DNA from: Cupriavidus sp. AU9028
Lineage (GTDB): Bacteria > Pseudomonadota > Gammaproteobacteria > Burkholderiales > Burkholderiaceae
NCBI RefSeq assembly: GCF_019795295.1
Contig: NZ_JAIMCG010000005.1
Span: forward strand, 62,001 to 126,000
DNA length: 64,000 nucleotides
Direction of reading: 5' to 3'
The position numbers and the translations under genes were made by a program. This document shows, in pieces, positions 1 through 64,000 of the stretch. Position 1 is the stretch's first letter, and each line of letters opens with the position of its first letter. Below the pieces are notes generated by a model. It saw only the letters and a list, made by a program, of their open reading frames with translations. It had not been told where the DNA came from and searched no databases.

Positions 1-1035
1 TGGCTGCTGGCGCAGTGGCGCTGGAAGCCGGACGTGGTGCTCGTGGTCGAACCGCCGCTGTTCTGCAGCCCCGCGGCGCTGCTGTTGGGGCGGCTGACCG
101 GCGCCCGCACCTGGTTGCACGTGCAGGACTACGAGGTCGATGCCGCGTTCGCGCTGGGTCTGCTGCGGCAGCCCGCGTTGCGTCGGCTGGCGCTGGCCGG
201 CGAACGGCTGCTGATGCGCGGCTTCGACCGGGTATCGACCATTTCCGAGGCGATGTTGCGGCTTGCGCGGGACAAGGGCGTACCGGCGGCGAGAAGCCTG
301 CTGCTGCCGAACTGGACCACGCTGGGGCCATGCCGGCAGGCGCCGCTGCGCGGCTACCGGCGGCGCCTGGGCATTCCCGCCAACGCCACGGTCGCGCTGT
401 ACTCGGGCAACATGGGCGCCAAGCAGGGGCTGGAGACGCTGGCGGAAGCGGCGGGCGCGCTGGCGCACCGCCCGGACATCCATTTCATCTACTGCGGCGA
501 GGGAGCCGGCCGCAAGGCGCTGCAGCAGGCGTGCGCGGGCCTGCGCCAGGTTCATTTCCTGCCATTGCAGCCGGCGGCGCGCTTCCCCGCGCTGCTGGCC
601 AACGCGGACATCCATCTGTTGCCGCAACGCGCCGACGCGGCCGACCTTGTGCTGCCGTCCAAGCTGGCCGGCATGCTGGCCAGCGGGCGTCCGGTCATTG
701 CCACGGCTCACGCCGATACCGAACTTGGTCGCCTGCTGTCGCACTGCGGCCGCGTGGTGGCGCCGGGCGATGGCGATGCGCTCGCTGCGGCGATCGCGGA
801 CCTGGCCGCTGACCCGGATGCTCGCCGGCGCCTTGGCGCGGCGGGCCGCAGCTGGGCCGAACGACACCTGGACCGCGACGCCGTACTGAGCGCGTGGGAA
901 GCGGCCATGCTGGCGCTGTGCCGCAATCGCGAGGGGGTTGCGTCAGGGGTGACGCCGGCCCATGCGGCAGACCTGGCCGGCGAAGCGGACTGGCCCGCGA
1001 GCCGTCCCGCGAATCTGCGGGACGGAGCGGACTAA
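1..1035 (+). CDS. WcaI-like glycosyltransferase (5' end outside window)
   Basis: Likely a GT-B glycosyltransferase that adds a sugar from a nucleotide-sugar donor to the lipid-linked EPS repeat unit at the inner face of the membrane. The frame is open at base 1 and an in-frame GTG at 34 is unlikely to be the true start, so the N-terminus is missing; 344 residues are visible, against roughly 400 in the family. EPPLFCSP lies near the left end, YSGNMGAKQGLETL (about residue 134 of the visible part) opens the C-terminal Rossmann domain, and LPSKLAGMLASGRPV (about 218-232) is the donor-site stretch typical of the colanic-acid WcaI family. It is convergent with the next gene. The sugar transferred cannot be told from sequence. 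Confidence 0.88.
   Translation, partial: WLLAQWRWKPDVVLVVEPPLFCSPAALLLGRLTGARTWLHVQDYEVDAAFALGLLRQPALRRLALAGERLLMRGFDRVSTISEAMLRLARDKGVPAARSLLLPNWTTLGPCRQAPLRGYRRRLGIPANATVALYSGNMGAKQGLETLAEAAGALAHRPDIHFIYCGEGAGRKALQQACAGLRQVHFLPLQPAARFPALLANADIHLLPQRADAADLVLPSKLAGMLASGRPVIATAHADTELGRLLSHCGRVVAPGDGDALAAAIADLAADPDARRRLGAAGRSWAERHLDRDAVLSAWEAAMLALCRNREGVASGVTPAHAADLAGEADWPASRPANLRDGAD
1002..1025. other. Perfect 9-bp hairpin at the 3' end of the glycosyltransferase gene
   Basis: CCGTCCCGC (1002-1010) and GCGGGACGG (1017-1025) form a perfect 9-bp stem with a 6-nt loop inside the last codons of the gene. No T-run follows, so it is at most a weak or Rho-assisted stop or an RNA 3'-end protector. 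Confidence 0.35.
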
Positions 1036-1128
1036 GGAAACTCGAACCACCGCGCTGCGCGCCGGGCCGCGCCGGACTTGCGGCGCAAAGACGGGTTCAA
1101 TGACAAGGTTCGCGCGACAGCGCGACCA

Positions 1129-1800
1129 TCAGCGCCCGCCGCTGCCACCGCCGGAGCCGCCAGCACCGCCAGTCGCGCCGCCGCTGCCGACACCGCCACC
1201 ACTGCCGGTGCCGCCGCCCATGCCCCCGCTGCTTCCGCTGCCGCCGCTACCCATGCCGCTGGTGCCGCCGCCGCTGCCGCCGCTGCCCATGCCACCGCTG
1301 CCCATGCTGCTGGAGCCGCCACCGGTGCCGCTACCGGTGCCGCCACTGCTGCCGGAGGTGCTGCCGCCCGAGCCGCTGCCGGAGCGACTGCTCGAGCCCG
1401 AGCTCTTGTTCGTCGACGGCGTGGAGCGGCCGCCGGACGGCGATGCCGTGGAGCTGCGGCCGCCCTGGTGCATGTCGCCCGCGCTCGACTGACCCGAACC
1501 CACCGCACCCTGGGAGCCGCCGCTGGTGCTGCCGCTCGTACCGCCACTGCTGCCGCTGCCGGTGCCGCCGCTCATCGAACCGGTGCTGCCAGCCGTGCCG
1601 CCGCCGCTGCCGCCGCTCGCGCCCGCTCCAGTGGTGCCACCGCTGGTGCCGCCACCCGTGCCGCCCATCGTGCTGCCGTCGCTCATGCCGGTCGAGCCCG
1701 CCGATCCACTGCCGCCGGACGATCGGGTCTGCGCCAGCGACATGCCGCTTGCCAGCGCGATGCAAGCCGCGGCCACTACCAGAATCCTGGGTTTCATCAT
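1129..1800 (-). CDS. Secreted glycine/serine-rich low-complexity protein
   Basis: Function not recognised. The 223-residue product starts MMKPRILVVAAACIALASG, a clear Sec signal peptide ending near SLAQ, so it is exported. The rest is almost entirely Gly, Ser and Thr with scattered Met, in repeats of the type SGGS/GTGG/MGSGG; one more polar patch rich in His, Ser, Thr and Pro sits in the middle. No Cys or enzymatic motif is seen. GGAG precedes two tandem ATG codons (1800 and 1797), and the spacing slightly favours the second. Its place in an EPS locus suggests a matrix or surface protein, which is inference. The opposite strand also has long open frames, a side effect of the GC-rich repeats. 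Confidence 0.7.
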   Translation of the reverse strand: MMKPRILVVAAACIALASGMSLAQTRSSGGSGSAGSTGMSDGSTMGGTGGGTSGGTTGAGASGGSGGGTAGSTGSMSGGTGSGSSGGTSGSTSGGSQGAVGSGQSSAGDMHQGGRSSTASPSGGRSTPSTNKSSGSSSRSGSGSGGSTSGSSGGTGSGTGGGSSSMGSGGMGSGGSGGGTSGMGSGGSGSSGGMGGGTGSGGGVGSGGATGGAGGSGGGSGGR

Positions 1801-2081
1801 TGCTCTCCAAAGGGGTCGGTTACCGCAGCGCCGCGCCGGGGGAGATCGTGGCCCTGCCGTGGTGGCTATCGACGTGCGCAAGCCGGGGTCCGCCGGGACC
1901 GGCGCTTGCGGCCGCAGCCGTGTCCGATCAACGCAAGCCGCATGCCGGGAAATGCTGGCGCCCTGCACGCCCCGCCTGACACCCGCACACGCAAGAATGT
2001 GCGGCGCCAGCCGCTGCCATCGCCCGCCACACGCTGCCCACCGTGCAGAATTTCCGCGGGGCTTGCACTTTTGCCCGGCCG

Positions 2082-2954
2082 TCACGACACGGAGACAAAC
2101 CCGCTGGCCGGCAGCCGCGCCGAGCGGCCCGACAGCTGCTCGAACTCGACCGGGTCATGGCCGCAGCAAACGGTCAACTGGTGCGCCTGGTCCTGCTTCA
2201 GCGCCCGCAGGTTCTGCTGCGTTGCCAGGCGCGCGGCGCGATCCTTCTCCATCATCCATTGATAGAAGCGCAGCCCCGGGGTGCAATGCGGCCGCTGCGC
2301 ATGCATCTCCTCGCGATAGAAGTACGCATCGCCCGCCTGCAGCAGCCAGCCGTTCTCTCCCTGCACCGCAATGCCGGCATGGCCGAAGGTATGGCCCGGC
2401 AGCGGGATCATGGCGATCTCTGGCGGCAGCCCGTCGAGCTGGCGTACCCGCTGGAAGCCAAACCAGCGCTCGCCCCCGGCCGGCTCGTAGCAGCGCCAGG
2501 TCTGCGCGGTGGACCACTGCTGCGGACGAAAGCGCTGCCGGTCCAGCCAGGTGCGTTGCAGCACCGCATAGTCGCGCTCGGCCGCCATCAGATGGACGGT
2601 CGCCCAGGGGAAGTCGTCGAGCCCGCCGGCATGGTCGAAGTCCAGATGCGTCAGCACGATATGCCGTACATCCCTGGGGTCGAACCCGAGCGCCTCGACC
2701 TGGCGGAACGCGGTCATCTCGTCGCGAAAGTCGGGCTTGAGCAGGGCGAGGAAGAAGCCGCTCAGGCGCGAATGCGGGTCCTGCACATCGCGCCGCCCCA
2801 TGCCGGTGTCGACCAGCACCAGGCAATCGGGCAGTTCGACCAGCAGGCAATGGCAGGCCAGTTCCCCGCGCTCCAGGATCGAGCGGCTGCGCCCGTCCAT
2901 CAGGCGCCCGCCGAGGGGGCAGGACGAGATGCAATTCAGATGGTGGATTCGCAT
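2082..2954 (-). CDS. Metallo-beta-lactamase-fold hydrolase, N-acyl homoserine lactonase-like
   Basis: A 290-residue protein of the metallo-beta-lactamase superfamily, closest in layout to AttM/AiiB-type lactonases that open the lactone ring of acyl-homoserine lactones. The metal motif is H103-L-D-F-D107-H108 (THLDFDHAGG), followed by PGHTFGH (about 186-192), AGDAYF (Asp about 209) and a late His in CCGHDP (about 265), which is the usual two-metal ligand set. No signal peptide, so cytoplasmic. The start ATG at 2954 has AGGAGG seven bases upstream; longer upstream frames lack this. It is divergent from the acetyltransferase gene at 3129. Lactonase activity is inferred from family similarity; other lactone or ester substrates are possible. 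Confidence 0.85.
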   Translation of the reverse strand: MRIHHLNCISSCPLGGRLMDGRSRSILERGELACHCLLVELPDCLVLVDTGMGRRDVQDPHSRLSGFFLALLKPDFRDEMTAFRQVEALGFDPRDVRHIVLTHLDFDHAGGLDDFPWATVHLMAAERDYAVLQRTWLDRQRFRPQQWSTAQTWRCYEPAGGERWFGFQRVRQLDGLPPEIAMIPLPGHTFGHAGIAVQGENGWLLQAGDAYFYREEMHAQRPHCTPGLRFYQWMMEKDRAARLATQQNLRALKQDQAHQLTVCCGHDPVEFEQLSGRSARLPASGFVSVS

Positions 2955-3128
2955 GATGACCCTCCTGCCTGTGCCGTTCGCAAGAGGCATGCCGATGCAG
3001 CGCCGCGGCGGGGACCGTCCCCTGGGACGAGTGTGGCCCCCCGTACTGAACGCCCCCGCTGCCGGGGCCACCATGGCCACGGCCGGCACCCGCCGGCGCC
3101 GGCGCCATGCCGGGCATGAGGAACTCCG

Positions 3129-3701
3129 ATGCTGATTACCCAAGACGACCCCACCCTCGGCCCTTCCTTCTCGCTGGGCAACCGCGTGCAGCGCCAGCTA
3201 TGGAACTGGACCTGGCTGCTGCTGTTCCGCCCCAGCCCGCGTCCGGCGCATGCGTGGCGAGCGGCGTTGCTGCGGCTGTTCGGCGCCCGGCTGGGTCGCC
3301 ACGTCCATGTCTATCCGGCGGTGAAGATCTGGGCGCCGTGGAACCTGACCATCGGCAACAACGTCGGCGTGGCCGATGGCGTCACGCTGTACAACATCGA
3401 GCGGATCGAGATCGGCGACTATGCGGTGGTCTCCCAAGGCTGCCACCTGTGCACCGGTTCCCACGACTACAACAGCCCGAACTTCAAGCTGATCGCCTTT
3501 CCGATCACGGTCGCCGCGCAAGCCTGGATCTGTGCGGAGAGCTTTCTGTCCCCGGGCGTCTCGGTCCCCGAGGGCGCCGTGGTCGCGCCGCGCTCGGTCG
3601 TGACTCGCGCGCTGCCGCAAGCCTGGACCGTCTACGCCGGCACCCCGGCGCGGCCGGTTGGCAAGCGCGATCCTGGCGCGAGCCGCGGAGCGGCCGACTG
3701 A
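3129..3701 (+). CDS. WcaF-like hexapeptide-repeat O-acetyltransferase
   Basis: A 190-residue left-handed beta-helix acyltransferase that probably uses acetyl-CoA to acetylate a sugar of the EPS unit. The hexapeptide repeat runs from VHVYPAVKIW (about 58) through NLTIGNNVGVADGV, RIEIGDYAVVSQGCHL (catalytic-region His and TGSHDYNSPNF at about 115), to VSVPEGAVVAPRSVV and the closing YAGTPARPVGKR. Length and these segments match the putative colanic-acid acetyltransferase WcaF family. GAGGA lies 7 bases before the ATG. It converges with the glycosyltransferase gene 25 bp downstream. Confidence 0.9.
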   Translation: MLITQDDPTLGPSFSLGNRVQRQLWNWTWLLLFRPSPRPAHAWRAALLRLFGARLGRHVHVYPAVKIWAPWNLTIGNNVGVADGVTLYNIERIEIGDYAVVSQGCHLCTGSHDYNSPNFKLIAFPITVAAQAWICAESFLSPGVSVPEGAVVAPRSVVTRALPQAWTVYAGTPARPVGKRDPGASRGAAD

Positions 3702-3726
3702 GCAGGCGCCGCGCCAGCCGGCGGCG

Positions 3727-4926
3727 CTAGCGGGCCGCCACGGCCTGGGCCGAGGCGGCGGGCTGCACCAGTTCCAGCACGATTTCCTGATAGGTCCGCG
3801 CAAAGGCATGGCGCCTGCGCTCCAGGTCGTCCCGCGCGGCACGGGCGAAGGCGGCTTGCGCCGCCGGCTCGATGCGCTCGTCGAGCACGTCCGCCATGGC
3901 GCCCGCCAGCGCCCGCGCATCGTCCGGCGCAAAGTACACGCCACGGGCCGGCGCCTGCTCGCGATGCACCTCGATATCGGACAGCAGGATGCGCTTGCCA
4001 GTCGATTTCGCTTCCTCGACCGTGGTGCTCCAGCCCTCGAAGCGCGACGGGTTGATCATCGCCACCGCGCCGCGCATCAGCCCCGACAGATCGGCATAAG
4101 GCACCACCCCGAGCAGCAGCATGCGGTCCTCGACGCCAGCCTCTCGGATCGCCGCCAGCATCGCATCGCGATAGCCCGGGTTGCGATGGTCCACCGTCTC
4201 GCCGGTGCACACCACGGTGGCATGGCGCCCGCTGTCCTTCAGCACTCGCAGCGCCTGCACTACCACGCCATGGTTCTTGTGCTGCCACAGCTGGTTCGGC
4301 AGATGAAAGTACGGCCCGCGAAAGCGGTACCGCCGCTCTAGCTCCGCCACCGGCGGCACCGCCGTCAGCGGGCTCATGTTGGCAACGAACTGCAGCACCC
4401 GCGCCCGTTCGGCGTGCTGCGGATAGGCGCGCTGCAGGTCGCGCAGCGCGTGGCGGCTGCTGACCAGCACCCGCGCGGACCCGGCGCACAGCGCGCCGAA
4501 CAGGCGCTCGCGCATGACGATCTCCTGCTGCGGAAACAGCTGTGGCAGATGCAGGTGCTGGAAGTCGGGAATCCATCCGACCGTTGGCAAGCGGGCGCCG
4601 GCGCCGAGCGGACCGTGATGGGACAGCACGCTGATCCCGCGCGCCAACAGGTAGCGCTCGAATGCCAGGTCGCGCCCGCTGGCCGCCTGCCACGCCTTGC
4701 GCGCCATCCACAACGGATGCTTGCGGTCCAGCAGCGCAGTCCGCACCACGCTGATCGGCGGCAGACCGTCAAGCAGCGCCTGCGGCGTGCGCCGGCCGGT
4801 GAAGATCACCGGTTCGATCGACCGGCGCGGCAGCAGGTTGATCGCCCACAACAGGTTGCGGAAATAGTTGATGCCGCCCATCCAGCCGCGGTCCTGGAAC
4901 CCGAAGACAAAGCCGACCTTAATCAT
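3727..4926 (-). CDS. GT4-type glycosyltransferase
   Basis: A 399-residue GT-B enzyme for EPS repeat-unit assembly. The N-terminal Rossmann domain begins MIKVGFVFGF with GG at 17-18; the second domain begins near PNQLWQHKNHGVVV (about 220), and the donor-binding E-x7-E element is visible in NPSRFEGWSTTVEEAKSTGK (about 300-320). The ATG at 4926 has CCGGAG eight bases upstream and overlaps the end of the epimerase gene by 8 bp, so translation is probably coupled; the frame stays open for another 550 bp upstream but without a better start. Donor and acceptor are unknown. Confidence 0.88.
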   Translation of the reverse strand: MIKVGFVFGFQDRGWMGGINYFRNLLWAINLLPRRSIEPVIFTGRRTPQALLDGLPPISVVRTALLDRKHPLWMARKAWQAASGRDLAFERYLLARGISVLSHHGPLGAGARLPTVGWIPDFQHLHLPQLFPQQEIVMRERLFGALCAGSARVLVSSRHALRDLQRAYPQHAERARVLQFVANMSPLTAVPPVAELERRYRFRGPYFHLPNQLWQHKNHGVVVQALRVLKDSGRHATVVCTGETVDHRNPGYRDAMLAAIREAGVEDRMLLLGVVPYADLSGLMRGAVAMINPSRFEGWSTTVEEAKSTGKRILLSDIEVHREQAPARGVYFAPDDARALAGAMADVLDERIEPAAQAAFARAARDDLERRRHAFARTYQEIVLELVQPAASAQAVAAR

Positions 4927-5878
4927 GGACTGCTCCGGCAAACCACCGCGCATAGCGGGCAATGCCGGCCGCCATCGGTACCGCGGGAGACCACCCCAGC
5001 GACAGGCTGCGCCCAATGTCGGCGCGAAGGTCGGCAGGGTCGCCGCGGCGGGGCTGTTGCGAGAATCGGGGCGAGCGCCCGGGGGCCAGTGCCCCATACA
5101 ACAGCGAGAGCGCCTGCCGCACCGTCGCCGGCTTGCCGCTTGCGCCGTTGTAGATCGGACAGCCGGCACCGGCGCGCTGCGCCACGGCAGCGACCAGCCG
5201 CGCGGCGTCTTCGGCGTGCAGCCAGTCGCGGCTTTCTTCGCCGGTGCCGTAGTAGACGTCGTCGCCCCGCCGAATCTTCCAGCAGGCGTCCCACAGCAGC
5301 TGCTTGCGCAGTCCCTCGCCATAGATGGAGAAGAAGCGCACCACCGCGACGCGCATGCCGAAGTGCTCGGCATAGGAATAGCACAGCTGTTCGGCCATGC
5401 GCTTGTGCGCGCCATACGGCGAGGCCGCGGCCTGCTGCTCGACCGCCTGCTCGCTGGCCGGATCGCGTGCGCCATTGCCATACACCGCGGCGCTGGAGGG
5501 ATAGATCACCACCGCCTCGGGGCAATGGCGGCGAACGTATTCGAGCACGCCGGCGAGGCTGCCGACGGTGCGGGCGTGATCGCCGAACGGATCCTGCATC
5601 GACGCTGCAACCGATCCGCTGCCGGCACAATGCACCACCAGGTCAGGCCGCGGACGCAGCCCCTCCAGCGCATCCAGGCTGATGTCGCAGCAATGCCATT
5701 CCAGTTGCCGGGGATCGGCCTGGCCATGACCGAAAGCAGGACCCACGCCGCTGGACGCCCGCGGCTCGTGCCCCACGCCGACGACCCGCCAACCCGCGGC
5801 GGCGTAGTGGCGCGCAACATACCGGCCGAGAAACCCTTTGGCGCCGGTCACCAGCACCGTCTTCGATAGCGCTGTCAT
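4919..5878 (-). CDS. NAD-dependent nucleotide-sugar epimerase/dehydratase
   Basis: An extended short-chain dehydrogenase (319 residues) that would convert one nucleotide sugar to another to supply the EPS glycosyltransferases. The NAD-binding TGAKGFLG sits at residues 11-18, an SSAAVYG segment at about 128, and the catalytic Y-x3-K pair in SPYGAHKRMAEQL (about 150). GDDVYYGTGEESRDWLHAEDA is a typical C-terminal substrate-domain segment of UDP-glucose 4-epimerase-like proteins. First gene of a two-gene unit with the overlapping glycosyltransferase. The Shine-Dalgarno sequence before the ATG is weak. Confidence 0.9.
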   Translation of the reverse strand: MTALSKTVLVTGAKGFLGRYVARHYAAAGWRVVGVGHEPRASSGVGPAFGHGQADPRQLEWHCCDISLDALEGLRPRPDLVVHCAGSGSVAASMQDPFGDHARTVGSLAGVLEYVRRHCPEAVVIYPSSAAVYGNGARDPASEQAVEQQAAASPYGAHKRMAEQLCYSYAEHFGMRVAVVRFFSIYGEGLRKQLLWDACWKIRRGDDVYYGTGEESRDWLHAEDAARLVAAVAQRAGAGCPIYNGASGKPATVRQALSLLYGALAPGRSPRFSQQPRRGDPADLRADIGRSLSLGWSPAVPMAAGIARYARWFAGAVHD

Positions 5879-6090
5879 CGCTTGCGTCTGTTGTCTCTGC
5901 TGCGCCGATCTCGCGCCCAGGGCGAACGACCGGCGATGGATGGAGGCCGCTCCTGGCGGGCACGGCGGGGGACTGGCGCCGGCCGCCAGGAACAGCCGGC
6001 GCCATGGTTTGCATGCAATGACGGGGCGCTTGCAGGACCGGCATGACCGTCAGGTCTTGCTGCAAGGCACGCCGGAAGGCAGAGGGTCGC

Positions 6091-7242
6091 TTACCGTTGC
6101 GTGCAGCACGCCTGCAGCAGGTCCCTGACCTGGGCGCCGGCAACACGCCAGTTCAGCCGCTCGACGTACTCGCGGAAGGTCGAGCGAACCAGGCACCCAT
6201 ACTGCGCGGGAGAGCGCAATACCCACTCGATGTAGTCGCACCACTGCTGCGGCGACGCATCGAGTTCGAACGTCATGCCGTTGCGGTGGTCGCGCACGGC
6301 GGTCTGGATGCCGCCAACGCGGGTAGCCAGCGACGGCAGGCCGAACGAACTGGCTTCGGCCAGCACCACGGCGCAGCACTCGGCAATGGACGGCAGCACC
6401 ATGAAATGGGCCTCCTCCATCAGCCGCTCCAGCGCGGCACGGCCGCTCGGTGTCGCCTTCGACAGGAAGCCGTGCAGCTTGACGAACGACGGCGGCGTGG
6501 TGGGCGGCTGGCAGCCCACCACATGCAGCTCGGTCGGGATGCCGCGCCGGTTCAGCAGCGAGGCCACGGCGACGGCGGTATCGCCGCCCTTGCGCTCCCA
6601 GTCCACGCCAACCAGCAGCAGCCGGCAGACCGAATTGTCCTTGCTCAGCGAGATGCGGGCGATGTCGGCGGAGCTGCGCTGGCTCTCGATGTTGGCGCCG
6701 AAGGGCACCACCTTGATCTTTGCCGGATCGATGTCGTAATGGCGCTGCGCGGTGGCCGCGGCCCAGTCGGAACTGAAGATGGCCAGGCTGCAACGCGACA
6801 GCGCCTGCTGCTCGAGCCGATGCCCGTTGCGGATGGTCTCGCTGCAGAAATTGCTGAAGTCCGGATAGAAGTCCAGCATGGCGCCGAAGGTGGCGTCCGT
6901 CCAGATCGCGATGGGCCGGTCGGTCTCCAGGCAGGAGACCGCCAGCGTGCCCGGGCTCAGCACCGCATCGTACTTGCTGCCGGCCAGGCGCTGCTGGATC
7001 CGCTCGGCATAGTGCCGCGCCACCGCGGGAGAGCGGGCGCGCTGGTAGTCGCGCGCCAGCAGCTTGCGGTAGGCCAGCGTCTTGGCCTTCTGCAGGCAGT
7101 CGAGCATCGCACCGCTCTCGACGTTGTCGATCACCTCGGTTTCGATCGCGCTATAGCGCAAGGCCCGCAACATATGGCTGGCCGAACCCGACCACGCATG
7201 CGGGTCGTAGGCATCGTAGGTCGTCACATACGCCAACTTCAT
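6091..7242 (-). CDS. GT4-type glycosyltransferase
   Basis: A 383-residue GT-B glycosyltransferase. It begins MKLAYVTTYDAYDPHAWSGS, the donor-site side is LLLVGVDWERKGGDTAV (about 208), and the E-x7-E element is in PSIAECCAVVLAEASSFGLP (about 287-306). GGGAG precedes the ATG by 8 bases. It lies 24 bp downstream of the family-2 glycosyltransferase gene and is probably in one transcript with it, the deacetylase and the next glycosyltransferase. About 210 bp without a gene separates it from the epimerase gene. Sugar specificity cannot be stated. Confidence 0.88.
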   Translation of the reverse strand: MKLAYVTTYDAYDPHAWSGSASHMLRALRYSAIETEVIDNVESGAMLDCLQKAKTLAYRKLLARDYQRARSPAVARHYAERIQQRLAGSKYDAVLSPGTLAVSCLETDRPIAIWTDATFGAMLDFYPDFSNFCSETIRNGHRLEQQALSRCSLAIFSSDWAAATAQRHYDIDPAKIKVVPFGANIESQRSSADIARISLSKDNSVCRLLLVGVDWERKGGDTAVAVASLLNRRGIPTELHVVGCQPPTTPPSFVKLHGFLSKATPSGRAALERLMEEAHFMVLPSIAECCAVVLAEASSFGLPSLATRVGGIQTAVRDHRNGMTFELDASPQQWCDYIEWVLRSPAQYGCLVRSTFREYVERLNWRVAGAQVRDLLQACCTQR

Positions 7243-7266
7243 CGCGCTCTCCCGAGGCGGTCCGTG

Positions 7267-8097
7267 TCAGAGCGGCAGCTGCATCGCGCGGCGGCGCTGC
7301 TCTTGCACCTTCATGACCACCATGTATTCGTAGATGGAAACCAGCACGCAGTAATGGAAACCCGCCTTGCCGTCGATGAAGCCGAGCCGGAGCAGGTAAA
7401 GATGGACGAAGCGTGCAACCGGCCGCATCGGCAGGCGGAACGACAGCTCCTTCAGCGCGCGCCGCCGCGAGGCGGGGTCGCCCGTGAACAGCGAACTGAT
7501 GCGGAACTTGTCTTCCTCGAGGCTGCGGATCGTCTCCAGCGCCTCGCCCATCGAGTACTTGTTGTGCTTGTCGAACCAGGCGTCGAAGCCCTTGTTGAAG
7601 CTGTAGTGCAGGAAGTGATTGCGCAGGAAGCCGCAGGGCCCGTCCACCACCGGCGCGGGATTGACCAGCCGCTCCCAGCGCACCCTGTCCGGCTGGAAGA
7701 AGCGCAGCACCCAGATCGGATAGCCGCCCGCGTAGCGGATCCACTTGCCCAGGAAGAAGTTCTTGTAGCGCACCCGGTAGGCGACGTTGCGGTTGGAGGG
7801 ATCGGCGGCGATCTGCTGCAGTTCGGTCGCCAGTTCGGGACTGACCACCTCATCGGCGTCGGAGTAGTACACCCACTTGTGCTTGAACGGAATGTTCTCG
7901 TTGGCCCAGTTCTGGTGGGCCGACCAGTTGTCGAACTTGCGCTGGTAGACGCGCGCGCCGTACTGCCGGGCGATCTCCAGCGTGCGATCGGTGCTGAACG
8001 AGTCGAGCACGACGACGTCGTCGGACCACGCCACCGACTCCAGGCAGCGTGCGAGGTTCTTCTCTTCGTTCAGGGTGAGGATCAGGATCGAAACCAT
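7267..8097 (-). CDS. Family 2 glycosyltransferase (WaaE/KdtX-like)
   Basis: A 276-residue GT-A enzyme. It begins MVSILILTLNEEKNLARCLE, with SVAWSDDVVVLDSFSTDRT (about 21-39) and the metal-binding DxD-like YYSDADE (about 78-84), the same order as in WaaE/KdtX-like glycosyltransferases that act on LPS core or capsule. It has no membrane-spanning segment. The ATG at 8097 is the first in-frame start after the deacetylase gene; the ribosome-binding site is weak. It lies 40 bp after the deacetylase gene and before another EPS glycosyltransferase. Confidence 0.87.
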   Translation of the reverse strand: MVSILILTLNEEKNLARCLESVAWSDDVVVLDSFSTDRTLEIARQYGARVYQRKFDNWSAHQNWANENIPFKHKWVYYSDADEVVSPELATELQQIAADPSNRNVAYRVRYKNFFLGKWIRYAGGYPIWVLRFFQPDRVRWERLVNPAPVVDGPCGFLRNHFLHYSFNKGFDAWFDKHNKYSMGEALETIRSLEEDKFRISSLFTGDPASRRRALKELSFRLPMRPVARFVHLYLLRLGFIDGKAGFHYCVLVSIYEYMVVMKVQEQRRRAMQLPL

Positions 8098-8137
8098 GGT
8101 ATTGACTGCAGGCTGTCTGGCAAGGAAAGGAACGGCT

Positions 8138-8902
8138 TCAGGCCTCGCCGTAGCGGCGCAGCACGATGCCGGCGCGCGCCAGGGACGCGCGCAGCTCGTT
8201 CGCATTGACCAGCGGCTCGGTCTCGCAACGCCGCCATCCCTCGGCATAGCCGGGGTGGACCGAGATCTCGGTCAGGCCGTTGGGCAGCAACTGCGGCAGC
8301 CGGCTGGACCACGCCGTGTCGTCGTGGTTGATGGCACCGTAGTAGTGGGTGTGGCGCAGCCCGCCGAAGTAGCGCTGGCAGTAGTTGTTCATCACCGACT
8401 GGCGGGCGTTGGCGGCGAAGTACAGGTTCTGCGGCCGGCGCACCCATTGCAGCCCTGCGCGGTCCAGTTCGCGGCGCAAGGCCGTGATGACGACAGGGAA
8501 CTTGTGCAGGTGGCCGTGGCTGTCCACATGCGTGACATGCACGCCGTTGTCGCGCAACTCTTCCAGCTGCACGCGGAACTCGCGGGCGATATCGTGCTCC
8601 CTGAGCATCCAGGCCAGCGCCCGCACGCGCTGGCGGTGGCTCGGGCGGAAACCGCCATCGCGGATGCACAGCGACGAGGGCTTGCCCGCATGCGGCTCAT
8701 GGCCATCGACCATGTTGAAGTGCAAACCGAACGAGAAGCGATGGCGATTGCTGCGCGCGTAGTCGTAGGCCTCCCGCGAGGCCGGCCGCCCGGTCATGAT
8801 GGTGGCGCTGGTCAGCAGACCGGCTTCGAAACAGGCGACGGTTGCCTGATAGGTATCGGTATCCCAGCCGAAGTCGTCGGCGTTCAGGATCAGTTCTCGC
8901 AT
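8138..8902 (-). CDS. ChbG/YdjC (HpnK-like) carbohydrate deacetylase
   Basis: A 254-residue member of the ChbG/HpnK deacetylase family, metal enzymes that remove acetyl groups from N-acetylated sugars. MRELILNADDFGWDTDTYQA carries the ADDFG metal motif at 8-12, and FGLHFNMVDGHEP (about 60) and HVDSHGHLHKFP (about 127) carry the other His ligands. GGAG stands 7 bases before the ATG. It lies between two glycosyltransferase genes on the same strand, so it may deacetylate a HexNAc residue of the polymer or of a precursor; that role is inferred. Confidence 0.88.
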   Translation of the reverse strand: MRELILNADDFGWDTDTYQATVACFEAGLLTSATIMTGRPASREAYDYARSNRHRFSFGLHFNMVDGHEPHAGKPSSLCIRDGGFRPSHRQRVRALAWMLREHDIAREFRVQLEELRDNGVHVTHVDSHGHLHKFPVVITALRRELDRAGLQWVRRPQNLYFAANARQSVMNNYCQRYFGGLRHTHYYGAINHDDTAWSSRLPQLLPNGLTEISVHPGYAEGWRRCETEPLVNANELRASLARAGIVLRRYGEA

Positions 8903-8915
8903 GGCAGTCTCCGGT

Positions 8916-10127
8916 CTACCGGGAAGTGGCGGCGCTCTGGTACGCCGTGCCGGCGTCCGGATCGGCGGGCGGCGCACCGTCGGCGCAGCCCTGGATAATG
9001 TTGAGCAGGCGGTCGCCCACCTGCCGGCTCTGGAAGCGGCGCGAGAAGCAGTCCTGGGCGGCGTTGCGCATCACCTGCTTCTCTGCCTCGTGCAGCGCGA
9101 GCCAGTCGCGCAGCGCGGCCTCGGTACCGGCAACCGTGTCGGTGCGCACCAGTCCCGCGCCATCGGCCTCGATCTCGCGCCAGATGTTGACCTTGTCCGA
9201 GATCAGCACGGGGACGCCGCATCCGAGCGCTTCGGCCACTGCCACGCCGAAGTTCTCCTGGTGCGACGGCAGGCAGAACACTTCCGCGGCATGGAAGGCG
9301 CCCCACTTCTGCTCGCCCGACAGCATGCCGGTCCACACCACGCGCGGCGCGATGCCGGCGCGCACGGCCTGCTCCTGCAGACGCTCGCGCAGGGCGGGCG
9401 CACCGGGCCCGGCGATCACCAGCTGAAGATCGGGATCCGACGGGGCGACGCGGGCGAAAGCATCGATCAGCAGGTCGCAGCCCTTCTTCTCGTGGATGCG
9501 GCCGAAGAACAGCACCAGGCGCTTGCCGCGGGTCTGGGGAAACGCCTGGAAAAACGCCTCGCGCAGCGGCTCGCGTTGCTGCGGCGGCTGCGCGGTGCCG
9601 TAGGACGCAATGCGCTCGTGGCAGCGGTACAGCGGGAAGGACAGCCTGGCACGCAGGCGCTCCTCATCGCAGGTGAACAGTACGGCGCTGGCATGCCGCA
9701 GCACGCGCCGCTCCACCAGCATCCAGTACAGCAGCTTCTTCAGGTGCTTCAGCGGATAGCGGCTGCGGAACCACGGGTCGAGCATCCCGTGGGTAAAGAC
9801 GAAGTACGGCACCTTGCCGCGCAGCGTCCGCAGGGCCGCGAGGCTATGGAACTGCCAGATGCCTTCGATGATCACCGCGTCGTAGCGGGCCGCATTGGCC
9901 TTCAGCCACGGCACCAGCCGGCGGTTATAGGTATAGATGCCTCGTGACGGACCCAGTGCGATGACATTCAGTTCGCTCTCCCGGACCCAGGGGGCGTTGG
10001 GGTCGTCGCCGCAGCAGACGTCCACCTGTACGCCGCGCTCGGCCAGCGGAATGCGCAACTGTCGCAGGCCTTCGATCGGGCCCCCGCCCGCTGGATTGAT
10101 GGTCGCGATGATGTGTAGAAGCTTCAT
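8916..10127 (-). CDS. GT4-type glycosyltransferase
   Basis: A 403-residue GT-B enzyme starting MKLLHIIATINPAGGGPIEG, with the GGGP acceptor loop at 14-17. VLFFGRIHEKKGCDLLIDAF (about 206-225) begins the donor domain and PSHQENFGVAVAEALGCGVP (about 295-314) holds the E-x7-E element. First gene of the likely five-gene minus-strand EPS unit that ends at 6091. The start is at the expected N-terminal beta strand; the Shine-Dalgarno is weak. The 880 bp upstream has no gene and should carry the operon promoter. Confidence 0.9.
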   Translation of the reverse strand: MKLLHIIATINPAGGGPIEGLRQLRIPLAERGVQVDVCCGDDPNAPWVRESELNVIALGPSRGIYTYNRRLVPWLKANAARYDAVIIEGIWQFHSLAALRTLRGKVPYFVFTHGMLDPWFRSRYPLKHLKKLLYWMLVERRVLRHASAVLFTCDEERLRARLSFPLYRCHERIASYGTAQPPQQREPLREAFFQAFPQTRGKRLVLFFGRIHEKKGCDLLIDAFARVAPSDPDLQLVIAGPGAPALRERLQEQAVRAGIAPRVVWTGMLSGEQKWGAFHAAEVFCLPSHQENFGVAVAEALGCGVPVLISDKVNIWREIEADGAGLVRTDTVAGTEAALRDWLALHEAEKQVMRNAAQDCFSRRFQSRQVGDRLLNIIQGCADGAPPADPDAGTAYQSAATSR

Positions 10128-11010
10128 GACTGAAGTCGTTGTCGGCTAGTGCCGGTTGTCCAACCGCATCCCCGGCGGCGGCAGCGGGCTGCCCGGCAGC
10201 ACCGCCCGCCGCGCCACGGCTGCGACGATCCGCGTGCACGGGCATCGCGCTGACAGCGTCAGCCGCGACGGCCACGGCCATCGGATGCCCAGAGCGTAGG
10301 GACCGGCGCGGCGGGCCTCTGTACGTTGGCGCACCCATGCCAGGTGGAGTCGTGCGGCATGCTCAACCACATGGCGACCGGCTGAAGGGCGGAAGGAAGG
10401 ACACGGCTGCAGCCCCGCAAGGTCATCCAGATGGACTAGACCTGCAGTCATCCTTTTGGCGCGACGCAACAAGCCCGCGCGCCGAAAACACGCCCCCGCA
10501 AGGTGGGGTTCGAGTCATCCAGTCTCTGTTTCAATAATGGAGCGCCGGGCCGCGCGGGCACGGTGGCGAACCGGTCAAAAGGGAGGGAGCCGATTAATCG
10601 TTGCAGCGCTGAAACGGAAGGGCATTACTGCTGTTTCATCCTTGAAACTGCAATCGGGAGCCGGCTTTTCCCACTTATGGATGGGCCGGAAACCGGCGTC
10701 TAAGGCCGGTTCCCGGATTATGAAAAAGTAGGGGGAGGCAGAAGCGGAATGTCAGACGGTTCTGACTTGATTTCGCCTGACTCAACCCATAACATGGCCT
10801 AAACGGATTAAAGATAAATCGTTGTGGGGTGGGGATCAGGGTCGCATTTCCGGGATCCACGAAGCCGGCTCATTCCGAGTCGACGGGCACCGGAAAAACG
10901 GGGGGTCGTCCTGAGTTGCGAAGCCGGTTGCAATGGCGCGCGTGACGATGGCTTTCGCTCGTGCGTTTACCTGTTTTTCCGCCAAAAAAAAGATACGGGG
11001 AAAAAACAAG
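10128..11010. promoter_or_regulatory. Divergent non-coding region between EPS glycosyltransferase operon and LuxR-type regulator
   Basis: No convincing gene in 880 bp separating two divergent transcripts. It contains a 6-bp inverted repeat GTCAGA-cggt-TCTGAC (10751-10766), a 7-bp hairpin AACCGGC/GCCGGTT around 10690-10710, and a parS-like degenerate palindrome at 10600-10615. The final part (about 10740-10820 and 10980-11010) is AT-richer and probably carries the regulator promoter. No sigma-70 box is good enough to name. Confidence 0.5.
10751..10766. promoter_or_regulatory. Candidate operator, inverted repeat
   Basis: GTCAGA, four-base spacer, TCTGAC. A perfect 6-bp dyad in the divergent region upstream of both the EPS glycosyltransferase operon and a LuxR-type regulator. 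It could be a binding site for that regulator, but nothing in the sequence names the protein. Confidence 0.3.
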
Positions 11011-11943
11011 ATGAACGCACTGTTGATTGAAGCCCATCCATTGCTGCGGCTGGGATTGCATCAGATGCTGGAGCGGATCGAGGGGATCGACCACGTCATT
11101 GCCATCGATCCTGCCGATGTCTCGCTGCTGGACGGCACCGACAACGATACTGACCTGATGGTGTTCGGCATGCCGCAGGATGCCGACGCCGGCTGGACGC
11201 TGCTGACGCAGGTCCGGCGCGTGCTCAACGCCCAACGGGTGCTGTTGCTCTCCGATACGGTTCCGCTGCAAGTGCCCGCCGCTGCCATGGCGCAAGGCGT
11301 CTGCGGCTGCCTGCCCAAGTCGGCCTCCCTGGCGGTACTGGAAGCGGCGATCCGCCTGGCCATGGTGGGTGGGTACTTCGTGCGCGGCAGCGGCGCCGGT
11401 ACCGGCCTTGCCACCTCTCTTGCCCCGGCCAGCCATGGCGGCCCGGTAATGACCAGCGCGCCGCCCAGTTCGCGGGCGTCGATCTCCAGCGTGCAGAATG
11501 CGGTGGTCCACACCGCCAGCCCGGCTTCCGCCCGCGTTGGCGTGACCGCCGCCCATCCCGCTGCCTCGCCCCGCCCTGCCCCCGGCGCCGAACTGCATGG
11601 CGAATCGGCCTACTACGACGAGGCCGAAATGCTGCAGATCACCCCGCGCCAGTATGAAGTGCTGGTATTGCTGGCCCGCGGTCATCCGATCAAGACGGTC
11701 AGCCGCATGCTCAATATCTCGGTCGCCACCGTAAAGAGCCATGCCTGCACGCTGTATCAACGGCTGAAGGTGCGCAACAAGGGCGAGGCGGTTTATACCG
11801 CGCTGCAGCGTGGTGCCAAGCTGGAATGGGTCAGCGGCGATGGCACCTCGCCGGTGGCGCCGGTTTCGCGCATGTCGCGCGCCGCCAATGAGCGCAGCGA
11901 GCGCGCGGACCTGCCGTTGCAGCTGGGCGGCGGAATGCGCTGA
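11011..11943 (+). CDS. LuxR-type regulator with degenerate receiver domain
   Basis: A 310-residue transcription regulator of NarL/FixJ layout. Residues 1-125 fold like a response-regulator receiver (MNALLIEAHPLLRLGLHQML; LPKSASLAVLEAAIRLAMVGG), but the acidic pocket is a lone Glu (E7) and the segment that should hold the phospho-Asp reads DLMVFGMP, with no Asp there; the late Lys (PKS) is kept. A linker of some 85 residues rich in Ala, Ser and Pro follows, then a LuxR HTH (ITPRQYEVLVLLARG, TVSRMLNISVATVKSH, NKGEAVY; about 210-275). GGGGA is 9 bases before the ATG. It sits directly before wza-wzb-wzc, so EPS control is likely, by a signal other than phosphorylation. It has a paralogue at 27263-28087. 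Confidence 0.88.
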   Translation: MNALLIEAHPLLRLGLHQMLERIEGIDHVIAIDPADVSLLDGTDNDTDLMVFGMPQDADAGWTLLTQVRRVLNAQRVLLLSDTVPLQVPAAAMAQGVCGCLPKSASLAVLEAAIRLAMVGGYFVRGSGAGTGLATSLAPASHGGPVMTSAPPSSRASISSVQNAVVHTASPASARVGVTAAHPAASPRPAPGAELHGESAYYDEAEMLQITPRQYEVLVLLARGHPIKTVSRMLNISVATVKSHACTLYQRLKVRNKGEAVYTALQRGAKLEWVSGDGTSPVAPVSRMSRAANERSERADLPLQLGGGMR

Positions 11944-12023
11944 CCGCATCCGCGATTGAAGGTCATCGGCCGGGCAATTTGCCCGGCCATTTTGTTTTCT
12001 TCGGGAAGCGTTGGTGGCGCATT

Positions 12024-12140
12024 CCCTCTCCCCCGACCCCTCTCCCGCAAGCGGGCGAGGGGAGCAAACCAGAAGCGTTCAAAGCGGCTGCGGTGTTCTC
12101 CCCTCTACCGCCTTGCGGGAGAGGGGCAGGGGGAGAGGGC
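12024..12140. repeat. REP-like element 1
   Basis: A 117-bp GC-rich element with inverted ends (CCCTCTCCCCCGACCCC at the left, GGGGCAGGGGGAGAGGG at the right) and inner palindromes built from CCCCTCTCCCGC and GCGGGAGAGGGG. An inner copy of GAGGGGAGCAAACC is shared with the elements at 51515 and 60359. It lies between the LuxR-type gene and the wza-like gene and could act as a transcription stop for the former. Confidence 0.75.
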
Positions 12141-12328
12141 AGCACGCCCAGGCCCCCACGATTGCCCCCCGCCAATACCCCTCTTCCCGTCCCGTGATTT
12201 CCCCGCAACGCTGACCGTCCCCAGTGTGTGACAGCGAACCGAATTGCGCCCCCCGAAGAAAGACGATGACGCCATCCGGGGGACATGGCGATGCGCGTGT
12301 CCATTTGCATGTAGCAGGGAGAGTTGCC

Positions 12329-13501
12329 ATGAAAGCAATGAAACAGGGTCAGTCGACGCGCCGCTTCGGCGGCGGGCGCAAGAGGTGGTGGTTGACCGTT
12401 GCCGCGGCGGGCGTGGCGGCGATGCTGGGCGGGTGTGCCAGTTCGCCAGGCATGTATTTCGACAAGCAGGCGCCGGTGTCGGCGATCGGGCCCGACGCGA
12501 TGCCCAAGGTCACCCCGATCACCATGGATCTGGTGCGCGAGCTGCGCAACAACAATCGGCGCGACAACGAAGGCGTCGAAGAACTGTTCGCCACGCCGGA
12601 GCCGTATCGGGTCGGGCCTGGCGACATCATCTCCGTGGTGGTGTGGGATCACCCCGAACTGGTGTTCCCCACGCAGACCTACAGCATCGGCCAGGGCTAC
12701 GACATGCCGGCCGTCGGCGGCCATGCCAACGTGCCGGGCTACGTCGTCAGCCCGCACGGCGATATCCAGTTCCCCTACGCCGGCATCATGAAGGTCGCCG
12801 GCAAGACCGCCAACGAAGTGCGCGACCAGATCGCCCAGGCGCTGTCACGCGTGGTGCGGGATCCGCAGATGACCGTGCGCGTGCTGGCCTTCCGCAGCCA
12901 GCGCGTCTATGTCGATGGCGAGGTCAAGACGCCCGGCATGTTCCCGATCGACGACGCGCCGATGACGCTGGTCGAAGCGCTGAACCGCGCCGGCGGCGTG
13001 CTGACGCAGACCGGCGACGCCAGCCGCGTGCGAGTCAGCCGCGGCGACCGCAGCTGGTACATCAACATGCCGGCGCTGCTGCAGCGAGGCATCGATCCGT
13101 CGCGCATCCTGCTGCGCAGCGGCGATATCGTCCGTGTCGAGCAGCGCGAGGACAGCAAGGTGTTCGTCACCGGCGAAGTGCTGCGCCCCAGCGCGCTGCT
13201 GATGCGCAACGGCCGCATGACGCTGAACGAGGCGCTGGGCGACGCGGGCGGCGTCAATCCGAACTCCGCAAGCCCGGACCAGATTTATGTGATTCGCAAG
13301 ACCGAGACCGGCCAGGAGCCCAAGGTATTCCATCTGGACGGCAGCTCGCCGGTGGCGCTGGCCATCGCGGAAGGCTTCGAGCTGGAGCCGAAGGACGTGG
13401 TCTATGTGGATGCCCGCGAGCTGGTGCGCTGGAGCCGCGTGGTCAACCTCTTGATCCCCGCGACGCAGCCGGTCATCGGCACTGCCGGGGTGGTGCGCTA
13501 G
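12329..13501 (+). CDS. Wza-like outer-membrane polysaccharide export lipoprotein
   Basis: Forms the outer-membrane export channel for the EPS. The 390-residue product has a signal peptide with lipobox LGGC (Cys about 32), a poly-export domain from YRVGPGDIISVVVWDHPELV (about 92-111), and SLBB-type repeats (RVYVDGEVKTPGMFPI, about 192; KVFVTGEVLRPSALL, about 278). It ends near RWSRVVNLLIPATQPVIGTA, which fits the C-terminal amphipathic helix of Wza. AGGGAGAG stands before the ATG at 12329; an upstream frame extension to 12224 has no signal peptide and is not used. First gene of an operon with the phosphatase and the kinase. Confidence 0.93.
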   Translation: MKAMKQGQSTRRFGGGRKRWWLTVAAAGVAAMLGGCASSPGMYFDKQAPVSAIGPDAMPKVTPITMDLVRELRNNNRRDNEGVEELFATPEPYRVGPGDIISVVVWDHPELVFPTQTYSIGQGYDMPAVGGHANVPGYVVSPHGDIQFPYAGIMKVAGKTANEVRDQIAQALSRVVRDPQMTVRVLAFRSQRVYVDGEVKTPGMFPIDDAPMTLVEALNRAGGVLTQTGDASRVRVSRGDRSWYINMPALLQRGIDPSRILLRSGDIVRVEQREDSKVFVTGEVLRPSALLMRNGRMTLNEALGDAGGVNPNSASPDQIYVIRKTETGQEPKVFHLDGSSPVALAIAEGFELEPKDVVYVDARELVRWSRVVNLLIPATQPVIGTAGVVR

Positions 13502-13510
13502 GCGATCGAC

Positions 13511-13975
13511 ATGGTCAACAACATTCTGATCGTCTGCCTGGGCAACACCTGCCGCAGTCCGATGGCGGAGGCGCTGCTGCGCCGCGCGCTGCCGGACTGC
13601 AAGGTGTGCTCGGCAGGACTGGCGCCGCCGGTCGGCGCCGCGGCGCATCCTCGTGTCATCTCGCTGATGCACGCCGAGGGCATCGAGTTGCATGCGCATC
13701 GCGCACGCACCGTCGATGACGCACTGATCGACTGGGCAGATCTCATCCTCGTGATGGAGACCGACCAGCGCGAGGAAGTCGAGCGCCGCTTTCCTGCCGC
13801 ACGAGGGAAAGTCTGGCGCATCGGCGAATTCATCCAGACCGATGTACCCGACCCGTTCGGGTGCTCGCACAGCATGTTCACTATCGCGCTCGGCTTGATC
13901 AAGAAGGGCATCGATTCGTGGTCGGACCGCATACGATCCATTGCGCCGGCCGAATGTCACGGGGAGGCATCATGA
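13511..13975 (+). CDS. Low-molecular-weight protein-tyrosine phosphatase (Wzb/EpsP-like)
   Basis: A 154-residue phosphatase that dephosphorylates the Wzc-type kinase encoded next to it. The P-loop C-x5-R-S is CLGNTCRSP at about residues 9-17, and the general-acid Asp is in VPDPFG at about 115. It starts 9 bp after the export gene, and its TGA overlaps the ATG of the kinase gene (ATGA, 13972-13975), so the three are one operon with coupled translation of the last two. Confidence 0.93.
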   Translation: MVNNILIVCLGNTCRSPMAEALLRRALPDCKVCSAGLAPPVGAAAHPRVISLMHAEGIELHAHRARTVDDALIDWADLILVMETDQREEVERRFPAARGKVWRIGEFIQTDVPDPFGCSHSMFTIALGLIKKGIDSWSDRIRSIAPAECHGEAS

Positions 13976-16218
13976 ACAACAGTATTACCCGGAGCCACCA
14001 CTCCGACCGTAGCGACGACCGCGAAGGGATGGTCGACCTGACCTCCTGGTTCGATGTGCTCGCGCGCTACCGATGGACCTTCGCCGCAACAGCCAGTGCG
14101 GTGATCGTCGCTGGCGTCGCCTATGCCATGGTCACACGGCCGGTCTACCAGGCCGACATCATGGTGCAGGTGGAGGAAAACACCAACCAGAACGTGGCCA
14201 ACCGCGCGCTGGCCGCATCGCTGTCGCCGATCATCGAGGTCAAGCCGGCTGCCTCGGCCGAAGTCGAGCTGCTGCAGTCGCGCATGGTGGTCGGCCGTGC
14301 CGTCGACAACCTCAATCTGGATATCGAGGCATCGCCGCGCTACTTCCCCATCGTCGGCCGCGCCATCGCCAGCGCCAATCCGGAGCTGTCGCGACCGGGG
14401 CTGTTCGGCTGGGGCGGCTTCGCGTGGGGCAGCGAGTCCATCAGGGTCACCGAGCTGGTCGTACCGCCCGAGATGGAGGAGCGCAACATCAGCGTGACCG
14501 CGCGCGGCGATGGGCGCTACAGCGTCGCCTTCGACAGCGACAAGGCGCGTGCGGAAGGACGCGTCGGCGAGCCGCTCACCATCAAGACCGCCTACGGTCC
14601 GGTCAACATGACGATTGCCGGCCTGGACGGGCGTGCGGGCACGCAGTTCAACGTGCGGCACCTGCCGCGCGCCACTGCCATCGCACGCCTGCAGCAGAAG
14701 CTGCACATCATGGAGCGCGGCAAGCAGAGCGGGGTGCTGGGTGTCACGCTGCAGGGCGAATCGCCGGAACTGACCGCGGCGATCCTCAACGAGATCGGCA
14801 CCGAGTACGTCGACCAGAACCTGCGGCGCAAGGCAGCGGAAGCGGAAAAGTCGCTGGCGTTCCTGGAGAGTCAGCTGCCGCAGCTGAAGCAGCAGGTGGA
14901 AGCGTCGGAGACCCGCTACAACCAGCTGCGCAACCAGCGTGGCACCGTCGATCTGAGCGAGGAATCGAAGCTGGTGCTGAATCAGTCGGTCAGCATCCAG
15001 ACCAAGCTGCAGGAACTGCGGCAAAAGCGCCAGGAACTGGTCACGCGCTTCGTCGGCGATCACCCCAGCATCACGGCGATCGACAGCCAGATCAACGGCC
15101 TGACCACGCAATTGAACGCGGTGACCTCGCGCATCCAGCGGCTGCCGGACGTCGAGCAGAACGTGCTGCGGCTGATGCGCGACGTCAAGGTCAGCACCGA
15201 GCTGTACCAGGCGCTGCTCAATGACGTGCAGCAGCTGAGGCTGATGAAGGCCAGCAAGGTCGGCTCGGCGCGCCTGGTCGATCCGGCCCAGGTTCCGCTC
15301 AAGCCGGTGCGGCCGAACCGTCCGCTGATCGTCGGCATGGCGCTCGGCCTTGGCGTGCTTGCCGGCCTGCTGATGGTGGTGCTGCGCCGTTCGCTGGACG
15401 GCGGCCTGACCGATGCGGACGAGGTCGAGCAGCAGACCGGCCTGACCGTCTACGCGACGATCCCGCTGAGCCAGCAGCAGGAGCGCAAGTATGGCGGCAC
15501 CCGGCCGCGCCCGGGCCTGCTCGCGCTGCAGGATCCGGAGGACCCGTCCGTGGAGGCGCTGCGCAGCTTCCGTACCGCGCTGCAGTTCGCGCTGGTTGGC
15601 AGCCGCAACCGCATCGTCGTGATCACCGGCCCCTCGCCGGGCGTGGGCAAGTCCTTCGTCTGCGCCAACTTCGCGGCCATCCTCGCCGCGGGCGGCAAGC
15701 GCGTGGTGCTGGTGGATGCCGACATGCGGCGCGGCGGGCTGAACCACCGCTTCGGATCGCGCCGCACCCCGGGCCTGAGCGACCTGCTGCTCGGTGCCCC
15801 GCTGGAGAAGGTGCTGCAACGTCAGGTCTCGCCGGGGCTGGACTTCATCCCGACGGGTTCGGAAGCGCCGCAGCCGGCCGACATGCTGCAAAGCGCCGGC
15901 ATGGAAGCGCTGCTGGACACGCTGAAGACGCAGTACGACGTCGTGCTGATCGACTCCCCGCCGGTACTGGCGGCTTCCGACGCCGGCATCCTCGCGGGCA
16001 AGGCTGGCGCGGTCTTCCTGGTGGCACGCGCCGACCTCACCACGGCAAGCGAACTGCAGGCCACCGACAAGGCCATCCGCCATGCCGGCGGAGACGTCAA
16101 GGGCGTGCTGTTCAACGGCCTGCACGTCGAGGGGCGCTGGTACCGCTCGCATTATCACTTCGGCAAGTATCGCTACCTGAACCAGTACGGCGCCACGCGC
16201 CCGGCCAAGCAGGCCTGA
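13972..16218 (+). CDS. Wzc-like polysaccharide copolymerase / bacterial tyrosine kinase
   Basis: A 748-residue inner-membrane protein that sets EPS chain length and couples to Wza. Layout: Wzz domain with a first membrane segment (about 40-60), a long periplasmic coiled-coil (about 270-420), a second membrane segment LIVGMALGLGVLAGLLMVVL (about 450-470), then the kinase with Walker A GPSPGVGKSF (about 551), Walker A' VLVDADMRRGG (about 580) and Walker B VVLIDSPP (about 657). The C-terminus is a tyrosine cluster (WYRSHYHFGKYRYLNQY), the usual autophosphorylation tail and target of the neighbouring phosphatase. GGGGAGG lies 5 bases before the ATG. Confidence 0.94.
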   Translation: MNNSITRSHHSDRSDDREGMVDLTSWFDVLARYRWTFAATASAVIVAGVAYAMVTRPVYQADIMVQVEENTNQNVANRALAASLSPIIEVKPAASAEVELLQSRMVVGRAVDNLNLDIEASPRYFPIVGRAIASANPELSRPGLFGWGGFAWGSESIRVTELVVPPEMEERNISVTARGDGRYSVAFDSDKARAEGRVGEPLTIKTAYGPVNMTIAGLDGRAGTQFNVRHLPRATAIARLQQKLHIMERGKQSGVLGVTLQGESPELTAAILNEIGTEYVDQNLRRKAAEAEKSLAFLESQLPQLKQQVEASETRYNQLRNQRGTVDLSEESKLVLNQSVSIQTKLQELRQKRQELVTRFVGDHPSITAIDSQINGLTTQLNAVTSRIQRLPDVEQNVLRLMRDVKVSTELYQALLNDVQQLRLMKASKVGSARLVDPAQVPLKPVRPNRPLIVGMALGLGVLAGLLMVVLRRSLDGGLTDADEVEQQTGLTVYATIPLSQQQERKYGGTRPRPGLLALQDPEDPSVEALRSFRTALQFALVGSRNRIVVITGPSPGVGKSFVCANFAAILAAGGKRVVLVDADMRRGGLNHRFGSRRTPGLSDLLLGAPLEKVLQRQVSPGLDFIPTGSEAPQPADMLQSAGMEALLDTLKTQYDVVLIDSPPVLAASDAGILAGKAGAVFLVARADLTTASELQATDKAIRHAGGDVKGVLFNGLHVEGRWYRSHYHFGKYRYLNQYGATRPAKQA

Positions 16219-16256
16219 GCGCCTGGCCTTCGCCTCGCCTTCGTTGCCTCAGCCGA

Positions 16257-16280
16257 CCCCCGCCTCGCGCGGGGGTTTTT
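16257..16280 (+). terminator. Rho-independent terminator of the wza-wzb-wzc operon
   Basis: CCCCCGC (16257-16263), 5-nt loop, GCGGGGG (16269-16275), then TTTTT. Perfect 7-bp GC stem 38 bp after the kinase stop codon. Confidence 0.9.
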
Positions 16281-16526
16281 CATTGGCGGCGCAAGGGGAT
16301 GTAGGACTGCACCGGCAGCCACCGTCGGATGCCGCCGTCGGCGCTGGCGCCAATTGTAAGGACTTGTTTAAAGCGGGAAACGGGAGGCACGGGCAGCCGT
16401 CGAAAATCGGCAAGGGCACGCCGCATGTCGTCATGCCGGCGTCAGGGCCCAGGATACCGATCCACAGCTTGCCGGACCGCTGGACGCGCCGGCAGATCGG
16501 CCGAACAACACTAATGGAGGTCCGCT

Positions 16527-17138
16527 ATGTCTCGTCGCAATACTGTTCGCACTCATTCGCTGATTGCCGCGCTGGCGGCAGGTCTGCTGAGCACCGCCGC
16601 GCTGGCCCAGACGCAAACCGGCACGCCCACCGGTGCCGGCGACGGCGGCTCGCCGGCCAGCCCGGCCGCCGGCCAGAACCGCATGGCCACGCCGGGCGCC
16701 GCCGGCACTGCCGCGCCACCGGCGCCAGCGCGTGGCACCGGCTCGATGGGCACCCAGGGCGGGGCGACCATGGGCACGCAGGGTGGTGCCACCATGGACA
16801 CCGGCAGCGCCGGCATGGCAGCGGGCAGCACCGCCGCCACCGGGACGCCACAGGACGGCATCGTCACCAGCGTCGGCATCGTGCCGCGCAGCGCCGTGCC
16901 GCAGGGATGGACCGTGACGCCGGTCGGCCCGGGGGTGGTGCAGATCCACCCGCCGAAGGACCCGCTGGTCGAGCGCCGTGAGGCCCGCGCCGAAGCGCGC
17001 GGCGAGTATCGCGCCCGCAAGGCCGACGCCAGGCAGGAATACAAGCAGGAAGTGAAGGCCGCCAAGCAGGAACGCAAGGCGGAGATGCGCGATGCCAACG
17101 AGGAGGCCAAGCGCGAACTGACCGCGCCGGCACGTTAA
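16527..17138 (+). CDS. Secreted Ala/Gly-rich protein with charged C-terminal helix
   Basis: Function not recognised. A 203-residue protein with a good Sec signal peptide (SLIAALAAGLLSTAALAQ, residues about 11-28). Residues 30-115 are low-complexity Gly, Ala, Thr, Pro with a repeated TMGTQGGA unit; 120-145 form a short conserved-looking block (GIVPRSAVPQGWTVTPVGPG); from about 147 to the end the chain is a highly charged Arg/Lys/Glu/Ala helix. TGGAGG stands 7 bases before the ATG. It has its own terminator. A periplasmic or surface role linked to EPS is inference from place only. Confidence 0.78.
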   Translation: MSRRNTVRTHSLIAALAAGLLSTAALAQTQTGTPTGAGDGGSPASPAAGQNRMATPGAAGTAAPPAPARGTGSMGTQGGATMGTQGGATMDTGSAGMAAGSTAATGTPQDGIVTSVGIVPRSAVPQGWTVTPVGPGVVQIHPPKDPLVERREARAEARGEYRARKADARQEYKQEVKAAKQERKAEMRDANEEAKRELTAPAR

Positions 17139-17160
17139 GGGAGCCGCTCCGGCGGCTCCC
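17139..17160. other. Stable hairpin directly after the secreted-protein gene
   Basis: GGGAGCCGC, 4-nt loop, GCGGCTCCC: perfect 9-bp stem starting at the base after the stop codon, without a T-run. It is followed at once by the terminator at 17177, so two hairpins stand in tandem at this 3' end. Confidence 0.6.
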
Positions 17161-17176
17161 GGCCCGTCAGCCGGTA

Positions 17177-17225
17177 CGCCGCGCCGGCCTGCGTCGGAAG
17201 GCGACGCAGGCCGGCGCGGCGTTTT
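17177..17225 (+). terminator. Very long perfect hairpin terminator
   Basis: The 20-bp arms (17177-17196 and 17202-17221) are exact reverse complements, with a 5-nt loop and TTTT after the stem. The arms share the core GCCGGCCTGCGTCG. Much longer than a usual intrinsic terminator stem; see findings. Confidence 0.85.
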
Positions 17226-17359
17226 CGTTCATGCGCATCAGTCCGCGCCTTGGTTGCAAGCGGTGGCGTAGCCCGCTGAGAGCGAGCGCGCGGATGCCAT
17301 CGCGCGGCCGAAATCCACGCAGAATCAGGTACGCCCTTCGATCTGCTGGCGCGAATGGG

Positions 17360-17400
17360 AAAAAGGCAAGGCCGCTGCCCCCAAAGGGCAGCGGCCTTGC
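17360..17400 (-). terminator. Rho-independent terminator of the minus-strand copolymerase gene
   Basis: Reading the minus strand, GCAAGGCCGCTGCCC (17400-17386), 5-nt loop, GGGCAGCGGCCTTGC (17380-17366), then a T-run (complement of A 17360-17364) with one intervening base pair. A perfect 15-bp stem 20 bp after the stop at 17420. Confidence 0.9.
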
Positions 17401-17419
17401 GCTATAGCGCTGCGCGCCT

Positions 17420-19819
17420 TCACACCTTGCTTGCGGCCGCCACCGGCTCGACGGGCCGCTCGAGCGCGCGGGTAGCCGGGGTCGCCGGCGGCAGCGGCAA
17501 GCCCAGGTACGGGTTGATGGTGTTGAAGCCCGCCCGGTTGCTGCGCCGCTGTGCCACGCCGTTGATCATGCCGCCGGCCATGCGCGCATTGGCGCGCGCC
17601 AGCCGCTTGAGCGCCTCGTCGATCTGCCCCGGCACCGTCACGTCGGCGCGCATCACCAGCATCGTCGAGCCGGCCAGGCTGGCGATCAGCAAGGCGTCCG
17701 CGACCGACAGCACGGGCGGCGTGTCGATGATGACCAGGTCGAAGCGTTGCCGGGCCAGGTGCAGGCTCTCCGACAGCGTGGGCAGCATCAGCAGTTCCGA
17801 CGGGTTGGCCGGCACCGAGCCCGCGGGCAGGATGCTCAGGCGCGCCACCACCGAGGGCTGCACCGCCGCCTGGATCGGCACGCGGCTGGCCAGCACGTCG
17901 GCCAGCCCCGGCTGCGAGGCCTGGCCGAACCAGCTCGCCACCTTGCCGCGCCGCATGTCGGCGTCGATCAGCAGCACCCGTTGCCCAGCCTCGGCAAACA
18001 GCACCGCCAGGTTGACCGCCGTGAAGGTCTTGCCCGCACCCGGCGCGGGGCTGGTGATCGCCAGCACCCGGTCAGGAGCGTCGCGCAGGCCGAAGTGCAG
18101 CGAAGCGCGGACGCTGCGCAGTCCTTCCACCGCCAGCGCATGCGGCGAGCGCCGCGCCAGCAGGAAACGATCGTGCAGTCCGGCCGTGCCGTGCGCGCCA
18201 GTCCCATGGCCATCGGTTCCCTCTCCACGCTCGCGCTCGGCCTCGGGCTGCGTCAGCGCCGCGCCCTTTTCGGGCGCGGCCAGGCGCTTTTCCCGCGACG
18301 GCGAGAACGCGCCCAGCGCACCGAAGCGCCGCTCGAGCTCGGCCTGCCGCTCCAGCTCCGCCTGCTCGTCGCTGTAGGCGACATCGCCCAGCATCGTCAT
18401 GCCCAGCCGCAATTCGGCTTCATTCGCGTCGGCCACTCCCGGACGTACGCGCCGATGCAGCATCACCGCGCCGACCGACAGCAGCAGACCGAGCAGACCG
18501 CCGGCGACCGCCGAGGGCCAGGGGCCCGGGCCGACCGGAATGGTGGAGGCCAGCGCGGCGTCGACAATGCGGACCGAGCTGGAGCGATCGGCCTGCGCGA
18601 TCGACAGCTGCTCGATCCGGCGGCGCAGCGACATGTACATGTCCTCGGCCACCTTGACGTCGCGCGTGAGCGCCACCGACTCCCGCTCAGACAACGACAG
18701 GTTCTGCATGCGGGCATCCAGATCGCGGCGCTCGCGCATCAGCTCGCGGATCTGATTGTCGACGGTCTTCACCTCGTTCGCGTCGGTGGTGAAGCGCTGC
18801 AGCAGCTTGGTACGCTCGAGCCGCAAGGCGGCGATCTGCCGCTGGTACTCCATGCTGCCGCTCAGGTACGACTGCACGTCCTGCGTCGGCTGCAGCGTCC
18901 CCGCCCGCGAGCGGTATCGCGTCAGCGCGGCTTCCGCGCGTTCCAGTTCGGACTGCACCCGCGGCAGCTCGGTGTTGAGGAACGCCAGCGTGCCGGCGGC
19001 ATCGTCCTGGCGCGCGTCGGTGCGGCCGCGGATATAGGCCTGCGCGATGCCGTTGACCAGATTGGCGGCCGCCTTGCGGTCCTCGGCCTGCCAGGCCAGC
19101 CGGACCGTGCCCGCCGCCGTCTCGGTCACGCGCAGCTGCGCGGTGATGTCGTCCACCACCGCGACCGGGTCGCGCCGCAGCAGCGTGAAGCGCGTGCCGG
19201 GCTGCGCATCGATCGACGTGACGGTCAGCTCCACCCCTTCGCCGGCCGCCGCCTCGCCAGCCCTGCCTTCGAGCAGCGTGCGCCCCGCATGGGTGACACG
19301 ATAGGCGCCACCGGACAACACCTCCATCGTCAGCGGCACATTGAGCAGGCGCTCGGGCACGGCCAGCGAGCCGAGCACGACGCGCTCCCCGCCCCAGGCA
19401 TAGCCGAGCTGCGCGGGCCAGACGCCCCGGGGAACGCCAGGATCGGACAGCCGCGCAACCAGCGCACCGATCAACGGAGCACGCACGGGCTCCGCGCTGA
19501 TGCCCAGATGCAGGCTTTCGATCACGGGCGCCGCCACGGCACGGCTTTTCAATATGCTGGCGTCGAATCCGGTCTGTGCTGCCGTGGCGTCCGGCGCCAG
19601 CCCCCGCGCCGCCGCGTCGGCGGCGCCGACCTCGATCAGCGCGGCAGCCTCGTAACGCGGGGGCACGGCAAGTGCGGCGATACCCCCGATCGCAGCGCCG
19701 GCGAGCGCCGCTGCGGCGATCCATCCTGCCCGGTCCTGCAGCGCCCGTGCATAGCCGGGCCGCCGCGGCGGCGCCAGGCTGGAGACTGGAATCTGAGCGG
19801 CGAAAGACATCCTGTCCAC
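17420..19819 (-). CDS. Second Wzc-like copolymerase / tyrosine-kinase-like protein
   Basis: A 799-residue homologue of the Wzc protein at 13972-16218, transcribed towards it. It has an N-terminal Wzz domain with membrane segment (WIAAAALAGAAIGGIAALAV), a periplasmic coiled coil, a second membrane segment (PSAVAGGLLGLLLSVGAVML), and a kinase with Walker A TSPAPGAGKTFT, Walker A' LLIDADMRRG and Walker B LVIIDTPPV. The C-terminal tail (NPYLGLPLPPATPA...) has a single Tyr instead of a cluster, so it may not be autophosphorylated in the usual way. The GTG at 19819 is chosen because AGGAGG lies 5 bases before it; the ATG at 19810 is 14 bases away. Perhaps it sets chain length for a different polymer or modulates the first kinase. 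Confidence 0.9.
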   Translation of the reverse strand: MDRMSFAAQIPVSSLAPPRRPGYARALQDRAGWIAAAALAGAAIGGIAALAVPPRYEAAALIEVGAADAAARGLAPDATAAQTGFDASILKSRAVAAPVIESLHLGISAEPVRAPLIGALVARLSDPGVPRGVWPAQLGYAWGGERVVLGSLAVPERLLNVPLTMEVLSGGAYRVTHAGRTLLEGRAGEAAAGEGVELTVTSIDAQPGTRFTLLRRDPVAVVDDITAQLRVTETAAGTVRLAWQAEDRKAAANLVNGIAQAYIRGRTDARQDDAAGTLAFLNTELPRVQSELERAEAALTRYRSRAGTLQPTQDVQSYLSGSMEYQRQIAALRLERTKLLQRFTTDANEVKTVDNQIRELMRERRDLDARMQNLSLSERESVALTRDVKVAEDMYMSLRRRIEQLSIAQADRSSSVRIVDAALASTIPVGPGPWPSAVAGGLLGLLLSVGAVMLHRRVRPGVADANEAELRLGMTMLGDVAYSDEQAELERQAELERRFGALGAFSPSREKRLAAPEKGAALTQPEAERERGEGTDGHGTGAHGTAGLHDRFLLARRSPHALAVEGLRSVRASLHFGLRDAPDRVLAITSPAPGAGKTFTAVNLAVLFAEAGQRVLLIDADMRRGKVASWFGQASQPGLADVLASRVPIQAAVQPSVVARLSILPAGSVPANPSELLMLPTLSESLHLARQRFDLVIIDTPPVLSVADALLIASLAGSTMLVMRADVTVPGQIDEALKRLARANARMAGGMINGVAQRRSNRAGFNTINPYLGLPLPPATPATRALERPVEPVAAASKV

Positions 19820-19850
19820 GGCAACCTCCTGGTGATGCGGCAAGCGCGGT

Positions 19851-20573
19851 TCATGCTTCGGTGAGGGCTGGCAGCAGCCGATCGAATTCGCGTTTGACCA
19901 GCTTGTAGCATTCGCAGGAATGCTTCTCCAGGCCTGTGCGGTCGAGTACGGTGATATGGCCACGGCTGTGGTGGATCAGACCGAGATCCTCCAGCTTGCC
20001 GGCCGCCTCGGTCACGCCCTCGCGGCGTACGCCGAGCATGTTGGCGATGACCTGCTGCGTGATGACCAGTTCGTTGCTGGCCATGCGGTCCAGCGCCAGC
20101 AGCAGCCAGCGGCACAGCTGCTTGTTCAGCGAATGGTGGCGATTGCAGACGGCCGTCTGCGCGATCTGCGTCAGCACCGCCTGCACGTACAGCAGCGTGA
20201 CGCGCTGCATTGCCGGCGAGCGCTGGAACTCCTGGCGCAGCGTGCCTGCCGAGAGGCGATAGGCGAAGCCGGGCGTGCGCACTTCGACCCGGCACGGCAT
20301 GGTGTCGCCACCGGTCAGCACCGGGATCCCCACCAGCCCTTCGTTGCCGATCGCGGCGATTTCTGCTGTCGCACCGTTCTCCAGCAGCGACAGCATCGAC
20401 ACGATCGCCGTGGTCGGAAAGTAGACGTGATGAATGCGTTGACCCGAATCCGTGAGCAATTGCCCGGCGCGCATGCGCACCAGTTCCAGGTGCCCCGACA
20501 GTGCTTCCCAATCCTTGCGTGGCAGCGCTGCCAGCAACTGGTTGACGTGCAGATCCGAACGTTGACCGATCAT
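19851..20573 (-). CDS. Crp/Fnr-family transcription regulator
   Basis: A 240-residue regulator: N-terminal cyclic-nucleotide-binding-like jelly roll (about 15-130; RAGQLLTDSGQRIHHVYFP, GLVGIPVLTGG) and a C-terminal winged helix (VITQQVIANMLGVRREGVTEAAGKLEDLGLI, about 172-202). The phosphate-binding Arg of cAMP-binding Crp is not evident in the matching loop, and no Fnr-like Cys cluster is present at the N-terminus; two Cys lie late (HSCECY). GGGAG precedes the ATG by 8-9 bases. It is upstream of and co-oriented with the second copolymerase gene (31 bp gap), so it probably controls or is made with it. Confidence 0.88.
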   Translation of the reverse strand: MIGQRSDLHVNQLLAALPRKDWEALSGHLELVRMRAGQLLTDSGQRIHHVYFPTTAIVSMLSLLENGATAEIAAIGNEGLVGIPVLTGGDTMPCRVEVRTPGFAYRLSAGTLRQEFQRSPAMQRVTLLYVQAVLTQIAQTAVCNRHHSLNKQLCRWLLLALDRMASNELVITQQVIANMLGVRREGVTEAAGKLEDLGLIHHSRGHITVLDRTGLEKHSCECYKLVKREFDRLLPALTEA

Positions 20574-21058
20574 TGATTTTCTCCCGATTTTCCCCGCTTC
20601 CGCCGCCTGCATGCCCTGACCTTTTTCGCCTGCTTTTCCAGGGCACGCCGTGCGGCTTGCGTGGTTCACATTAAGTTCCATCTGTGAGGCGCCAAACAGT
20701 AGCCGCACGGCTGAAACCTGTTCATCCTTCGGGCGGTGGGAGAGGAGGGGATGGGCTGTTTCGCCGCTGCAACCAGCGCGCGCCGCAATGGCCTTCACAG
20801 CCACCTCGGCGCGCAGCGCGCCGTGCGCTTCGCCCTTGCTGGCCAACGCGTTTGCGGATGCCCGTGCGCTGCTTCGCAACATGCGCGCGCCTGGGCCGAT
20901 GCGCGCTGCCGTGCACGCGGTCTCAACCATCCGGAGGGGAGTCGATCCGCAGGGTGTAGACCATTGCAGCGCCGGGCCATCCAACAGGGGGAAGGGCACG
21001 GTGGCAGGGTCCGTTGCGTAGGCGCCCATGCGCATGGAAATGCGGAAAAGCAGGTGGC
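20574..21058. other. Gene-free stretch
   Basis: 485 bp between the Crp/Fnr-type gene and the end of the DUF1839 gene. Open frames here have no ribosome-binding site, no recognisable domain and are Arg/Ala-rich as expected of GC-rich antisense frames. The part next to 20600-20680 should hold the promoter of the regulator gene; no clear box was found. Confidence 0.5.
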
Positions 21059-22069
21059 CTAACTGTCGGCTTCGCCCATGTGCGCGGCGAGCGCGGGGAC
21101 AGCGGCGTCATAGCTGGCTTCGAGCTGGTCGAAGCAGTCGTGGCAGAAGTCCGGGCGGCGATTGAGCACCGAGCGGATCAGCCTGAACTGCATCACCATC
21201 GCCTCCGAGGCGATGCGCTGGCATGCGGCGGCAATCGAGGACGGCAGCGGCTGTCCCTGCGCCGCAAGCCAGCGCAGGTACTTGCCGAGCAATTCGAAGT
21301 TCGCGCCCAGCTGCCGCAACACATGGAAGGCGTAGGGATGGAACGCTGCCTCGCCGCGGTCGGCCAACCCTTCCATATGCTGGGGAAAGACACGCCGGTA
21401 GGCAGTCACCGGATTCTGGCGCGGACGCCTGCTCAGGTGGTACCGCAGCAGCGCCAGCGATTCGCGCAGCTGCAGTGGCCCTTGCAGCGGCGGAAAGCGC
21501 CGGCGCACCAGCTCCGCATGCGGCATCAGCAGCCGCTCGTCACCGGCCAGTTCGGGCAGCAAACGGAACAACCCGTCGTAGTCGTCTCCGCGCGCGACGT
21601 GATAGCCGTCGTTGTGGTAGTACCCTACGCCGCGCGCCTCCGGCATCAGCACGTCGATACCGATGACGGTGCGCTCGTGCCGGCACCGATAGCTGATCGC
21701 GCCATTGTCGGGCAGGTAGTAGCCGTCCACTTCGAGCAGCACCACATTGCCGCGCGCGGTCTGCGTCGCGACATGGTGTTCGAGGCCATCGTACAGCGCC
21801 AGTTCCTGCGTGACGATGCCGTACAGCCGCTCGACATCGGTAGCGGGATACTTGAAAAAGGTGAACTGGTCGCCCTCAAAGTCCTGGGCGACGGTGAAGG
21901 CCAGGCCGGCAAGCGGATCCAGCTCCCAGCCGTGCAGCAGCTCGACCCAGAGATCGATATGGCAATTCGTCTGTGGCCAGACGGCCTGTTCCGTATGCAG
22001 GTAATGCGGGTTATGCACGATGTGGTAGCGCTGCGGCCGATCGTCAAACATGCCGGGTCCCCGGGCCAT
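21059..22069 (-). CDS. DUF1839 family protein
   Basis: A 336-residue cytoplasmic protein of the DUF1839 family, biochemical role unknown. FEGDQFTFFKYPATDVERLYG (about 64-84) and the Asp/Tyr-rich blocks NVVLLEVDGYYLPDN and GVGYYHNDGYHV match the family as I know it. Members often occur with acyl-CoA-dehydrogenase-like proteins, an acyl carrier protein and an amino acid:[carrier protein] ligase; here only the dehydrogenase (110 bp upstream, same strand) is present. Two starts are possible: 22069 (used) and 22051, which has a better-placed GGGGA. Confidence 0.72.
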   Translation of the reverse strand: MARGPGMFDDRPQRYHIVHNPHYLHTEQAVWPQTNCHIDLWVELLHGWELDPLAGLAFTVAQDFEGDQFTFFKYPATDVERLYGIVTQELALYDGLEHHVATQTARGNVVLLEVDGYYLPDNGAISYRCRHERTVIGIDVLMPEARGVGYYHNDGYHVARGDDYDGLFRLLPELAGDERLLMPHAELVRRRFPPLQGPLQLRESLALLRYHLSRRPRQNPVTAYRRVFPQHMEGLADRGEAAFHPYAFHVLRQLGANFELLGKYLRWLAAQGQPLPSSIAAACQRIASEAMVMQFRLIRSVLNRRPDFCHDCFDQLEASYDAAVPALAAHMGEADS

Positions 22070-22179
22070 GACGCGTCACGGGCGTCCCGCACGGTTCGGG
22101 CCGGGCCCTGGGCGCAACGCAGGCCGCATACCCTGCCGACTCCAGCGCGGCGTTGCTCCCGGTATTCATTCGGCACTCC

Positions 22180-23376
22180 TCAGTTCGATCGTTCGGCCAG
22201 CAGCAGGCTGGCGGTATTGGTCAGGATGCGGTCGTTGTTGATCATCAGCGGCGCGGACCACAGATCGCGCAGATGACGGCCGAGGCTGAACGGCGTGCCG
22301 TACTTGTAGCCCGCCATGCCGCATGCAAGCAGCGCCAGCTGGACCGCGTCCAGCGCGAGCCGCGACATGGCGGTCTTCAGCCCGTTCATCTCCGCGGCAA
22401 GCGCGAACAGCGCGCTGACCGGCATCGCGGCCTCGCATCGCGACAGCCGCTGGATCGCCGCCTGCAGCCGGCCCTCCATCGTCTGCAGGATGGACAGCGC
22501 TTCTGCTACCCGAGCGGCCGACGGCGGCAGCGCATCCGCCTGCGTGCGCGCCTGCCCGCGCAGAAAGGCCCGGGCCCGTTGCACGGCATCGGCGGCGATG
22601 CCCGTCCATAGCGCGGCCCACAGGATGTGCGACACCGGCATCATGGTCGCGTCGGCGATCTCGCCGAACGCGACCGGTACGATCTGCTCGGCGGTACAGG
22701 TGGCCTCCAGCCGAAAGCCCTGGCTGCAGGTGCCGCGCATGCCCAGCGTGTCCCAGGCGCCGGCCTGCTGCAGCGTATAGTCGCCGCGCATCAGGCAAAC
22801 CAGCACCTGGTCCTCGCGCCCGGCGGCGGCATCGCGGCGCGCCGCCACCAGCAGCGCATCGGCATGGGCGCCGTGCGATATCGCCGGCGCCATCTTGCGC
22901 AGCCGGAAGCGCGCGCCCTCGGACTCCAGGGCGCAGGGTTCGGAATCGGCTGCCTGCTCGGACGTCGCCGAGGCCAGCAGCCACTGACCCGCGGCAACCC
23001 GGGCCAGCAGCGACTCATGCCACAGGCTGCCGCGAGCATGCTCGATCAGGCAGGCGACCTGGATCTGATGCATGGCGAAGATCATGCCGGTCGATGAGCA
23101 GGCCGCGCCCAGCGTGCGGCAGATGGCGGCAACGGTATCCAGCGAGGCCCCGGGGCCGCCCAGATCGGGGGGAACCATCGCGCCCAGCAGTCCGTACTCG
23201 CGCATGGCGTCCACCGCCGCCTGCGGAAAACACGCCTGCCGATCGATCCGGTCCGCCTCGGCCGCGGCAATCGCCGCCACCTCTTGCGCCCCCGCCAGCA
23301 GGTCAGGGCCGGGCCACGCCTCCGGCTGAAGGCTGTGCGGAACCGATTGCGCCGCACGCGCTGCGTCCGCCGTCAT
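22180..23376 (-). CDS. Acyl-CoA dehydrogenase family protein
   Basis: A 398-residue flavoprotein homologue. The N-terminal helical domain (YGLLGAMVPPDLGGPGAS, about 63-80), the middle beta domain (LASATSEQAADSE; MRGTCSQGFRL) and the C-terminal helical domain ending GYKYGTPFSLGRHLRDLWSAPLM are all present. The C-terminal catalytic-base Glu of fatty-acyl-CoA dehydrogenases is not obvious, which fits the variant group found beside DUF1839 proteins, proposed to act on carrier-bound amino acids. The ATG at 23376 gives the normal family N-terminus; the frame is open to 23511. Its substrate is unknown. Confidence 0.82.
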   Translation of the reverse strand: MTADAARAAQSVPHSLQPEAWPGPDLLAGAQEVAAIAAAEADRIDRQACFPQAAVDAMREYGLLGAMVPPDLGGPGASLDTVAAICRTLGAACSSTGMIFAMHQIQVACLIEHARGSLWHESLLARVAAGQWLLASATSEQAADSEPCALESEGARFRLRKMAPAISHGAHADALLVAARRDAAAGREDQVLVCLMRGDYTLQQAGAWDTLGMRGTCSQGFRLEATCTAEQIVPVAFGEIADATMMPVSHILWAALWTGIAADAVQRARAFLRGQARTQADALPPSAARVAEALSILQTMEGRLQAAIQRLSRCEAAMPVSALFALAAEMNGLKTAMSRLALDAVQLALLACGMAGYKYGTPFSLGRHLRDLWSAPLMINNDRILTNTASLLLAERSN

Positions 23377-23597
23377 CGTGCCGCTGCCCACGATTGCTGC
23401 CGGCAGCACCCGTCGCGGCAGGCGTGCGCAACCTTCGCTGCATTGTGGTGTCGTGCCATCCCTTTCTCTCCCTGGGGTCTGCCAAATCCCTATTACGCGG
23501 CACGGACACATCGGTCACGGTGCGCTTGTTCACGCACTTTTTCGGGCAGAGTTCGCCGTCACACACGGGCAAGACACCGGCTTGCCCTCCGTGCCGG

Positions 23598-25007
23598 TCA
23601 ATAGGCGGCCTTGCCGGTCCAGCCATGCAGCGCGGTGCGGGCGATGATGCTCAGGTCCATGCGGAAGGACCAGTTGCGGATGTAGTAGATGTCGAACTCG
23701 ATACGCGCGCGCATCTTCTCCACCGTGTCGGTCTGGCCGCGCAGGCCATTGATCTGCGCCCAGCCGGTAATGCCGGGCTTGACCCGATGGCGCAGCATGT
23801 AGCGGTCGATCAGTTCCTTGTACATCTCGTTGTGCTCGAGTGCATGCGGGCGCGGGCCGACTACCGACATCTCGCCACGCAACACGTTGAGGAACTGCGG
23901 CAACTCGTCCAGGCTGGTGCGGCGCAGGAAGGCGCCGATGCGCGTCACCCGTGGGTCGTCGCGCGTGGCCTGCTTCACCACGTGGTCCTGGTGGACCACC
24001 ATGGTGCGGAACTTGAACACGTTGAACGGCTTGCCATCGATGCCCAGGCGCTTCTGCCGGAACAGCACCGGCCCCGGGGAGGAGAGCTTGACCATCAGCG
24101 CGATCGACAACATCAACGGGGCCAGCCCCAGCAGCGCCATCGCCGCGAACGTGCGGTCGAAACTCTCCTTGAGCACGCCGGTGATGCGCATGTCGGGCGG
24201 ACTGTTCAGGTCGATCACCGGCAGTCCGAGGAACTGGCTGAAGCGGTGCCCCAGCAGTTCGACCGACATGATGTCCGGCACCCAGCGAATGTCGATCAGG
24301 TCATTGCGGAACTGGTAGACGACATCGCACAGGTCGCGGCATGCCGCCATCGGCAGCGTCAGCCAGATCTCGCGCACGTCGTGCTCGCGCACGAAGGCCG
24401 AGATCTCCTGCGGTGCGCGCAGCACCGGAATCCCCTCGGGCAGCGTCTCGTCCTCGTTGTCGCAGAAGATGCCGACTACCTGGTAGCCCGCCGCCGGAAT
24501 CCGCTGCACGCGGCGGAACATCTCGCTGCCCAGGGGCCCATAGCCGAAGATCAGCACGCGCTTGGCATTGATGCCCTGGCGTCGCACGTTGCCCAGCAGA
24601 CGGTACAACACCAGCCGGGCACCGACCAGGGCGACGATCACCGAAAGGAACCAGCTGGTCGACCAGAGGCGCGACACTTGCCCCACCTGATGCATCAGGT
24701 AGGCGAGCACCAGACCGGACACCGCGACCACGCTCCACGCGGCGACGGTACGCAGCGCGAGCGCGGCCCCGCTGCGGCCGCGCCAGGATTCGTACAGGCC
24801 GAAGGCCGGAAAGACGATCAGTGCCGCCACGGCACAGAACGCGGTGAGAAAGCCGTGCACCGGCGCGGCGTTGCCCAGGCCTCCGGCGGGAAACCAGAAG
24901 GCACCCACCAGGATGCCGCATATGCCGATCGTCATTGCGTCGGACACGCGGTACAGCATTTGCAGCGCGGTCTGCCTCTCGACCGCGTACGCGCTCGGCG
25001 TAGCCAT
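23598..25007 (-). CDS. Undecaprenyl-phosphate hexose-1-phosphate transferase (WcaJ/WbaP-like)
   Basis: Starts EPS synthesis by moving a sugar-1-phosphate, probably glucose, onto undecaprenyl phosphate in the inner membrane. The 469-residue protein has four N-terminal membrane segments (about 15-130), a Rossmann-like CoA-binding fold (RVLIFGYGPLGSEMFRRV, about 146), then a re-entrant helix (AAMALLGLAPLMLSIALMVKL) and the catalytic domain: SSPGPVLFRQKRLG, FKFRTM, TRIGAFLRRTSLDELPQF and VGPRPHA (about 300-400). GGGAG stands 8 bases before the ATG. It follows the PAP2 gene on the same strand. Confidence 0.95.
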   Translation of the reverse strand: MATPSAYAVERQTALQMLYRVSDAMTIGICGILVGAFWFPAGGLGNAAPVHGFLTAFCAVAALIVFPAFGLYESWRGRSGAALALRTVAAWSVVAVSGLVLAYLMHQVGQVSRLWSTSWFLSVIVALVGARLVLYRLLGNVRRQGINAKRVLIFGYGPLGSEMFRRVQRIPAAGYQVVGIFCDNEDETLPEGIPVLRAPQEISAFVREHDVREIWLTLPMAACRDLCDVVYQFRNDLIDIRWVPDIMSVELLGHRFSQFLGLPVIDLNSPPDMRITGVLKESFDRTFAAMALLGLAPLMLSIALMVKLSSPGPVLFRQKRLGIDGKPFNVFKFRTMVVHQDHVVKQATRDDPRVTRIGAFLRRTSLDELPQFLNVLRGEMSVVGPRPHALEHNEMYKELIDRYMLRHRVKPGITGWAQINGLRGQTDTVEKMRARIEFDIYYIRNWSFRMDLSIIARTALHGWTGKAAY

Positions 25008-25114
25008 GGCCAATCTCCCTAGTCTCAGCGTCCTTGCGACGTCGAGGCATGGTGGCGTGCACGTCCGTCGAGGTCTGTTGGATCTCTCACAGAAATCCAG
25101 CTGGCACGGGGGTT

Positions 25115-25870
25115 TCAGACCATTCCCGTGTACCGCGCGATGTGTGCCTGAGCGGGTGCCCGGGCAGGGCCCGCCGGCACGGCGGAGCCAGGCCAGCGGA
25201 ACGGGCGTTCCTTGGCAGACAGGTACACGACAATGCGCTCCAGCCACTGCTGCGTTGGTATCTCGATGCGGCTGACGGTGATGCCCAGCGCAAGTACCGC
25301 CACCGCCGCCAGGTGCGTGCGCGAGGCGCGCCGCTGTGCGATGTCGCGGCAGCCGGCAAGAAACACGAACGATGCGCCAAAGCCGAGCGCCAGCCCTGCG
25401 ACGACTTCGCTGACCGAATGCGCCTGCAACGCCAGGCGCGACATGCCAACCAGCACGGCAAGCACGATGCCGACGGCCGCGCCGGCCATCCCCTTGAGCG
25501 GGAGCATGCTCGCGCCGGGCCGCGCCGCTGGCGCCAGGGGAGCGCTGGCCCTGGCCAAATGGTGCATCAGGGCGGGCAGCACCAGCGCCGCCAGCATGCT
25601 GTGGCCCGAAACACCGGTGAAGGCGAGTTCGGGTACGCCGAGGCCCCAGCCGAGGAAGGCGAGCTTGGACAGCAGGGTCAGCAGCGACGACGCAAGACAG
25701 ATCCGAACCCAGCGCGCAGCGCTGTCCCTCTGCCCTGCGTTCCACATCCACAGGCACAGCAGCACCGCGCAGGGCAGCAGCAGTGCAGCCTCGCCCAGAC
25801 GCGTGATCAGCGTCCAGTCCATGGACCAACGCAGGAACCGATCGGAGAGGGACAGCGAATGCCAGTTCAT
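25115..25870 (-). CDS. PAP2-family membrane phosphatase
   Basis: A 251-residue integral membrane protein with about six hydrophobic segments. PAP2 motifs are SGHSM (about 97-101) and SRLALQAHSVSEVVAG (about 150-165, with the catalytic His), matching the second and third motifs of lipid-phosphate phosphatases. Beside a WcaJ/WbaP-like enzyme it may recycle undecaprenyl pyrophosphate released by polymerisation; that is inferred. The start is uncertain (25870 used, 25903 possible); neither has a strong ribosome-binding site. Confidence 0.82.
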   Translation of the reverse strand: MNWHSLSLSDRFLRWSMDWTLITRLGEAALLLPCAVLLCLWMWNAGQRDSAARWVRICLASSLLTLLSKLAFLGWGLGVPELAFTGVSGHSMLAALVLPALMHHLARASAPLAPAARPGASMLPLKGMAGAAVGIVLAVLVGMSRLALQAHSVSEVVAGLALGFGASFVFLAGCRDIAQRRASRTHLAAVAVLALGITVSRIEIPTQQWLERIVVYLSAKERPFRWPGSAVPAGPARAPAQAHIARYTGMV

Positions 25871-26260
25871 GAGCAGGGAGACCGCGCGCGGACATCGGGC
25901 CATGGCAGGCCCGATATCGGCACTCTTGTTCTTTTGGTTGATGGATGCGAGCGAGTCGATTCGCTATCGTCGCTTCTGTGGTGGGTCAGGCGGAATCGGC
26001 CTGCCACATTTTGGAGCCCGCATGGTCCCCCGGTCTGCGGGCTTCCTTTTTTTCTGGCGCGGCGCTCGCCCGGCGTTCGACGGCCCGCCAGCGCACAAGG
26101 GGGAAAAGAACGGACCGCGGCGCCGGCATCGTTGCCGACACCATCGCCGCGGTCGCGCAGATCCGGTCGCCTGGCCGCGACCGGGACACGCACGCACGCA
26201 TGCCCAGACATGCGTGACCGGCAGTGCCGGCTCCCCCGAACGCGCGTGCTGATCCCCCCT
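25871..26260. other. Gene-free stretch with a plus-strand hairpin terminator
   Basis: 390 bp between two minus-strand genes. No gene is supported, but it holds a convincing terminator in the plus direction (26015-26053), opposite to all flanking genes. See the separate entry and finding. Confidence 0.6.
26015..26053 (+). terminator. Orphan plus-strand terminator
   Basis: AGCCCGCA (26015-26022), 13-nt loop, TGCGGGCT (26036-26043), TCC, then seven T (26047-26053). No plus-strand gene lies upstream for at least several kb; the opposite orientation has no T-run. Confidence 0.7.
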
Positions 26261-26536
26261 TCACTGCTTGTGCAATCCCGGTTCGCCGCACGCGGAGGTA
26301 TAGCTTTGCGCCAGGCCTGCCGCAACCCGGCGGCGGGCTTCGCGCTCGCCTGCCTCGCATGCCGCGAGCCGCGCGGCGTGCTCGCTGACGAAGGAGCAGC
26401 CATGCACCTCGCCGCGGTACAGCAGCGCTTCGCTGCGCTCCAGCCGCAACCGCAGCTCGAAGCAGCAGGCCCACTTGTTCCGCCCCTCCCGCACGGCAAA
26501 GCCGTGAACTACCAGAATGCCAGCACCTGCCGCCAT
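26261..26536 (-). CDS. Small hypothetical protein
   Basis: Not recognised. A 91-residue product starting MAAGAGILVVHGFAVREGRN, with a beta-rich first half (KWACCFELRLRLERSEALLY), then HGCSFVSEHAARLAACEAGE and an Arg/Ala-rich helix to the end. A strong GGGGGA sits 4-5 bases before the ATG at 26536, which is the main support. It has no signal peptide or membrane segment. It is on the same strand as the receiver-like gene about 100 bp upstream and might be cotranscribed. Confidence 0.55.
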   Translation of the reverse strand: MAAGAGILVVHGFAVREGRNKWACCFELRLRLERSEALLYRGEVHGCSFVSEHAARLAACEAGEREARRRVAAGLAQSYTSACGEPGLHKQ

Positions 26537-26634
26537 GTTTCCCCCAGCGCCCGAACTCCGGCGGCCGGCACCTCGGGGGCCGCGCCATGCCGGCAGCGTA
26601 CCGTGAGCATAGGGCGAGAGAACGACAGGCGACA

Positions 26635-27105
26635 TCATCCGCTTGCCGTAGAACCTGGCAGCAGAAAGTTGGAGAAACTGGTTGGAGACCGCGTACTCAG
26701 TTGCCAGCCCAGGCCGGCCTTGGGAAAACAGTGTCCTCCCGCGCAGACCATCGCCACGGCGGCGGACAACAATTCGGGCGGAACGGGTGAGAACAGGCAT
26801 CCGCTCGCACCGACGAACGCAGCGATCCGGGTCAGTTCGGTGGCGCCCGGCGGCGCGATCAGCAGCCAGCGTCTGGGACTGATCCGTGCGCACAGCGCGT
26901 CGATGAGGGCGACCGGGTCGGCTTCGGTGCTGCTGCAATCGAGCAGGGCGAACTCTGCGCGCGGCCGTTGCATCTGCGCCGCTGGCGCCGTCAAGAGCCA
27001 CTCGGGTGGGTGCAGTTCCGTGTTGTCGGGAGGGTTGCGCCGCCCCAGATGTCGAGACAGCGCGCGAAGCAGGATTGCGTTGTTGGCCAGAAGAAGGGTC
27101 ATCAT
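26635..27105 (-). CDS. Stand-alone receiver-like protein without DNA-binding domain
   Basis: A 156-residue protein whose pattern follows the receiver part of the two LuxR-type proteins of this locus: MMTLLLANNAILLRALSRHL at the first beta-alpha, FALLDCSS at the third strand, RWLLIAPPG at the fourth, and GCLFSPVPPELLSAAVAMVCAGGHCFP at the end, comparable to GLLSKTCNADVLRAAIRLVLAGGECFP in the neighbour. FALLD offers an Asp near the phosphorylation position, but the acidic pair and the conserved Lys are absent. No HTH follows. It lies 157 bp downstream of the LuxR-type gene on the same strand, and may act by pairing with its full-length relatives. Confidence 0.6.
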   Translation of the reverse strand: MMTLLLANNAILLRALSRHLGRRNPPDNTELHPPEWLLTAPAAQMQRPRAEFALLDCSSTEADPVALIDALCARISPRRWLLIAPPGATELTRIAAFVGASGCLFSPVPPELLSAAVAMVCAGGHCFPKAGLGWQLSTRSPTSFSNFLLPGSTASG

Positions 27106-27262
27106 CGACTGGGCGGGTCAGGAGGGCGCGGACCTTCCTCCACGCATATCCCTAAGCCTAGCAACCGGCGGGATGACGTGCCTCGCCCAAGGGATGGAGC
27201 CATATCCGCCGAAAGGATGAGGCGACTCGCCGGTAGCCGCCGGCGAACGACATGGCGATGCC

Positions 27263-28087
27263 TCATGCCGCCTGACAGATCTGAGCGGCAACGTGGACAG
27301 CGCCTGGCTTTCCGGCGATGGCGAGGGGCGTCGCCGGACCGGGCCAGTTCAGCCTCGCGCCGCGCCGCAGCGCTTCGTAGACCGCCTCCCCCTTGTTGCG
27401 CACCTGCAGCCGCTGGTACAGCGTGCACGCATGCGTCTTGGCCGTGGCGACCGAGATATTCAGCATCCGGCTGACCGTCTTGATCGGATATCCCCGTGCC
27501 AGCAAGGCCAGCACTTCGTACTGCCGCTCCGTGATATTCAGCAGGTGAGAGCCAAGCGATGGGGTTTCGATGTCGGCGCCCACCGCGCCGAACGGATCGC
27601 CGGCGTTGCCGCCGGCAGGACGTTTGGCTGACGCCTGGGCAGGTCCATGGCTGGCGGGCGGATTCTGCGCGCCTTCGCTGCCGCTGTCGCGCTGCAGGCT
27701 GGCCGGCAGCGGCGCGGGGAAACACTCTCCGCCGGCCAGCACCAGACGGATCGCCGCGCGCAGCACGTCGGCGTTGCAGGTCTTGGACAACAGACCGCAT
27801 ACCGCGCCGGGCAATTGGGACGGTGCTGCAGTCAGACCGTCTGCCAGCACCAGTACCCGCTGTGGCGCGAGCCAGCGGCAGAGCTTCTCCATGCCACGCC
27901 AGTCCGCCGGGCCATGCGGGTGCCAGCCGAAGATCATCAACTCGGCGTCGCGCAGGCAGGCATCGTCCGGAGGCAGATCCCCCGGGTCGATATCGATCAC
28001 CGGTCCCGCCAGGTCGGGCATGGCCAGCAGCTGGCGCAGCCCGAGACGCAACAATGGATGTGGCTCGATCAGAAGAATGGTGGCCAT
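27263..28087 (-). CDS. LuxR-type regulator with degenerate receiver domain (paralogue)
   Basis: A 274-residue NarL/FixJ-type protein, clear paralogue of the one at 11011-11943: MATILLIEPHPLLRLGLRQLL versus MNALLIEAHPLLRLGLHQML, and nearly identical HTH regions (RQYEVLALLARGYPIKTVSR; NISVATAKTHACTLYQRL; VRNKGEAVYEAL; about 195-250). The receiver lacks the phospho-Asp (AELMIFGWHP) and the acidic pair, but keeps a late Lys (LLSKTC). The ATG at 28087 follows GAGAA. It marks the right-hand edge of the EPS locus, mirroring its relative near the middle. Confidence 0.87.
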   Translation of the reverse strand: MATILLIEPHPLLRLGLRQLLAMPDLAGPVIDIDPGDLPPDDACLRDAELMIFGWHPHGPADWRGMEKLCRWLAPQRVLVLADGLTAAPSQLPGAVCGLLSKTCNADVLRAAIRLVLAGGECFPAPLPASLQRDSGSEGAQNPPASHGPAQASAKRPAGGNAGDPFGAVGADIETPSLGSHLLNITERQYEVLALLARGYPIKTVSRMLNISVATAKTHACTLYQRLQVRNKGEAVYEALRRGARLNWPGPATPLAIAGKPGAVHVAAQICQAA

Positions 28088-28619
28088 GCCGTTCTCGTTG
28101 TTCTTGCGATGCGCGCTCCGCGATCCGCGCATGATCGGAACCGGCCTTTGCCACGCGGCCGCTTCCATGGCCAGGCCGGTTGCCGTTCGCCGCCCCTGTC
28201 CGCGGTGCGTTTTTACGATCGTGCCAAGCCGGTCTTGCCGCCCCCGTGCAACTCGACATACTCGTGGAATATGCCGAAAGCCAGACTTTACTTCCTCTTA
28301 TACTGGGGACCAGCATAGGCACTGTCCCCGCCGAAGGCAAGGCGCAGTGTGTGACTGCGGCATATCGTATTTCGGCAGATGTGGTCAATACCTTACATGC
28401 AGCGGAAGGCTGGGCGAATCCCTCTAATGCCGGTACTGAACCGTCCCGGGTACCTTCATTCGCCTCGGTCGCCCGGCGCTGCCAGCGGTGAAACGGGATC
28501 GACGCTGGCCGGCGAAAATAATTTCCATTACACTTCGCCCTGCAATTTGGGCAGGCTGAAGTACACCGCTTCTGCTTCCCATTACGAATCAAGCACTTAG
28601 CATTGGGGTGAGGCTGTCT
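28088..28619. promoter_or_regulatory. Divergent non-coding region before the recombinase-like gene
   Basis: 530 bp with lower GC from about 28220 onward, between divergent genes. It contains a spaced inverted repeat GGGGAC (28305-28310) / GTCCCC (28324-28329) and TATACT (28299-28304 area) that could be a -10 box for rightward transcription. No gene was supported. Confidence 0.45.
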
Positions 28620-30398
28620 ATGCGGGACGACACCATCGCAGCAGGCAAGCTGACGCGCACCGAATTTGCCGTGGTCCGGGCCTACGCGCAGGGCATGCCG
28701 GCAGTCGAGATCGCCAACCGGTACCTGCTCGACCCGGACGATGACGAGGTGCTGACGGAGCACCAGGCGGTACAGCGCATCCTGACGCTGCGCGACCGCC
28801 TGGTGCAATTCGCGCTGCAGAACGACCGGCCCGACATCGCCGCGATGTTCGACAGCCTGAAGGGGCGCTCCAATGTGGCGATGGATCGCCGCGTCGATGC
28901 GCTTTCTTCGCTGGAACGGCTGGCACCGGCCCAGCCCGCGTTGGAACATGCGGTATCGCTATGGTTTCGGCCGAGCCTTGCCCTGCGCCTCTCGTCCGCC
29001 GGTCTGCCCCGCATCGAAGACCTGGTACGCCTGATCAACCGGCGCGGCACTGCCTGGTGGCGCGAGGTGCCCCGGCTTGGCCGCAAGTCCGCGGCAGTGG
29101 TGGCAGGCTGGTTGCGGGATCACCGTCCCGGACTGCACCGGCGTCAGCCGTCCGGCCAGCAACAAGCAGACCCCGGGCTGCGGCTCGACTCCCTCATCGG
29201 CGCGCCGTTGCGGCCAGGCGACTGGCCCAGGCTGCATGCCATGCCGCTGGACCACCGGCTGCCTTGCCCGGTCCCGTTGGAACAAATGGTGCCGTCCCGC
29301 CTTGCCGCCGGGGACCGGCCCGGCATGCCGGCGGGAAGCGCGGACTACGCCGGTGCGCTGGCTGAAGAGCTGCGGCTTGTCGCGCAATGGCTGGAAACGG
29401 TGCGCGGCAAACCCAATACGTGGGCCAGCTACCGGCGGGAGGCGGAGCGCCTGCTGCTGTGGAGCGCGGTGTCGCGCCGGTCGCTGCGGTCTCTGCGACC
29501 CGCCGATATCGATGCCTATCTGCGGTTCCTGGCCGATCCGCAGCCAGCCGCCTTCTGGCAGGGGCCGTCGGGGGCCCGGGACCGCGTGCACTGGCGCCCC
29601 TTCCAGGGCGGCCTGAGCCCGAGTTCACGGCAGGCAGCGCGCCGAGTCTTGCACGTGCTGTTCAACGCCCTGCACCGGTGCGGGTGGATCGCCTCGAACC
29701 CTTGTCTGGGCAGAGTCCGCCGCAGCTCGGCCGAATCCGCCCTGCTCCAGCGGCACCCTTCGGGGCAACAAGGGGGGCCGGGCGACGGCCAGCACGATAC
29801 GTTGATGGCGGCGGCGGATTCGGTGTTGCTGGGGCGCTTTGCCGACTGGCTACGCCACGAAGCACGAGCCGGCCGGCTTCGGGCGGCCAACGCCGCCGTG
29901 CAGCTTGCGGCCCGTTTCGGCCTCGGTGCCGAGGAACTGGTGTCGCTGCGCGGTAGCGACCTGCCATCATTGCTTTCGCCACCGGATCCGGCGGCAGACG
30001 AGGGGCCTTCTGGCGCGACGGCGCTAGACGCGCTTCGCCACGCGCTGCAGATGCACTGGGAGGACCGTGGCGTTGCTGGCGCGTTGCCTGCGGACTATCC
30101 CGTGCTCGGGCCGGAGCGTTTGCCGCCCACGCCGCGGGCGAAGGCCAAGCTCGCCGAGCTTGGGGACGCCCGCCTTGCCCGGTACTCGCGCGGCGGGATG
30201 GAGGCGCTGCTGCGGCGCGCGTGGGAGGCCTTCGCCGCGCAGCCCGAGCACCCGGTGCCGGTGGGTTGGCGGTTCACACCGCGCAAGCTGGCGCAAGCTG
30301 GCGGCGCACCGCGCGTCGCCCCTCCGGCAGGGCAGCAGGCGGAACGCGAAGCGTCTGCCGACGCTGACGGCTGCGCGGTCGGGGGGACCGCAGCGTAA
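28620..30398 (+). CDS. Tyrosine-recombinase-like protein with DUF3701-type N-terminus, catalytically degenerate
   Basis: A 592-residue protein related to phage-type integrases. The N-terminus (LTRTEFAVVRAYAQGMPAVE, DPDDDEVLTEHQAVQRIL) matches the DUF3701 region known from chromid-linked recombinases; a helix-hairpin-helix-like part (LSSAGLPRIEDLVRLI) follows, then a SAM-like core-binding domain (TVRGKPNTWASYRREAERLLLW, about 262-283; LRPADIDAYLRFLADP). The C-terminal domain is recognisable (AARFGLGAEELVSLRGSDLP, about 430) but the first catalytic Arg position reads Gly, and no H-x-x-R or active Tyr box is evident before the end (WRFTPRKLAQAGG). ATG 28620 has GAGG 7 bases upstream; GTG 28608 is possible. 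It is convergent with parB. Confidence 0.8.
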   Translation: MRDDTIAAGKLTRTEFAVVRAYAQGMPAVEIANRYLLDPDDDEVLTEHQAVQRILTLRDRLVQFALQNDRPDIAAMFDSLKGRSNVAMDRRVDALSSLERLAPAQPALEHAVSLWFRPSLALRLSSAGLPRIEDLVRLINRRGTAWWREVPRLGRKSAAVVAGWLRDHRPGLHRRQPSGQQQADPGLRLDSLIGAPLRPGDWPRLHAMPLDHRLPCPVPLEQMVPSRLAAGDRPGMPAGSADYAGALAEELRLVAQWLETVRGKPNTWASYRREAERLLLWSAVSRRSLRSLRPADIDAYLRFLADPQPAAFWQGPSGARDRVHWRPFQGGLSPSSRQAARRVLHVLFNALHRCGWIASNPCLGRVRRSSAESALLQRHPSGQQGGPGDGQHDTLMAAADSVLLGRFADWLRHEARAGRLRAANAAVQLAARFGLGAEELVSLRGSDLPSLLSPPDPAADEGPSGATALDALRHALQMHWEDRGVAGALPADYPVLGPERLPPTPRAKAKLAELGDARLARYSRGGMEALLRRAWEAFAAQPEHPVPVGWRFTPRKLAQAGGAPRVAPPAGQQAEREASADADGCAVGGTAA

Positions 30399-30423
30399 CG
30401 GCGTCCGACGGCAGGGACAGCGA

Positions 30424-31464
30424 TCAGACCAGCGACTTGTCCAGGCCGAACCGGCTCTTCAGCGATTCAAGCAGTGCCTCCCGGGTGTCCCGATCGCTCA
30501 ACTGCACGTCCAGCACCACACGTCCGGAATCCCACTCCTTGATGGTGCCCAACAGTTCGCCTCCGCTCGTGCGGATCTTGTACTGACGGCTGATCTCCTT
30601 GACCTTGCGCGGCTTGCCCTCCTGAGCCTGCTTGCGGATCGACTCCACCTCGCGGCTGGACAGGCCCTCGTTCATGATGCGCAGCGCCAGCTCCCGAGTC
30701 CGGTCCTCTCCAGCGTGCTTGCAGTACAGGGTCAATTCATAGCCGGCCGCGATGCCGATTGCGCTGGGCCTCTCACGCATCACCATCAGCACGGACTCCG
30801 GCAGTTTCAGCAGAGCCAGCGTCTTGTTGACGGTGCCGGCCGACATGCCGGTGAGTTCGCAAATATCCTCTTCTTTCTGGACTTTTCCTTCATCGAGCAA
30901 CTGGCGCCAGGCGATGGCGTTGTCCAGTGCGGACTGATCCGACCGCTGCTCGTTGAGCAGGAACGACAGCCGGTAGAAGTCCAGGTCGCTCAGGTCGCTC
31001 TCGACGAAGCACTCCATCTCGTGCTTGCCGGCCGCCGCGAGGGCGCGCTTCCTGTAGTGGCCGTCGATCAGGATGTAGTGGCCAGGGCGGGTCGGATCCG
31101 GTGCGGCCAGGCCGGGCGTCTTCTGCCCATGCGTCGCGATCGATGCCGCGCGCTCTTGCACGACCGCCGGGTCATAGATCCGTCGCGCGTTCAGCGGATT
31201 GTCGTGCAGTTGCGCCAAGGGGATCCGTTTGAGGACCCTGCCCTCACCGTGTCCTTCGCCGCTTTCAGCGCTGAAAGCGGCTGGCCGCCGGGAGTCTGCC
31301 CCGTCGGTCCCGGGCGCCGCGGCATTGGGTTGCAGCAAGCCGTTTGGATGCTTTGCAATCGCCGCTTCCGCCCGAGCGAAGCGGTCCAGTGTTTCGGAGC
31401 GGGTCTTCTCCGCCGCCATGCCGGCCAGCATGCCAGCACGTAAATTCTTCAGTTTCGTCGCCAT
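30424..31464 (-). CDS. parB: ParB-type partition protein
   Basis: Centromere-binding protein for segregation of this replicon. The 346-residue chain has an N-terminal ParA-contact region (RAGMLAGMAAEKTRSETLDR), the ParB nuclease/CTPase-fold segment (IPLAQLHDNPLNARRIYDPA, about 81-100; YILIDGHYRKRALAAAG, about 129), and a HTH (EEDICELTGMSAGTVNKTLALLKLP, about 196-220). It follows parA by 3 bp. A perfect 24-bp palindrome containing the parS-like core is embedded in its own reading frame (residues about 61-68, AAFSAESG). Confidence 0.93.
   Translation of the reverse strand: MATKLKNLRAGMLAGMAAEKTRSETLDRFARAEAAIAKHPNGLLQPNAAAPGTDGADSRRPAAFSAESGEGHGEGRVLKRIPLAQLHDNPLNARRIYDPAVVQERAASIATHGQKTPGLAAPDPTRPGHYILIDGHYRKRALAAAGKHEMECFVESDLSDLDFYRLSFLLNEQRSDQSALDNAIAWRQLLDEGKVQKEEDICELTGMSAGTVNKTLALLKLPESVLMVMRERPSAIGIAAGYELTLYCKHAGEDRTRELALRIMNEGLSSREVESIRKQAQEGKPRKVKEISRQYKIRTSGGELLGTIKEWDSGRVVLDVQLSDRDTREALLESLKSRFGLDKSLV
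31258..31281. promoter_or_regulatory. parS-like palindrome inside parB
   Basis: Perfect 24-bp palindrome; half-site GCCGCTTTCAGC. The central CTTTCAGCGCTGAAAG is identical to the site before parA. Probable ParB-binding centromere site. Confidence 0.8.
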
Positions 31465-31467
31465 CGC

Positions 31468-32124
31468 TTACTCAATCAGGGACAGGATTTCGTCCACCAT
31501 CATGTCGACTTCCTGAACCGCTTCCCGCGCCCCCGGAACGCCGTGCACCGTGCATCCGATCGCCTGGCATTCACGGAATGCCGAGCGCGAGCCGATCATC
31601 GATTGCAGCAACGGCACATCGCCGTCATCGCCCAGGATTTCGATGGCCTGGCGTGCAATCGATACGCGGCGCTGGACCATATTGGCCATTACCCGGATTT
31701 GCAGCGTCTCGTTTTGCACCTGCGCGTGCTGTGCCAGCGTCTTCGCGGCCACCGCCGCCCACAAATCGGGTGGGGAAGGCACGACGGGAATAATCGCCAG
31801 ATCCGAAATCAGCAGGGCGCTGGAGGGTGCGGCGGAATGGACCGCGGGCGGACAGTCGACCAGGATGTAGTCGTAGTCCTGCACGAACTTGCGCACCTCC
31901 CGGTGCATGGCGCCACCCGAGGGGGCCAGACCGATCACCGAGGCTGGGAAGGGGCGCTCATCGGTCGCCTGGGCGGCCCATCGAGTCGCCGTGCCCTGTT
32001 CGTCCATATCCACGAGCATGGACCTCGCCCCGCGCAGTCCGAGTGTGCCGGCCAGATGCATGCTGACCGTCGTCTTGCCGCACCCGCCCTTCTGGTTGAA
32101 CACTGTAATGATCTTAGCTGCCAC
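31468..32124 (-). CDS. parA: ParA-type partition ATPase
   Basis: A 218-residue Walker-type ATPase that positions the replicon through ParB. Deviant Walker A KGGCGKTT at residues 12-19, Walker A' VDMDEQGTATRW (about 38-49), Walker B YILVDCPP (about 86-93). The short length and lack of an N-terminal HTH are like type Ib ParA, so the repression of the operon may fall to ParB. The start is GTG at 32124 with GAGAGGG about 6 bases upstream; the parS-like palindrome abuts that ribosome-binding site. Confidence 0.95.
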   Translation of the reverse strand: MAAKIITVFNQKGGCGKTTVSMHLAGTLGLRGARSMLVDMDEQGTATRWAAQATDERPFPASVIGLAPSGGAMHREVRKFVQDYDYILVDCPPAVHSAAPSSALLISDLAIIPVVPSPPDLWAAVAAKTLAQHAQVQNETLQIRVMANMVQRRVSIARQAIEILGDDGDVPLLQSMIGSRSAFRECQAIGCTVHGVPGAREAVQEVDMMVDEILSLIE

Positions 32125-32134
32125 TGCACCCTCT

Positions 32135-32150
32135 CTTTCAGCGCTGAAAG
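32135..32150. promoter_or_regulatory. parS-like palindrome upstream of parA
   Basis: CTTTCAGCGCTGAAAG, a perfect 16-bp palindrome 10 bp before the parA start and directly next to its Shine-Dalgarno sequence. Likely ParB-binding site and operator of parAB. Confidence 0.82.
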
Positions 32151-32478
32151 CGCGTTCGGACGTCAGGCGAAACTGTAGTCAAACTAGAACGTGTGATCAA
32201 CCTATTTGGACAAAATCAGAATTATCTTGGTCACACCATTGTAACAAAGCGCAATTCCACCAAAATGGAGCTTGAATTTTTCGCGGGGATCGGCCTAAAT
32301 TAGAGGTTGTGCGTTGTACACCGCACATGACACACGTGACCAAACTGGATATGATGCCTTCTACAGTCGAGTCAAGTCGTGTCAACCTCGTCACCGTCCG
32401 TTCGGTACCCGCGAGAAATCAACGTGCTTGAACGGTTGTTGGCGTTGTACAAGGAACTTGCTTCGAAAGGAAACTCAC
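32151..32478. promoter_or_regulatory. parA promoter region and long cspA-like 5' leader
   Basis: The most AT-rich stretch of the window, between divergent parA and a cold-shock gene. It contains a near-palindrome GTGCGTTGTACACCGCAC (32309-32326) and a second GCGTTGTACA at 32442-32451, 131 bp apart. Promoters for both directions must be here. The leader before the cold-shock gene may be over 100 nt, as is usual for temperature-controlled csp mRNAs; the exact start is not visible. Confidence 0.5.
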
Positions 32479-32682
32479 ATGGCAACCGGTACGGTTAAAT
32501 GGTTTAACGAAACCAAGGGGTTCGGCTTTATTACTCCGGACGATGGTGGCGCGGATCTGTTTGCGCACTTCTCGGAGATCCAGGGCTCCGGCTTCAAGAC
32601 TCTGAAAGACGGTCAGCGTGTGACCTTCGAAGTCAAGCAGGGCCCGAAGGGTCTGCAGGCTTCCGGCATCAAGCCGGCTTGA
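32479..32682 (+). CDS. Cold-shock protein, CspA family
   Basis: A 67-residue single OB-fold nucleic-acid chaperone. RNP1 KGFGFI (about 13-18) and RNP2 LFAHFS (about 27-32) are intact, and [20 protein letters not shown] is canonical. AAAGGAAA lies about 7 bases before the ATG. It stands between parA and repA, unusual company for a csp gene, and has a partner on the other side of the origin (35616-35819) that is about three-quarters identical. Confidence 0.96.
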
Positions 32683-32745
32683 TTTCAGGCTGAAGATCGA
32701 TGGCTGCCCGGCAACGTCGGACAGCCGGAAAGCGGTAAAGAAAAA

Positions 32746-32774
32746 GGCAAGTGTCCATGGCACTTGCCTTTTTT
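32746..32774. terminator. Bidirectional terminator between csp and repA genes
   Basis: GGCAAGTG, 7-nt loop, CACTTGCC, then six T on the plus strand; five A just before the stem give a T-run on the minus strand too. It can end both the cold-shock transcript and the convergent repA transcript. Confidence 0.9.
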
Positions 32775-32841
32775 CTTGTTCACATCGCCACTGCGCGGCG
32801 CAGCCGACGGCTTCTGCAGCCGACGCGCGCAATGCGACGGC

Positions 32842-33936
32842 TCAGGCCAGCTTGCGTACGCTGGTGCGCGAAGGCTGCAGGATCAGCGCCTTGGACGAAT
32901 CCGCATCCACCTTGGCGTCCGGATAGACCACCAGCACATCCTTCAGCGCCTTGCGGAAGAGTGCGCGGAATTTCCGCTCGCTCTCGGTCTCGGTACCGAA
33001 CTGCATCTGCAGCGCTTCCCAGGGGATCTCCGTGCGGCGCTGGATGGTGAAAAAGCGGTAGGTGAGCCAGGAATAGACGTCGAGCGCAAAGGGCGACTGC
33101 TTGAGCGCTTTCAGCGCCCGCATATCGACCGGCACCGGACGGTTGACCAGCTCGTTGAAGAACGGCTCGGACAGCACCACAAAGCTCTCGAACATCGAGC
33201 CCTGACCAGGCTGCATCGGATCCCACCACGTCGACAGCTGGTCGGCCAGCAGATAGCCGACACGGTCGATCGACATTGGCTCATGGTTGCTGGTCTGGTT
33301 GGGCGTCGGCGCGGATTTGTTCTGCACGATGGCAATCGTCGCCGAGAACAGCCGGATCATCTGCTGGCGCACCAGCGTCATAGTCCCCCGCTTGCCGCCG
33401 GTGGCCATGGGGATGCCCAGGTTGTACATGAACTCGGACAGGGAATTGCCGAGGGAGATGCGCCGGTCTTCCACGGTGCCCGTGAATTCGCCGCGCTTCT
33501 TCTTCGCCATGATCTCCTTGCCAATCCAGGCAAGCATCAGACGCGGGTACGAGCCATAGGGATATCCGAGCGACACCGTCTCCGACACCAGCTTTTGCCG
33601 GCCATTGCTGGCTCGCTCGGAACGCTGCTGGGTGAAGTAGCCGGGCTGGATCATCAGCGAGATGTTGCCGCTGGTACGTGTCCACACCGGCGGCGCGCCC
33701 TTGGGCGCCCGGTAGGGGAGCGTGACCTGCACGCTGGCCCGGCTCAGGAAGCCCACTTCTCCGCTTTGCCAGGCGTCCTCCCTTTCCATCGCCTGCGCTT
33801 CGTCGAACAGCCGCTGGAATTTTTCGGACGGCACAAGCGATCCTTCGTTGCCGGGAAGGATGATGCGCGAAGGGCCGGTTTCGACGTCCGTGACGGTCCG
33901 GTCCCCCGTGGTGGCCTGGGAGCGTTTGATGGGCAT
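32842..33936 (-). CDS. repA: Replication initiator RepA
   Basis: A 364-residue initiator of the plasmid RepA family seen on chromids and megaplasmids of Burkholderiales. Recognisable blocks are PGYFTQQRSERASNGRQKLV, LGYPYGSYPRLMLAWIGKEI (about 123-142), GTMTLVRQQMIRLFSATIAI (about 184), LLADQLSTWWDP and LDVYSWLTYRFFTIQRRTEI PW (about 285-306), with winged-helix character. It should bind the 16-bp iterons that fill the region upstream of it. An inverted iteron copy lies 55 bp before the start (33991-34006), suggesting autoregulation. The ATG at 33936 has a poor ribosome-binding site, in line with limited synthesis. Confidence 0.9.
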   Translation of the reverse strand: MPIKRSQATTGDRTVTDVETGPSRIILPGNEGSLVPSEKFQRLFDEAQAMEREDAWQSGEVGFLSRASVQVTLPYRAPKGAPPVWTRTSGNISLMIQPGYFTQQRSERASNGRQKLVSETVSLGYPYGSYPRLMLAWIGKEIMAKKKRGEFTGTVEDRRISLGNSLSEFMYNLGIPMATGGKRGTMTLVRQQMIRLFSATIAIVQNKSAPTPNQTSNHEPMSIDRVGYLLADQLSTWWDPMQPGQGSMFESFVVLSEPFFNELVNRPVPVDMRALKALKQSPFALDVYSWLTYRFFTIQRRTEIPWEALQMQFGTETESERKFRALFRKALKDVLVVYPDAKVDADSSKALILQPSRTSVRKLA

Positions 33937-33990
33937 AAGGGCGGTGCTTCGAATTACCCGCCTTTTTACTTGATGGAGCCGGGCTTGTCA

Positions 33991-34006
33991 CGCAGAAACG
34001 GGTACG
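33991..34006 (-). repeat. Inverted iteron in the repA promoter region
   Basis: Exact consensus copy in minus orientation (CGCAGAAACGGGTACG), followed by the palindrome ACGTATACGT (34004-34013). Placed where it could repress repA. Confidence 0.85.
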
Positions 34007-34162
34007 TATACGTCTGCTCGCTTCTGCGCTCGGGGCAACGACTGGACATCCGCGGTGTGGCTTGACGGTGACCTCCCCCGGCTGCCAGGGGAGCGTTGGG
34101 TGTTGCCCCGGGGATTCTCGATTGCTGGCGCCATGCCGTGCCGCAGTGGGCAACCTGCAGGG

Positions 34163-34171
34163 TTGTCCACT
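34163..34171 (+). promoter_or_regulatory. Possible DnaA box
   Basis: TTGTCCACT, two mismatches to TTATCCACA, on the repA side of the iteron array. Confidence 0.4.
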
Positions 34172-34185
34172 TCGGCGCGTGCATC

Positions 34186-34260
34186 AGCTACAAGTAAACG
34201 ATACCTCTACGGTTAACTACCGGTATACGTATACGGCGCTCCTAACCGCTTGTCCCGAAA
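34186..34260. other. AT-richer segment next to iterons, candidate unwinding element
   Basis: Lower GC than its surroundings; contains GTATACGTATAC, a perfect 12-bp palindrome (34223-34234). Directly precedes the phased iteron block, as expected for a DNA-unwinding element. Function inferred. Confidence 0.45.
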
Positions 34261-34408
34261 GGGAAAACCTCTCTTTCGCGAACCCGATTCTGCGCCCCTT
34301 CGTACCCGATTCTGCGCAACTGCGTACCTGTATCTGCGGTGAAGCGAACCTGTTTCAGCGTATACCCCGAACCGCTTTCTGCGGGGACAACTCTCCCAAT
34401 GCACAGAC

Positions 34409-34417
34409 TTGTCCACA
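34409..34417 (+). promoter_or_regulatory. Possible DnaA box
   Basis: TTGTCCACA, one mismatch to TTATCCACA, between the phased and the irregular iterons. Confidence 0.6.
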
Positions 34418-35321
34418 GGCAAAACCCGCCCGGCCCGTGCCGCAGCGTACCCGTTTCTGCGCCTATCCGGGGCTCGGGGGCCGGCCCACCTCGCAAGCTT
34501 CCCGTCCCCTGCGCAGCTTGGCCGCCGCTTAAAGCTGCTTGTGCTCCCTGAAATCTGGCTCCGTACTCGTTTCTGCGTGCGCCCCGTCACCGCGGGCGGG
34601 CCACTTCCATCGCGGTGCATCATTGAACGACCGTACCCGTTTCTGCGTACACAGATGGTCCCGAGTCAAACCTGCGGCGGTACCTCGGGGTGCGCCCGCC
34701 GTACCCGTTTCTGCGCTTGCCCGATGCGAGCTGTCGCGCCGGGCGTACCTACATCTGCGAGCAAAAATCTGGACAGAAAACCAGAAGGGAAGCGCGGGGC
34801 TGGCGTAGTAAAACAGCTACAGCAGGAGCGGGTACCCACTTACAACTCGCTAAGTTAGTATGCACCAACCGAACGGAACGTACCCGTTTCTGCGCGCCCG
34901 AAGTAGGGACCCACGCAAGCGGGCCGCAACGGCTCCATCCCGGCGCCGTACCCATTTCTGCGCCGGCGTAACCGGGACAGTTTGTCAGATCCGTACCCTT
35001 TTCTGCGCCCGCAGCAAGGCACGCCTGCGGCCCGCATTCCACCGTGTACCTGTTTCTGCGGATCGAGCGCGTACCCGATTCTGCGGACCTCGCTGGCCAT
35101 ATGTCGCAAGGGATAGCCAGCCCCGTGGAGCGATGCGTACCCGTTTCTGCGGCACGGAAACGTCCGAACCCGTGTGAGCGTACCCGTTTCTGCGTGGCCC
35201 GCGAGGAGCAAGGGGCGGTCAGCTCGGCCAGCCGAACCCGTTTCTGCGAGATCGCGTCGGGTCGGCCGGGCAGAAGGGAAGGGGTCGGCCACCGGGTCGG
35301 CCCACGGCCGCGCCGGACAGC

Positions 35322-35425
35322 ATGAAGAGGAAGAGGCCGGAAGGAAGCGACCAGGAAGCAAGGAGCCAGCGAGGAGGCGGGGAGGAGGCGGGGAGGAGGC
35401 GGGGAGCCAGCGAGGAAGCGCCGGG
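35322..35425. repeat. Purine-rich tract with tandem GAGGAGGCGGG units
   Basis: About 100 bases almost free of T on the plus strand, with three consecutive 11-12-bp GAGGAGGCGGG-type units near 35372-35405 flanked by two AGCGAGGA copies. It lies in the longest iteron-free gap of the origin (35249-35477). Role unknown. Confidence 0.7.
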
Positions 35426-35529
35426 CGAGTCAGGCCAACCGAGCCGGCAACCAGCGCGCCCCACTGGAAAGGGCATCCGTACCCGTTTCTGCGGACACGC
35501 GCGGGCTGGTCATCACCGGCCGCCAATGC

Positions 35530-35553
35530 AAAAAGCCCCGCATGGGCGGGGCT
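35530..35553 (-). terminator. Terminator of the second csp gene
   Basis: On the minus strand, GCCCCGC (35552-35546), 4-nt loop, GCGGGGC (35541-35535), then T5. It stops the leftward cold-shock transcript before the origin. Confidence 0.9.
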
Positions 35554-35615
35554 TTGCGGTCACCCTTTTCAGGGTGCGGACGTCAGGCAGTGCTGCCGAC
35601 GTCCGTCGCGAAGGC

Positions 35616-35819
35616 TTACAGCGGGGTGATGTTCGCTGCTTGCAGGCCCTTCGGGCCGTTCTTCACTTCGAACGACACGCGCTGGTTTTCCTGCAGCGAC
35701 TTGAAACCCTCGGAGCGGATTTCCGAGAAGTGGGCGAACAGGTCATCACCGCCGGCGTCCGGCTTGATGAAGCCGAAACCTTTGGCGTCGTTGAACCATT
35801 TGACGATACCGGTTTGCAT
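35616..35819 (-). CDS. Cold-shock protein, CspA family (second copy)
   Basis: A 67-residue OB-fold protein, [20 protein letters not shown], with RNP1 KGFGFI and RNP2 LFAHFS intact. AGGA lies 11 bases before the ATG, and an A/T-rich leader precedes it. It points toward the origin, is terminated at 35530, and together with the copy at 32479 brackets repA and the iteron region. Confidence 0.96.
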
Positions 35820-36203
35820 GGTATTGCTTTTCCTAAAAAAATAAAAAGAAACGGATCGCGCACGCGCGTCCCGACAGAGCTACTCAAGGAAAGGACACCA
35901 TGGACAACCGAAGTACCATGACGGTGGCTAACGAATGTGCTGTTGCCTCGTCGCTTGAACTCTAGTGGGCTTTATACGGGTGTTCCGGCCCGGCGTCAAG
36001 CGTCGTGGCGCCATAGTGCGCGCTGGTCCATGCGGTGATCCTTGTGAGATCATCATCGATTTGGCATAGAGCCTATTTGTCCGTATCGGCGCAAGCGTTA
36101 ACAAAAGTGTTAGACATTACGCCTGGCCCGGCGCAACGCCGGCGGCCGCCCGGTTGCCGTGCACCTGTCGGCACATCGGGGACAAGAACGATACGGAGAC
36201 ACC
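35820..36203. promoter_or_regulatory. Divergent promoter region csp / purine permease
   Basis: 384 bp with no gene. The side next to the cold-shock gene is A/T-rich (35826-35850) and probably forms its leader. The right part, around 36090-36120, is also AT-richer (GTTAACAAAAGTGTTAG) and should drive the permease. No riboswitch fold was recognised. Confidence 0.5.
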
Positions 36204-37577
36204 ATGTCAATTCGCGAGCCCATGTCCGACCCCACCGATCCCAACTCCTCGCCGGCCGCCGCCAGCGCATCCCAGAGCGGTATCCTGGAGCGCCTGTTCA
36301 GGCTGCGTGAACACGAGACCAATGTCCGCACCGAACTGCTTGCCGGGTTGACGACGTTCCTGACCATGGCGTACATCATCTTCGTCAACCCGACCATCCT
36401 CGCGGATGCCGGCATGCCGAAGGACGCGGTATTCGTCGCCACCTGCGTGGCAGCGGCACTGGGTACGCTGATCATGGGGCTGTACGCGAACTATCCGATC
36501 GCGATGGCGCCCGGCATGGGGCTGAACGCCTATTTCGCCTACACCGTGGTGCAGGGCATGGGGTACACCTGGCAGATCGCGCTGGGCGCTGTCTTCGTCT
36601 CGGGCTGCCTGTTCCTGATCGTCACGCTGTTCCGTATCCGGGAGCTGATCGTCAAGGGCATTCCGTACAGCATCCGCGTGGCGATCACGGCCGGGATCGG
36701 ACTGTTCCTGGCCATCATTGCGCTGAAGAACGCCGGTATCGTCGCTGCCAGCCCGGCCACCCTGGTCACGCTGGGCGACCTGCACCAGACGCCGGCGGTG
36801 CTGGCCATCGTCGGCTTTCTCGTCATCGTGGCTCTGGATCGGCTCAAGGTAAAAGGCGCCATCCTGATCGGCATCCTGCTGGTGACCGCCCTCGGTTTCG
36901 TCGTCGGCGGCAACACGTTCCAGGGCATCGTGTCTCCGCCGCCCTCGATCGACCCGACGCTGTTCAAGCTGGACATCTCCGGCGCCCTGTCGGTCGGCAT
37001 TCTCAACGTGGTGCTGGTGTTCTTCCTGGTCGAGCTGTTCGACGCCACCGGCACCCTGATGGGCGTGGCGAACCGGGCCGGACTGCTGCGCGAAGGCAAG
37101 ATGGACCGCCTGAACAAGGCGCTGATGGCGGACAGCACGGCGATCATGGCCGGCTCTTTCCTGGGCACGTCCTCGACCACCGCCTTCATCGAGAGCGCCT
37201 CGGGCGTGCAGGCCGGAGGCCGCACCGGCCTGACCGCGGTCACCGTCGCGGTGCTGTTCCTCGCCTGCCTGTTCATCGCACCGCTGGCCGGAGCGGTCCC
37301 CGCCTATGCCACGGCGCCCGCGCTCCTCTATGTTTCATGCCTGATGCTGCGCGAGCTGGTCGAGATCGAATGGAACGACGTGACCGAGGTGGTGCCGGCC
37401 ATGCTGACCGCGCTGGGAATGCCGTTCACCTACTCGATTGCCAACGGGGTGGCGTTTGGCTTCATCACTTATGCCGGCCTGAAGCTGCTGACGGGCCGCG
37501 CGCGCGACGTGCCCTGGATGGTCTGGATCATCGCAGCGGTGTTCATCTTCAAGTTCTACTACTTGCCGGGACACTGA
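36204..37577 (+). CDS. NCS2-family purine permease (AzgA/PbuG-like)
   Basis: A 457-residue inner-membrane transporter with 12-14 hydrophobic segments, for adenine, hypoxanthine or guanine uptake by proton symport. TTFLTMAYIIFVNPTILADAG (about 50-70), APGMGLNAYFAY (about 100), the ELFDATGTLMGVANRAGLL segment (about 278) and GSFLGTSSTTAFIESASGVQAGGRTG (about 317-342) are hallmarks of the AzgA branch. CGGAG stands 6 bases before the ATG at 36204; the longer frame from 36159 lacks a site. Two iteron copies lie just downstream. Confidence 0.93.
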   Translation: MSIREPMSDPTDPNSSPAAASASQSGILERLFRLREHETNVRTELLAGLTTFLTMAYIIFVNPTILADAGMPKDAVFVATCVAAALGTLIMGLYANYPIAMAPGMGLNAYFAYTVVQGMGYTWQIALGAVFVSGCLFLIVTLFRIRELIVKGIPYSIRVAITAGIGLFLAIIALKNAGIVAASPATLVTLGDLHQTPAVLAIVGFLVIVALDRLKVKGAILIGILLVTALGFVVGGNTFQGIVSPPPSIDPTLFKLDISGALSVGILNVVLVFFLVELFDATGTLMGVANRAGLLREGKMDRLNKALMADSTAIMAGSFLGTSSTTAFIESASGVQAGGRTGLTAVTVAVLFLACLFIAPLAGAVPAYATAPALLYVSCLMLRELVEIEWNDVTEVVPAMLTALGMPFTYSIANGVAFGFITYAGLKLLTGRARDVPWMVWIIAAVFIFKFYYLPGH

Positions 37578-37659
37578 GGCGCGGATCCAGCCGGCATGAG
37601 GCCGGGCGAGACGGGGGCGGCCTGCTGGCCGCCTTCTTTCTTTTCGCCCTGGCGGCGAG

Positions 37660-37675
37660 CGTACCCGTTTCTGCG
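37660..37675 (+). repeat. Dispersed iteron
   Basis: Exact CGTACCCGTTTCTGCG, 80 bp after the permease gene. Confidence 0.9.
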
Positions 37676-37725
37676 AAAAGCGGGATCGGGCCGGTGGCAA
37701 GGCGCCGCTGCGTGAGCCGCTCCGC

Positions 37726-37741
37726 CGTACCCGTTTCTGCG
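37726..37741 (+). repeat. Dispersed iteron
   Basis: Exact copy, 50 bp after the previous one, same orientation. Confidence 0.9.
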
Positions 37742-38239
37742 AGTGCGGTAAGCATTTATTTACTAAGATTCAGGCCCACCGCAGCGCTATGACGTTGCCC
37801 CGAAGCCATACAGAAGGATGAATTTGCGCGCATCCCCGAGGCAGGGGGTAGACAAACCGGGTCAAATGCACTGAACTAGAGGACAAGGGCGCTGCAGAGC
37901 GCCCTTTCTTGACTCTGGGCCGACAACGGTCCCCCAACGATAACGAGCGCGTCCGTCCTGCATTGGCCGGAACGCCCGCATAGACCGCCACCAGGCGGCG
38001 AGCGACGACAAGAAGAGCACGCACCAAGGCGTGCCACCGACAGGCGGAAAAAGAACAGTAGACGTAGCGCGAAAGTGTAGTGCCGGGGGTGTTGTACAAC
38101 GGGGAAAACTCATGATCTCAGGAGAAGTCCGGGCCCCGGCAGCGATGCCGGCAACGGAGACTGGCGCCCTTTGCATGTTTGACCTGCCGGCCGCGCCCGT
38201 GGCCGCCGCTCCAATCCACCTTCCAGTGGCGAGGCACCC
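37742..38239. promoter_or_regulatory. Non-coding region before the sigma-54 activator gene
   Basis: Part of a 660-bp gap. It holds an 8-bp hairpin AAGGGCGC/GCGCCCTT (37885-37906) followed by TTCTT, a possible terminator, and a perfect 10-bp palindrome GTTGTACAAC (38091-38100) about 140 bp before the activator gene. No gene is supported. Confidence 0.5.
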
Positions 38240-39739
38240 ATGATGCCGGCGCTGCGACCTGGAGGCGATTCCCAGCCGATACAGATCGACCCCACCTTGC
38301 TGCGGGAAGCGCACGAGCGCGCGGCAAGCAAGCCGCCCAGCGGGCATCACGTCCGGGAGAACGGGATGGAGCGACCGAGCAAGCCGCTGCCGCAGGCGGC
38401 CCAGGTGACCATCGTGGCGCGGCACCAGCAGCTGGCGCTGGACTGCGCGCAGCTCGGCCCGGAATGGGACGTGCGCCACGTTCAACAGTTGCGCGACCTT
38501 CCCCGCGTGCTGCGCAACGCCGGCCCCGGAGCGGCGCTACTGGACCTGCAGACCGACTACACGGACGCGGAATATGCGGTGCTGGAGCAGGCGCTGCAGT
38601 TGCCGCACATGGTCTGGGTGGCGGTGACGAGCGCCACGCGGCTGCGCGATGACGAGCGCGTGCGGCGCCTGATCCGCGACTACTGCGTCGACTACCTGCG
38701 CGCTCCCTTCGCCCAGTCCGATCTCATGTACACGCTGTCCCACGCCAGAGGCATGGCCGCCCTGCACGCCGAGCCGGGCCTGCGGGTGCGCGAGCGCGGT
38801 CCCATGATTGGCGAGTGCGAGGCCATGCGTGCCATGTTCCGATCGCTGGGCAAGGTCGCGACCAACGATGCGCCGGTCTTTATCTCGGGCGAGTCGGGTA
38901 CCGGAAAGGAACTGGCGGCGCAGGCCATCCACGAGGCGTCCAGTCGCGGCAAGGGCCCGTTCGTCGCGATCAACTGCGGGGCGATTCCGCCGCACCTGAT
39001 CCAGTCCGAATTGTTCGGCTACGAGAAGGGGGCGTTCACCGGCGCGCACCAGCGCAAGATCGGCTGGATCGAGCAGGCACAAGGCGGCACGCTGTTTCTC
39101 GACGAGATCGGTGACCTGCCGCTGGAGAGCCAGGTTGCGCTGCTGCGCTTCCTGCAGCAGGGCTCGATCACCCGGCTGGGCGGACACCAGCCGATTCCGC
39201 TGGATCTGCGCATCATCTCGGCGACCCATGTGGATCTGCTCGCCGCCCAGGCCGAGGGCCGCTTCCGTTCGGACCTGTACCACCGGCTCTGCGTGCTGAC
39301 GCTGTCGATACCGGCGCTGCGCGAGCGGGGCGAGGACATTCTGCTGCTGGCCAATGCAGTGCTCAGGGAGCACGCGCACGAGGCACATCGGCGCATTCGC
39401 GGCTTCTCCTCCTGTGCCACCCAGGCCATGATGCAGTACGCCTGGCCGGGCAACGTCCGCGAGTTGATCAACCGGGTGCGGCGGGCGATCGTGATGACGG
39501 ACAATCGCAAGATCACCGCAGAGGACCTGCAATTGCACGGGAGTGTGGAAGGACCCCGCAAGACGCTCGATGCCATCCGCGAAGAGGCCGAGCGCGAGGC
39601 GATCCGCTCGGTGATGGCCAGCCACGGCTTTCACGTCGTGCCGGCCGCGCGCGAGCTGAACGTGTCGCGAGTCACCCTCTACCGGCTGATGCACAAGCAC
39701 AATATCCGCGTGGAAGCCCAGCCCGCGCGCAGCAAGTAG
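38240..39739 (+). CDS. VpsR-like sigma-54 interaction-domain regulator
   Basis: A 499-residue enhancer-binding protein. Residues about 55-170 form a receiver-like domain with LLDLQ at the phosphorylation strand but without the usual acidic pair; then an AAA+ domain with Walker A GESGTGKE (about 216), the sigma-54 loop GAFTGA (about 266), Walker B GGTLFLDEIGDL (about 285) and the R-finger region; a Fis-type HTH ends the chain (VPAARELNVSRVTLYRLMHKH). The layout resembles VpsR and its Burkholderia relatives, c-di-GMP-responsive activators of EPS genes, so it may act on the EPS locus to the left; this is inference. Two tandem ATG codons follow GAGG. Confidence 0.88.
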   Translation: MMPALRPGGDSQPIQIDPTLLREAHERAASKPPSGHHVRENGMERPSKPLPQAAQVTIVARHQQLALDCAQLGPEWDVRHVQQLRDLPRVLRNAGPGAALLDLQTDYTDAEYAVLEQALQLPHMVWVAVTSATRLRDDERVRRLIRDYCVDYLRAPFAQSDLMYTLSHARGMAALHAEPGLRVRERGPMIGECEAMRAMFRSLGKVATNDAPVFISGESGTGKELAAQAIHEASSRGKGPFVAINCGAIPPHLIQSELFGYEKGAFTGAHQRKIGWIEQAQGGTLFLDEIGDLPLESQVALLRFLQQGSITRLGGHQPIPLDLRIISATHVDLLAAQAEGRFRSDLYHRLCVLTLSIPALRERGEDILLLANAVLREHAHEAHRRIRGFSSCATQAMMQYAWPGNVRELINRVRRAIVMTDNRKITAEDLQLHGSVEGPRKTLDAIREEAEREAIRSVMASHGFHVVPAARELNVSRVTLYRLMHKHNIRVEAQPARSK

Positions 39740-40448
39740 TCGCGGGGGATCTCACTGGCGCCGCGGCCGGCAGGTCGCGGGAGCGAGCCACTGAAACAGG
39801 GTTGCGCACCAGTGCTGCCTGGCGCTCGTCGTCTGCGCACGAGCCGTCCGTTTCTGCATGGCGAGCAACGGCGGGGATAGCAGCAGGGCGACGGTGCCGG
39901 GTGGCCGGATCAGACGCTGGGCGCGCCGGCGCGCCGTCATGCGGGCCGCGGGTTGACGCATGATGCCTCCTTCGCTGGCGGACGGATTGCCGGGCGCGAG
40001 CGGCGCACGGCTGTCCAGCCATGTCCGCAGAGTCCGTGCCAGCGCGGAAATCGCCTTTGAAAAGAGCGGGTTGCGCCCGCTTCTGGAAGCAGGCTCGCAA
40101 TTCCGCCTGCTGTGCTGCCCGGATCTGTCGCAGCGTTGTTACGCGCGATCGGAACGCTGCGAATGCGCGGCGGCCCTCGGCGCGATCGCGTCAGGTAACG
40201 CACAGGTGGCGGCACTCCGAGGCTGCGCACGATCGGTGCCGGAAAGCGCGGGAATCGGCCGTGCAGCAGCAGGCGGTGTGGTGCACCCGGCGCCCTGTCG
40301 AGGGCCACGCGGGGGGCGCGTAACGCAACCGATCACGGGGTGCATCCTGACCGCTGCGTTGGCACCCTGAACGGATGCCGGCCCGGCGATTACAGCAGCG
40401 AAACAGCGGTGATCGCCGCCTGCCGCCCGGGCGCAGAAACGGGTACGC
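39740..40448. other. Long stretch without a supported gene
   Basis: 709 bp. A 69-codon frame on the minus strand (39752-39961) and a 136-codon frame on the plus strand (39960-40370) are open, but neither has a ribosome-binding site or recognisable content. An exact iteron (40432-40447) is at the right end. Confidence 0.5.
40432..40447 (-). repeat. Dispersed iteron
   Basis: Exact consensus in minus orientation, one base after the stop codon of the lipoprotein gene. Confidence 0.9.
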
Positions 40449-40646
40449 CTACCGCGCCGGCGCTTCCGAGGCGTTCGGGGCGGTGGCGCCCCCGCCCGAG
40501 AGCGCCGGCTGGGCCGCGCTGCTGGTGCCGGCATCGCCGGAGATGGGCTTGGGACCGGGCTGGCTGCGGTCGCAGCCGGCGGCGGCCAGCATCATGGCCC
40601 CGCTGCAGGCGAGGGCGGCCAGACGAAATAGTGAAGTCGAGTGCAC
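40449..40646 (-). CDS. Small lipoprotein
   Basis: A 65-residue predicted lipoprotein of unknown function. It has a charged start, hydrophobic FRLAALACSGAMMLAAAGC and lipobox AAGC with the Cys at about residue 25, then a Ser/Pro/Gly/Ala-rich tail (SQPGPKPISGDAGTSSAAQ). The start is GTG at 40646 with a perfect AGGAGG four bases upstream, which decides it; longer frames upstream lack a site. Confidence 0.72.
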   Translation of the reverse strand: MHSTSLFRLAALACSGAMMLAAAGCDRSQPGPKPISGDAGTSSAAQPALSGGGATAPNASEAPAR

Positions 40647-40843
40647 GATGCCTCCTGAGGCGGTTGGAATGCCGAGCAACGGCGGGTTCTGATTGGGCCG
40701 CCCGACGCGCGCAGTGTTCCCTCGTTTTTGCGCCGGTTCGGCTTGGGGCGGGCGCCCTGGCGGGGTATGCTTGACGCTCCGCCACTGTAGCGCCGCTGCT
40801 TCCGGTCCTGGCGCAATGCAGCCAACGGCCGGCGCGGCGCCTG

Positions 40844-41908
40844 ATGCCGATGACCCGAGAATCCCCCGGAGGCTCGCCTGCGGACCGCGCCAGGCCGGGC
40901 CCCGCCTCTTCCTCTGCCGCCGCATCGGCCGCCGCATCGTCCGCGGCACCGTCGCGGCTTGCCCGGTTGCTGCCCGACCGCCACACGCTGCATCGGACCT
41001 ACAAGGTGCTGGCCGCCGCGCTCAGCTGCTGGTTCTTCCACCGCGCCGCGAGCAAGGGTGCCGCGCTGTCGTTCTATATGCTGTTTTCGCTTGCGCCGAT
41101 CCTGGTACTGGTGATTGCCATCGCCGGCCTGTTTTTCGGCGCGGAAGCGGCGCGCGGCGAGATTTTCGCCCAGCTCGAAGGCCTGGTCGGCGCACAGGGC
41201 GCCAATGCCATCCAGCAGCTGCTGGCGGCAACGCACCGCGCGGGCGGCAGCGGCACGGCAGCGCTGATCGCCACCGGCATCCTGATCGTGGGCGCCACCA
41301 CGGCCTTCGCGGAACTGAAGACGAGCCTGGACGAAATCTGGGAAGCGGACCAGCCCGAAGCCGCAGGTTGGCGCCGGCTGCTGCGCACGCGGCTGCTGTC
41401 GTTCAGCCTGGTGCTGGTGCTGGCGCTGATGCTGCTGGTCTCGCTGGTCGTCAACGCGGCGCTGGCGGCGGTGGAGCGCTTCTGGGGAGAAGTCTGGAAC
41501 CATTCCTGGCTTGCCCCGCTTGCCTCGGCCCTGTCCAGCGTCTTCTCGTTTGCCGTGGTCACCGCGCTGTTCGCCGTCGTCTTCAAGATGCTGCCGCGGG
41601 TCAAGGTCGCATGGCGGGATGTGGCGATGGGCGCCATCATTACCGCCGTACTGTTCTCGGTAGGCAAGCGGCTGATCGGCGTCTATCTGGGCAACAGCGC
41701 GGTTGCCTCGTCCTACGGGGCGGCCGGCTCGGTGGTGGCGCTGATGCTGTGGGTCTACTACTCGGCCCAGATCTTCTTTTTCGGCGCGGAGCTGACCCAT
41801 CAGTACGCGCTGCAGTTCGGCAGTCTGCGCGATCGCATGGCCGGCAGGCCGGTCGAAGGACAGGGCGAAAGACAGGGCGAAAGACAGGGCGAAAGACAGG
41901 CCGAATGA
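40844..41908 (+). CDS. YihY/BrkB family inner-membrane protein
   Basis: A 354-residue membrane protein of the YihY (formerly BrkB, RNase BN misnomer) family; its exact role is not known. About six membrane segments; SFYMLFSLAPILVLVIAIAG (about 77-96) and AAGSVVALMLWVYYSAQIFFFGAELTHQY (about 287-315) are the family hallmarks. The first 45 residues are an Ala/Ser-rich extension. The C-terminus ends in GERQ repeats from a 12-bp tandem DNA repeat (about 41868-41903). Weak ribosome-binding site; ATG at 40844 or 40850. Confidence 0.9.
   Translation: MPMTRESPGGSPADRARPGPASSSAAASAAASSAAPSRLARLLPDRHTLHRTYKVLAAALSCWFFHRAASKGAALSFYMLFSLAPILVLVIAIAGLFFGAEAARGEIFAQLEGLVGAQGANAIQQLLAATHRAGGSGTAALIATGILIVGATTAFAELKTSLDEIWEADQPEAAGWRRLLRTRLLSFSLVLVLALMLLVSLVVNAALAAVERFWGEVWNHSWLAPLASALSSVFSFAVVTALFAVVFKMLPRVKVAWRDVAMGAIITAVLFSVGKRLIGVYLGNSAVASSYGAAGSVVALMLWVYYSAQIFFFGAELTHQYALQFGSLRDRMAGRPVEGQGERQGERQGERQAE
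41868..41903 (+). repeat. 12-bp tandem repeat in the YihY-like gene
   Basis: About three copies of GGCGAAAGACAG give GERQGERQGERQ at the C-terminus. In-frame unit length means copy-number change would not break the gene. Confidence 0.85.
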
Positions 41909-42049
41909 CAGGCCGGACCACGCGACGGGCCGCTAACCGGTAGAATAGCGGCCCATTCCCCTCAGGCGACCCCCGGCCGCCCGCCTTGCGCGGCAGCGCG
42001 GTGTTGCCCATTGCGGGCCCTGTCATCCGCCAGCCGTTCCGATCCTACC

Positions 42050-43624
42050 GTGAGTTCGCTCGTATCCGAAATTGCGCGCCGTCGCACCTTCGCCATCATT
42101 TCCCACCCCGATGCCGGCAAGACGACGCTGACCGAAAAGCTGCTGTGGTTCGGCGGCGCCATCCAGGTCGCCGGCGAGGTGCGCGCCCGCAAGGCGGACC
42201 GCCACGCGACCTCCGACTGGATGGAGCTGGAAAAGCAGCGCGGCATCTCGGTGACTTCGTCGGTGATGCAGTTCCCGTACCGCGAGCACATCGTCAACCT
42301 GCTGGACACGCCGGGGCACGAGGACTTCTCGGAAGATACCTACCGCACCCTGACGGCGGTCGACTCGGCGGTGATGGTGATCGACTCGGTCAATGGCGTC
42401 GAGGCGCAGACCATCAAGCTGCTCAATGTCTGCCGCCTGCGCGATACGCCGATCCTGACCTTCATCAACAAGCTGGACCGCGAGGGCCGCTCGCCGATCG
42501 AGCTGCTGGACGAAATCGAGGACGTGCTGCAGATCCAGTGCGCGCCGATGACCTGGCCGATCGGCATGGGCAAGGCCTTCCGGGGCGTGTATCACCTGAT
42601 CGACGACCGCGTGCAGCTGTTCGATCCGCACGGCGAGAAGGGCACCGCCGCCATGGTGGACGGCCTGGACAATCCGGAACTCGACCGCATCCTGGGCTCG
42701 CAGGCCGAGGAGCTGCGCATCGAGATCGAACTGGTGCGCGGCGCTTCCCACGCCTTCGACAAGGAAGCGTTCCTGGCGGGCAAGCAGACGCCGGTGTACT
42801 TCGGCTCGGCGATCAACAACTTCGGCGTGCAATCGCTGCTGGACGCGCTGTGCGACCTGTCGCCGCCGCCGCAGCCGCGCAATACCGACAGCCGCCTGGT
42901 GGATCCGCAGGAGGGCAAGTTCACCGGCTTTGTCTTCAAGATCCAGGCCAACATGGACCCGCGCCACCGCGACCGCATCGCGTTCGTGCGGGTGTGCTCC
43001 GGCCGTTTCGAGCGCGGCATGAAGCTGCTGCACGTGGCGGCGGGCAAGACGGTGGCGATCAACAACGCCATCACGTTCATGGCGCAGGACCGCAATACCA
43101 CGGAGGAAGCCTACGCCGGCGACATCATCGGCGTGCCCAACCACGGCACGATTCGCCTGGGCGACGTATTCACCGAAGGCGAGTCGCTCAAGTTCACCGG
43201 CATTCCGTCCTTCGCACCGGAGTTCTTCCGGCGCGCGCGCCTGAATAACCCGCTGAAGGTCAAGCAGCTGCAGAAGGGCTTGCAGCAGCTGGCCGAAGAG
43301 GGCGCAACGCAGATGTTCCGGCCGCTCGCTTCCAACGAACTGGTGCTCGGCGCGGTCGGTATCCTGCAGTTCGACGTGGTGGCCCACCGCCTCGAGCACG
43401 AGTACGGGGTGGACGCCATCTTCGAATCGCACGAGTGTGCCACCGCGCGCTGGATCAAGGGACCCCCGGCGGAAGTGGAAAAGCTGATTGCCAAGGCAGG
43501 CCACAATGTCGCCCTCGATGGCGCGGGCGACCATGTCTATCTCGCGCCCAGCATGGTCAACCTGCGGCTGACGCAGGAGCGCTTCCCGGATCTGCAGTTC
43601 CTGGAAACGCGGGAGATCGTCTGA
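42050..43624 (+). CDS. prfC: Peptide chain release factor 3
   Basis: GTPase that recycles RF1 and RF2 from the ribosome after termination. The 524-residue product begins [20 protein letters not shown] when read from GTG 42050, the normal family N-terminus; a TTG at 42011 would extend it without support. G1 SHPDAGKTT (about 18-26), switch [18 protein letters not shown] (about 86-101) and G4 [10 protein letters not shown] (about 141) are intact, followed by domains II and III to near the usual 529-residue length. A single-copy housekeeping gene on this replicon supports chromid status. Confidence 0.96.
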
Positions 43625-43634
43625 TTCTGCCCCG

Positions 43635-43665
43635 ATGCCGCGCCGGTGCCAGGCCGGTGCGGCAT
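43635..43665. terminator. Hairpin after prfC, possible terminator
   Basis: 12-bp stem (43635-43646 with 43654-43665, one G-T pair) with a 7-nt loop, 10 bp after the stop codon; no T-run follows, so the assignment is weak. Confidence 0.45.
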
Positions 43666-43752
43666 TCCCGTGCAGCCGTTTCCGCTGCCCGCGCCGCCCG
43701 CTCGATGGCGATCGTCATGGCAAGGGCGGCATGTCGTCCCACCGCCCTTCTC

Positions 43753-45033
43753 ATGTCCTCCGATCCCCACGCATCCTCCCGCACCGACGCCGGCACCCCG
43801 CCCGCGGATAGCGCTTCCGAATCCGTCTTTCGCGATACCGGCTTCCGGCTGTTCTGGAGCGCCCGGCTTTGCTCCACCATCGGCTACCAGATCATCACGG
43901 TGGCGGTCGGCTGGCAGATGTACGACCTGACCGGCGATCCGCTGATGCTCGGGCTGGTGGGGCTGGTGCAGTTCCTGCCATCGGTGGTGCTGCTGCTGAT
44001 GTCCGGCCATGTGGCGGATCGTTTCGATCGCCGCCGCATCGTGCGCCTGTGCCAGATCGCCGAGGGCATCATCGCGGCCTCGATGGCCGCGGCGACGCTG
44101 GCCGGCTGGGTGTCCAGCACGCTGATCTTCGCCTTCGTGGCGCTGATCGGTGCGAGCCGCGCCTTCGAGACGCCGACGCTGCAGGCGCTGCTGCCCGGCG
44201 TGGTCGGGCCACGCCAATTGGCACGGGCGGTGGCGTTGTCCAGCTCGGCGACGCAGGCGGCCATCATTGTCGGGCCGGCGCTGGGCGGCTTCGCCTACGT
44301 CGCCGGTCCGGGCGTGGTCTATGGCATCGGGGCCACGCTGTTCCTGGCCGCAGCGGCGCTGGTCACGGCGCTGAAGCTGCGCCAGGCGCAGCAGCGCCTG
44401 ACCGCGCCGGTCAGCGTTCAGACGCTGTTCGCCGGGTTTGCCTACATCCGCAGCCGGCCGGTGCTGCTCGGTGCCATCTCGCTGGACCTGTTCGCCGTGC
44501 TGCTTGGCGGCGCGACCGCGCTGCTGCCCATCTATGCCCGCGACATCCTGCATACCGGCCCGTGGGGACTCGGCCTGCTGCGTTCCTCGCCCGCCATCGG
44601 CGCGCTGGCCACCGCCATCTGGCTGGCGCGACACCCGCTGAACAAGCGGGTGGGCCGCGTCATGTTTGGCGCGGTGGCGGTGTTCGGCCTGGCTACCATC
44701 ACCTTCGGCCTGTCCTCGTGGTTGCCGCTGTCGATGGCCGCACTGGTCGTGCTCGGTGCCTCGGACATGATCAGCGTGGTGGTGCGCTCGACGCTGGTGC
44801 AGCTCGATACCCCTGATGACATGCGTGGCCGCGTGGGCGCCGTCAACTCGGTCTTCATCGGTGCGTCCAACCAGCTCGGCGAGTTCGAGTCCGGCGTCAC
44901 GGCGGCCTGGTTCGGGCCCGTGGGGGCCGTGATGATCGGTGGCGTCGGCACGCTGCTGGTGGTGCTGGCCTGGATGCGCCTGTTCCCGGCGCTGGCCGGC
45001 CGCGACCGCCTGCTCGACACGCCGCGGCACTGA
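43753..45033 (+). CDS. MFS transporter, EntS/DHA3-like
   Basis: A 426-residue major-facilitator exporter with 11-12 membrane segments. DTGFRLFWSARLCSTIGYQI (about 33), the cytoplasmic loop-2 motif GHVADRFDRRRIV (about 84-96), and VVRSTLVQLDTPDDMRGRVGAVNSVF (about 342) match the enterobactin-exporter-like DHA3 group. Substrate unknown. The ATG at 43753 gives the expected short N-terminal tail; in-frame ATGs at 43705 and 43717 are possible. No strong ribosome-binding site. Confidence 0.88.
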   Translation: MSSDPHASSRTDAGTPPADSASESVFRDTGFRLFWSARLCSTIGYQIITVAVGWQMYDLTGDPLMLGLVGLVQFLPSVVLLLMSGHVADRFDRRRIVRLCQIAEGIIAASMAAATLAGWVSSTLIFAFVALIGASRAFETPTLQALLPGVVGPRQLARAVALSSSATQAAIIVGPALGGFAYVAGPGVVYGIGATLFLAAAALVTALKLRQAQQRLTAPVSVQTLFAGFAYIRSRPVLLGAISLDLFAVLLGGATALLPIYARDILHTGPWGLGLLRSSPAIGALATAIWLARHPLNKRVGRVMFGAVAVFGLATITFGLSSWLPLSMAALVVLGASDMISVVVRSTLVQLDTPDDMRGRVGAVNSVFIGASNQLGEFESGVTAAWFGPVGAVMIGGVGTLLVVLAWMRLFPALAGRDRLLDTPRH

Positions 45034-45408
45034 GCGCCCGCTGGCAACGCGGCGAGCGTGTCGACATCGCTCGCCGCTCTCGGCAACGCCGTCGCGCGCG
45101 CCGTCCAGGCGGGGGCGTACCCGTTTCTGCGTGCCGGCCGCGTGCCAGGGGAGATCCGCGACGCCTTGGTTGTCCCCCCGGATTTCCGCTATTTCATGCC
45201 AAGGTCACATCATTTTGCGACCTTCTTCTCGCATCCCCCACCTAAAACGTTGAAACCTTTGCTTCGATGGCAGGTCCTGAATGTATTGGGACATTTGATT
45301 CTGTAGGCCAGGCTCCGACAAGACGTCGGTGCTTCTCGGGCAGACCCCGCCACGCCAGCGTGCCATAACGGGGAATGCCCGCGGCTCGCGGGAAGGAGCA
45401 AAACATCA
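45034..45408. promoter_or_regulatory. Promoter region of the NAGGN osmolyte operon
   Basis: 375 bp, AT-richer between 45180 and 45300, with one exact iteron at 45116-45131. The promoter of the osmolyte operon must lie here; no sequence box was clear enough to assign. Confidence 0.55.
45116..45131 (+). repeat. Dispersed iteron
   Basis: Exact consensus, 83 bp after the MFS gene. Confidence 0.9.
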
Positions 45409-47190
45409 ATGTGCGGTATTGCAGGAGAAATACGGTTTGACCAGGCGTCGGCCAATGTCCACGCCGTTTTCGATATGGCCAGCGCCCAGTCGGGCCGGGG
45501 CCCGGACGGCGAAGGACTCTACGCGTCCGGACGCCGCGCCTTCGGCCATCGCCGGCTGCGGATCATGGATCTGTCCGAGCGGGCCCACCAGCCCTTCGTC
45601 GACAACGTGCTGGGCCTGGGCATCGTCTTCAACGGCGCGGTGTACAACCACCACGAGTTGCGCGAGGAACTGAGCGCCAAGGGCTATGTCTTCTCGTCCA
45701 CCGGCGACACCGAGGTGATACTCAAGGCCTGGCATGCCTGGGGTCCGGCCGCGCTGGACCGCCTGATGGGCATGTTCGCCTTTGCACTGTGGGAGCGCGA
45801 CAGCGGCATCACGCACCTGGTGCGCGACCGGCTCGGCATCAAGCCGCTCTACTACAGCCTGGACGCGCGGCGCCTGCGCTTTGCCTCGACGCTGCCGGCG
45901 CTGCTGGTCGGCGGCGATATCGACAAGACGCTGGATCCGGTCGCCCTGCACTTCTACATGAGCCTGCATGCGGTCGTGCCGGCGCCGCACACGATGCTCA
46001 AGGGCGTGCGCAAGCTGCCGCCGGCCTCGCACATGACCGTGCACCCGGACGGACGCACCGAAACCCGCACCTGGTGGCAGCTGACCTTCCCGCACGACGC
46101 CGCCGACGAGGCCCGCAGCTTCGAGGAGTGGCGCGACATGACGCTGGCCTCGCTGCGCGACGCGGTGCGCCTGCGCACCGTGGCCGACGTGCCGGTCGGC
46201 GTGCTGCTGTCCGGCGGTGTCGATTCCAGTCTGATTACCGGATTGCTCGCAGAAACGGGTACGCCCAACCTGCGCACCTATGCGATCGGCTTCGAGGCAG
46301 CCGGCGGCGAAGCGGGCGACGAATTCCATTACTCGGATCTGGTGGCCCGCCATTTCGGCACCCAGCACGAGAAGATGATGATTCCCGCGGGCGATCTGCT
46401 GGCGTCGCTGCCCGCCGCCATCGACGCAATGAGCGAACCGATGGTCAGCCACGACTGCGTGGCGTTCTACCTGCTGTCCGCCGCGGTTGCGCGCCACAGC
46501 CGCGTGGTGCAGAGCGGTCAGGGCGCCGACGAGGTGTTCGGCGGCTACCACTGGTATCCGGCGCTGGCCGAGAACCGCGATGCGGACGGCGGCGTCGCCG
46601 CCTACCGCTCGGTGTTCTTCGACCGCAGCCACTCGGAGATGGCGGAACTGCTGGCGCCGCAGTGGCTGGCCGACGATCCCGCTGGCCGCTTCGTCGCCGA
46701 GCATTTCGCCATGCCGGGCGCCGACAACGCCATCGACCGGGCGCTGCGGCTGGATACCACCGTGATGCTGGTCGACGATCCGGTCAAGCGCGTGGACAAC
46801 ATGACCATGGCGCATGCGCTGGAAGCACGCGTGCCGTTCCTGGACCACCGGCTGGTGGAGCTGGCCGCGCGCATGCCGGCGCGTCACAAGATTGCGCAGG
46901 GCGGCAAGCACGTGCTGAAGGAAGCGGCGCGCCAGGTGATTCCCGCCGAGGTGATCGACCGTCCCAAGGGCTATTTCCCGGTGCCGGCGCTGAAGTACCT
47001 GCGCGGCCCGTTCCTCGACTACGTGCGCGGCTGGATCGACAGCGACGCGGCGCGCCAGCGCGGGCTGTACCGGCCCGGCGTGGTCGACACCATGCTGAAG
47101 GACCCGGACGCCCATATCACCCCGCTCAAGGGCTCGAAGGTATGGCAGATCGCCCTGCTTGAAGCGTGGCTGCAGGCGCGCGGGATCTGA
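45409..47190 (+). CDS. N-acetylglutaminylglutamine amidotransferase (asparagine-synthase-like)
   Basis: Last step of synthesis of the osmolyte N-acetylglutaminylglutamine amide: it amidates the dipeptide using glutamine and ATP. The 593-residue protein starts MCGIAG with Cys2 as the glutaminase nucleophile, the N-terminal Ntn domain reaching to about 200, and the synthetase domain with PP-loop SGGVDS at 268-273. Identity as the NAGGN enzyme rather than asparagine synthetase rests on the two following genes (GNAT/ATP-grasp synthetase and M42 peptidase), the known three-gene set. AAGGAG lies 11-12 bases before the ATG. An exact iteron (46248-46263) is embedded in the coding sequence just after the PP-loop. 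Confidence 0.93.
   Translation: MCGIAGEIRFDQASANVHAVFDMASAQSGRGPDGEGLYASGRRAFGHRRLRIMDLSERAHQPFVDNVLGLGIVFNGAVYNHHELREELSAKGYVFSSTGDTEVILKAWHAWGPAALDRLMGMFAFALWERDSGITHLVRDRLGIKPLYYSLDARRLRFASTLPALLVGGDIDKTLDPVALHFYMSLHAVVPAPHTMLKGVRKLPPASHMTVHPDGRTETRTWWQLTFPHDAADEARSFEEWRDMTLASLRDAVRLRTVADVPVGVLLSGGVDSSLITGLLAETGTPNLRTYAIGFEAAGGEAGDEFHYSDLVARHFGTQHEKMMIPAGDLLASLPAAIDAMSEPMVSHDCVAFYLLSAAVARHSRVVQSGQGADEVFGGYHWYPALAENRDADGGVAAYRSVFFDRSHSEMAELLAPQWLADDPAGRFVAEHFAMPGADNAIDRALRLDTTVMLVDDPVKRVDNMTMAHALEARVPFLDHRLVELAARMPARHKIAQGGKHVLKEAARQVIPAEVIDRPKGYFPVPALKYLRGPFLDYVRGWIDSDAARQRGLYRPGVVDTMLKDPDAHITPLKGSKVWQIALLEAWLQARGI
46248..46263 (-). repeat. Dispersed iteron inside the amidotransferase gene
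   Basis: Exact consensus in minus orientation; read as LAETGT in the gene frame. Confidence 0.9.
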
Positions 47191-47325
47191 GCCCGCGGAT
47201 CCGAGCCCGGCATGAACCGCGCATGAGCGCCACAGCCACGACAGAGAGCCCGACCGATACCGCTACGATCCCGTGGCCCGCATCCGGGCCCGGCGCAACC
47301 AGATAGCACAGGAGGAAGACCCCCC

Positions 47326-49224
47326 ATGCCCAGCGCTGAAGCCACTGCCACCGTGGTCCCCATTTCCGAAGCCGCCTCGCGCAGCCTGATGTCCGCTTCG
47401 TCCGACGAGCCGCCTGCCGGCGATCCGGGCGCTCCATCGGACGCGGCGTCGCCCGAGTCGCTCGCGGCCGCCACCGATCATGCGGCGGGCCCGACGTTGG
47501 GCGATCCGCAGGAAGGCCGGCCCGCTGCCGCCGCGGTTACCGCCGCGCCGGCACCCGCGCCGCAGTCCGCGCGCCCCAATGCGACGCTCGATTGCGGATG
47601 GGGCCGGCTGATGTTCGGCCCCTCGTTCGAATCCCCGGCACGGCTCGCCGCGGAACTGCAGCACGAAACGCCGGGCCGTCGCGATATCGCGCTGTATGTC
47701 GAGACGCCGCAACTGGTGCTGGCCGAGGCCCCGCAGACGCTCTTTCTCGACCCGTCGCTGCTGTTCCGGCGCACCCTGGACCCGCAGCAGGACGGGCAGG
47801 TGGCCACCGACCCCGCGGCGCCCCCGGTATCGGCCGTGATCCGCCGGCTCAGCACGCGCGCCGATATCGCCGCGATCAACCGCCTCTACTCGGCCCGTCA
47901 CATGGTGCCGCTCGATCCGGCGACGGTCTGGGCACAGCGCAATCATGACGCCGTGGTCTATCTGGTGGCCGAGGACAGCCATAGCGGCGAGATCATCGGC
48001 TCGGCCATGGGCGTCGATCACGTGCTCGCTTTCGGCGACGAAAGCGGTGGCAGCAGCCTGTGGTGCCTGGTGGTGGATCCGCAGACCCATGTCGCCGGCG
48101 TCGGTCAGGCGCTCGTGCGCGAGCTGATCGGCTTGTTCGCGCAGCGCGGACGACGTCACCTGGACCTGTCCGTGCTGCACGACAACCAGCATGCGATCGC
48201 CCTGTACCACAAGCTCGGCTTCGTGCAGCTGGACGGCTTCGTCATCAAGCACAAGAACGCCATCAACGAGCCGCTGTTTACCGGCGCCAGCGAGTGCGAC
48301 CATCTGAATCCGTACGCCGCGCTGATCGTCAAGGAAGCGCGGCGCCGGGGCATCGGCGTGGAGATCATCGATGCGGAGTGCGGCATCTTTACGCTGCGCT
48401 TCGGCGGACGGGAAATCGTCTGCCGCGAGTCGCTGTCCGAGCTGACCGGCGCCGTGGCGATGACCTGGTGCCAGGACAAGGCGCTGACGCTCAAGCGGCT
48501 GGCGCAGGTCGGCCTGAAGGTGCCGGAGCAACAGCCGGCCGCGGGCGACACGGAGAACGCCGAGTTCCTCGCGCGCCATGGGTCCATCGTGGTCAAGCCC
48601 GCCAACGGCGAGCAAGGCAAGGGCATCAGCGTGGACGTGCGCACCGAGGACCATATGCGCAGCGCGATCGAGACCGCGCATCGTGAAGGCGGGGCGGTGC
48701 TGCTGGAACAGTTCTGCCAGGGGCATGATCTGCGCATCGTGGTGATCGGCTACGAGGTGGTCGCCGCCGCGCTGCGCAAGCCGGCCGAAGTGGTCGGCGA
48801 TGGCCAGAGCGACCTGAAGACCCTGATCGAGCGCCACAGCGCGCGCCGCAGCGCGGCCACCGGCGGCGAGAGCCGCATCCCGATGGACGCCGAGACCGAG
48901 CGTTGCCTTGCCGCGCAAGGGCTGGACTTCAGCTCGGTCCCCGAGGCCGGGCAGCGCGTGCCGGTGCGCAAGACCGCCAATCTGCATACGGGCGGCACGC
49001 TGCATGATGTCACCGACCAGCTGCATCCGGTGCTGCGCGAAGCGGCGCAGGCTGCGGCCAAGGCGCTGCGCATCCCGGTGGTGGGACTGGACTTCCTGGT
49101 GCCGGCGCCGGACCAGCCGGAGTACGTCATCATCGAAGCCAACGAGCGGCCGGGCCTGGCCAATCACGAGCCGCAGCCGACCGCGGAGCGCTTCGTCGAC
49201 CTGCTGTTCCCCTTCACCGCGTGA
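47326..49224 (+). CDS. N-acetylglutaminylglutamine synthetase (GNAT + ATP-grasp)
   Basis: Bifunctional enzyme that joins two glutamines and acetylates the product. The first 80 residues are Ala/Pro/Ser-rich. A GNAT domain follows (about 175-310; SLWCLVVDPQTHVAGVGQALVRELIG, LSVLHDNQHAIALYHKLGFVQ), then an ATP-grasp domain (about 380-630; GSIVVKPANGEQGKGISVDV, VLLEQFCQGHDLRIVVIGYE, PEYVIIEANERPGLANHEPQ with the metal-binding E and N). AGGAGGA precedes the ATG. Same domain fusion and order as the known NAGGN operons; 135 bp after the amidotransferase gene. Confidence 0.93.
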   Translation: MPSAEATATVVPISEAASRSLMSASSDEPPAGDPGAPSDAASPESLAAATDHAAGPTLGDPQEGRPAAAAVTAAPAPAPQSARPNATLDCGWGRLMFGPSFESPARLAAELQHETPGRRDIALYVETPQLVLAEAPQTLFLDPSLLFRRTLDPQQDGQVATDPAAPPVSAVIRRLSTRADIAAINRLYSARHMVPLDPATVWAQRNHDAVVYLVAEDSHSGEIIGSAMGVDHVLAFGDESGGSSLWCLVVDPQTHVAGVGQALVRELIGLFAQRGRRHLDLSVLHDNQHAIALYHKLGFVQLDGFVIKHKNAINEPLFTGASECDHLNPYAALIVKEARRRGIGVEIIDAECGIFTLRFGGREIVCRESLSELTGAVAMTWCQDKALTLKRLAQVGLKVPEQQPAAGDTENAEFLARHGSIVVKPANGEQGKGISVDVRTEDHMRSAIETAHREGGAVLLEQFCQGHDLRIVVIGYEVVAAALRKPAEVVGDGQSDLKTLIERHSARRSAATGGESRIPMDAETERCLAAQGLDFSSVPEAGQRVPVRKTANLHTGGTLHDVTDQLHPVLREAAQAAAKALRIPVVGLDFLVPAPDQPEYVIIEANERPGLANHEPQPTAERFVDLLFPFTA

Positions 49225-49255
49225 CAGGGCGCCGCGACAACCGAGGAGGAAATGA

Positions 49256-50473
49256 ATGGAGAAGCTGGACATCGACGCCCGCTATTTGCAGACGGTCCTG
49301 CTGGAGCTGCTGGCGATCCCCAGCCCGGCCGGTCTGACTGACGAGATCGTTCACTACACCGCGCATGTGCTGGAAAGCCTCGATATTCCCTATCAGCTGA
49401 CCCGCCGCGGCACCATCCGCGCGACGCTGCGCGGCGACAGCGCACATAGCGGCATGGGCCCGGACTGCGCGATCGTCGCGCACCTGGACACGCTGGGGGC
49501 AATGGTCCGTGAGATCAAGCCAAATGGGCGGCTGTCGCTGTCCTCGATCGGCACCTGGTCCAGCCGCTGGGCCGAGGGCGGTCGCGTCACGCTGTTCACC
49601 GAGCGCGGCCGCTACCGGGGCTCGGTGTTGCCGCTGCTAGCCTCCGGTCATGTTTACAACGAGGCGATCGACACCCAGCCGATCAACTGGGACCAGCTGG
49701 AATTGCGCATCGACGAGCCGGTACACACGCGCGAGGATGTGGCCAGGCTGGGCATCCAGATCGGCGACTTCGTCGCCTTCGACGCCAATCCGGAAATCCT
49801 CGACAACGGCTATATCGTCTCGCGGCATCTGGACAACAAGGCCGGTGTCGCGGCGGTGCTGGCCGCGCTCAAGGCGGTGCGCGAGAGCGGTGTCTCGGTG
49901 CCGATGGACTGCCACGCGGTCTTCACGCTGACCGAAGAGGTGGGCTCTGGCGCGCGCGCGGTGATCGAGGACGATGTCAGCGAGGTGATCGGCATCGACA
50001 TCGGTCCGGTCGCGCCGGGCCAGGGCGCGAAGGAGCAGGGCGTAACCATTCCGATGATGGATTCGGCCGGGCCGCATGACTACCATCTGACCCGCCGCCT
50101 GCTGCGCCTGTGCGAGGAGTATGGCATTCCGAGCCACCGCGACGTCTTTCGCTTCTACCATTCCGATGCCGGCGCGGCGGTGAGTGCGGGCCACGACGTG
50201 CGCACCGCGCTGCTATGCTTCGGCGCCGATGCGTCGCATGGCTATGAGCGCACCCGGCTCGACGTGCTGGTCAATCTTGCCGAACTGCTGTCGTTGTATA
50301 TTCAGAGCGGGCCCACCATGCCCGAGGACCGCCAGCGGCGCATGGGCTCCGCGGCCGGCTTCTCGCATCAACTGGCGCCACGCCAGCTGGTGCGCAAGGA
50401 GACCCCGCTGCCGGACGCCGGCGAGCTGGTCCACACGCGGCGCGATACCAAGCCGCCCTCATCGTCGTCCTAG
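49256..50473 (+). CDS. M42-family peptidase of the NAGGN system
   Basis: A 405-residue metallopeptidase of family M42, the third member of the NAGGN set; its job there is unproven, perhaps breaking down the osmolyte when stress ends. Metal ligands and catalytic residues are visible: AIVAHLDTLGAMV (about 75), LDNKAGVAAVLAAL (Asp about 193), TLTEEVGSGA (Glu pair about 224), GIDIGPVAPG (Asp about 247). The C-terminal 50 residues are polar. GAGGAGGAA stands just before the ATG at 49256; the gap to the previous gene is 31 bp, so one operon. Confidence 0.92.
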   Translation: MEKLDIDARYLQTVLLELLAIPSPAGLTDEIVHYTAHVLESLDIPYQLTRRGTIRATLRGDSAHSGMGPDCAIVAHLDTLGAMVREIKPNGRLSLSSIGTWSSRWAEGGRVTLFTERGRYRGSVLPLLASGHVYNEAIDTQPINWDQLELRIDEPVHTREDVARLGIQIGDFVAFDANPEILDNGYIVSRHLDNKAGVAAVLAALKAVRESGVSVPMDCHAVFTLTEEVGSGARAVIEDDVSEVIGIDIGPVAPGQGAKEQGVTIPMMDSAGPHDYHLTRRLLRLCEEYGIPSHRDVFRFYHSDAGAAVSAGHDVRTALLCFGADASHGYERTRLDVLVNLAELLSLYIQSGPTMPEDRQRRMGSAAGFSHQLAPRQLVRKETPLPDAGELVHTRRDTKPPSSSS

Positions 50474-50520
50474 CGACCGCGCGCGCCTGGCTCGCGCCGG
50501 TCCCCGGCGACGCATCACCC

Positions 50521-50549
50521 CGCACCGCAATCGCGGTGCGCATTTTTTT
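50521..50549 (+). terminator. Rho-independent terminator of the NAGGN operon
   Basis: CGCACCGC, loop AATC, GCGGTGCG, then CA and seven T. Perfect 8-bp stem, 47 bp after the peptidase stop and 21 bp before the channel gene. Confidence 0.88.
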
Positions 50550-50569
50550 GAATCACGGAGAGCCGACGC

Positions 50570-51454
50570 ATGGATTTTGCTTTTATTGACCCGGACAAGC
50601 TGGAGGCCACCTGGGCCTGGCTGCTGCAATTCGCCGTGCGGCAGGGCCTGAACGTGCTCGCCGCCTGCGCGATTCTGTTCGTGGGCTGGTGGCTGAGCGC
50701 GCGGGCGCGCAATGCGGTGCTGAGCGCGTTCGATCGCCCGCATGTCGATGCGACCCTGCGTCCGATGCTGGCCAGCGCCGCGCAATGGGCTATCCGCGGC
50801 GTCACGGTCGTGCTGGTGCTGTCGCAGTTCGGCGTGCAGACCGCCAGCATCATCGCGATGCTGGGCGCGGCGGGCCTGGCGGTCGGTCTGGCGTTGCAAG
50901 GCACGCTGCAAAACATCGCCGCGGGCATCATGCTGGTGATCCAGCGCCCCTACCGGGTCGGCCAGTACATCGATGCCCAGGGCATCGCCGGCACCGTGCG
51001 CGAGACCGGGCTCTTCATGACCGAGCTGACCACCTTCGACGGGGTTTGCCTGCGCGTGCCGAACAGCAAGATCTGGGGCAGCGCGATCACCAACTATAGC
51101 GAGAACCCGACCCGGCGCCTCGATATCGAGGTCACGGTGCCGTTTGGTGCCGACGTCGCCGCCTCGCTGCAGGCATTGCGCGGCATGCTGGCGAGCGAAT
51201 CGCGCGTGTTGTCGGACCCGCCGGCCGAGGCGATGGCGGTGAACTTCACCAGTGAAGGCGTGACGCTGAACGTGCGCTGCTGGACCACCAACAACGACTA
51301 CTGGAACGTGCGCTACGCCTTCTACGAGCGGATCAAGCGCGAGCTCAATGCGATCGGCGTGGGCATTGCGGTGCCGGTGCAGGAACTGCGCGTGGGCGAC
51401 AAGGGGCAGGCGGCCATCCGCATCGATGGGGAAGCGCATCGGTCGTTGAACTGA
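50570..51454 (+). CDS. MscS-type mechanosensitive channel
   Basis: A 294-residue small-conductance mechanosensitive channel, close in length to E. coli MscS (286). Three membrane segments (about 25-45, 68-88, 90-125), the last being the Gly/Ala pore helix IIAMLGAAGLAVGLALQGTL, then the cytoplasmic beta domain (LRVPNSKIWGSAITNYSENP, about 160-179) and the alpha/beta vestibule. It would release solutes, NAGGN included, on sudden osmotic downshift. Its placement after the osmolyte genes makes a functional unit, though a terminator separates them. Confidence 0.93.
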   Translation: MDFAFIDPDKLEATWAWLLQFAVRQGLNVLAACAILFVGWWLSARARNAVLSAFDRPHVDATLRPMLASAAQWAIRGVTVVLVLSQFGVQTASIIAMLGAAGLAVGLALQGTLQNIAAGIMLVIQRPYRVGQYIDAQGIAGTVRETGLFMTELTTFDGVCLRVPNSKIWGSAITNYSENPTRRLDIEVTVPFGADVAASLQALRGMLASESRVLSDPPAEAMAVNFTSEGVTLNVRCWTTNNDYWNVRYAFYERIKRELNAIGVGIAVPVQELRVGDKGQAAIRIDGEAHRSLN

Positions 51455-51514
51455 CGAGGGTGGTGAGGGCGGCGGCGTTGCTGGCGCTTGCTGGCCCTCG
51501 CTGGCCCTCGCTGG

Positions 51515-51758
51515 CCCTCTCCCCCGACCCCTCTCCCGCAAGCGGGAGAGGGGAGCAAACCGACAGCGCCTGGACCACCTCGGGTCTTCTCCCCTCTCCC
51601 GCCCAGCGGGGGAGGGGAGCAAACCGACAGCGCCTGGACCACCTCGGGTGTTCTCCCCTCTCCCGCCCAGCGGGGGAGGGGAGCAAACCGACAGCGCCTG
51701 GAACACCTCGGGTGTTCTCCCCTCTCCCGCCCAGCGGGAGAGGGGTCGGGGGAGAGGG
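51515..51758. repeat. REP-like element 2, with four 63-64-bp tandem units
   Basis: Bounded by inverted ends (CCCTCTCCCCCGACCCC and its complement at 51742-51758). Inside, units start at 51528, 51591, 51655 and 51719 (last truncated); each has a palindrome CCCCTCTCCCGC/GCGGGAGAGGGG and a constant AGCAAACCGACAGCGCCTGG stretch. Fills most of the gap between the channel gene and edd (convergent), so it may end both transcripts. Confidence 0.85.
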
Positions 51759-51785
51759 CAGCAGACCACCGGCCCATTCCCCGCC

Positions 51786-53684
<1,899 letters not shown>

Positions 53685-53882
53685 GGTGAATCTCCAGTGG
53701 GGTTCTGGTATCGATGGCAGCGCGATCCGGGCTCCTGGGCGGCCCGGGCCGGCTTTCAGCCTAGCGCAGAATGGCCTGCCGCGCACCCGCGGCGTGGCTC
53801 GCCATGCGCCCGGGACTCACGTAAACTGCCCGGGAGCGCTGGCCGCCGGCCATCGGAGCAACAGGAAAACAAGGAGTGCAGG
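53685..53882. promoter_or_regulatory. Divergent edd / zwf promoter region
   Basis: 198 bp separating two divergent Entner-Doudoroff transcripts. No HexR-type palindrome was recognised by eye; control by the two-component system encoded downstream is possible. Confidence 0.5.
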
Positions 53883-55334
53883 GTGAGCATGCCCGATTTC
53901 GACATGGTGCTGTTCGGCGGCACCGGTGACCTGGCCCGACGCAAGCTGCTTCCGGCCTTGTTCGACGCCCATCGCGCCGGGCAGTTGCATCCCGCGGCGC
54001 GCATCATCGCGACGGGTAGCCATCCGATGTCCACCGAGGACTATGTGGCCTCGCTGGAGCAAGGCACGCGGGCGCGGGCGGAAGGGGCGACGCCGCAGTC
54101 GTGGGCCGAGTTCATTTCGCGCATCAGCTACGTGCAGGCCGACGCGAATGTGCCGGCTCACTTCGACGTGCTTGCCGAGCGAGTGCATGCCCGCTCCCCC
54201 GAGGTGCTGGTCTGCTACCTGGCCACCGCGCCGCATATCTTCGTCCCCATCTGCGAACAACTGGCGCGCACCGGACTGAACCATCCGAACGTGCGCATCG
54301 TGCTGGAGAAACCGCTGGGGCACGACCTGGAGTCGTCCGATGCGATCAACTCCGCGGTGGCGCGCTATTTCGGCGAGGAGCAGATCTACCGCATCGATCA
54401 CTACCTGGGCAAGGAGTCGGTGCAGAACCTGATGGCGATCCGCTTCGGCAATGCGCTGTTCGAGCCCCTGTGGCGCCGCGAGTGGGTCCAGGACGTGCAG
54501 ATCACCATTGCGGAGGAGCTGGGCGTGGAGTCGCGCGGCGACTTCTACGACCGCACCGGCGCGCTGCGCGACATGGTGCAGAACCACCTGCTGCAACTGC
54601 TGTGCATGGTCGCGATGGAGCCGCCGGCCAGCTTGTCCGAGGACGCGATCCGGGACGAGAAGATCAAGATCCTGAAGGCGCTCAAGCCGATCACGCCACA
54701 GGAAGTCGCGGAAAAGACCGTGCGTGGACAGTATCGCGCCGGCGCGGTGGGCGGCCAGCCGGTGCCGGGTTATCTGGAGGAGAAGGGCATCGCCCCGGAC
54801 AGCCGCACCGAGACCTTCGTCGCCATCAAGGCCGAGATCGCCAACTGGCGCTGGGCCGGCGTGCCCTTCTACCTGCGCACCGGCAAGCGGATGCAGTCGC
54901 GCGTGGCCGAGATCGTGATCCACTTCCGCGACGTGCCGCACGCGATCTTTCCGCGCCCCGTCACGGTGATGCCGCAGAACCGGCTGGTGATCCGGCTGCA
55001 GCCCGAGGAGAGCATCCGGCTGTATTTCCTCGTCAAGCAGCCGGGCGACACCGTGGCGCTGACGCCGACCTCGCTCGACCTGGACTTCGGCAACTCGTTC
55101 AAGGGCCGCCGTGCGGGTGCCTATGAACGGCTGCTGCTTGACGTGATCCGCGGCAAGCTGGGGCTGTTCGTGCGCCGCGACGAGCAGGCGCAGGCCTGGC
55201 GCTGGGTCGAGCCGATCCTCGATACCTGGGCCGAGGGCGGGTCTCCCAGGCCGTACACTGCGGGAACATGGGGCCCCGCGGCATCGACCGCGCTGCTCTC
55301 GCGCGACGATGCGCTGTGGTACGAGGAGATCTAG
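53883..55334 (+). CDS. zwf: Glucose-6-phosphate 1-dehydrogenase
   Basis: Oxidises glucose-6-phosphate to 6-phosphogluconolactone with NAD(P). A 483-residue enzyme: FGGTGDLARRKLLPALF (coenzyme fingerprint, about 10-26), LEKPLGHDLESS (about 142), and the substrate site RIDHYLGKESVQNLM (about 171-185). GTG 53883 is used because AGGAG lies 6 bases before it; ATG 53889 would be 12 bases off. Although the same frame is open far upstream, that part is antisense to edd. First gene of a run with pgl, glk and a two-component system. Confidence 0.95.
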   Translation: MSMPDFDMVLFGGTGDLARRKLLPALFDAHRAGQLHPAARIIATGSHPMSTEDYVASLEQGTRARAEGATPQSWAEFISRISYVQADANVPAHFDVLAERVHARSPEVLVCYLATAPHIFVPICEQLARTGLNHPNVRIVLEKPLGHDLESSDAINSAVARYFGEEQIYRIDHYLGKESVQNLMAIRFGNALFEPLWRREWVQDVQITIAEELGVESRGDFYDRTGALRDMVQNHLLQLLCMVAMEPPASLSEDAIRDEKIKILKALKPITPQEVAEKTVRGQYRAGAVGGQPVPGYLEEKGIAPDSRTETFVAIKAEIANWRWAGVPFYLRTGKRMQSRVAEIVIHFRDVPHAIFPRPVTVMPQNRLVIRLQPEESIRLYFLVKQPGDTVALTPTSLDLDFGNSFKGRRAGAYERLLLDVIRGKLGLFVRRDEQAQAWRWVEPILDTWAEGGSPRPYTAGTWGPAASTALLSRDDALWYEEI

Positions 55335-55374
55335 CGAGGGCCTGCCCTCTCCATCCGTCCAAGTGAGTTTGCCG

Positions 55375-56055
55375 ATGCGACGCTTCGAATATCCCACGGC
55401 AATCGACCAGGCCGAGGCCCTGGCGACGGCCGTTGCCCATGCCCTGGACACGCTGTTGGCCGAGCGCGGCAGCGCGGTGCTGGCGGTCTCCGGCGGACGC
55501 TCGCCGATCCCGATGTTCGAGCGGCTGCGCTATCGGCCGCTGCGATGGGATGCCATTACGGTGACGCTGGTCGACGAGCGCGTGGTGCCGCCGGAGCACG
55601 AGGACAGCAACGCGCGGCTGGTGCGCGAGCATCTGCTGCGCGACGCCGCGGCGGCGGCGGGTTTCGTGCCGCTGATCCAGGACGCGCAGGAGGCGGCGGC
55701 ACCCGAGCAGGCGCTGCGCCGGCTGGCCAGCGGCTACCGGCAGGCGGATGTCGCCGTGCTGGGCATGGGCGAGGACGGTCATACCGCCTCGCTGTTCGCC
55801 GACGCGCCCGAGCTGGGCGACGCGCTGGCGCAAGCGGCGCCCGGGTACCTGGTGACCCACCCCGGGCAGGCGCCCCATGCGCGCGTCACGCTGAACCTGG
55901 CTGCGCTGCTGGCCACGGAACGGGTATTCCTGGCCTTTGCCGGCCCGGCCAAGGCGGCCGTGTTCGAGCAGGCCATCGCGACGCCCACGCCCGCGCTGCC
56001 AGTCGGGCTGATCGCCGGCCGGCACCGGCACGGCTTTGATGTCTATAGCGCCTGA
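55375..56055 (+). CDS. pgl: 6-phosphogluconolactonase
   Basis: Hydrolyses 6-phosphogluconolactone to 6-phosphogluconate. A 226-residue DevB/SOL-type protein: LAVSGGRSPIPMFERL (about 41-56), TLVDERVVPPEHEDSN (about 64-79) and GMGEDGHTASLFAD (about 128-141). Starts 40 bp after zwf. ATG 55375 used; GTG 55363 is possible. Neither has a strong ribosome-binding site, so translation may depend on the upstream gene. Confidence 0.94.
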   Translation: MRRFEYPTAIDQAEALATAVAHALDTLLAERGSAVLAVSGGRSPIPMFERLRYRPLRWDAITVTLVDERVVPPEHEDSNARLVREHLLRDAAAAAGFVPLIQDAQEAAAPEQALRRLASGYRQADVAVLGMGEDGHTASLFADAPELGDALAQAAPGYLVTHPGQAPHARVTLNLAALLATERVFLAFAGPAKAAVFEQAIATPTPALPVGLIAGRHRHGFDVYSA

Positions 56056-56085
56056 CAACCCGCTGACACGCTCCAGATCCGATCG

Positions 56086-57072
56086 ATGACAGACTATCCC
56101 CGCCTGCTCGCCGATGTCGGCGGCACCAATGTCCGCTTCGCCCTGCAGCACGGACCAGCACAGTTCGGCGACGTGACGGCACTGAAGGTGGCCGACTTCC
56201 CCTCGCTGGAAGACGCGATGCGGCACTACCTGTCGCAGCTTCCCGGACCGGCACCGCGCCATGCCGCGATCGGGCTTGCCAACCCCGTTACGGGCGATCA
56301 CGTCAAGCTGACCAACCACGCCTGGGCCTTCTCGATCGAAGGCATGCGGCAATCGCTCGGCCTGCGCACGCTGCTCGCGCTCAACGACTTCACCTCGCTG
56401 GCGCTGGCGCTGCCCTACCTGCGGACCGATGAACTGGCGCCGCTGCGCGAAGGGCAGGCCATCCACGGTGCGCCGCTGGCACTGCTCGGTCCCGGCACGG
56501 GATTGGGCGTATCGGGACTGGTGCCCGGCCGGGGCGGCGCGGCGCCCATCGCGCTGGCAGGCGAGGGCGGACATATCGAGCTGATGCCGCAGACCGACGA
56601 CGAGTGGCTGGCATGGCGCGCGGCCCGGCGCGAGCATGGCCGTGTCTCCGCGGAGCGGCTGCTGTCAGGTGCGGGGCTGACCTGCATCCACGCCGCGCTC
56701 CTCGCAGAAATGGGTACGCAAGCGGATACGCCCACGTCCGCCCGGCTCAGTCCTGCCGAGGTGGCCGAAGGCGCGGTGCGCGGCGGCGATCCCGTGTGCA
56801 GGCGCGCGTTCGAAGCGTTCTGCGGACTGCTCGGCAGCATGGCGGGCAATCTTGCCCTGGTGCTGGGCGCGCGCGGCGGCGTCTATATCGGGGGCGGCAT
56901 CGTGCCGCGCTATGTCGACGCAGTGCGGGCGTCCTCCTTCGCGCAGCGCTTCGTCGACAAGGGCCGCATGCGCGAGTATCTGGAACCGGTGCCGGTGCAT
57001 GTCATCACGGCCAGCCACCCCGCGCTGCCGGGGCTGGCCCATGCGCTGCACGAGGCAATTGGCGATGCGTGA
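56086..57072 (+). CDS. glk: Glucokinase
   Basis: ATP-dependent phosphorylation of glucose, feeding the same pathway. A 328-residue proteobacterial-type glucokinase: LLADVGGTNVRFAL (phosphate loop, about 6-19), LNDFTSLALALPYL (about 99, catalytic Asp), GPGTGLGVSGLVPG (about 138) and GEGGHIELMP (about 158). 30 bp after pgl. A one-mismatch iteron (56703-56718) lies inside the gene. Confidence 0.95.
   Translation: MTDYPRLLADVGGTNVRFALQHGPAQFGDVTALKVADFPSLEDAMRHYLSQLPGPAPRHAAIGLANPVTGDHVKLTNHAWAFSIEGMRQSLGLRTLLALNDFTSLALALPYLRTDELAPLREGQAIHGAPLALLGPGTGLGVSGLVPGRGGAAPIALAGEGGHIELMPQTDDEWLAWRAARREHGRVSAERLLSGAGLTCIHAALLAEMGTQADTPTSARLSPAEVAEGAVRGGDPVCRRAFEAFCGLLGSMAGNLALVLGARGGVYIGGGIVPRYVDAVRASSFAQRFVDKGRMREYLEPVPVHVITASHPALPGLAHALHEAIGDA
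56703..56718 (-). repeat. Dispersed iteron inside glk (one mismatch)
   Basis: CGCAGAAATGGGTACG; the same single change is present in the origin copy at 34947. Read as LAEMGT in the gene frame. Confidence 0.8.
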
Positions 57073-57102
57073 GGCGGCACGCCCGCGCAGCAAGGAGTGG
57101 CG

Positions 57103-57810
57103 ATGCGCGTTCTGCTGATCGAGGATGACGCCATGATCGGCGAGTCGGTGCGCCTGGGGCTGCGCCAGGAGAACTTCGCCGTGGACTGGGTACGGGACGG
57201 CGAGGCGGGCCTGGCGGCTGCCCGGATGCCGGAGCACGACATCGTGCTGCTGGACCTGGGGCTGCCGCGGCGCTCGGGGCTGGACGTGCTGGCGGGCCTG
57301 CGCGGAGGTGGCAGCCGTACGCCGGTGCTGATCCTGACCGCGCGCGATGCGGTGTCCGACCGCGTCGCCGGGCTGAACGCCGGCGCGGACGATTACCTGG
57401 TCAAGCCCTTCGATCTGCAGGAACTCATTGCACGCATCCACGCGCTGGCCCGTCGTGCGCAAGGCCGGGCCGAGCCACTGGTGCGCTATGGCGCGGTATG
57501 CCTGAATCCCGCCACCCGAGATGTCACGCTGGACGGTCAGCCGGTGCGGCTGTCGGCCCGCGAGTACGCACTGCTGGCCGCGCTGCTGTCGCGGCCCGGG
57601 CAGGTCTGGTCGGTCGCGCAGTTGCAGGAGAAGCTGTATGGCTGGGATGACGAGGTGGGCAGCAATACCGTCGAGGTCTACGTGCACGGCCTGCGCAAGA
57701 AGCTCGGCTCGGGCCTGATCCGCAATATCCGCGGGGTCGGCTATGTGTGCCCGCGCCTGGACGGTGCGGGCGGCGCAGGTGACACCGGTGACGAGGAGGG
57801 CCGGGCGTGA
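57103..57810 (+). CDS. OmpR-family response regulator (GltR-like position)
   Basis: A 235-residue regulator. Receiver: acidic pair in LLIEDDAMIG (E8-D9-D10), phospho-Asp in IVLLDLGLP (about 51), Thr and Lys in LILTARDA and LVKPFDL (about 101). C-terminal winged helix (RLSAREYALLAALLSRPGQV; GSNTVEVYVHGLRKKLG; IRNIRGVGYV). AAGGAG stands 5-6 bases before ATG 57103. 30 bp after glk and coupled to the kinase gene. By analogy with the edd-glk-gltRS order of pseudomonads it may control glucose uptake or the pathway genes; the stimulus is not visible. Confidence 0.92.
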   Translation: MRVLLIEDDAMIGESVRLGLRQENFAVDWVRDGEAGLAAARMPEHDIVLLDLGLPRRSGLDVLAGLRGGGSRTPVLILTARDAVSDRVAGLNAGADDYLVKPFDLQELIARIHALARRAQGRAEPLVRYGAVCLNPATRDVTLDGQPVRLSAREYALLAALLSRPGQVWSVAQLQEKLYGWDDEVGSNTVEVYVHGLRKKLGSGLIRNIRGVGYVCPRLDGAGGAGDTGDEEGRA

Positions 57811-59231
57811 TGCGTTCGATCCAGCGAACGCTGCTGTGGTGGCTGGCGCTCGGCCTGCTGGCCGGCATCGCGGTGGCAACGGCCCTGATCTACGGCCAGG
57901 CGCGCCAGGAAGCCAACGCCCTGTTCGATTACCAGATGAAGCAGATGGCCGCCGCCTTGCCCAGCCAGTTCAGCGGACCGATGCTGCCGCCGCTGCCGCC
58001 TCCCGGCACCGCGCTGGACCCGGGGCGCGATTCGCTGTTTGGCTCCGGCGAGGAGGTGGTCATCCATATCTGGGATGGCAACGGGCGCAGCCTCTATCTG
58101 TCGCACTCGCGCCCGGCGCTGCCGCCGCGCGCGGAGCTGGGCTTTTCCAATGTGACGACGGACCACGGCGAATTCCGCATCTATAGCGTACAGCTGGGCC
58201 CGGCGGTGGTGCAGATCGCGCAACCGTTGAGCGCCCGCAGCGAGGTGGCGGCACGCATGGCGCTGCGCACCGTGGCGCCACTGCTTCTGCTGCTGCCGCT
58301 GCTTGGCTGGCTGGTATGGATCGCGGTCGGGCGAGGACTGCGGCCGCTGCGCGAAATCGCCCGGCAGGTCGGCGAGCGCGACGCCAATGCGCTCGCGCCG
58401 CTGGCATTGCGCCGCATGCCCGAGGAGATCGCGCCGCTGACGGAGGCGCTGGACAAGCTGCTGGCGCGGCTGGCAAAGGCCATCGAAACGCAGCGCGGCT
58501 TCGTCGCCGACGCCGCCCATGCCCTGCGGACCCCGCTGACGGCGCTGCAATTGCAGGCGCAACTGGTGGAGCGCGCCGACTCGGAGCCGGCGCGGCGCGA
58601 GGCGCTGGGCCGCCTGCGCGAGGGGCTGGAGCGCCTGACCCATCTGGTCGCGCAATTGCTGACGCTGGCGCGGCAGGAGCCAAACGCGGCGCCCGTGGCG
58701 CAACGGGTGTTGGATCTGCAGCCGCTGTGCGCGGCGACCGTGGCCGAGATGAGCCAGGCGGCGCTGGACGCGGGCATCGACCTCGGACTGGAAGCGGCGG
58801 TGCCGCCCGGCAGCGATCGTGCCGAGGGCGTCTATCTGGTGCGGGGAGATGGCGACGCCCTGCGCATCCTGCTGACGAACCTGATCGACAACGCGCTGCG
58901 CTACACAGCGTCTGGCGCGAGGGTGGATGTCCGGCTCGGGTTTGCTGATGTCGGCTCGCGGCACGGCCAGGGGCAGGGGCCTGGCGTGGTGCTGACCGTC
59001 GCGGACAATGGGCCCGGCATTCCGGCGGACCAGCGCGAGCGCGTGCTGGACCGCTTCTATCGCCCGCCCGATGCGCCCAGTGGCGGCAGCGGCCTGGGGC
59101 TGGCCATCGTCGCCGAGATTGCGCAGGCGCATGGCGCCGCCATTTCACTGGAAGACAATGCGCCCGGTTTGCGCGTGCGCATCGTCTTTCCTGCCGCGAG
59201 CGTACCCGTTTCTGCGGACGAGGCGGCCTAG
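57810..59231 (+). CDS. Sensor histidine kinase (QseC/GltS-like)
   Basis: A 473-residue inner-membrane kinase: first membrane segment (about 9-28), periplasmic domain of some 120 residues, second segment (APLLLLLPLLGWLVWIAVG, about 156), HAMP-like linker, H-box FVADAAHALRTPLTALQLQA (His about 237), N-box LTNLIDNALRYT (about 356), G1 DNGPGIP and G2 GGSGLGLAIV. Starts with overlapping TGATG at the end of the regulator gene. The last codons contain an exact iteron (59201-59216), read as SVPVSAD. Its stop overlaps that of the convergent dehydrogenase gene by 4 bp. Confidence 0.92.
   Translation: MRSIQRTLLWWLALGLLAGIAVATALIYGQARQEANALFDYQMKQMAAALPSQFSGPMLPPLPPPGTALDPGRDSLFGSGEEVVIHIWDGNGRSLYLSHSRPALPPRAELGFSNVTTDHGEFRIYSVQLGPAVVQIAQPLSARSEVAARMALRTVAPLLLLLPLLGWLVWIAVGRGLRPLREIARQVGERDANALAPLALRRMPEEIAPLTEALDKLLARLAKAIETQRGFVADAAHALRTPLTALQLQAQLVERADSEPARREALGRLREGLERLTHLVAQLLTLARQEPNAAPVAQRVLDLQPLCAATVAEMSQAALDAGIDLGLEAAVPPGSDRAEGVYLVRGDGDALRILLTNLIDNALRYTASGARVDVRLGFADVGSRHGQGQGPGVVLTVADNGPGIPADQRERVLDRFYRPPDAPSGGSGLGLAIVAEIAQAHGAAISLEDNAPGLRVRIVFPAASVPVSADEAA
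59201..59216 (+). repeat. Dispersed iteron inside the histidine kinase gene
   Basis: Exact consensus, five codons before the stop. Confidence 0.9.
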
Positions 59232-60163
59232 CCGACCGGGGTTTGCACCGGCTCGCCGGCGAAGTGACGGCGTGCGTTCTCCAGGAACAGCCGCACCGTC
59301 GCATCGATGGCCTCGGGAGACCAGCCGGCGACATGCGGCGTCAGCACGAGGTTGGGGCAGTCAAGCAGTTCCAGCGGCGGGGCCGGTTCCGATTCGTAGA
59401 CATCCAGGCCGGCACCGCCGATCGCACCGGTGCGCAGCGCCACCGCGAGCGCCGCGGTGTCGATCACGCTGCCGCGCGCGATATTGACGATGAAGCCCTG
59501 CGGTCCCAGCGCCGCCAGCACTGCGGCATCGACCATATGGCGGGTACCGGCGCCGCCCGGCGTGGCGACGATCAGGAAGTCGCTCCACTGTGCAAGCGAC
59601 AGGGCGTCCTCGAAGTAGCGATACGACACATCGGTGCGGGCACTGCGGCTGTGATAGCCGATCTCCAGGTCGAAGGCCGCCGCGCGCGCCGCGATGCGCC
59701 GGCCGATCGTGCCAAGACCCAGCACGCCGAGGCGCTTGCCGGCGATGCCCGGGCGCAGCGGCAGCGCGGTGCGCCACTGGCCCGCGCGGGTGGCGCGGTC
59801 CAGATCCGGCAGCGCGCGCACGGCGCCGAGCAGCAGCGCCATCGCGTGATCGGCCACGGCGCTGTCGTTGGTGCCCGCGCCATTGGCGACGACGATGCCG
59901 CGCGCGCGCGCATGCTGCACGTCGATATTCTCGTACCCGGCGCCCAGCGCGCACACCAGTTCGAGCGCCGGCATCGCGTCCATTTCCGCCGCGGTCAGGC
60001 CGATGCTGCCGATGGTCAGCACGGCGCGAATGGCGGCGCCGTCGGACGCGATGCGCGCGGCGCGTTGCGCGTCGTCGGGCGCGTACAGCACGTCGTAATG
60101 CTCGGCAATCTGGGCGAGGTGGGGTTCGGAGACGGGATTGAGGATCAGCAGCTTGGGCGTCAT
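59228..60163 (-). CDS. D-2-hydroxyacid dehydrogenase (glyoxylate/hydroxypyruvate reductase-like)
   Basis: A 311-residue NAD(P)-dependent oxidoreductase that interconverts 2-keto and D-2-hydroxy acids. GVLGLGTIGRRIAARAAAF (about 146-164) is the dinucleotide fold; catalytic Arg in NIARGSVIDT (about 229), Glu in DVYESEPAPP (about 258) and His in LTPHVAGWSPEA (about 277) are all present. Substrate may be glyoxylate, hydroxypyruvate or 2-ketogluconate; nearness to the gluconate-related genes makes the last worth considering. Weak ribosome-binding site before the ATG. Confidence 0.9.
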   Translation of the reverse strand: MTPKLLILNPVSEPHLAQIAEHYDVLYAPDDAQRAARIASDGAAIRAVLTIGSIGLTAAEMDAMPALELVCALGAGYENIDVQHARARGIVVANGAGTNDSAVADHAMALLLGAVRALPDLDRATRAGQWRTALPLRPGIAGKRLGVLGLGTIGRRIAARAAAFDLEIGYHSRSARTDVSYRYFEDALSLAQWSDFLIVATPGGAGTRHMVDAAVLAALGPQGFIVNIARGSVIDTAALAVALRTGAIGGAGLDVYESEPAPPLELLDCPNLVLTPHVAGWSPEAIDATVRLFLENARRHFAGEPVQTPVG

Positions 60164-60295
60164 GGTGCGGTAGGAAACAGCGAGGCCGGTATGGCCGGGC
60201 CTGGTCAGAGGCAGGAACGTTGTTCAGGGTCGGTGTGCGACCGTGGGTGACATTGTAGGGGTGCGCGGCGCGTGCGGTTGCGGCGTTGGGGCGTA

Positions 60296-60311
60296 CGCAG
60301 AAACGGGTACG
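60296..60311 (-). repeat. Dispersed iteron
   Basis: Exact consensus in minus orientation, left of the REP-like element. Confidence 0.9.
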
Positions 60312-60358
60312 CCTGGCAGAGGCAGTGTCCGGATTTTGGGATGGCGGGGGCTGGAGTG

Positions 60359-60488
60359 CCCTCTCCCCCGGCCCCTCTCCGCCGGCCCCTCTCCCCCAGG
60401 CGGGCGAGGGGAAAAGACCGGCGGTGGTCATCACCCTGGTGGTTTGCTCCCCTCTCCCGCGGGGCGGGAGAGGGGCCGGGGGAGAGGG
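60359..60488. repeat. REP-like element 3
   Basis: 130 bp with inverted ends (CCCTCTCCCCCGGCCCC left, GGGGCCGGGGGAGAGGG right) and an inner CCCCTCTCCCGC/GCGGGAGAGGGG palindrome, same build as the elements at 12024 and 51515. Confidence 0.8.
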
Positions 60489-60517
60489 CAGCCACGCGAG
60501 AACCCACCAATCCCGCA

Positions 60518-60611
60518 CGCAGAAACGGGTACGCCTATGCCCAACCCTGTCCCGCCTCCGTCACGCAGAAACGGGTACGCAAACGATGGACTGCCCGCAG
60601 AAACGGGTACG
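60518..60611 (-). repeat. Cluster of three iterons
   Basis: Exact consensus copies in minus orientation at 60518-60533, 60564-60579 and 60596-60611, the densest group outside the origin, 36 bp from the end of fumC. Confidence 0.9.
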
Positions 60612-60646
60612 CGCCGTCCCCGCCGGCCGTGCCAATCCAGTCCCCG

Positions 60647-62056
60647 CTAGATCTCCCGCGTCATCCCCCGCAGGTCGATCCACTGCGCAAACTGCTCCTC
60701 GGTCAGGTGTCCCGATTCGATCGAGGCCTCACGCAGCGAGAGGTTGCGGCGAACCGCCAGCTTGGCGATCTCGGCGGCCTTGTCGTAGCCGATATGGGGA
60801 TTGAGTGCGGTGACCGGCATCAGCGAGCGCTCCAGCAGTTCGGCGATGCGGTCCCGATCGGCCTGCACGCCCGCCACCATATGCTCGGCGAAGCTGGCGG
60901 AGGCGTCGGCCAGCAGGGTCACCGATTGCAGCAGGCTGTAGGCGATCACCGGTTTGTAGGCATTGAGCTCGAGCGTGCCCAGGCCATTGGCGAGCGTGAT
61001 GGCGGTATGGTTGCCGATCACCCGGCAGCACACCATGGCGAGCGCTTCGGCCTGGGTCGGGTTGACCTTGCCCGGCATGATCGACGATCCCGGTTCGTTG
61101 GCCGGCAGTTGCAGCTCGGCAAAGCCGGCGCGCGGGCCCGAGCCGAGCAGCATGAAGTCGCGGGCGATCTTCAGGAACGACGAGGCGGTGGTGTTCAGCG
61201 CGCCGGACAGGTCGGCCAGCGCGTCGTGCGCGGCCTGCAACGCATAGCGGTTCGGCGCCGGCTCGAAGGGCAGCCCGGTGTAGTCGGCCAGCGCCCGTGC
61301 GAAGGCGGTGGCAAAGCCGGCCGGGGCGTTCAGCCCGGTGCCGACCGCAGTGCCGCCCTGGGGTACGGGCATGGCGCGCAGCACGGCCTGCTGTACCCGG
61401 ACCTGGGCATGGGCCACCTGTGCCTGGTAGCCGGAAAACTCCTGGCCCAGCGTCAGCGGTACCGCATCCTGCAGGTGGGTGCGGCCCACCTTGACGATAT
61501 CGGCGAACTCCTCGACCTTGGCACCCAGCGCCTTCTGCAGCGTCTCCAGCGCGGGCAGCAGTTCGCGCTGCACGGCGCGCGCGGCGGCGATATGCATCGC
61601 GGTGGGGAAGCTGTCGTTGGAGGACTGGCTGGCGTTGACGTGATCGTTCGGATGAACCGGCGTCTTGCTGCCGACGGTGCCGCCCAGCATCTGGATGGCG
61701 CGGTTGGCGATCACCTCGTTCAGGTTCATGTTGGTCTGCGTGCCCGAGCCGGTCTGCCAGACCGACAGCGGAAACTCCTGCGGCCAGCGGCCCTCGATGA
61801 TCTCCTGCGCGGCCTGCTCGATGGCGCCTGCGATCCGCTCGTCCAGCACCTTCAGCTCCCGATTGGCACGGGCCGCGCACAGCTTGAGCACCGCGAAGGC
61901 TTCGATCAGCCCGGGCGGCATCTTTTCGCTGCCGATGCGGAAGTTCTGCCGGGACCGCTCGGTCTGCGCGCCCCACAGGTGATCGGCGGGGACCGGGACT
62001 TCCCCCAGGCTGTCTTTCTCGATGCGGGTCGCGGTGTCAGGCTGGGTGTCAGGCAT
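60647..62056 (-). CDS. fumC: Class II fumarate hydratase
   Basis: Fumarate to L-malate in the citric-acid cycle, iron-independent. A 469-residue homotetramer-type enzyme: SVWQTGSGTQTNMNLNEVIA (about 98-117), HPNDHVNASQSSNDSFPTAM (about 133-152), TAVGTGLNAP (about 232) and the fumarase signature GSSIMPGKVNPTQ (about 317-329). TGGAG stands 6-7 bases before the ATG. Monocistronic by appearance. Confidence 0.95.
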   Translation of the reverse strand: MPDTQPDTATRIEKDSLGEVPVPADHLWGAQTERSRQNFRIGSEKMPPGLIEAFAVLKLCAARANRELKVLDERIAGAIEQAAQEIIEGRWPQEFPLSVWQTGSGTQTNMNLNEVIANRAIQMLGGTVGSKTPVHPNDHVNASQSSNDSFPTAMHIAAARAVQRELLPALETLQKALGAKVEEFADIVKVGRTHLQDAVPLTLGQEFSGYQAQVAHAQVRVQQAVLRAMPVPQGGTAVGTGLNAPAGFATAFARALADYTGLPFEPAPNRYALQAAHDALADLSGALNTTASSFLKIARDFMLLGSGPRAGFAELQLPANEPGSSIMPGKVNPTQAEALAMVCCRVIGNHTAITLANGLGTLELNAYKPVIAYSLLQSVTLLADASASFAEHMVAGVQADRDRIAELLERSLMPVTALNPHIGYDKAAEIAKLAVRRNLSLREASIESGHLTEEQFAQWIDLRGMTREI

Positions 62057-62218
62057 GGCAAGCTCCAGAGGTTGCGTCCGGCGTACCGCGCCAGGGGGCA
62101 GGCGCCACCGGACAGATCGGCAAGTTCACAAGAATACGCCGGGCGGTGCGCCGGCGCATGCTCGGGGCGGATGTCCCTGCCAGGCGGCGGGGCTTGGGGC
62201 GGCATCGCCCCCCGCGGG

Positions 62219-64000
62219 CTAGGCGCTCTTGTCCAGGCCGCTGTCCATCACCGCTTCGGCCCACTCCATCTCGAAGCGTGCCCGGCCGCGGGCCTTGGCG
62301 CGGTACAGCAGCGCATCGGCGCAGCGCGTCAGATCGCGCGGGCTCAGCGCACGGCCGCGGACCAGCGCGATGCCGATGCTCGCGCCGACTTCGAGCCGCG
62401 CACCATCGATCAGGAACGGCTCCGCGACCGCGCGCAGGACCGCTTCGGCAATGCGCCGCGGCACCTCCGGTCCCGCCACGTCCTCGGCGATGATGGCAAA
62501 TTCGTCGCCGCCGAGGCGGCAGACCGCGTCGTGCTCGCGCACGCAGCCATGCAGCCGGCGGGCAAAGATTTGCAGCAGCTGGTCGCCGGCGTCATGGCCG
62601 TGCGAGTCGTTGACGGCCTTGAAGCGGTCCAGGTCCAGATAGCAAAGCGCCAGCAACCGGTTGCTCTCGCCGCTGTCGCGCACGGCCTGGGCAAGACGGG
62701 CCTCGAAACCGTTTCGATTGAGCAGTTGCGTCAGGTGGTCCAGCTGGGACAGGCGAGCGAGGCGGTTCGCCTCGAGCCGGCGAGCGGTCACGTCTTGCAC
62801 ATGGATATGGACGCCGACGACCTGCGAGCCCTCGGCGTTCCATTCCGGACGAAAGGTCGTCTCGACGCAGTGGTATTCGGGCTGCTCGAATTCGGTCTCG
62901 AAGGTGCTGACCTTGCCCTCGTACGCCTGCTCGAGATAGGGTCGGATGCGCTCGAATTGCTCGTCGCCCAGCAGCTCGCGCATGGTCATGCCGTGCAGCT
63001 GGGCGACGGGAAGGCCGAACGCCTTCTCGTAGGCAAGGTTGTTGAAGATATAGCGCCCTTGCAGGTCCACCGAGGCCAGCAGCGACGGCAGCGTGTCGGT
63101 GACTGCGCGCAGCCGCTGTTCACTGCGGTATAGCTGTTCCCTGCGCTCGGCCAGCGCGCGCATCAGCCGGGCGAAGGCGCGGGACAGCACACCGATCTCG
63201 TCGCGGCGGCCAGGCGAGAGGCGCTCGTAGGCAGCGGGATCGCGCACACTTTGCTGTACCACTGCACGCAGGCGCGTGAGCGGCGACAGCAGATGCCAGA
63301 CCATCAGCCAGTTCAGCGCGACAAAGATGGCGACCGCGATCCCCGACAGACGAAGCAGGCGCCGCTGCATGGCGCGCAGGGGCTGGAAGGCTTCGTCGGC
63401 GGGCAACACCCCGACCAGTTCCCAACCGGTGCTGGGCATCAGGTATCGGGCGATCACCGGTTCTGTCGGGGTGAGGAACTCGAAGCGGCTGCTCTTGGCC
63501 GTCGCGCCGCAGGTCTCGCCGACCGCCCTGGCGGGCTGCCCGATGCGCGACTGGTCGTGGTGCTGTACATAGACCGGATGCTCGCCGGTGGAAACCAGGC
63601 AGTAGTAGCCGGTGGCCCCTACCGGGGAATGCGCGATCTCGGTCAGGAAATTGCCATCCGCGAGGTCGATCCAGCCATTGACCAGCCCGAGAAAGCTGCT
63701 GTCCTTCGACAGGATCGGCACCGCGAAGACGATCCCGGTCGAACCGTCCTCCCGCGAGCGCAGCGGCGACGTGATGACTGGCTGGCGGGAGCGGACCGCC
63801 TCGCGGAAGTAGGCGCGGTCCGCCACCTGGATGGTGCCGCCGCTTGTCAGCAGCTCGCCATGCTGGTTGACCACCACCACCCGGCTGAAGCTCTGCGGAA
63901 TTGGCACGCTCTGCTGCAGGATTGCCATCAGGTCGGCGTGCGAGGCGTCCATCTGCCCGGCCAGCCGGGGGGCGGCGTGTTCGAGGAACAGCATCCGTCC
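62219..64000 (-). CDS. Diguanylate cyclase with dCache-like sensor, HAMP and PAS (5' end outside window)
   Basis: Membrane protein that would make c-di-GMP from GTP. The frame is open at the right edge, so the N-terminus is missing; 593 residues are visible. Order: extracytoplasmic sensor (SGGTIQVADRAYFREAVRSR, GLVNGWIDLADG), membrane segment (LSGIAVAIFVALNWLMVWHLL), HAMP, PAS (TDTLPSLLASVDLQGRYIFN), GGDEF domain with intact RLGGDEFAII and, five residues before it, the inhibitory-site motif REHD. No EAL domain follows. Active-site residues are complete, so a working cyclase is expected; its product could feed the VpsR-like regulator, which is inference. Confidence 0.93.
   Translation of the reverse strand, partial: GRMLFLEHAAPRLAGQMDASHADLMAILQQSVPIPQSFSRVVVVNQHGELLTSGGTIQVADRAYFREAVRSRQPVITSPLRSREDGSTGIVFAVPILSKDSSFLGLVNGWIDLADGNFLTEIAHSPVGATGYYCLVSTGEHPVYVQHHDQSRIGQPARAVGETCGATAKSSRFEFLTPTEPVIARYLMPSTGWELVGVLPADEAFQPLRAMQRRLLRLSGIAVAIFVALNWLMVWHLLSPLTRLRAVVQQSVRDPAAYERLSPGRRDEIGVLSRAFARLMRALAERREQLYRSEQRLRAVTDTLPSLLASVDLQGRYIFNNLAYEKAFGLPVAQLHGMTMRELLGDEQFERIRPYLEQAYEGKVSTFETEFEQPEYHCVETTFRPEWNAEGSQVVGVHIHVQDVTARRLEANRLARLSQLDHLTQLLNRNGFEARLAQAVRDSGESNRLLALCYLDLDRFKAVNDSHGHDAGDQLLQIFARRLHGCVREHDAVCRLGGDEFAIIAEDVAGPEVPRRIAEAVLRAVAEPFLIDGARLEVGASIGIALVRGRALSPRDLTRCADALLYRAKARGRARFEMEWAEAVMDSGLDKSA

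What the first reader, a model, noticed from the sequence alone, without database searches (positions are those of the whole stretch)
37660..60611. Origin iterons scattered through 25 kb of ordinary genes, on one side of the origin
Eleven 16-bp copies (ten exact, one with a single mismatch) of the repA-origin iteron occur at 37660, 37726, 40432, 45116, 46248, 56703, 59201, 60296, 60518, 60564 and 60596. I saw none in the 33.9 kb left of repA. Chance cannot explain exact 16-mers at this rate. They could titrate RepA, pair with the origin in handcuffing, act as a chromosome-replication checkpoint comparable in role to crtS, or be relics of an expanded origin. The right-sided bias and the terminal cluster at 60.5 kb suggest the array continues beyond the window.
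Basis: partly seen in the sequence, partly recalled or inferred. Interest (0 to 1): 0.85.

Follow-up and report, generated by a model that had tools for sequence, protein, structure and literature searches.

The report
Initiator-binding sites scattered around second-chromosome origin
Around the start point of their second chromosome, Cupriavidus and Ralstonia bacteria keep some 14-20 extra copies of the DNA tag that their replication starter protein probably recognises, most likely as a sponge that stops the chromosome from being copied twice in one round.

Summary
The repeats are real. The window lies on the second replicon (chromid) of a Cupriavidus. All 31 copies with at most one mismatch in its 4.68-Mb assembly lie on one contig, 43 kb left to 80 kb right of the repA origin. 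Copies occur in 60 of 60 sampled genus genomes, 26-41 in 57. In five complete chromids 84 of 88 dispersed copies lie within 150 kb of the origin. Across four replicons 52 of 64 are intergenic; many keep the same neighbours between Cupriavidus species, and one outlasts its flanks in 11 Ralstonia-type loci. One-sidedness does not generalise. Two classes exist: five degenerate iterons at 22/22/22/23-bp spacing in 49 of 50 related origins, and near-perfect dispersed copies. A separate palindrome is the probable parS. Best explanation: selected RepA control sites, duplicated within minutes of initiation, that titrate or handcuff RepA against re-initiation. Binding is inferred, not shown. Precedents: Vibrio cholerae chrII and, as a table-legend remark, Burkholderia. 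New variant of a known kind.

The parts
32842..33936 (-). repA, RepA_C-family replication initiator, 364 aa
   Evidence: Pfam PF04796 E 2.8e-32; 92-98% identical in the named Cupriavidus loci
31468..32124 (-). parA
   Evidence: Pfam AAA_31/CbiA; NCBIfam ParA_partition just under its cut-off
30424..31464 (-). parB
   Evidence: Pfam HTH_ParB; TIGR00180 above cut-off
31262..31277 (.). candidate parS palindrome CTTTCAGCGCTGAAAG (copy 1, inside the parB reading frame)
   Evidence: two copies at matching places in 4 of 4 chromids
32135..32150 (.). candidate parS palindrome (copy 2, between repA and parA)
33991..34006 (-). exact iteron about 55 bp upstream of the repA start; possible autoregulation site
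   Evidence: 34 of 50 related loci have a <=1-mismatch copy within 200 bp of repA
34279..34383 (+). phased origin core: five degenerate iterons (34279, 34301, 34323, 34345, 34368; 1-3 mismatches)
   Evidence: five at 22/22/22/23-bp spacing in 49 of 50 related loci, four in the other (L066) at the <=4-mismatch cut
34409..34417 (+). DnaA-box-like TTGTCCACA next to the core; the only <=1-mismatch box in the window (2.87 expected by chance, so weak by itself)
34446..35493 (+). irregular origin array: 13 sites with <=2 mismatches, 7 of them exact
37660..37675 (+). dispersed site, downstream of the xanthine/uracil permease gene
   Evidence: sites downstream of the orthologous permease in all four genomes compared
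37726..37741 (+). dispersed site, same intergenic region
40432..40447 (-). dispersed site, intergenic
   Evidence: 32 of the 36 Cupriavidus-type loci that reach so far have a site in the matching orientation 6.4-9.4 kb upstream of repA (counted); the ortholog test did not pair it
45116..45131 (+). dispersed site, intergenic
   Evidence: matching site in HN-2 and CH34
46248..46263 (-). dispersed site inside an asparagine-synthase-like gene
   Evidence: no partner found
56703..56718 (-). dispersed site (1 mismatch) inside a glucokinase gene
   Evidence: at the same aligned codon in HN-2 (exact) and CH34 (1 mismatch)
59201..59216 (+). dispersed site at the 3' end of a sensor-kinase gene
60296..60311 (-). 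dispersed site, intergenic cluster
   Evidence: CH34 has two sites beside the ortholog of the left neighbour
60518..60533 (-). dispersed site, same intergenic cluster
60564..60579 (-). dispersed site, same intergenic cluster
60596..60611 (-). dispersed site, same intergenic cluster
17318..17333 (-). weak left-side candidate (2 mismatches); could be chance

Best explanation
The 16-mer is the recognition core of the chromid initiator RepA. The origin has five weak, helically phased iterons where RepA opens the DNA. The 13 irregular copies beside them, one copy at the repA promoter and some 14-20 near-consensus copies, mostly within 150 kb on both sides, are control sites. They bind RepA without starting replication. 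When the origin fires, forks duplicate these sites within minutes (in this genome the farthest known, at 80 kb, after 2.7 min at an assumed 500 nt/s), so free RepA falls and more RepA-bridged (handcuffed) pairs can form; the weak core iterons lose RepA first and re-initiation is blocked until the cell has grown. Shown: position, replicon specificity, two sequence classes, conservation, signs of selection. Inferred: RepA binding, the affinity order, the inhibitory effect, and whether titration or handcuffing dominates.
For: Replicon-specific and centred on the origin: 31 of 31 copies at <=1 mismatch on C38; in five complete chromids of 2.5-2.8 Mb, 84 of 88 dispersed copies within 150 kb, about 10 expected. 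Selection: 52 of 64 dispersed copies intergenic where 13-17% is non-coding; in 11 Ralstonia-type loci the copy near +3.5 kb keeps 15 of 16 columns while its flanks change; one copy at the same codon of one gene in three species; ortholog adjacency HN-2/CH34 p 4e-8, C38/HN-2 p 0.002, C38/CH34 p 0.013. Two classes: core 2 of 249 exact and T3->A in 149 of 250, against dispersed 159 of 223 exact at the <=2-mismatch cut and T3->A in 0 of 215 rows. Precedent: in V. cholerae five distal iterons and a 39-mer bind RctB and lower the copy number of a chrII-origin plasmid (PMC3937223 passages). Theory: for titration alone, only near-origin placement prevents early re-initiation at high growth rates (PMC9640692 passages). 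Parallel: seven of ten g11 (Burkholderia-type) genomes with a different iteron show a second cluster 133-162 kb from the origin.
Against: No binding or copy-number data. A minimal titration simulation of mine did not distinguish near-origin, evenly spread and at-origin placement, so dispersal itself is unexplained: in it, an array stacked at the origin works as well. Ralstonia shares with Cupriavidus only the permease-downstream sites in the test; adjacency with Ralstonia is not significant (p 0.27-0.61). In the Fisher tests both neighbours of one cluster count, so the rows are not independent. In the gene with the shared in-gene copy the encoded residues are similar too, so protein constraint may help to keep it. 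One of four Ralstonia-type sites tested is only modestly conserved (57 of 800 windows as good) and two are absent from one or two loci. Four of 88 copies lie 214-750 kb from the origin, and exact copies exist on plasmid-sized contigs of three genomes. RepA's fold could not be predicted and no solved homolog was found.
Confidence: 0.6

Rival explanations
1. Origin-domain organiser: RepA bound at dispersed sites bridges them to each other and to the origin, folding about 150-250 kb into an origin domain that helps segregation, comparable in role to matS/MatP (recalled) but built by the initiator.
For: A bounded domain on both sides of the origin in complete chromids, many single or paired sites rather than one array, and dispersal that my titration model does not require.
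Against: No contact-map data; a ParABS system with its own conserved palindrome is present for segregation; no even spacing.
Confidence: 0.15
2. Transcriptional regulon: RepA represses or activates neighbouring genes through these sites, tying expression to replication.
For: Most sites are intergenic and one lies about 55 bp upstream of repA.
Against: Divergent, promoter-rich gaps are under-used (9 of 52 intergenic sites against about 20 expected) and convergent gaps hold 14 of 52 (about 7 expected); my sums from the base shares, sites of one cluster counted apart. Genes near the window's sites are diverse (RF3, transporter, asparagine synthase, G6PD, glucokinase, sensor kinase); 12 of 64 sites lie inside genes.
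Confidence: 0.08
3. Replication checkpoint of the crtS type, read by forks or by the other chromosome.
For: Sites are presumably bound by the chromid initiator and are passed by forks soon after initiation.
Against: No <=1-mismatch copy outside C38 in this assembly; in C. necator A5-1 the one copy on the dnaA-bearing contig lies in a block that I read by eye as phage-like. A checkpoint of another sequence is not excluded; recalled crtS is not an iteron match either.
Confidence: 0.05
4. Relics of an expanded origin or of a spreading repeat, without present function.
For: Near-origin copies are the densest.
Against: Exact copies kept where flanks have changed; little information in the flanks beyond about -3 to +18, so no longer mobile unit; conserved neighbours between Cupriavidus species.
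Confidence: 0.04
5. ParB centromere sites (parS).
For: Clustered around the origin, as parS sites often are (recalled).
Against: Not palindromic; a separate perfect palindrome lies at two matching places beside parAB/repA in 4 of 4 chromids.
Confidence: 0.02

Closest known systems
V. cholerae chrII distal RctB sites (Baek and Chattoraj 2014, PMC3937223; passages read)
   Same: Copies of origin iterons outside the origin of a plasmid-type second chromosome, close to the origin and replicated early; shown there to bind the initiator and inhibit initiation.
   Different: [quoted passage not shown] here some 14-20 sites on both sides, an initiator of the RepA_C family (not compared with RctB here), an unrelated motif, and presence in two genera. 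Later ChIP-seq found RctB at 8 regions of Chr1 and 6 of Chr2 (PMC11711613 passage).
Burkholderia cenocepacia c2 distal iterons (Du et al. 2016, PMC4948915; passages, including a supporting-table legend)
   Same: repA-type second chromosome with a second iteron cluster 140 kb from the origin, and others 'throughout the genome'. One search shows a distal cluster in seven of ten g11 genomes.
   Different: Different iteron sequence, few dispersed copies at the cut used, mostly one distal cluster; no function proposed in the passages read.
E. coli datA and DnaA boxes enriched near oriC (Olivi et al. 2025, PMC12371093; outline, abstract and passages)
   Same: Initiator boxes concentrated near the origin, seen as favourable for titration.
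   Different: DnaA boxes occur chromosome-wide and act with a nucleotide switch; here most copies are origin-proximal, and I know of no such switch for RepA.
Origin iterons of Cupriavidus/Ralstonia second replicons (CH34 PMC2864759; NH9 PMC6379261; R. mannitolilytica PMC10986519; passages)
   Same: The same repeat upstream of repA was listed as putative RepA-binding iterons (at least 12, 20 and 12 copies).
   Different: Only origin copies are mentioned in the passages read; neither the dispersed copies nor the two classes.

Membership tests
Iteron-type replication origin | Adjacent gene for a plasmid-type initiator | tested here: met
   RepA_C, E 2.8e-32
Iteron-type replication origin | Direct repeats phased with the DNA helix next to the initiator gene | tested here: met
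   Five repeats at 22/22/22/23 bp in the window and in 49 of 50 related loci
Iteron-type replication origin | Initiator binds the repeats | not testable with these tools
   Needs gel shift or ChIP-seq
Initiator-titration locus (datA-like; V. cholerae chrII distal sites) | Origin-type binding sites outside the origin, on the same replicon | tested here: met
Initiator-titration locus (datA-like; V. cholerae chrII distal sites) | Origin-proximal, early replicated | tested here: met
   84 of 88 within 150 kb in five complete chromids; timing itself not measured
Initiator-titration locus (datA-like; V. cholerae chrII distal sites) | Extra copies lower origin activity | not testable with these tools
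   Needs copy-number assays
crtS checkpoint | Conserved site on the main chromosome | tested here: not met
   None at <=1 mismatch off C38; isolated copy in A5-1 in a block read as phage-like. Only this 16-mer was tested
parS centromere | Palindromic ParB site | tested here: not met
   16-mer is not palindromic; separate conserved palindrome
Mobile or REP-type repeat | Repeat unit longer than the site, or genome-wide spread | tested here: not met
   Flank information ends near -3/+18; one contig only
Macrodomain sites (matS-like) | Sites bound by a protein that organises a chromosomal domain | not testable with these tools
   Needs Hi-C and ChIP-seq

The most novel reading that the evidence does not exclude
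The chromid carries a purpose-built fork-distance timer: two classes of iteron, weak phased ones that fire and consensus ones kept by selection around the origin, so that fork passage through the flanking 150 kb, rather than initiator synthesis alone, closes the initiation window; the same RepA-bridged sites also fold the region into an origin domain. [quoted passage not shown]
Probability: 0.2. Interest if true: 0.85.

Novelty: new variant of a known kind. Interest (0 to 1): 0.62.

Why it matters
How plasmid-derived second chromosomes limit initiation to once per cycle is, as far as I know, worked out mainly in Vibrio. Here an independent lineage, including strains such as C. metallidurans CH34, has an origin-centred set of conserved sites that can be deleted or moved one by one. 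It would allow a direct test of the modelling claim that titration sites alone prevent re-initiation only if they lie near the origin, and of whether initiators also organise chromosome regions. The sequence-defined classes (T3->A, preceding G) give concrete mutants to make.

Tried and rejected
Tried without gain. (1) A minimal titration model: identical stable cycles for all placements; it supports no placement, only the duplication-time figure. (2) Structure prediction of RepA: not accepted, twice; a sequence search of solved structures found nothing. (3) G023, the genus outlier with 4 copies at 97% completeness: first thought to be a natural RepA-loss experiment. It has no close RepA (best 38% over part), its four copies lie in 20-kb stretches without genes like the origin-proximal chromid genes, and it has no close relative of the origin-proximal RF3 (prfC) gene (best 31%), so the chromid region itself is missing from the genome or its assembly; dropped as evidence. 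G012 (54% complete, 4 copies) and G048 (78%, 10 copies) also lack RepA and are partial. (4) First gene calls on C38 were wrong-stranded in places (repA overlapped by an antisense call; 76.5% coding); replaced by calls with a codon table trained on HN-2. (5) The script stopped with an error; only its printed part is used, the rest was redone.

Considered and rejected: parS, mobile repeat, relic, crtS, transcriptional regulon (see rivals). Detection bias: dispersed sites are found by similarity, so their exactness is partly built in. Core iterons were located by similarity (<=4 mismatches) and spacing, a looser cut than the <=2 or <=1 used for dispersed sites; the absence of T3->A in dispersed sites (allowed at 1 mismatch) against 149 of 250 in the core is less affected. 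The 215 rows join two sets that share about six sites of HN-2 and UNC404CL21Col. The core work used 50 of the 54 loci; L095-L098 (distant or truncated) were left out. For one search, origin-array copies were removed before counting: 12 of 28 (CH34), 10 of 28 (MJ1), 14 of 30 (EM10), 14 of 34 (HN-2 C1), 16 of 34 (UYPR2.512 C2); off-chromid copies (3 in HN-2, 4 in UYPR2.512) were also left out. Place lists were cut short, so positions there were seen for a part of the genomes only.
Full report
What was checked. The window is G000:C38:62001-126000, part of a 264,410-base contig of a 4.68-Mb assembly in 42 contigs, 94.6% complete. RepA is 96-98% identical to that of C. cauae, C. gilardii and Cupriavidus sp. 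UYMMa02A, so I take the organism for a Cupriavidus and the replicon for its repA-parA-parB second chromosome (chromid).

Genome-wide distribution. At 0-1 mismatch the genome holds 31 copies, all on C38 between 53,391 and 176,269; the reversed-pattern control gives none. At 2 mismatches only two copies lie off C38; up to 3 mismatches the totals are 80 for the pattern and 111 for the control, so 3-mismatch matches carry no signal. The origin lies at C38 96.0-97.5 kb, so the set spans -43 to +80 kb.

Relatives. All 60 sampled genus genomes hold copies; 57 hold 26-41, the controls at most 3 per genome. The three low ones are G012 and G048, which are incomplete, and G023, where the origin-proximal part of the chromid appears to be absent. 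In a family sample 37 of 150 genomes match: 14 of the own genus, 13 of genus g24 with 26-34 copies each (Ralstonia by inference: two named Ralstonia genomes hold 27 and 30), one of g4 with 14, and nine genomes of other genera with a single copy. In the complete chromids of CH34, C. campinensis MJ1, Cupriavidus sp. EM10, C. pinatubonensis HN-2 (its record calls this replicon chromosome 1) and C. necator UYPR2.512 the dispersed copies number 16, 18, 16, 20 and 18, of which 16, 17, 16, 17 and 18 lie within 150 kb of the origin, where about two each are expected. Sites occur on both sides: dense from 2.7 to about 35 kb on the permease side, sparser but farther on the parAB side.

Selection. With my own gene calls, 14 of 17 (C38), 14 of 17 (HN-2), 10 of 14 (Ralstonia sp. 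UNC404CL21Col) and 14 of 16 (CH34) dispersed copies are intergenic, in DNA that is 13-17% non-coding. Many stand beside the same genes: downstream of the permease in all four genomes; window 45116 matches HN-2 and CH34; window 60296-60611 matches CH34; a site in the glucokinase gene lies at the same aligned codon in three species, where the residues are similar too. Other C38 sites found no partner in that test (53391, 102432, 108248, 127543, 175856-176254; 121201 has HN-2 sites beside, not inside, its ortholog), although blastn places sites of two further genus genomes at the 127.5- and 176.2-kb loci (L109, L111). Ortholog adjacency is significant between Cupriavidus species (p 4e-8, 0.002, 0.013; the two neighbours of a cluster both count) and not with Ralstonia. 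In 11 Ralstonia-type loci the copy 3.5 kb downstream of the repA start keeps 15 of 16 columns invariant; the bases beside it differ almost throughout, and over the aligned stretch of 400 bp on either side the mean pairwise identity is 0.73; of 827 windows one is as conserved. Of three other sites tested there, two are among the most conserved windows (2 of 827, 7 of 809) and one only modestly so (57 of 800); one locus lacks the third site and two lack the fourth.

Sidedness. The C38 segment at +63 to +83 kb corresponds, inverted, to -72 to -195 kb in HN-2, and +63 to +103 kb to -76 to -119 kb in CH34. The site at C38 165,433 (+69 kb) has its partners at -107 kb and -86 kb. An inversion across the origin thus changed the side, while this site stayed at 69-107 kb from the origin. 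C38 is a draft contig, so misassembly is not excluded.

Two classes. The window and 49 of 50 related origins carry five iterons at 22/22/22/23-bp spacing close to repA, with recurring deviations; L066 shows four at the <=4-mismatch cut. Of 249 scored core iterons 2, 44, 93, 99 and 11 have 0, 1, 2, 3 and 4 mismatches; dispersed sites (searched to 2 mismatches) have 0, 1 and 2 in 159, 45 and 19 of 223. T3->A occurs in 149 of 250 core iterons, 13 of 591 irregular-array sites and 0 of 215 dispersed rows; a G before the site stands in 92% of the dispersed sites of the four genomes and 71% of the irregular array, while C is commonest there in the core. In the window 9 of 10 exact dispersed copies have that G. 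Dispersed sites are thus nearest to the consensus. That this means the tightest binding is inference.

Function. The set is not parS: CTTTCAGCGCTGAAAG lies at two matching places beside the repA-par genes in 4 of 4 chromids. It is not placed as a promoter regulon: divergent gaps are under-used. Titration or handcuffing fits the position, replicon specificity and strong consensus, and has an experimental precedent in V. cholerae (PMC3937223) and a theoretical reason in PMC9640692. At an assumed 500 nt/s all C38 copies are duplicated within 2.7 min, half within 0.9 min. My simple model did not show that dispersal matters, so why the sites are spread rather than stacked remains open; an origin domain is the main rival.

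Parallel in Burkholderia-type genomes. With the c2 iteron of PMC4948915, 51 of 120 family genomes match, none of the ten own-genus and none of the nine g24 genomes. Of the ten g11 genomes, seven (G146, G119, G161, G128, G089, G105, G154) list an origin cluster and a distal pair or triple 133-162 kb away, on the same side relative to array orientation (read by me). G069 and G137 have copies near 2.47 Mb that may be the same after wrap-around (contig lengths not looked up), and G168 is fragmented. That g11 is Burkholderia is inferred.

Literature. Origin copies were noted before (PMC2864759, PMC6379261, PMC10986519; passages). I found no mention of dispersed copies in Cupriavidus or Ralstonia in searches, which cover open-licence papers only and gave partly capped listings; of 11 papers I read passages, for two also the outline and for one the reference list, and no supplements.

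Exceptions. Exact copies lie on plasmid-sized contigs of HN-2 (689 kb), UYPR2.512 (388 kb) and G038 (425 kb). A5-1 has, on its 4.69-Mb repA contig, exact copies at 0.57, 1.61 and 2.21 Mb (origin at 4.28 Mb) and one on the dnaA-bearing contig. They are unexplained and argue against a perfectly strict rule.

None changes the odds.

Noticed in passing
window 31262-31277 and 32135-32150: Perfect palindrome CTTTCAGCGCTGAAAG at two matching places beside repA-parA-parB in 4 of 4 chromids: probable parS of the Cupriavidus/Ralstonia chromid.
   Followed up: partly
window 60357-60380 / 60467-60490: A 24-nt perfect G+C-rich inverted repeat, REP-like, inside the intergenic region that holds the 60.3-60.6 kb site cluster.
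   Followed up: no
C38 +63 to +103 kb relative to the origin: Inversion across the origin relative to HN-2 (part of the segment) and CH34.
   Followed up: partly
L160 (C. necator A5-1, contig C8): Exact iteron copy inside a gene in a block that looks phage-like by eye, on the contig that carries dnaA.
   Followed up: partly
L099, L104, L105: Exact iteron copies on plasmid-sized contigs of HN-2, G038 and UYPR2.512; function or origin unknown.
   Followed up: partly
Genome G023 (same genus): 7.7-Mb genome, 97% complete, without a close chromid RepA or the origin-proximal prfC: a Cupriavidus lacking this chromid region, or an incomplete assembly.
   Followed up: partly
Genomes G146, G119, G161, G128, G089, G105, G154 (g11): Second iteron cluster 133-162 kb from the origin cluster, on the same side relative to the array.
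   Followed up: partly
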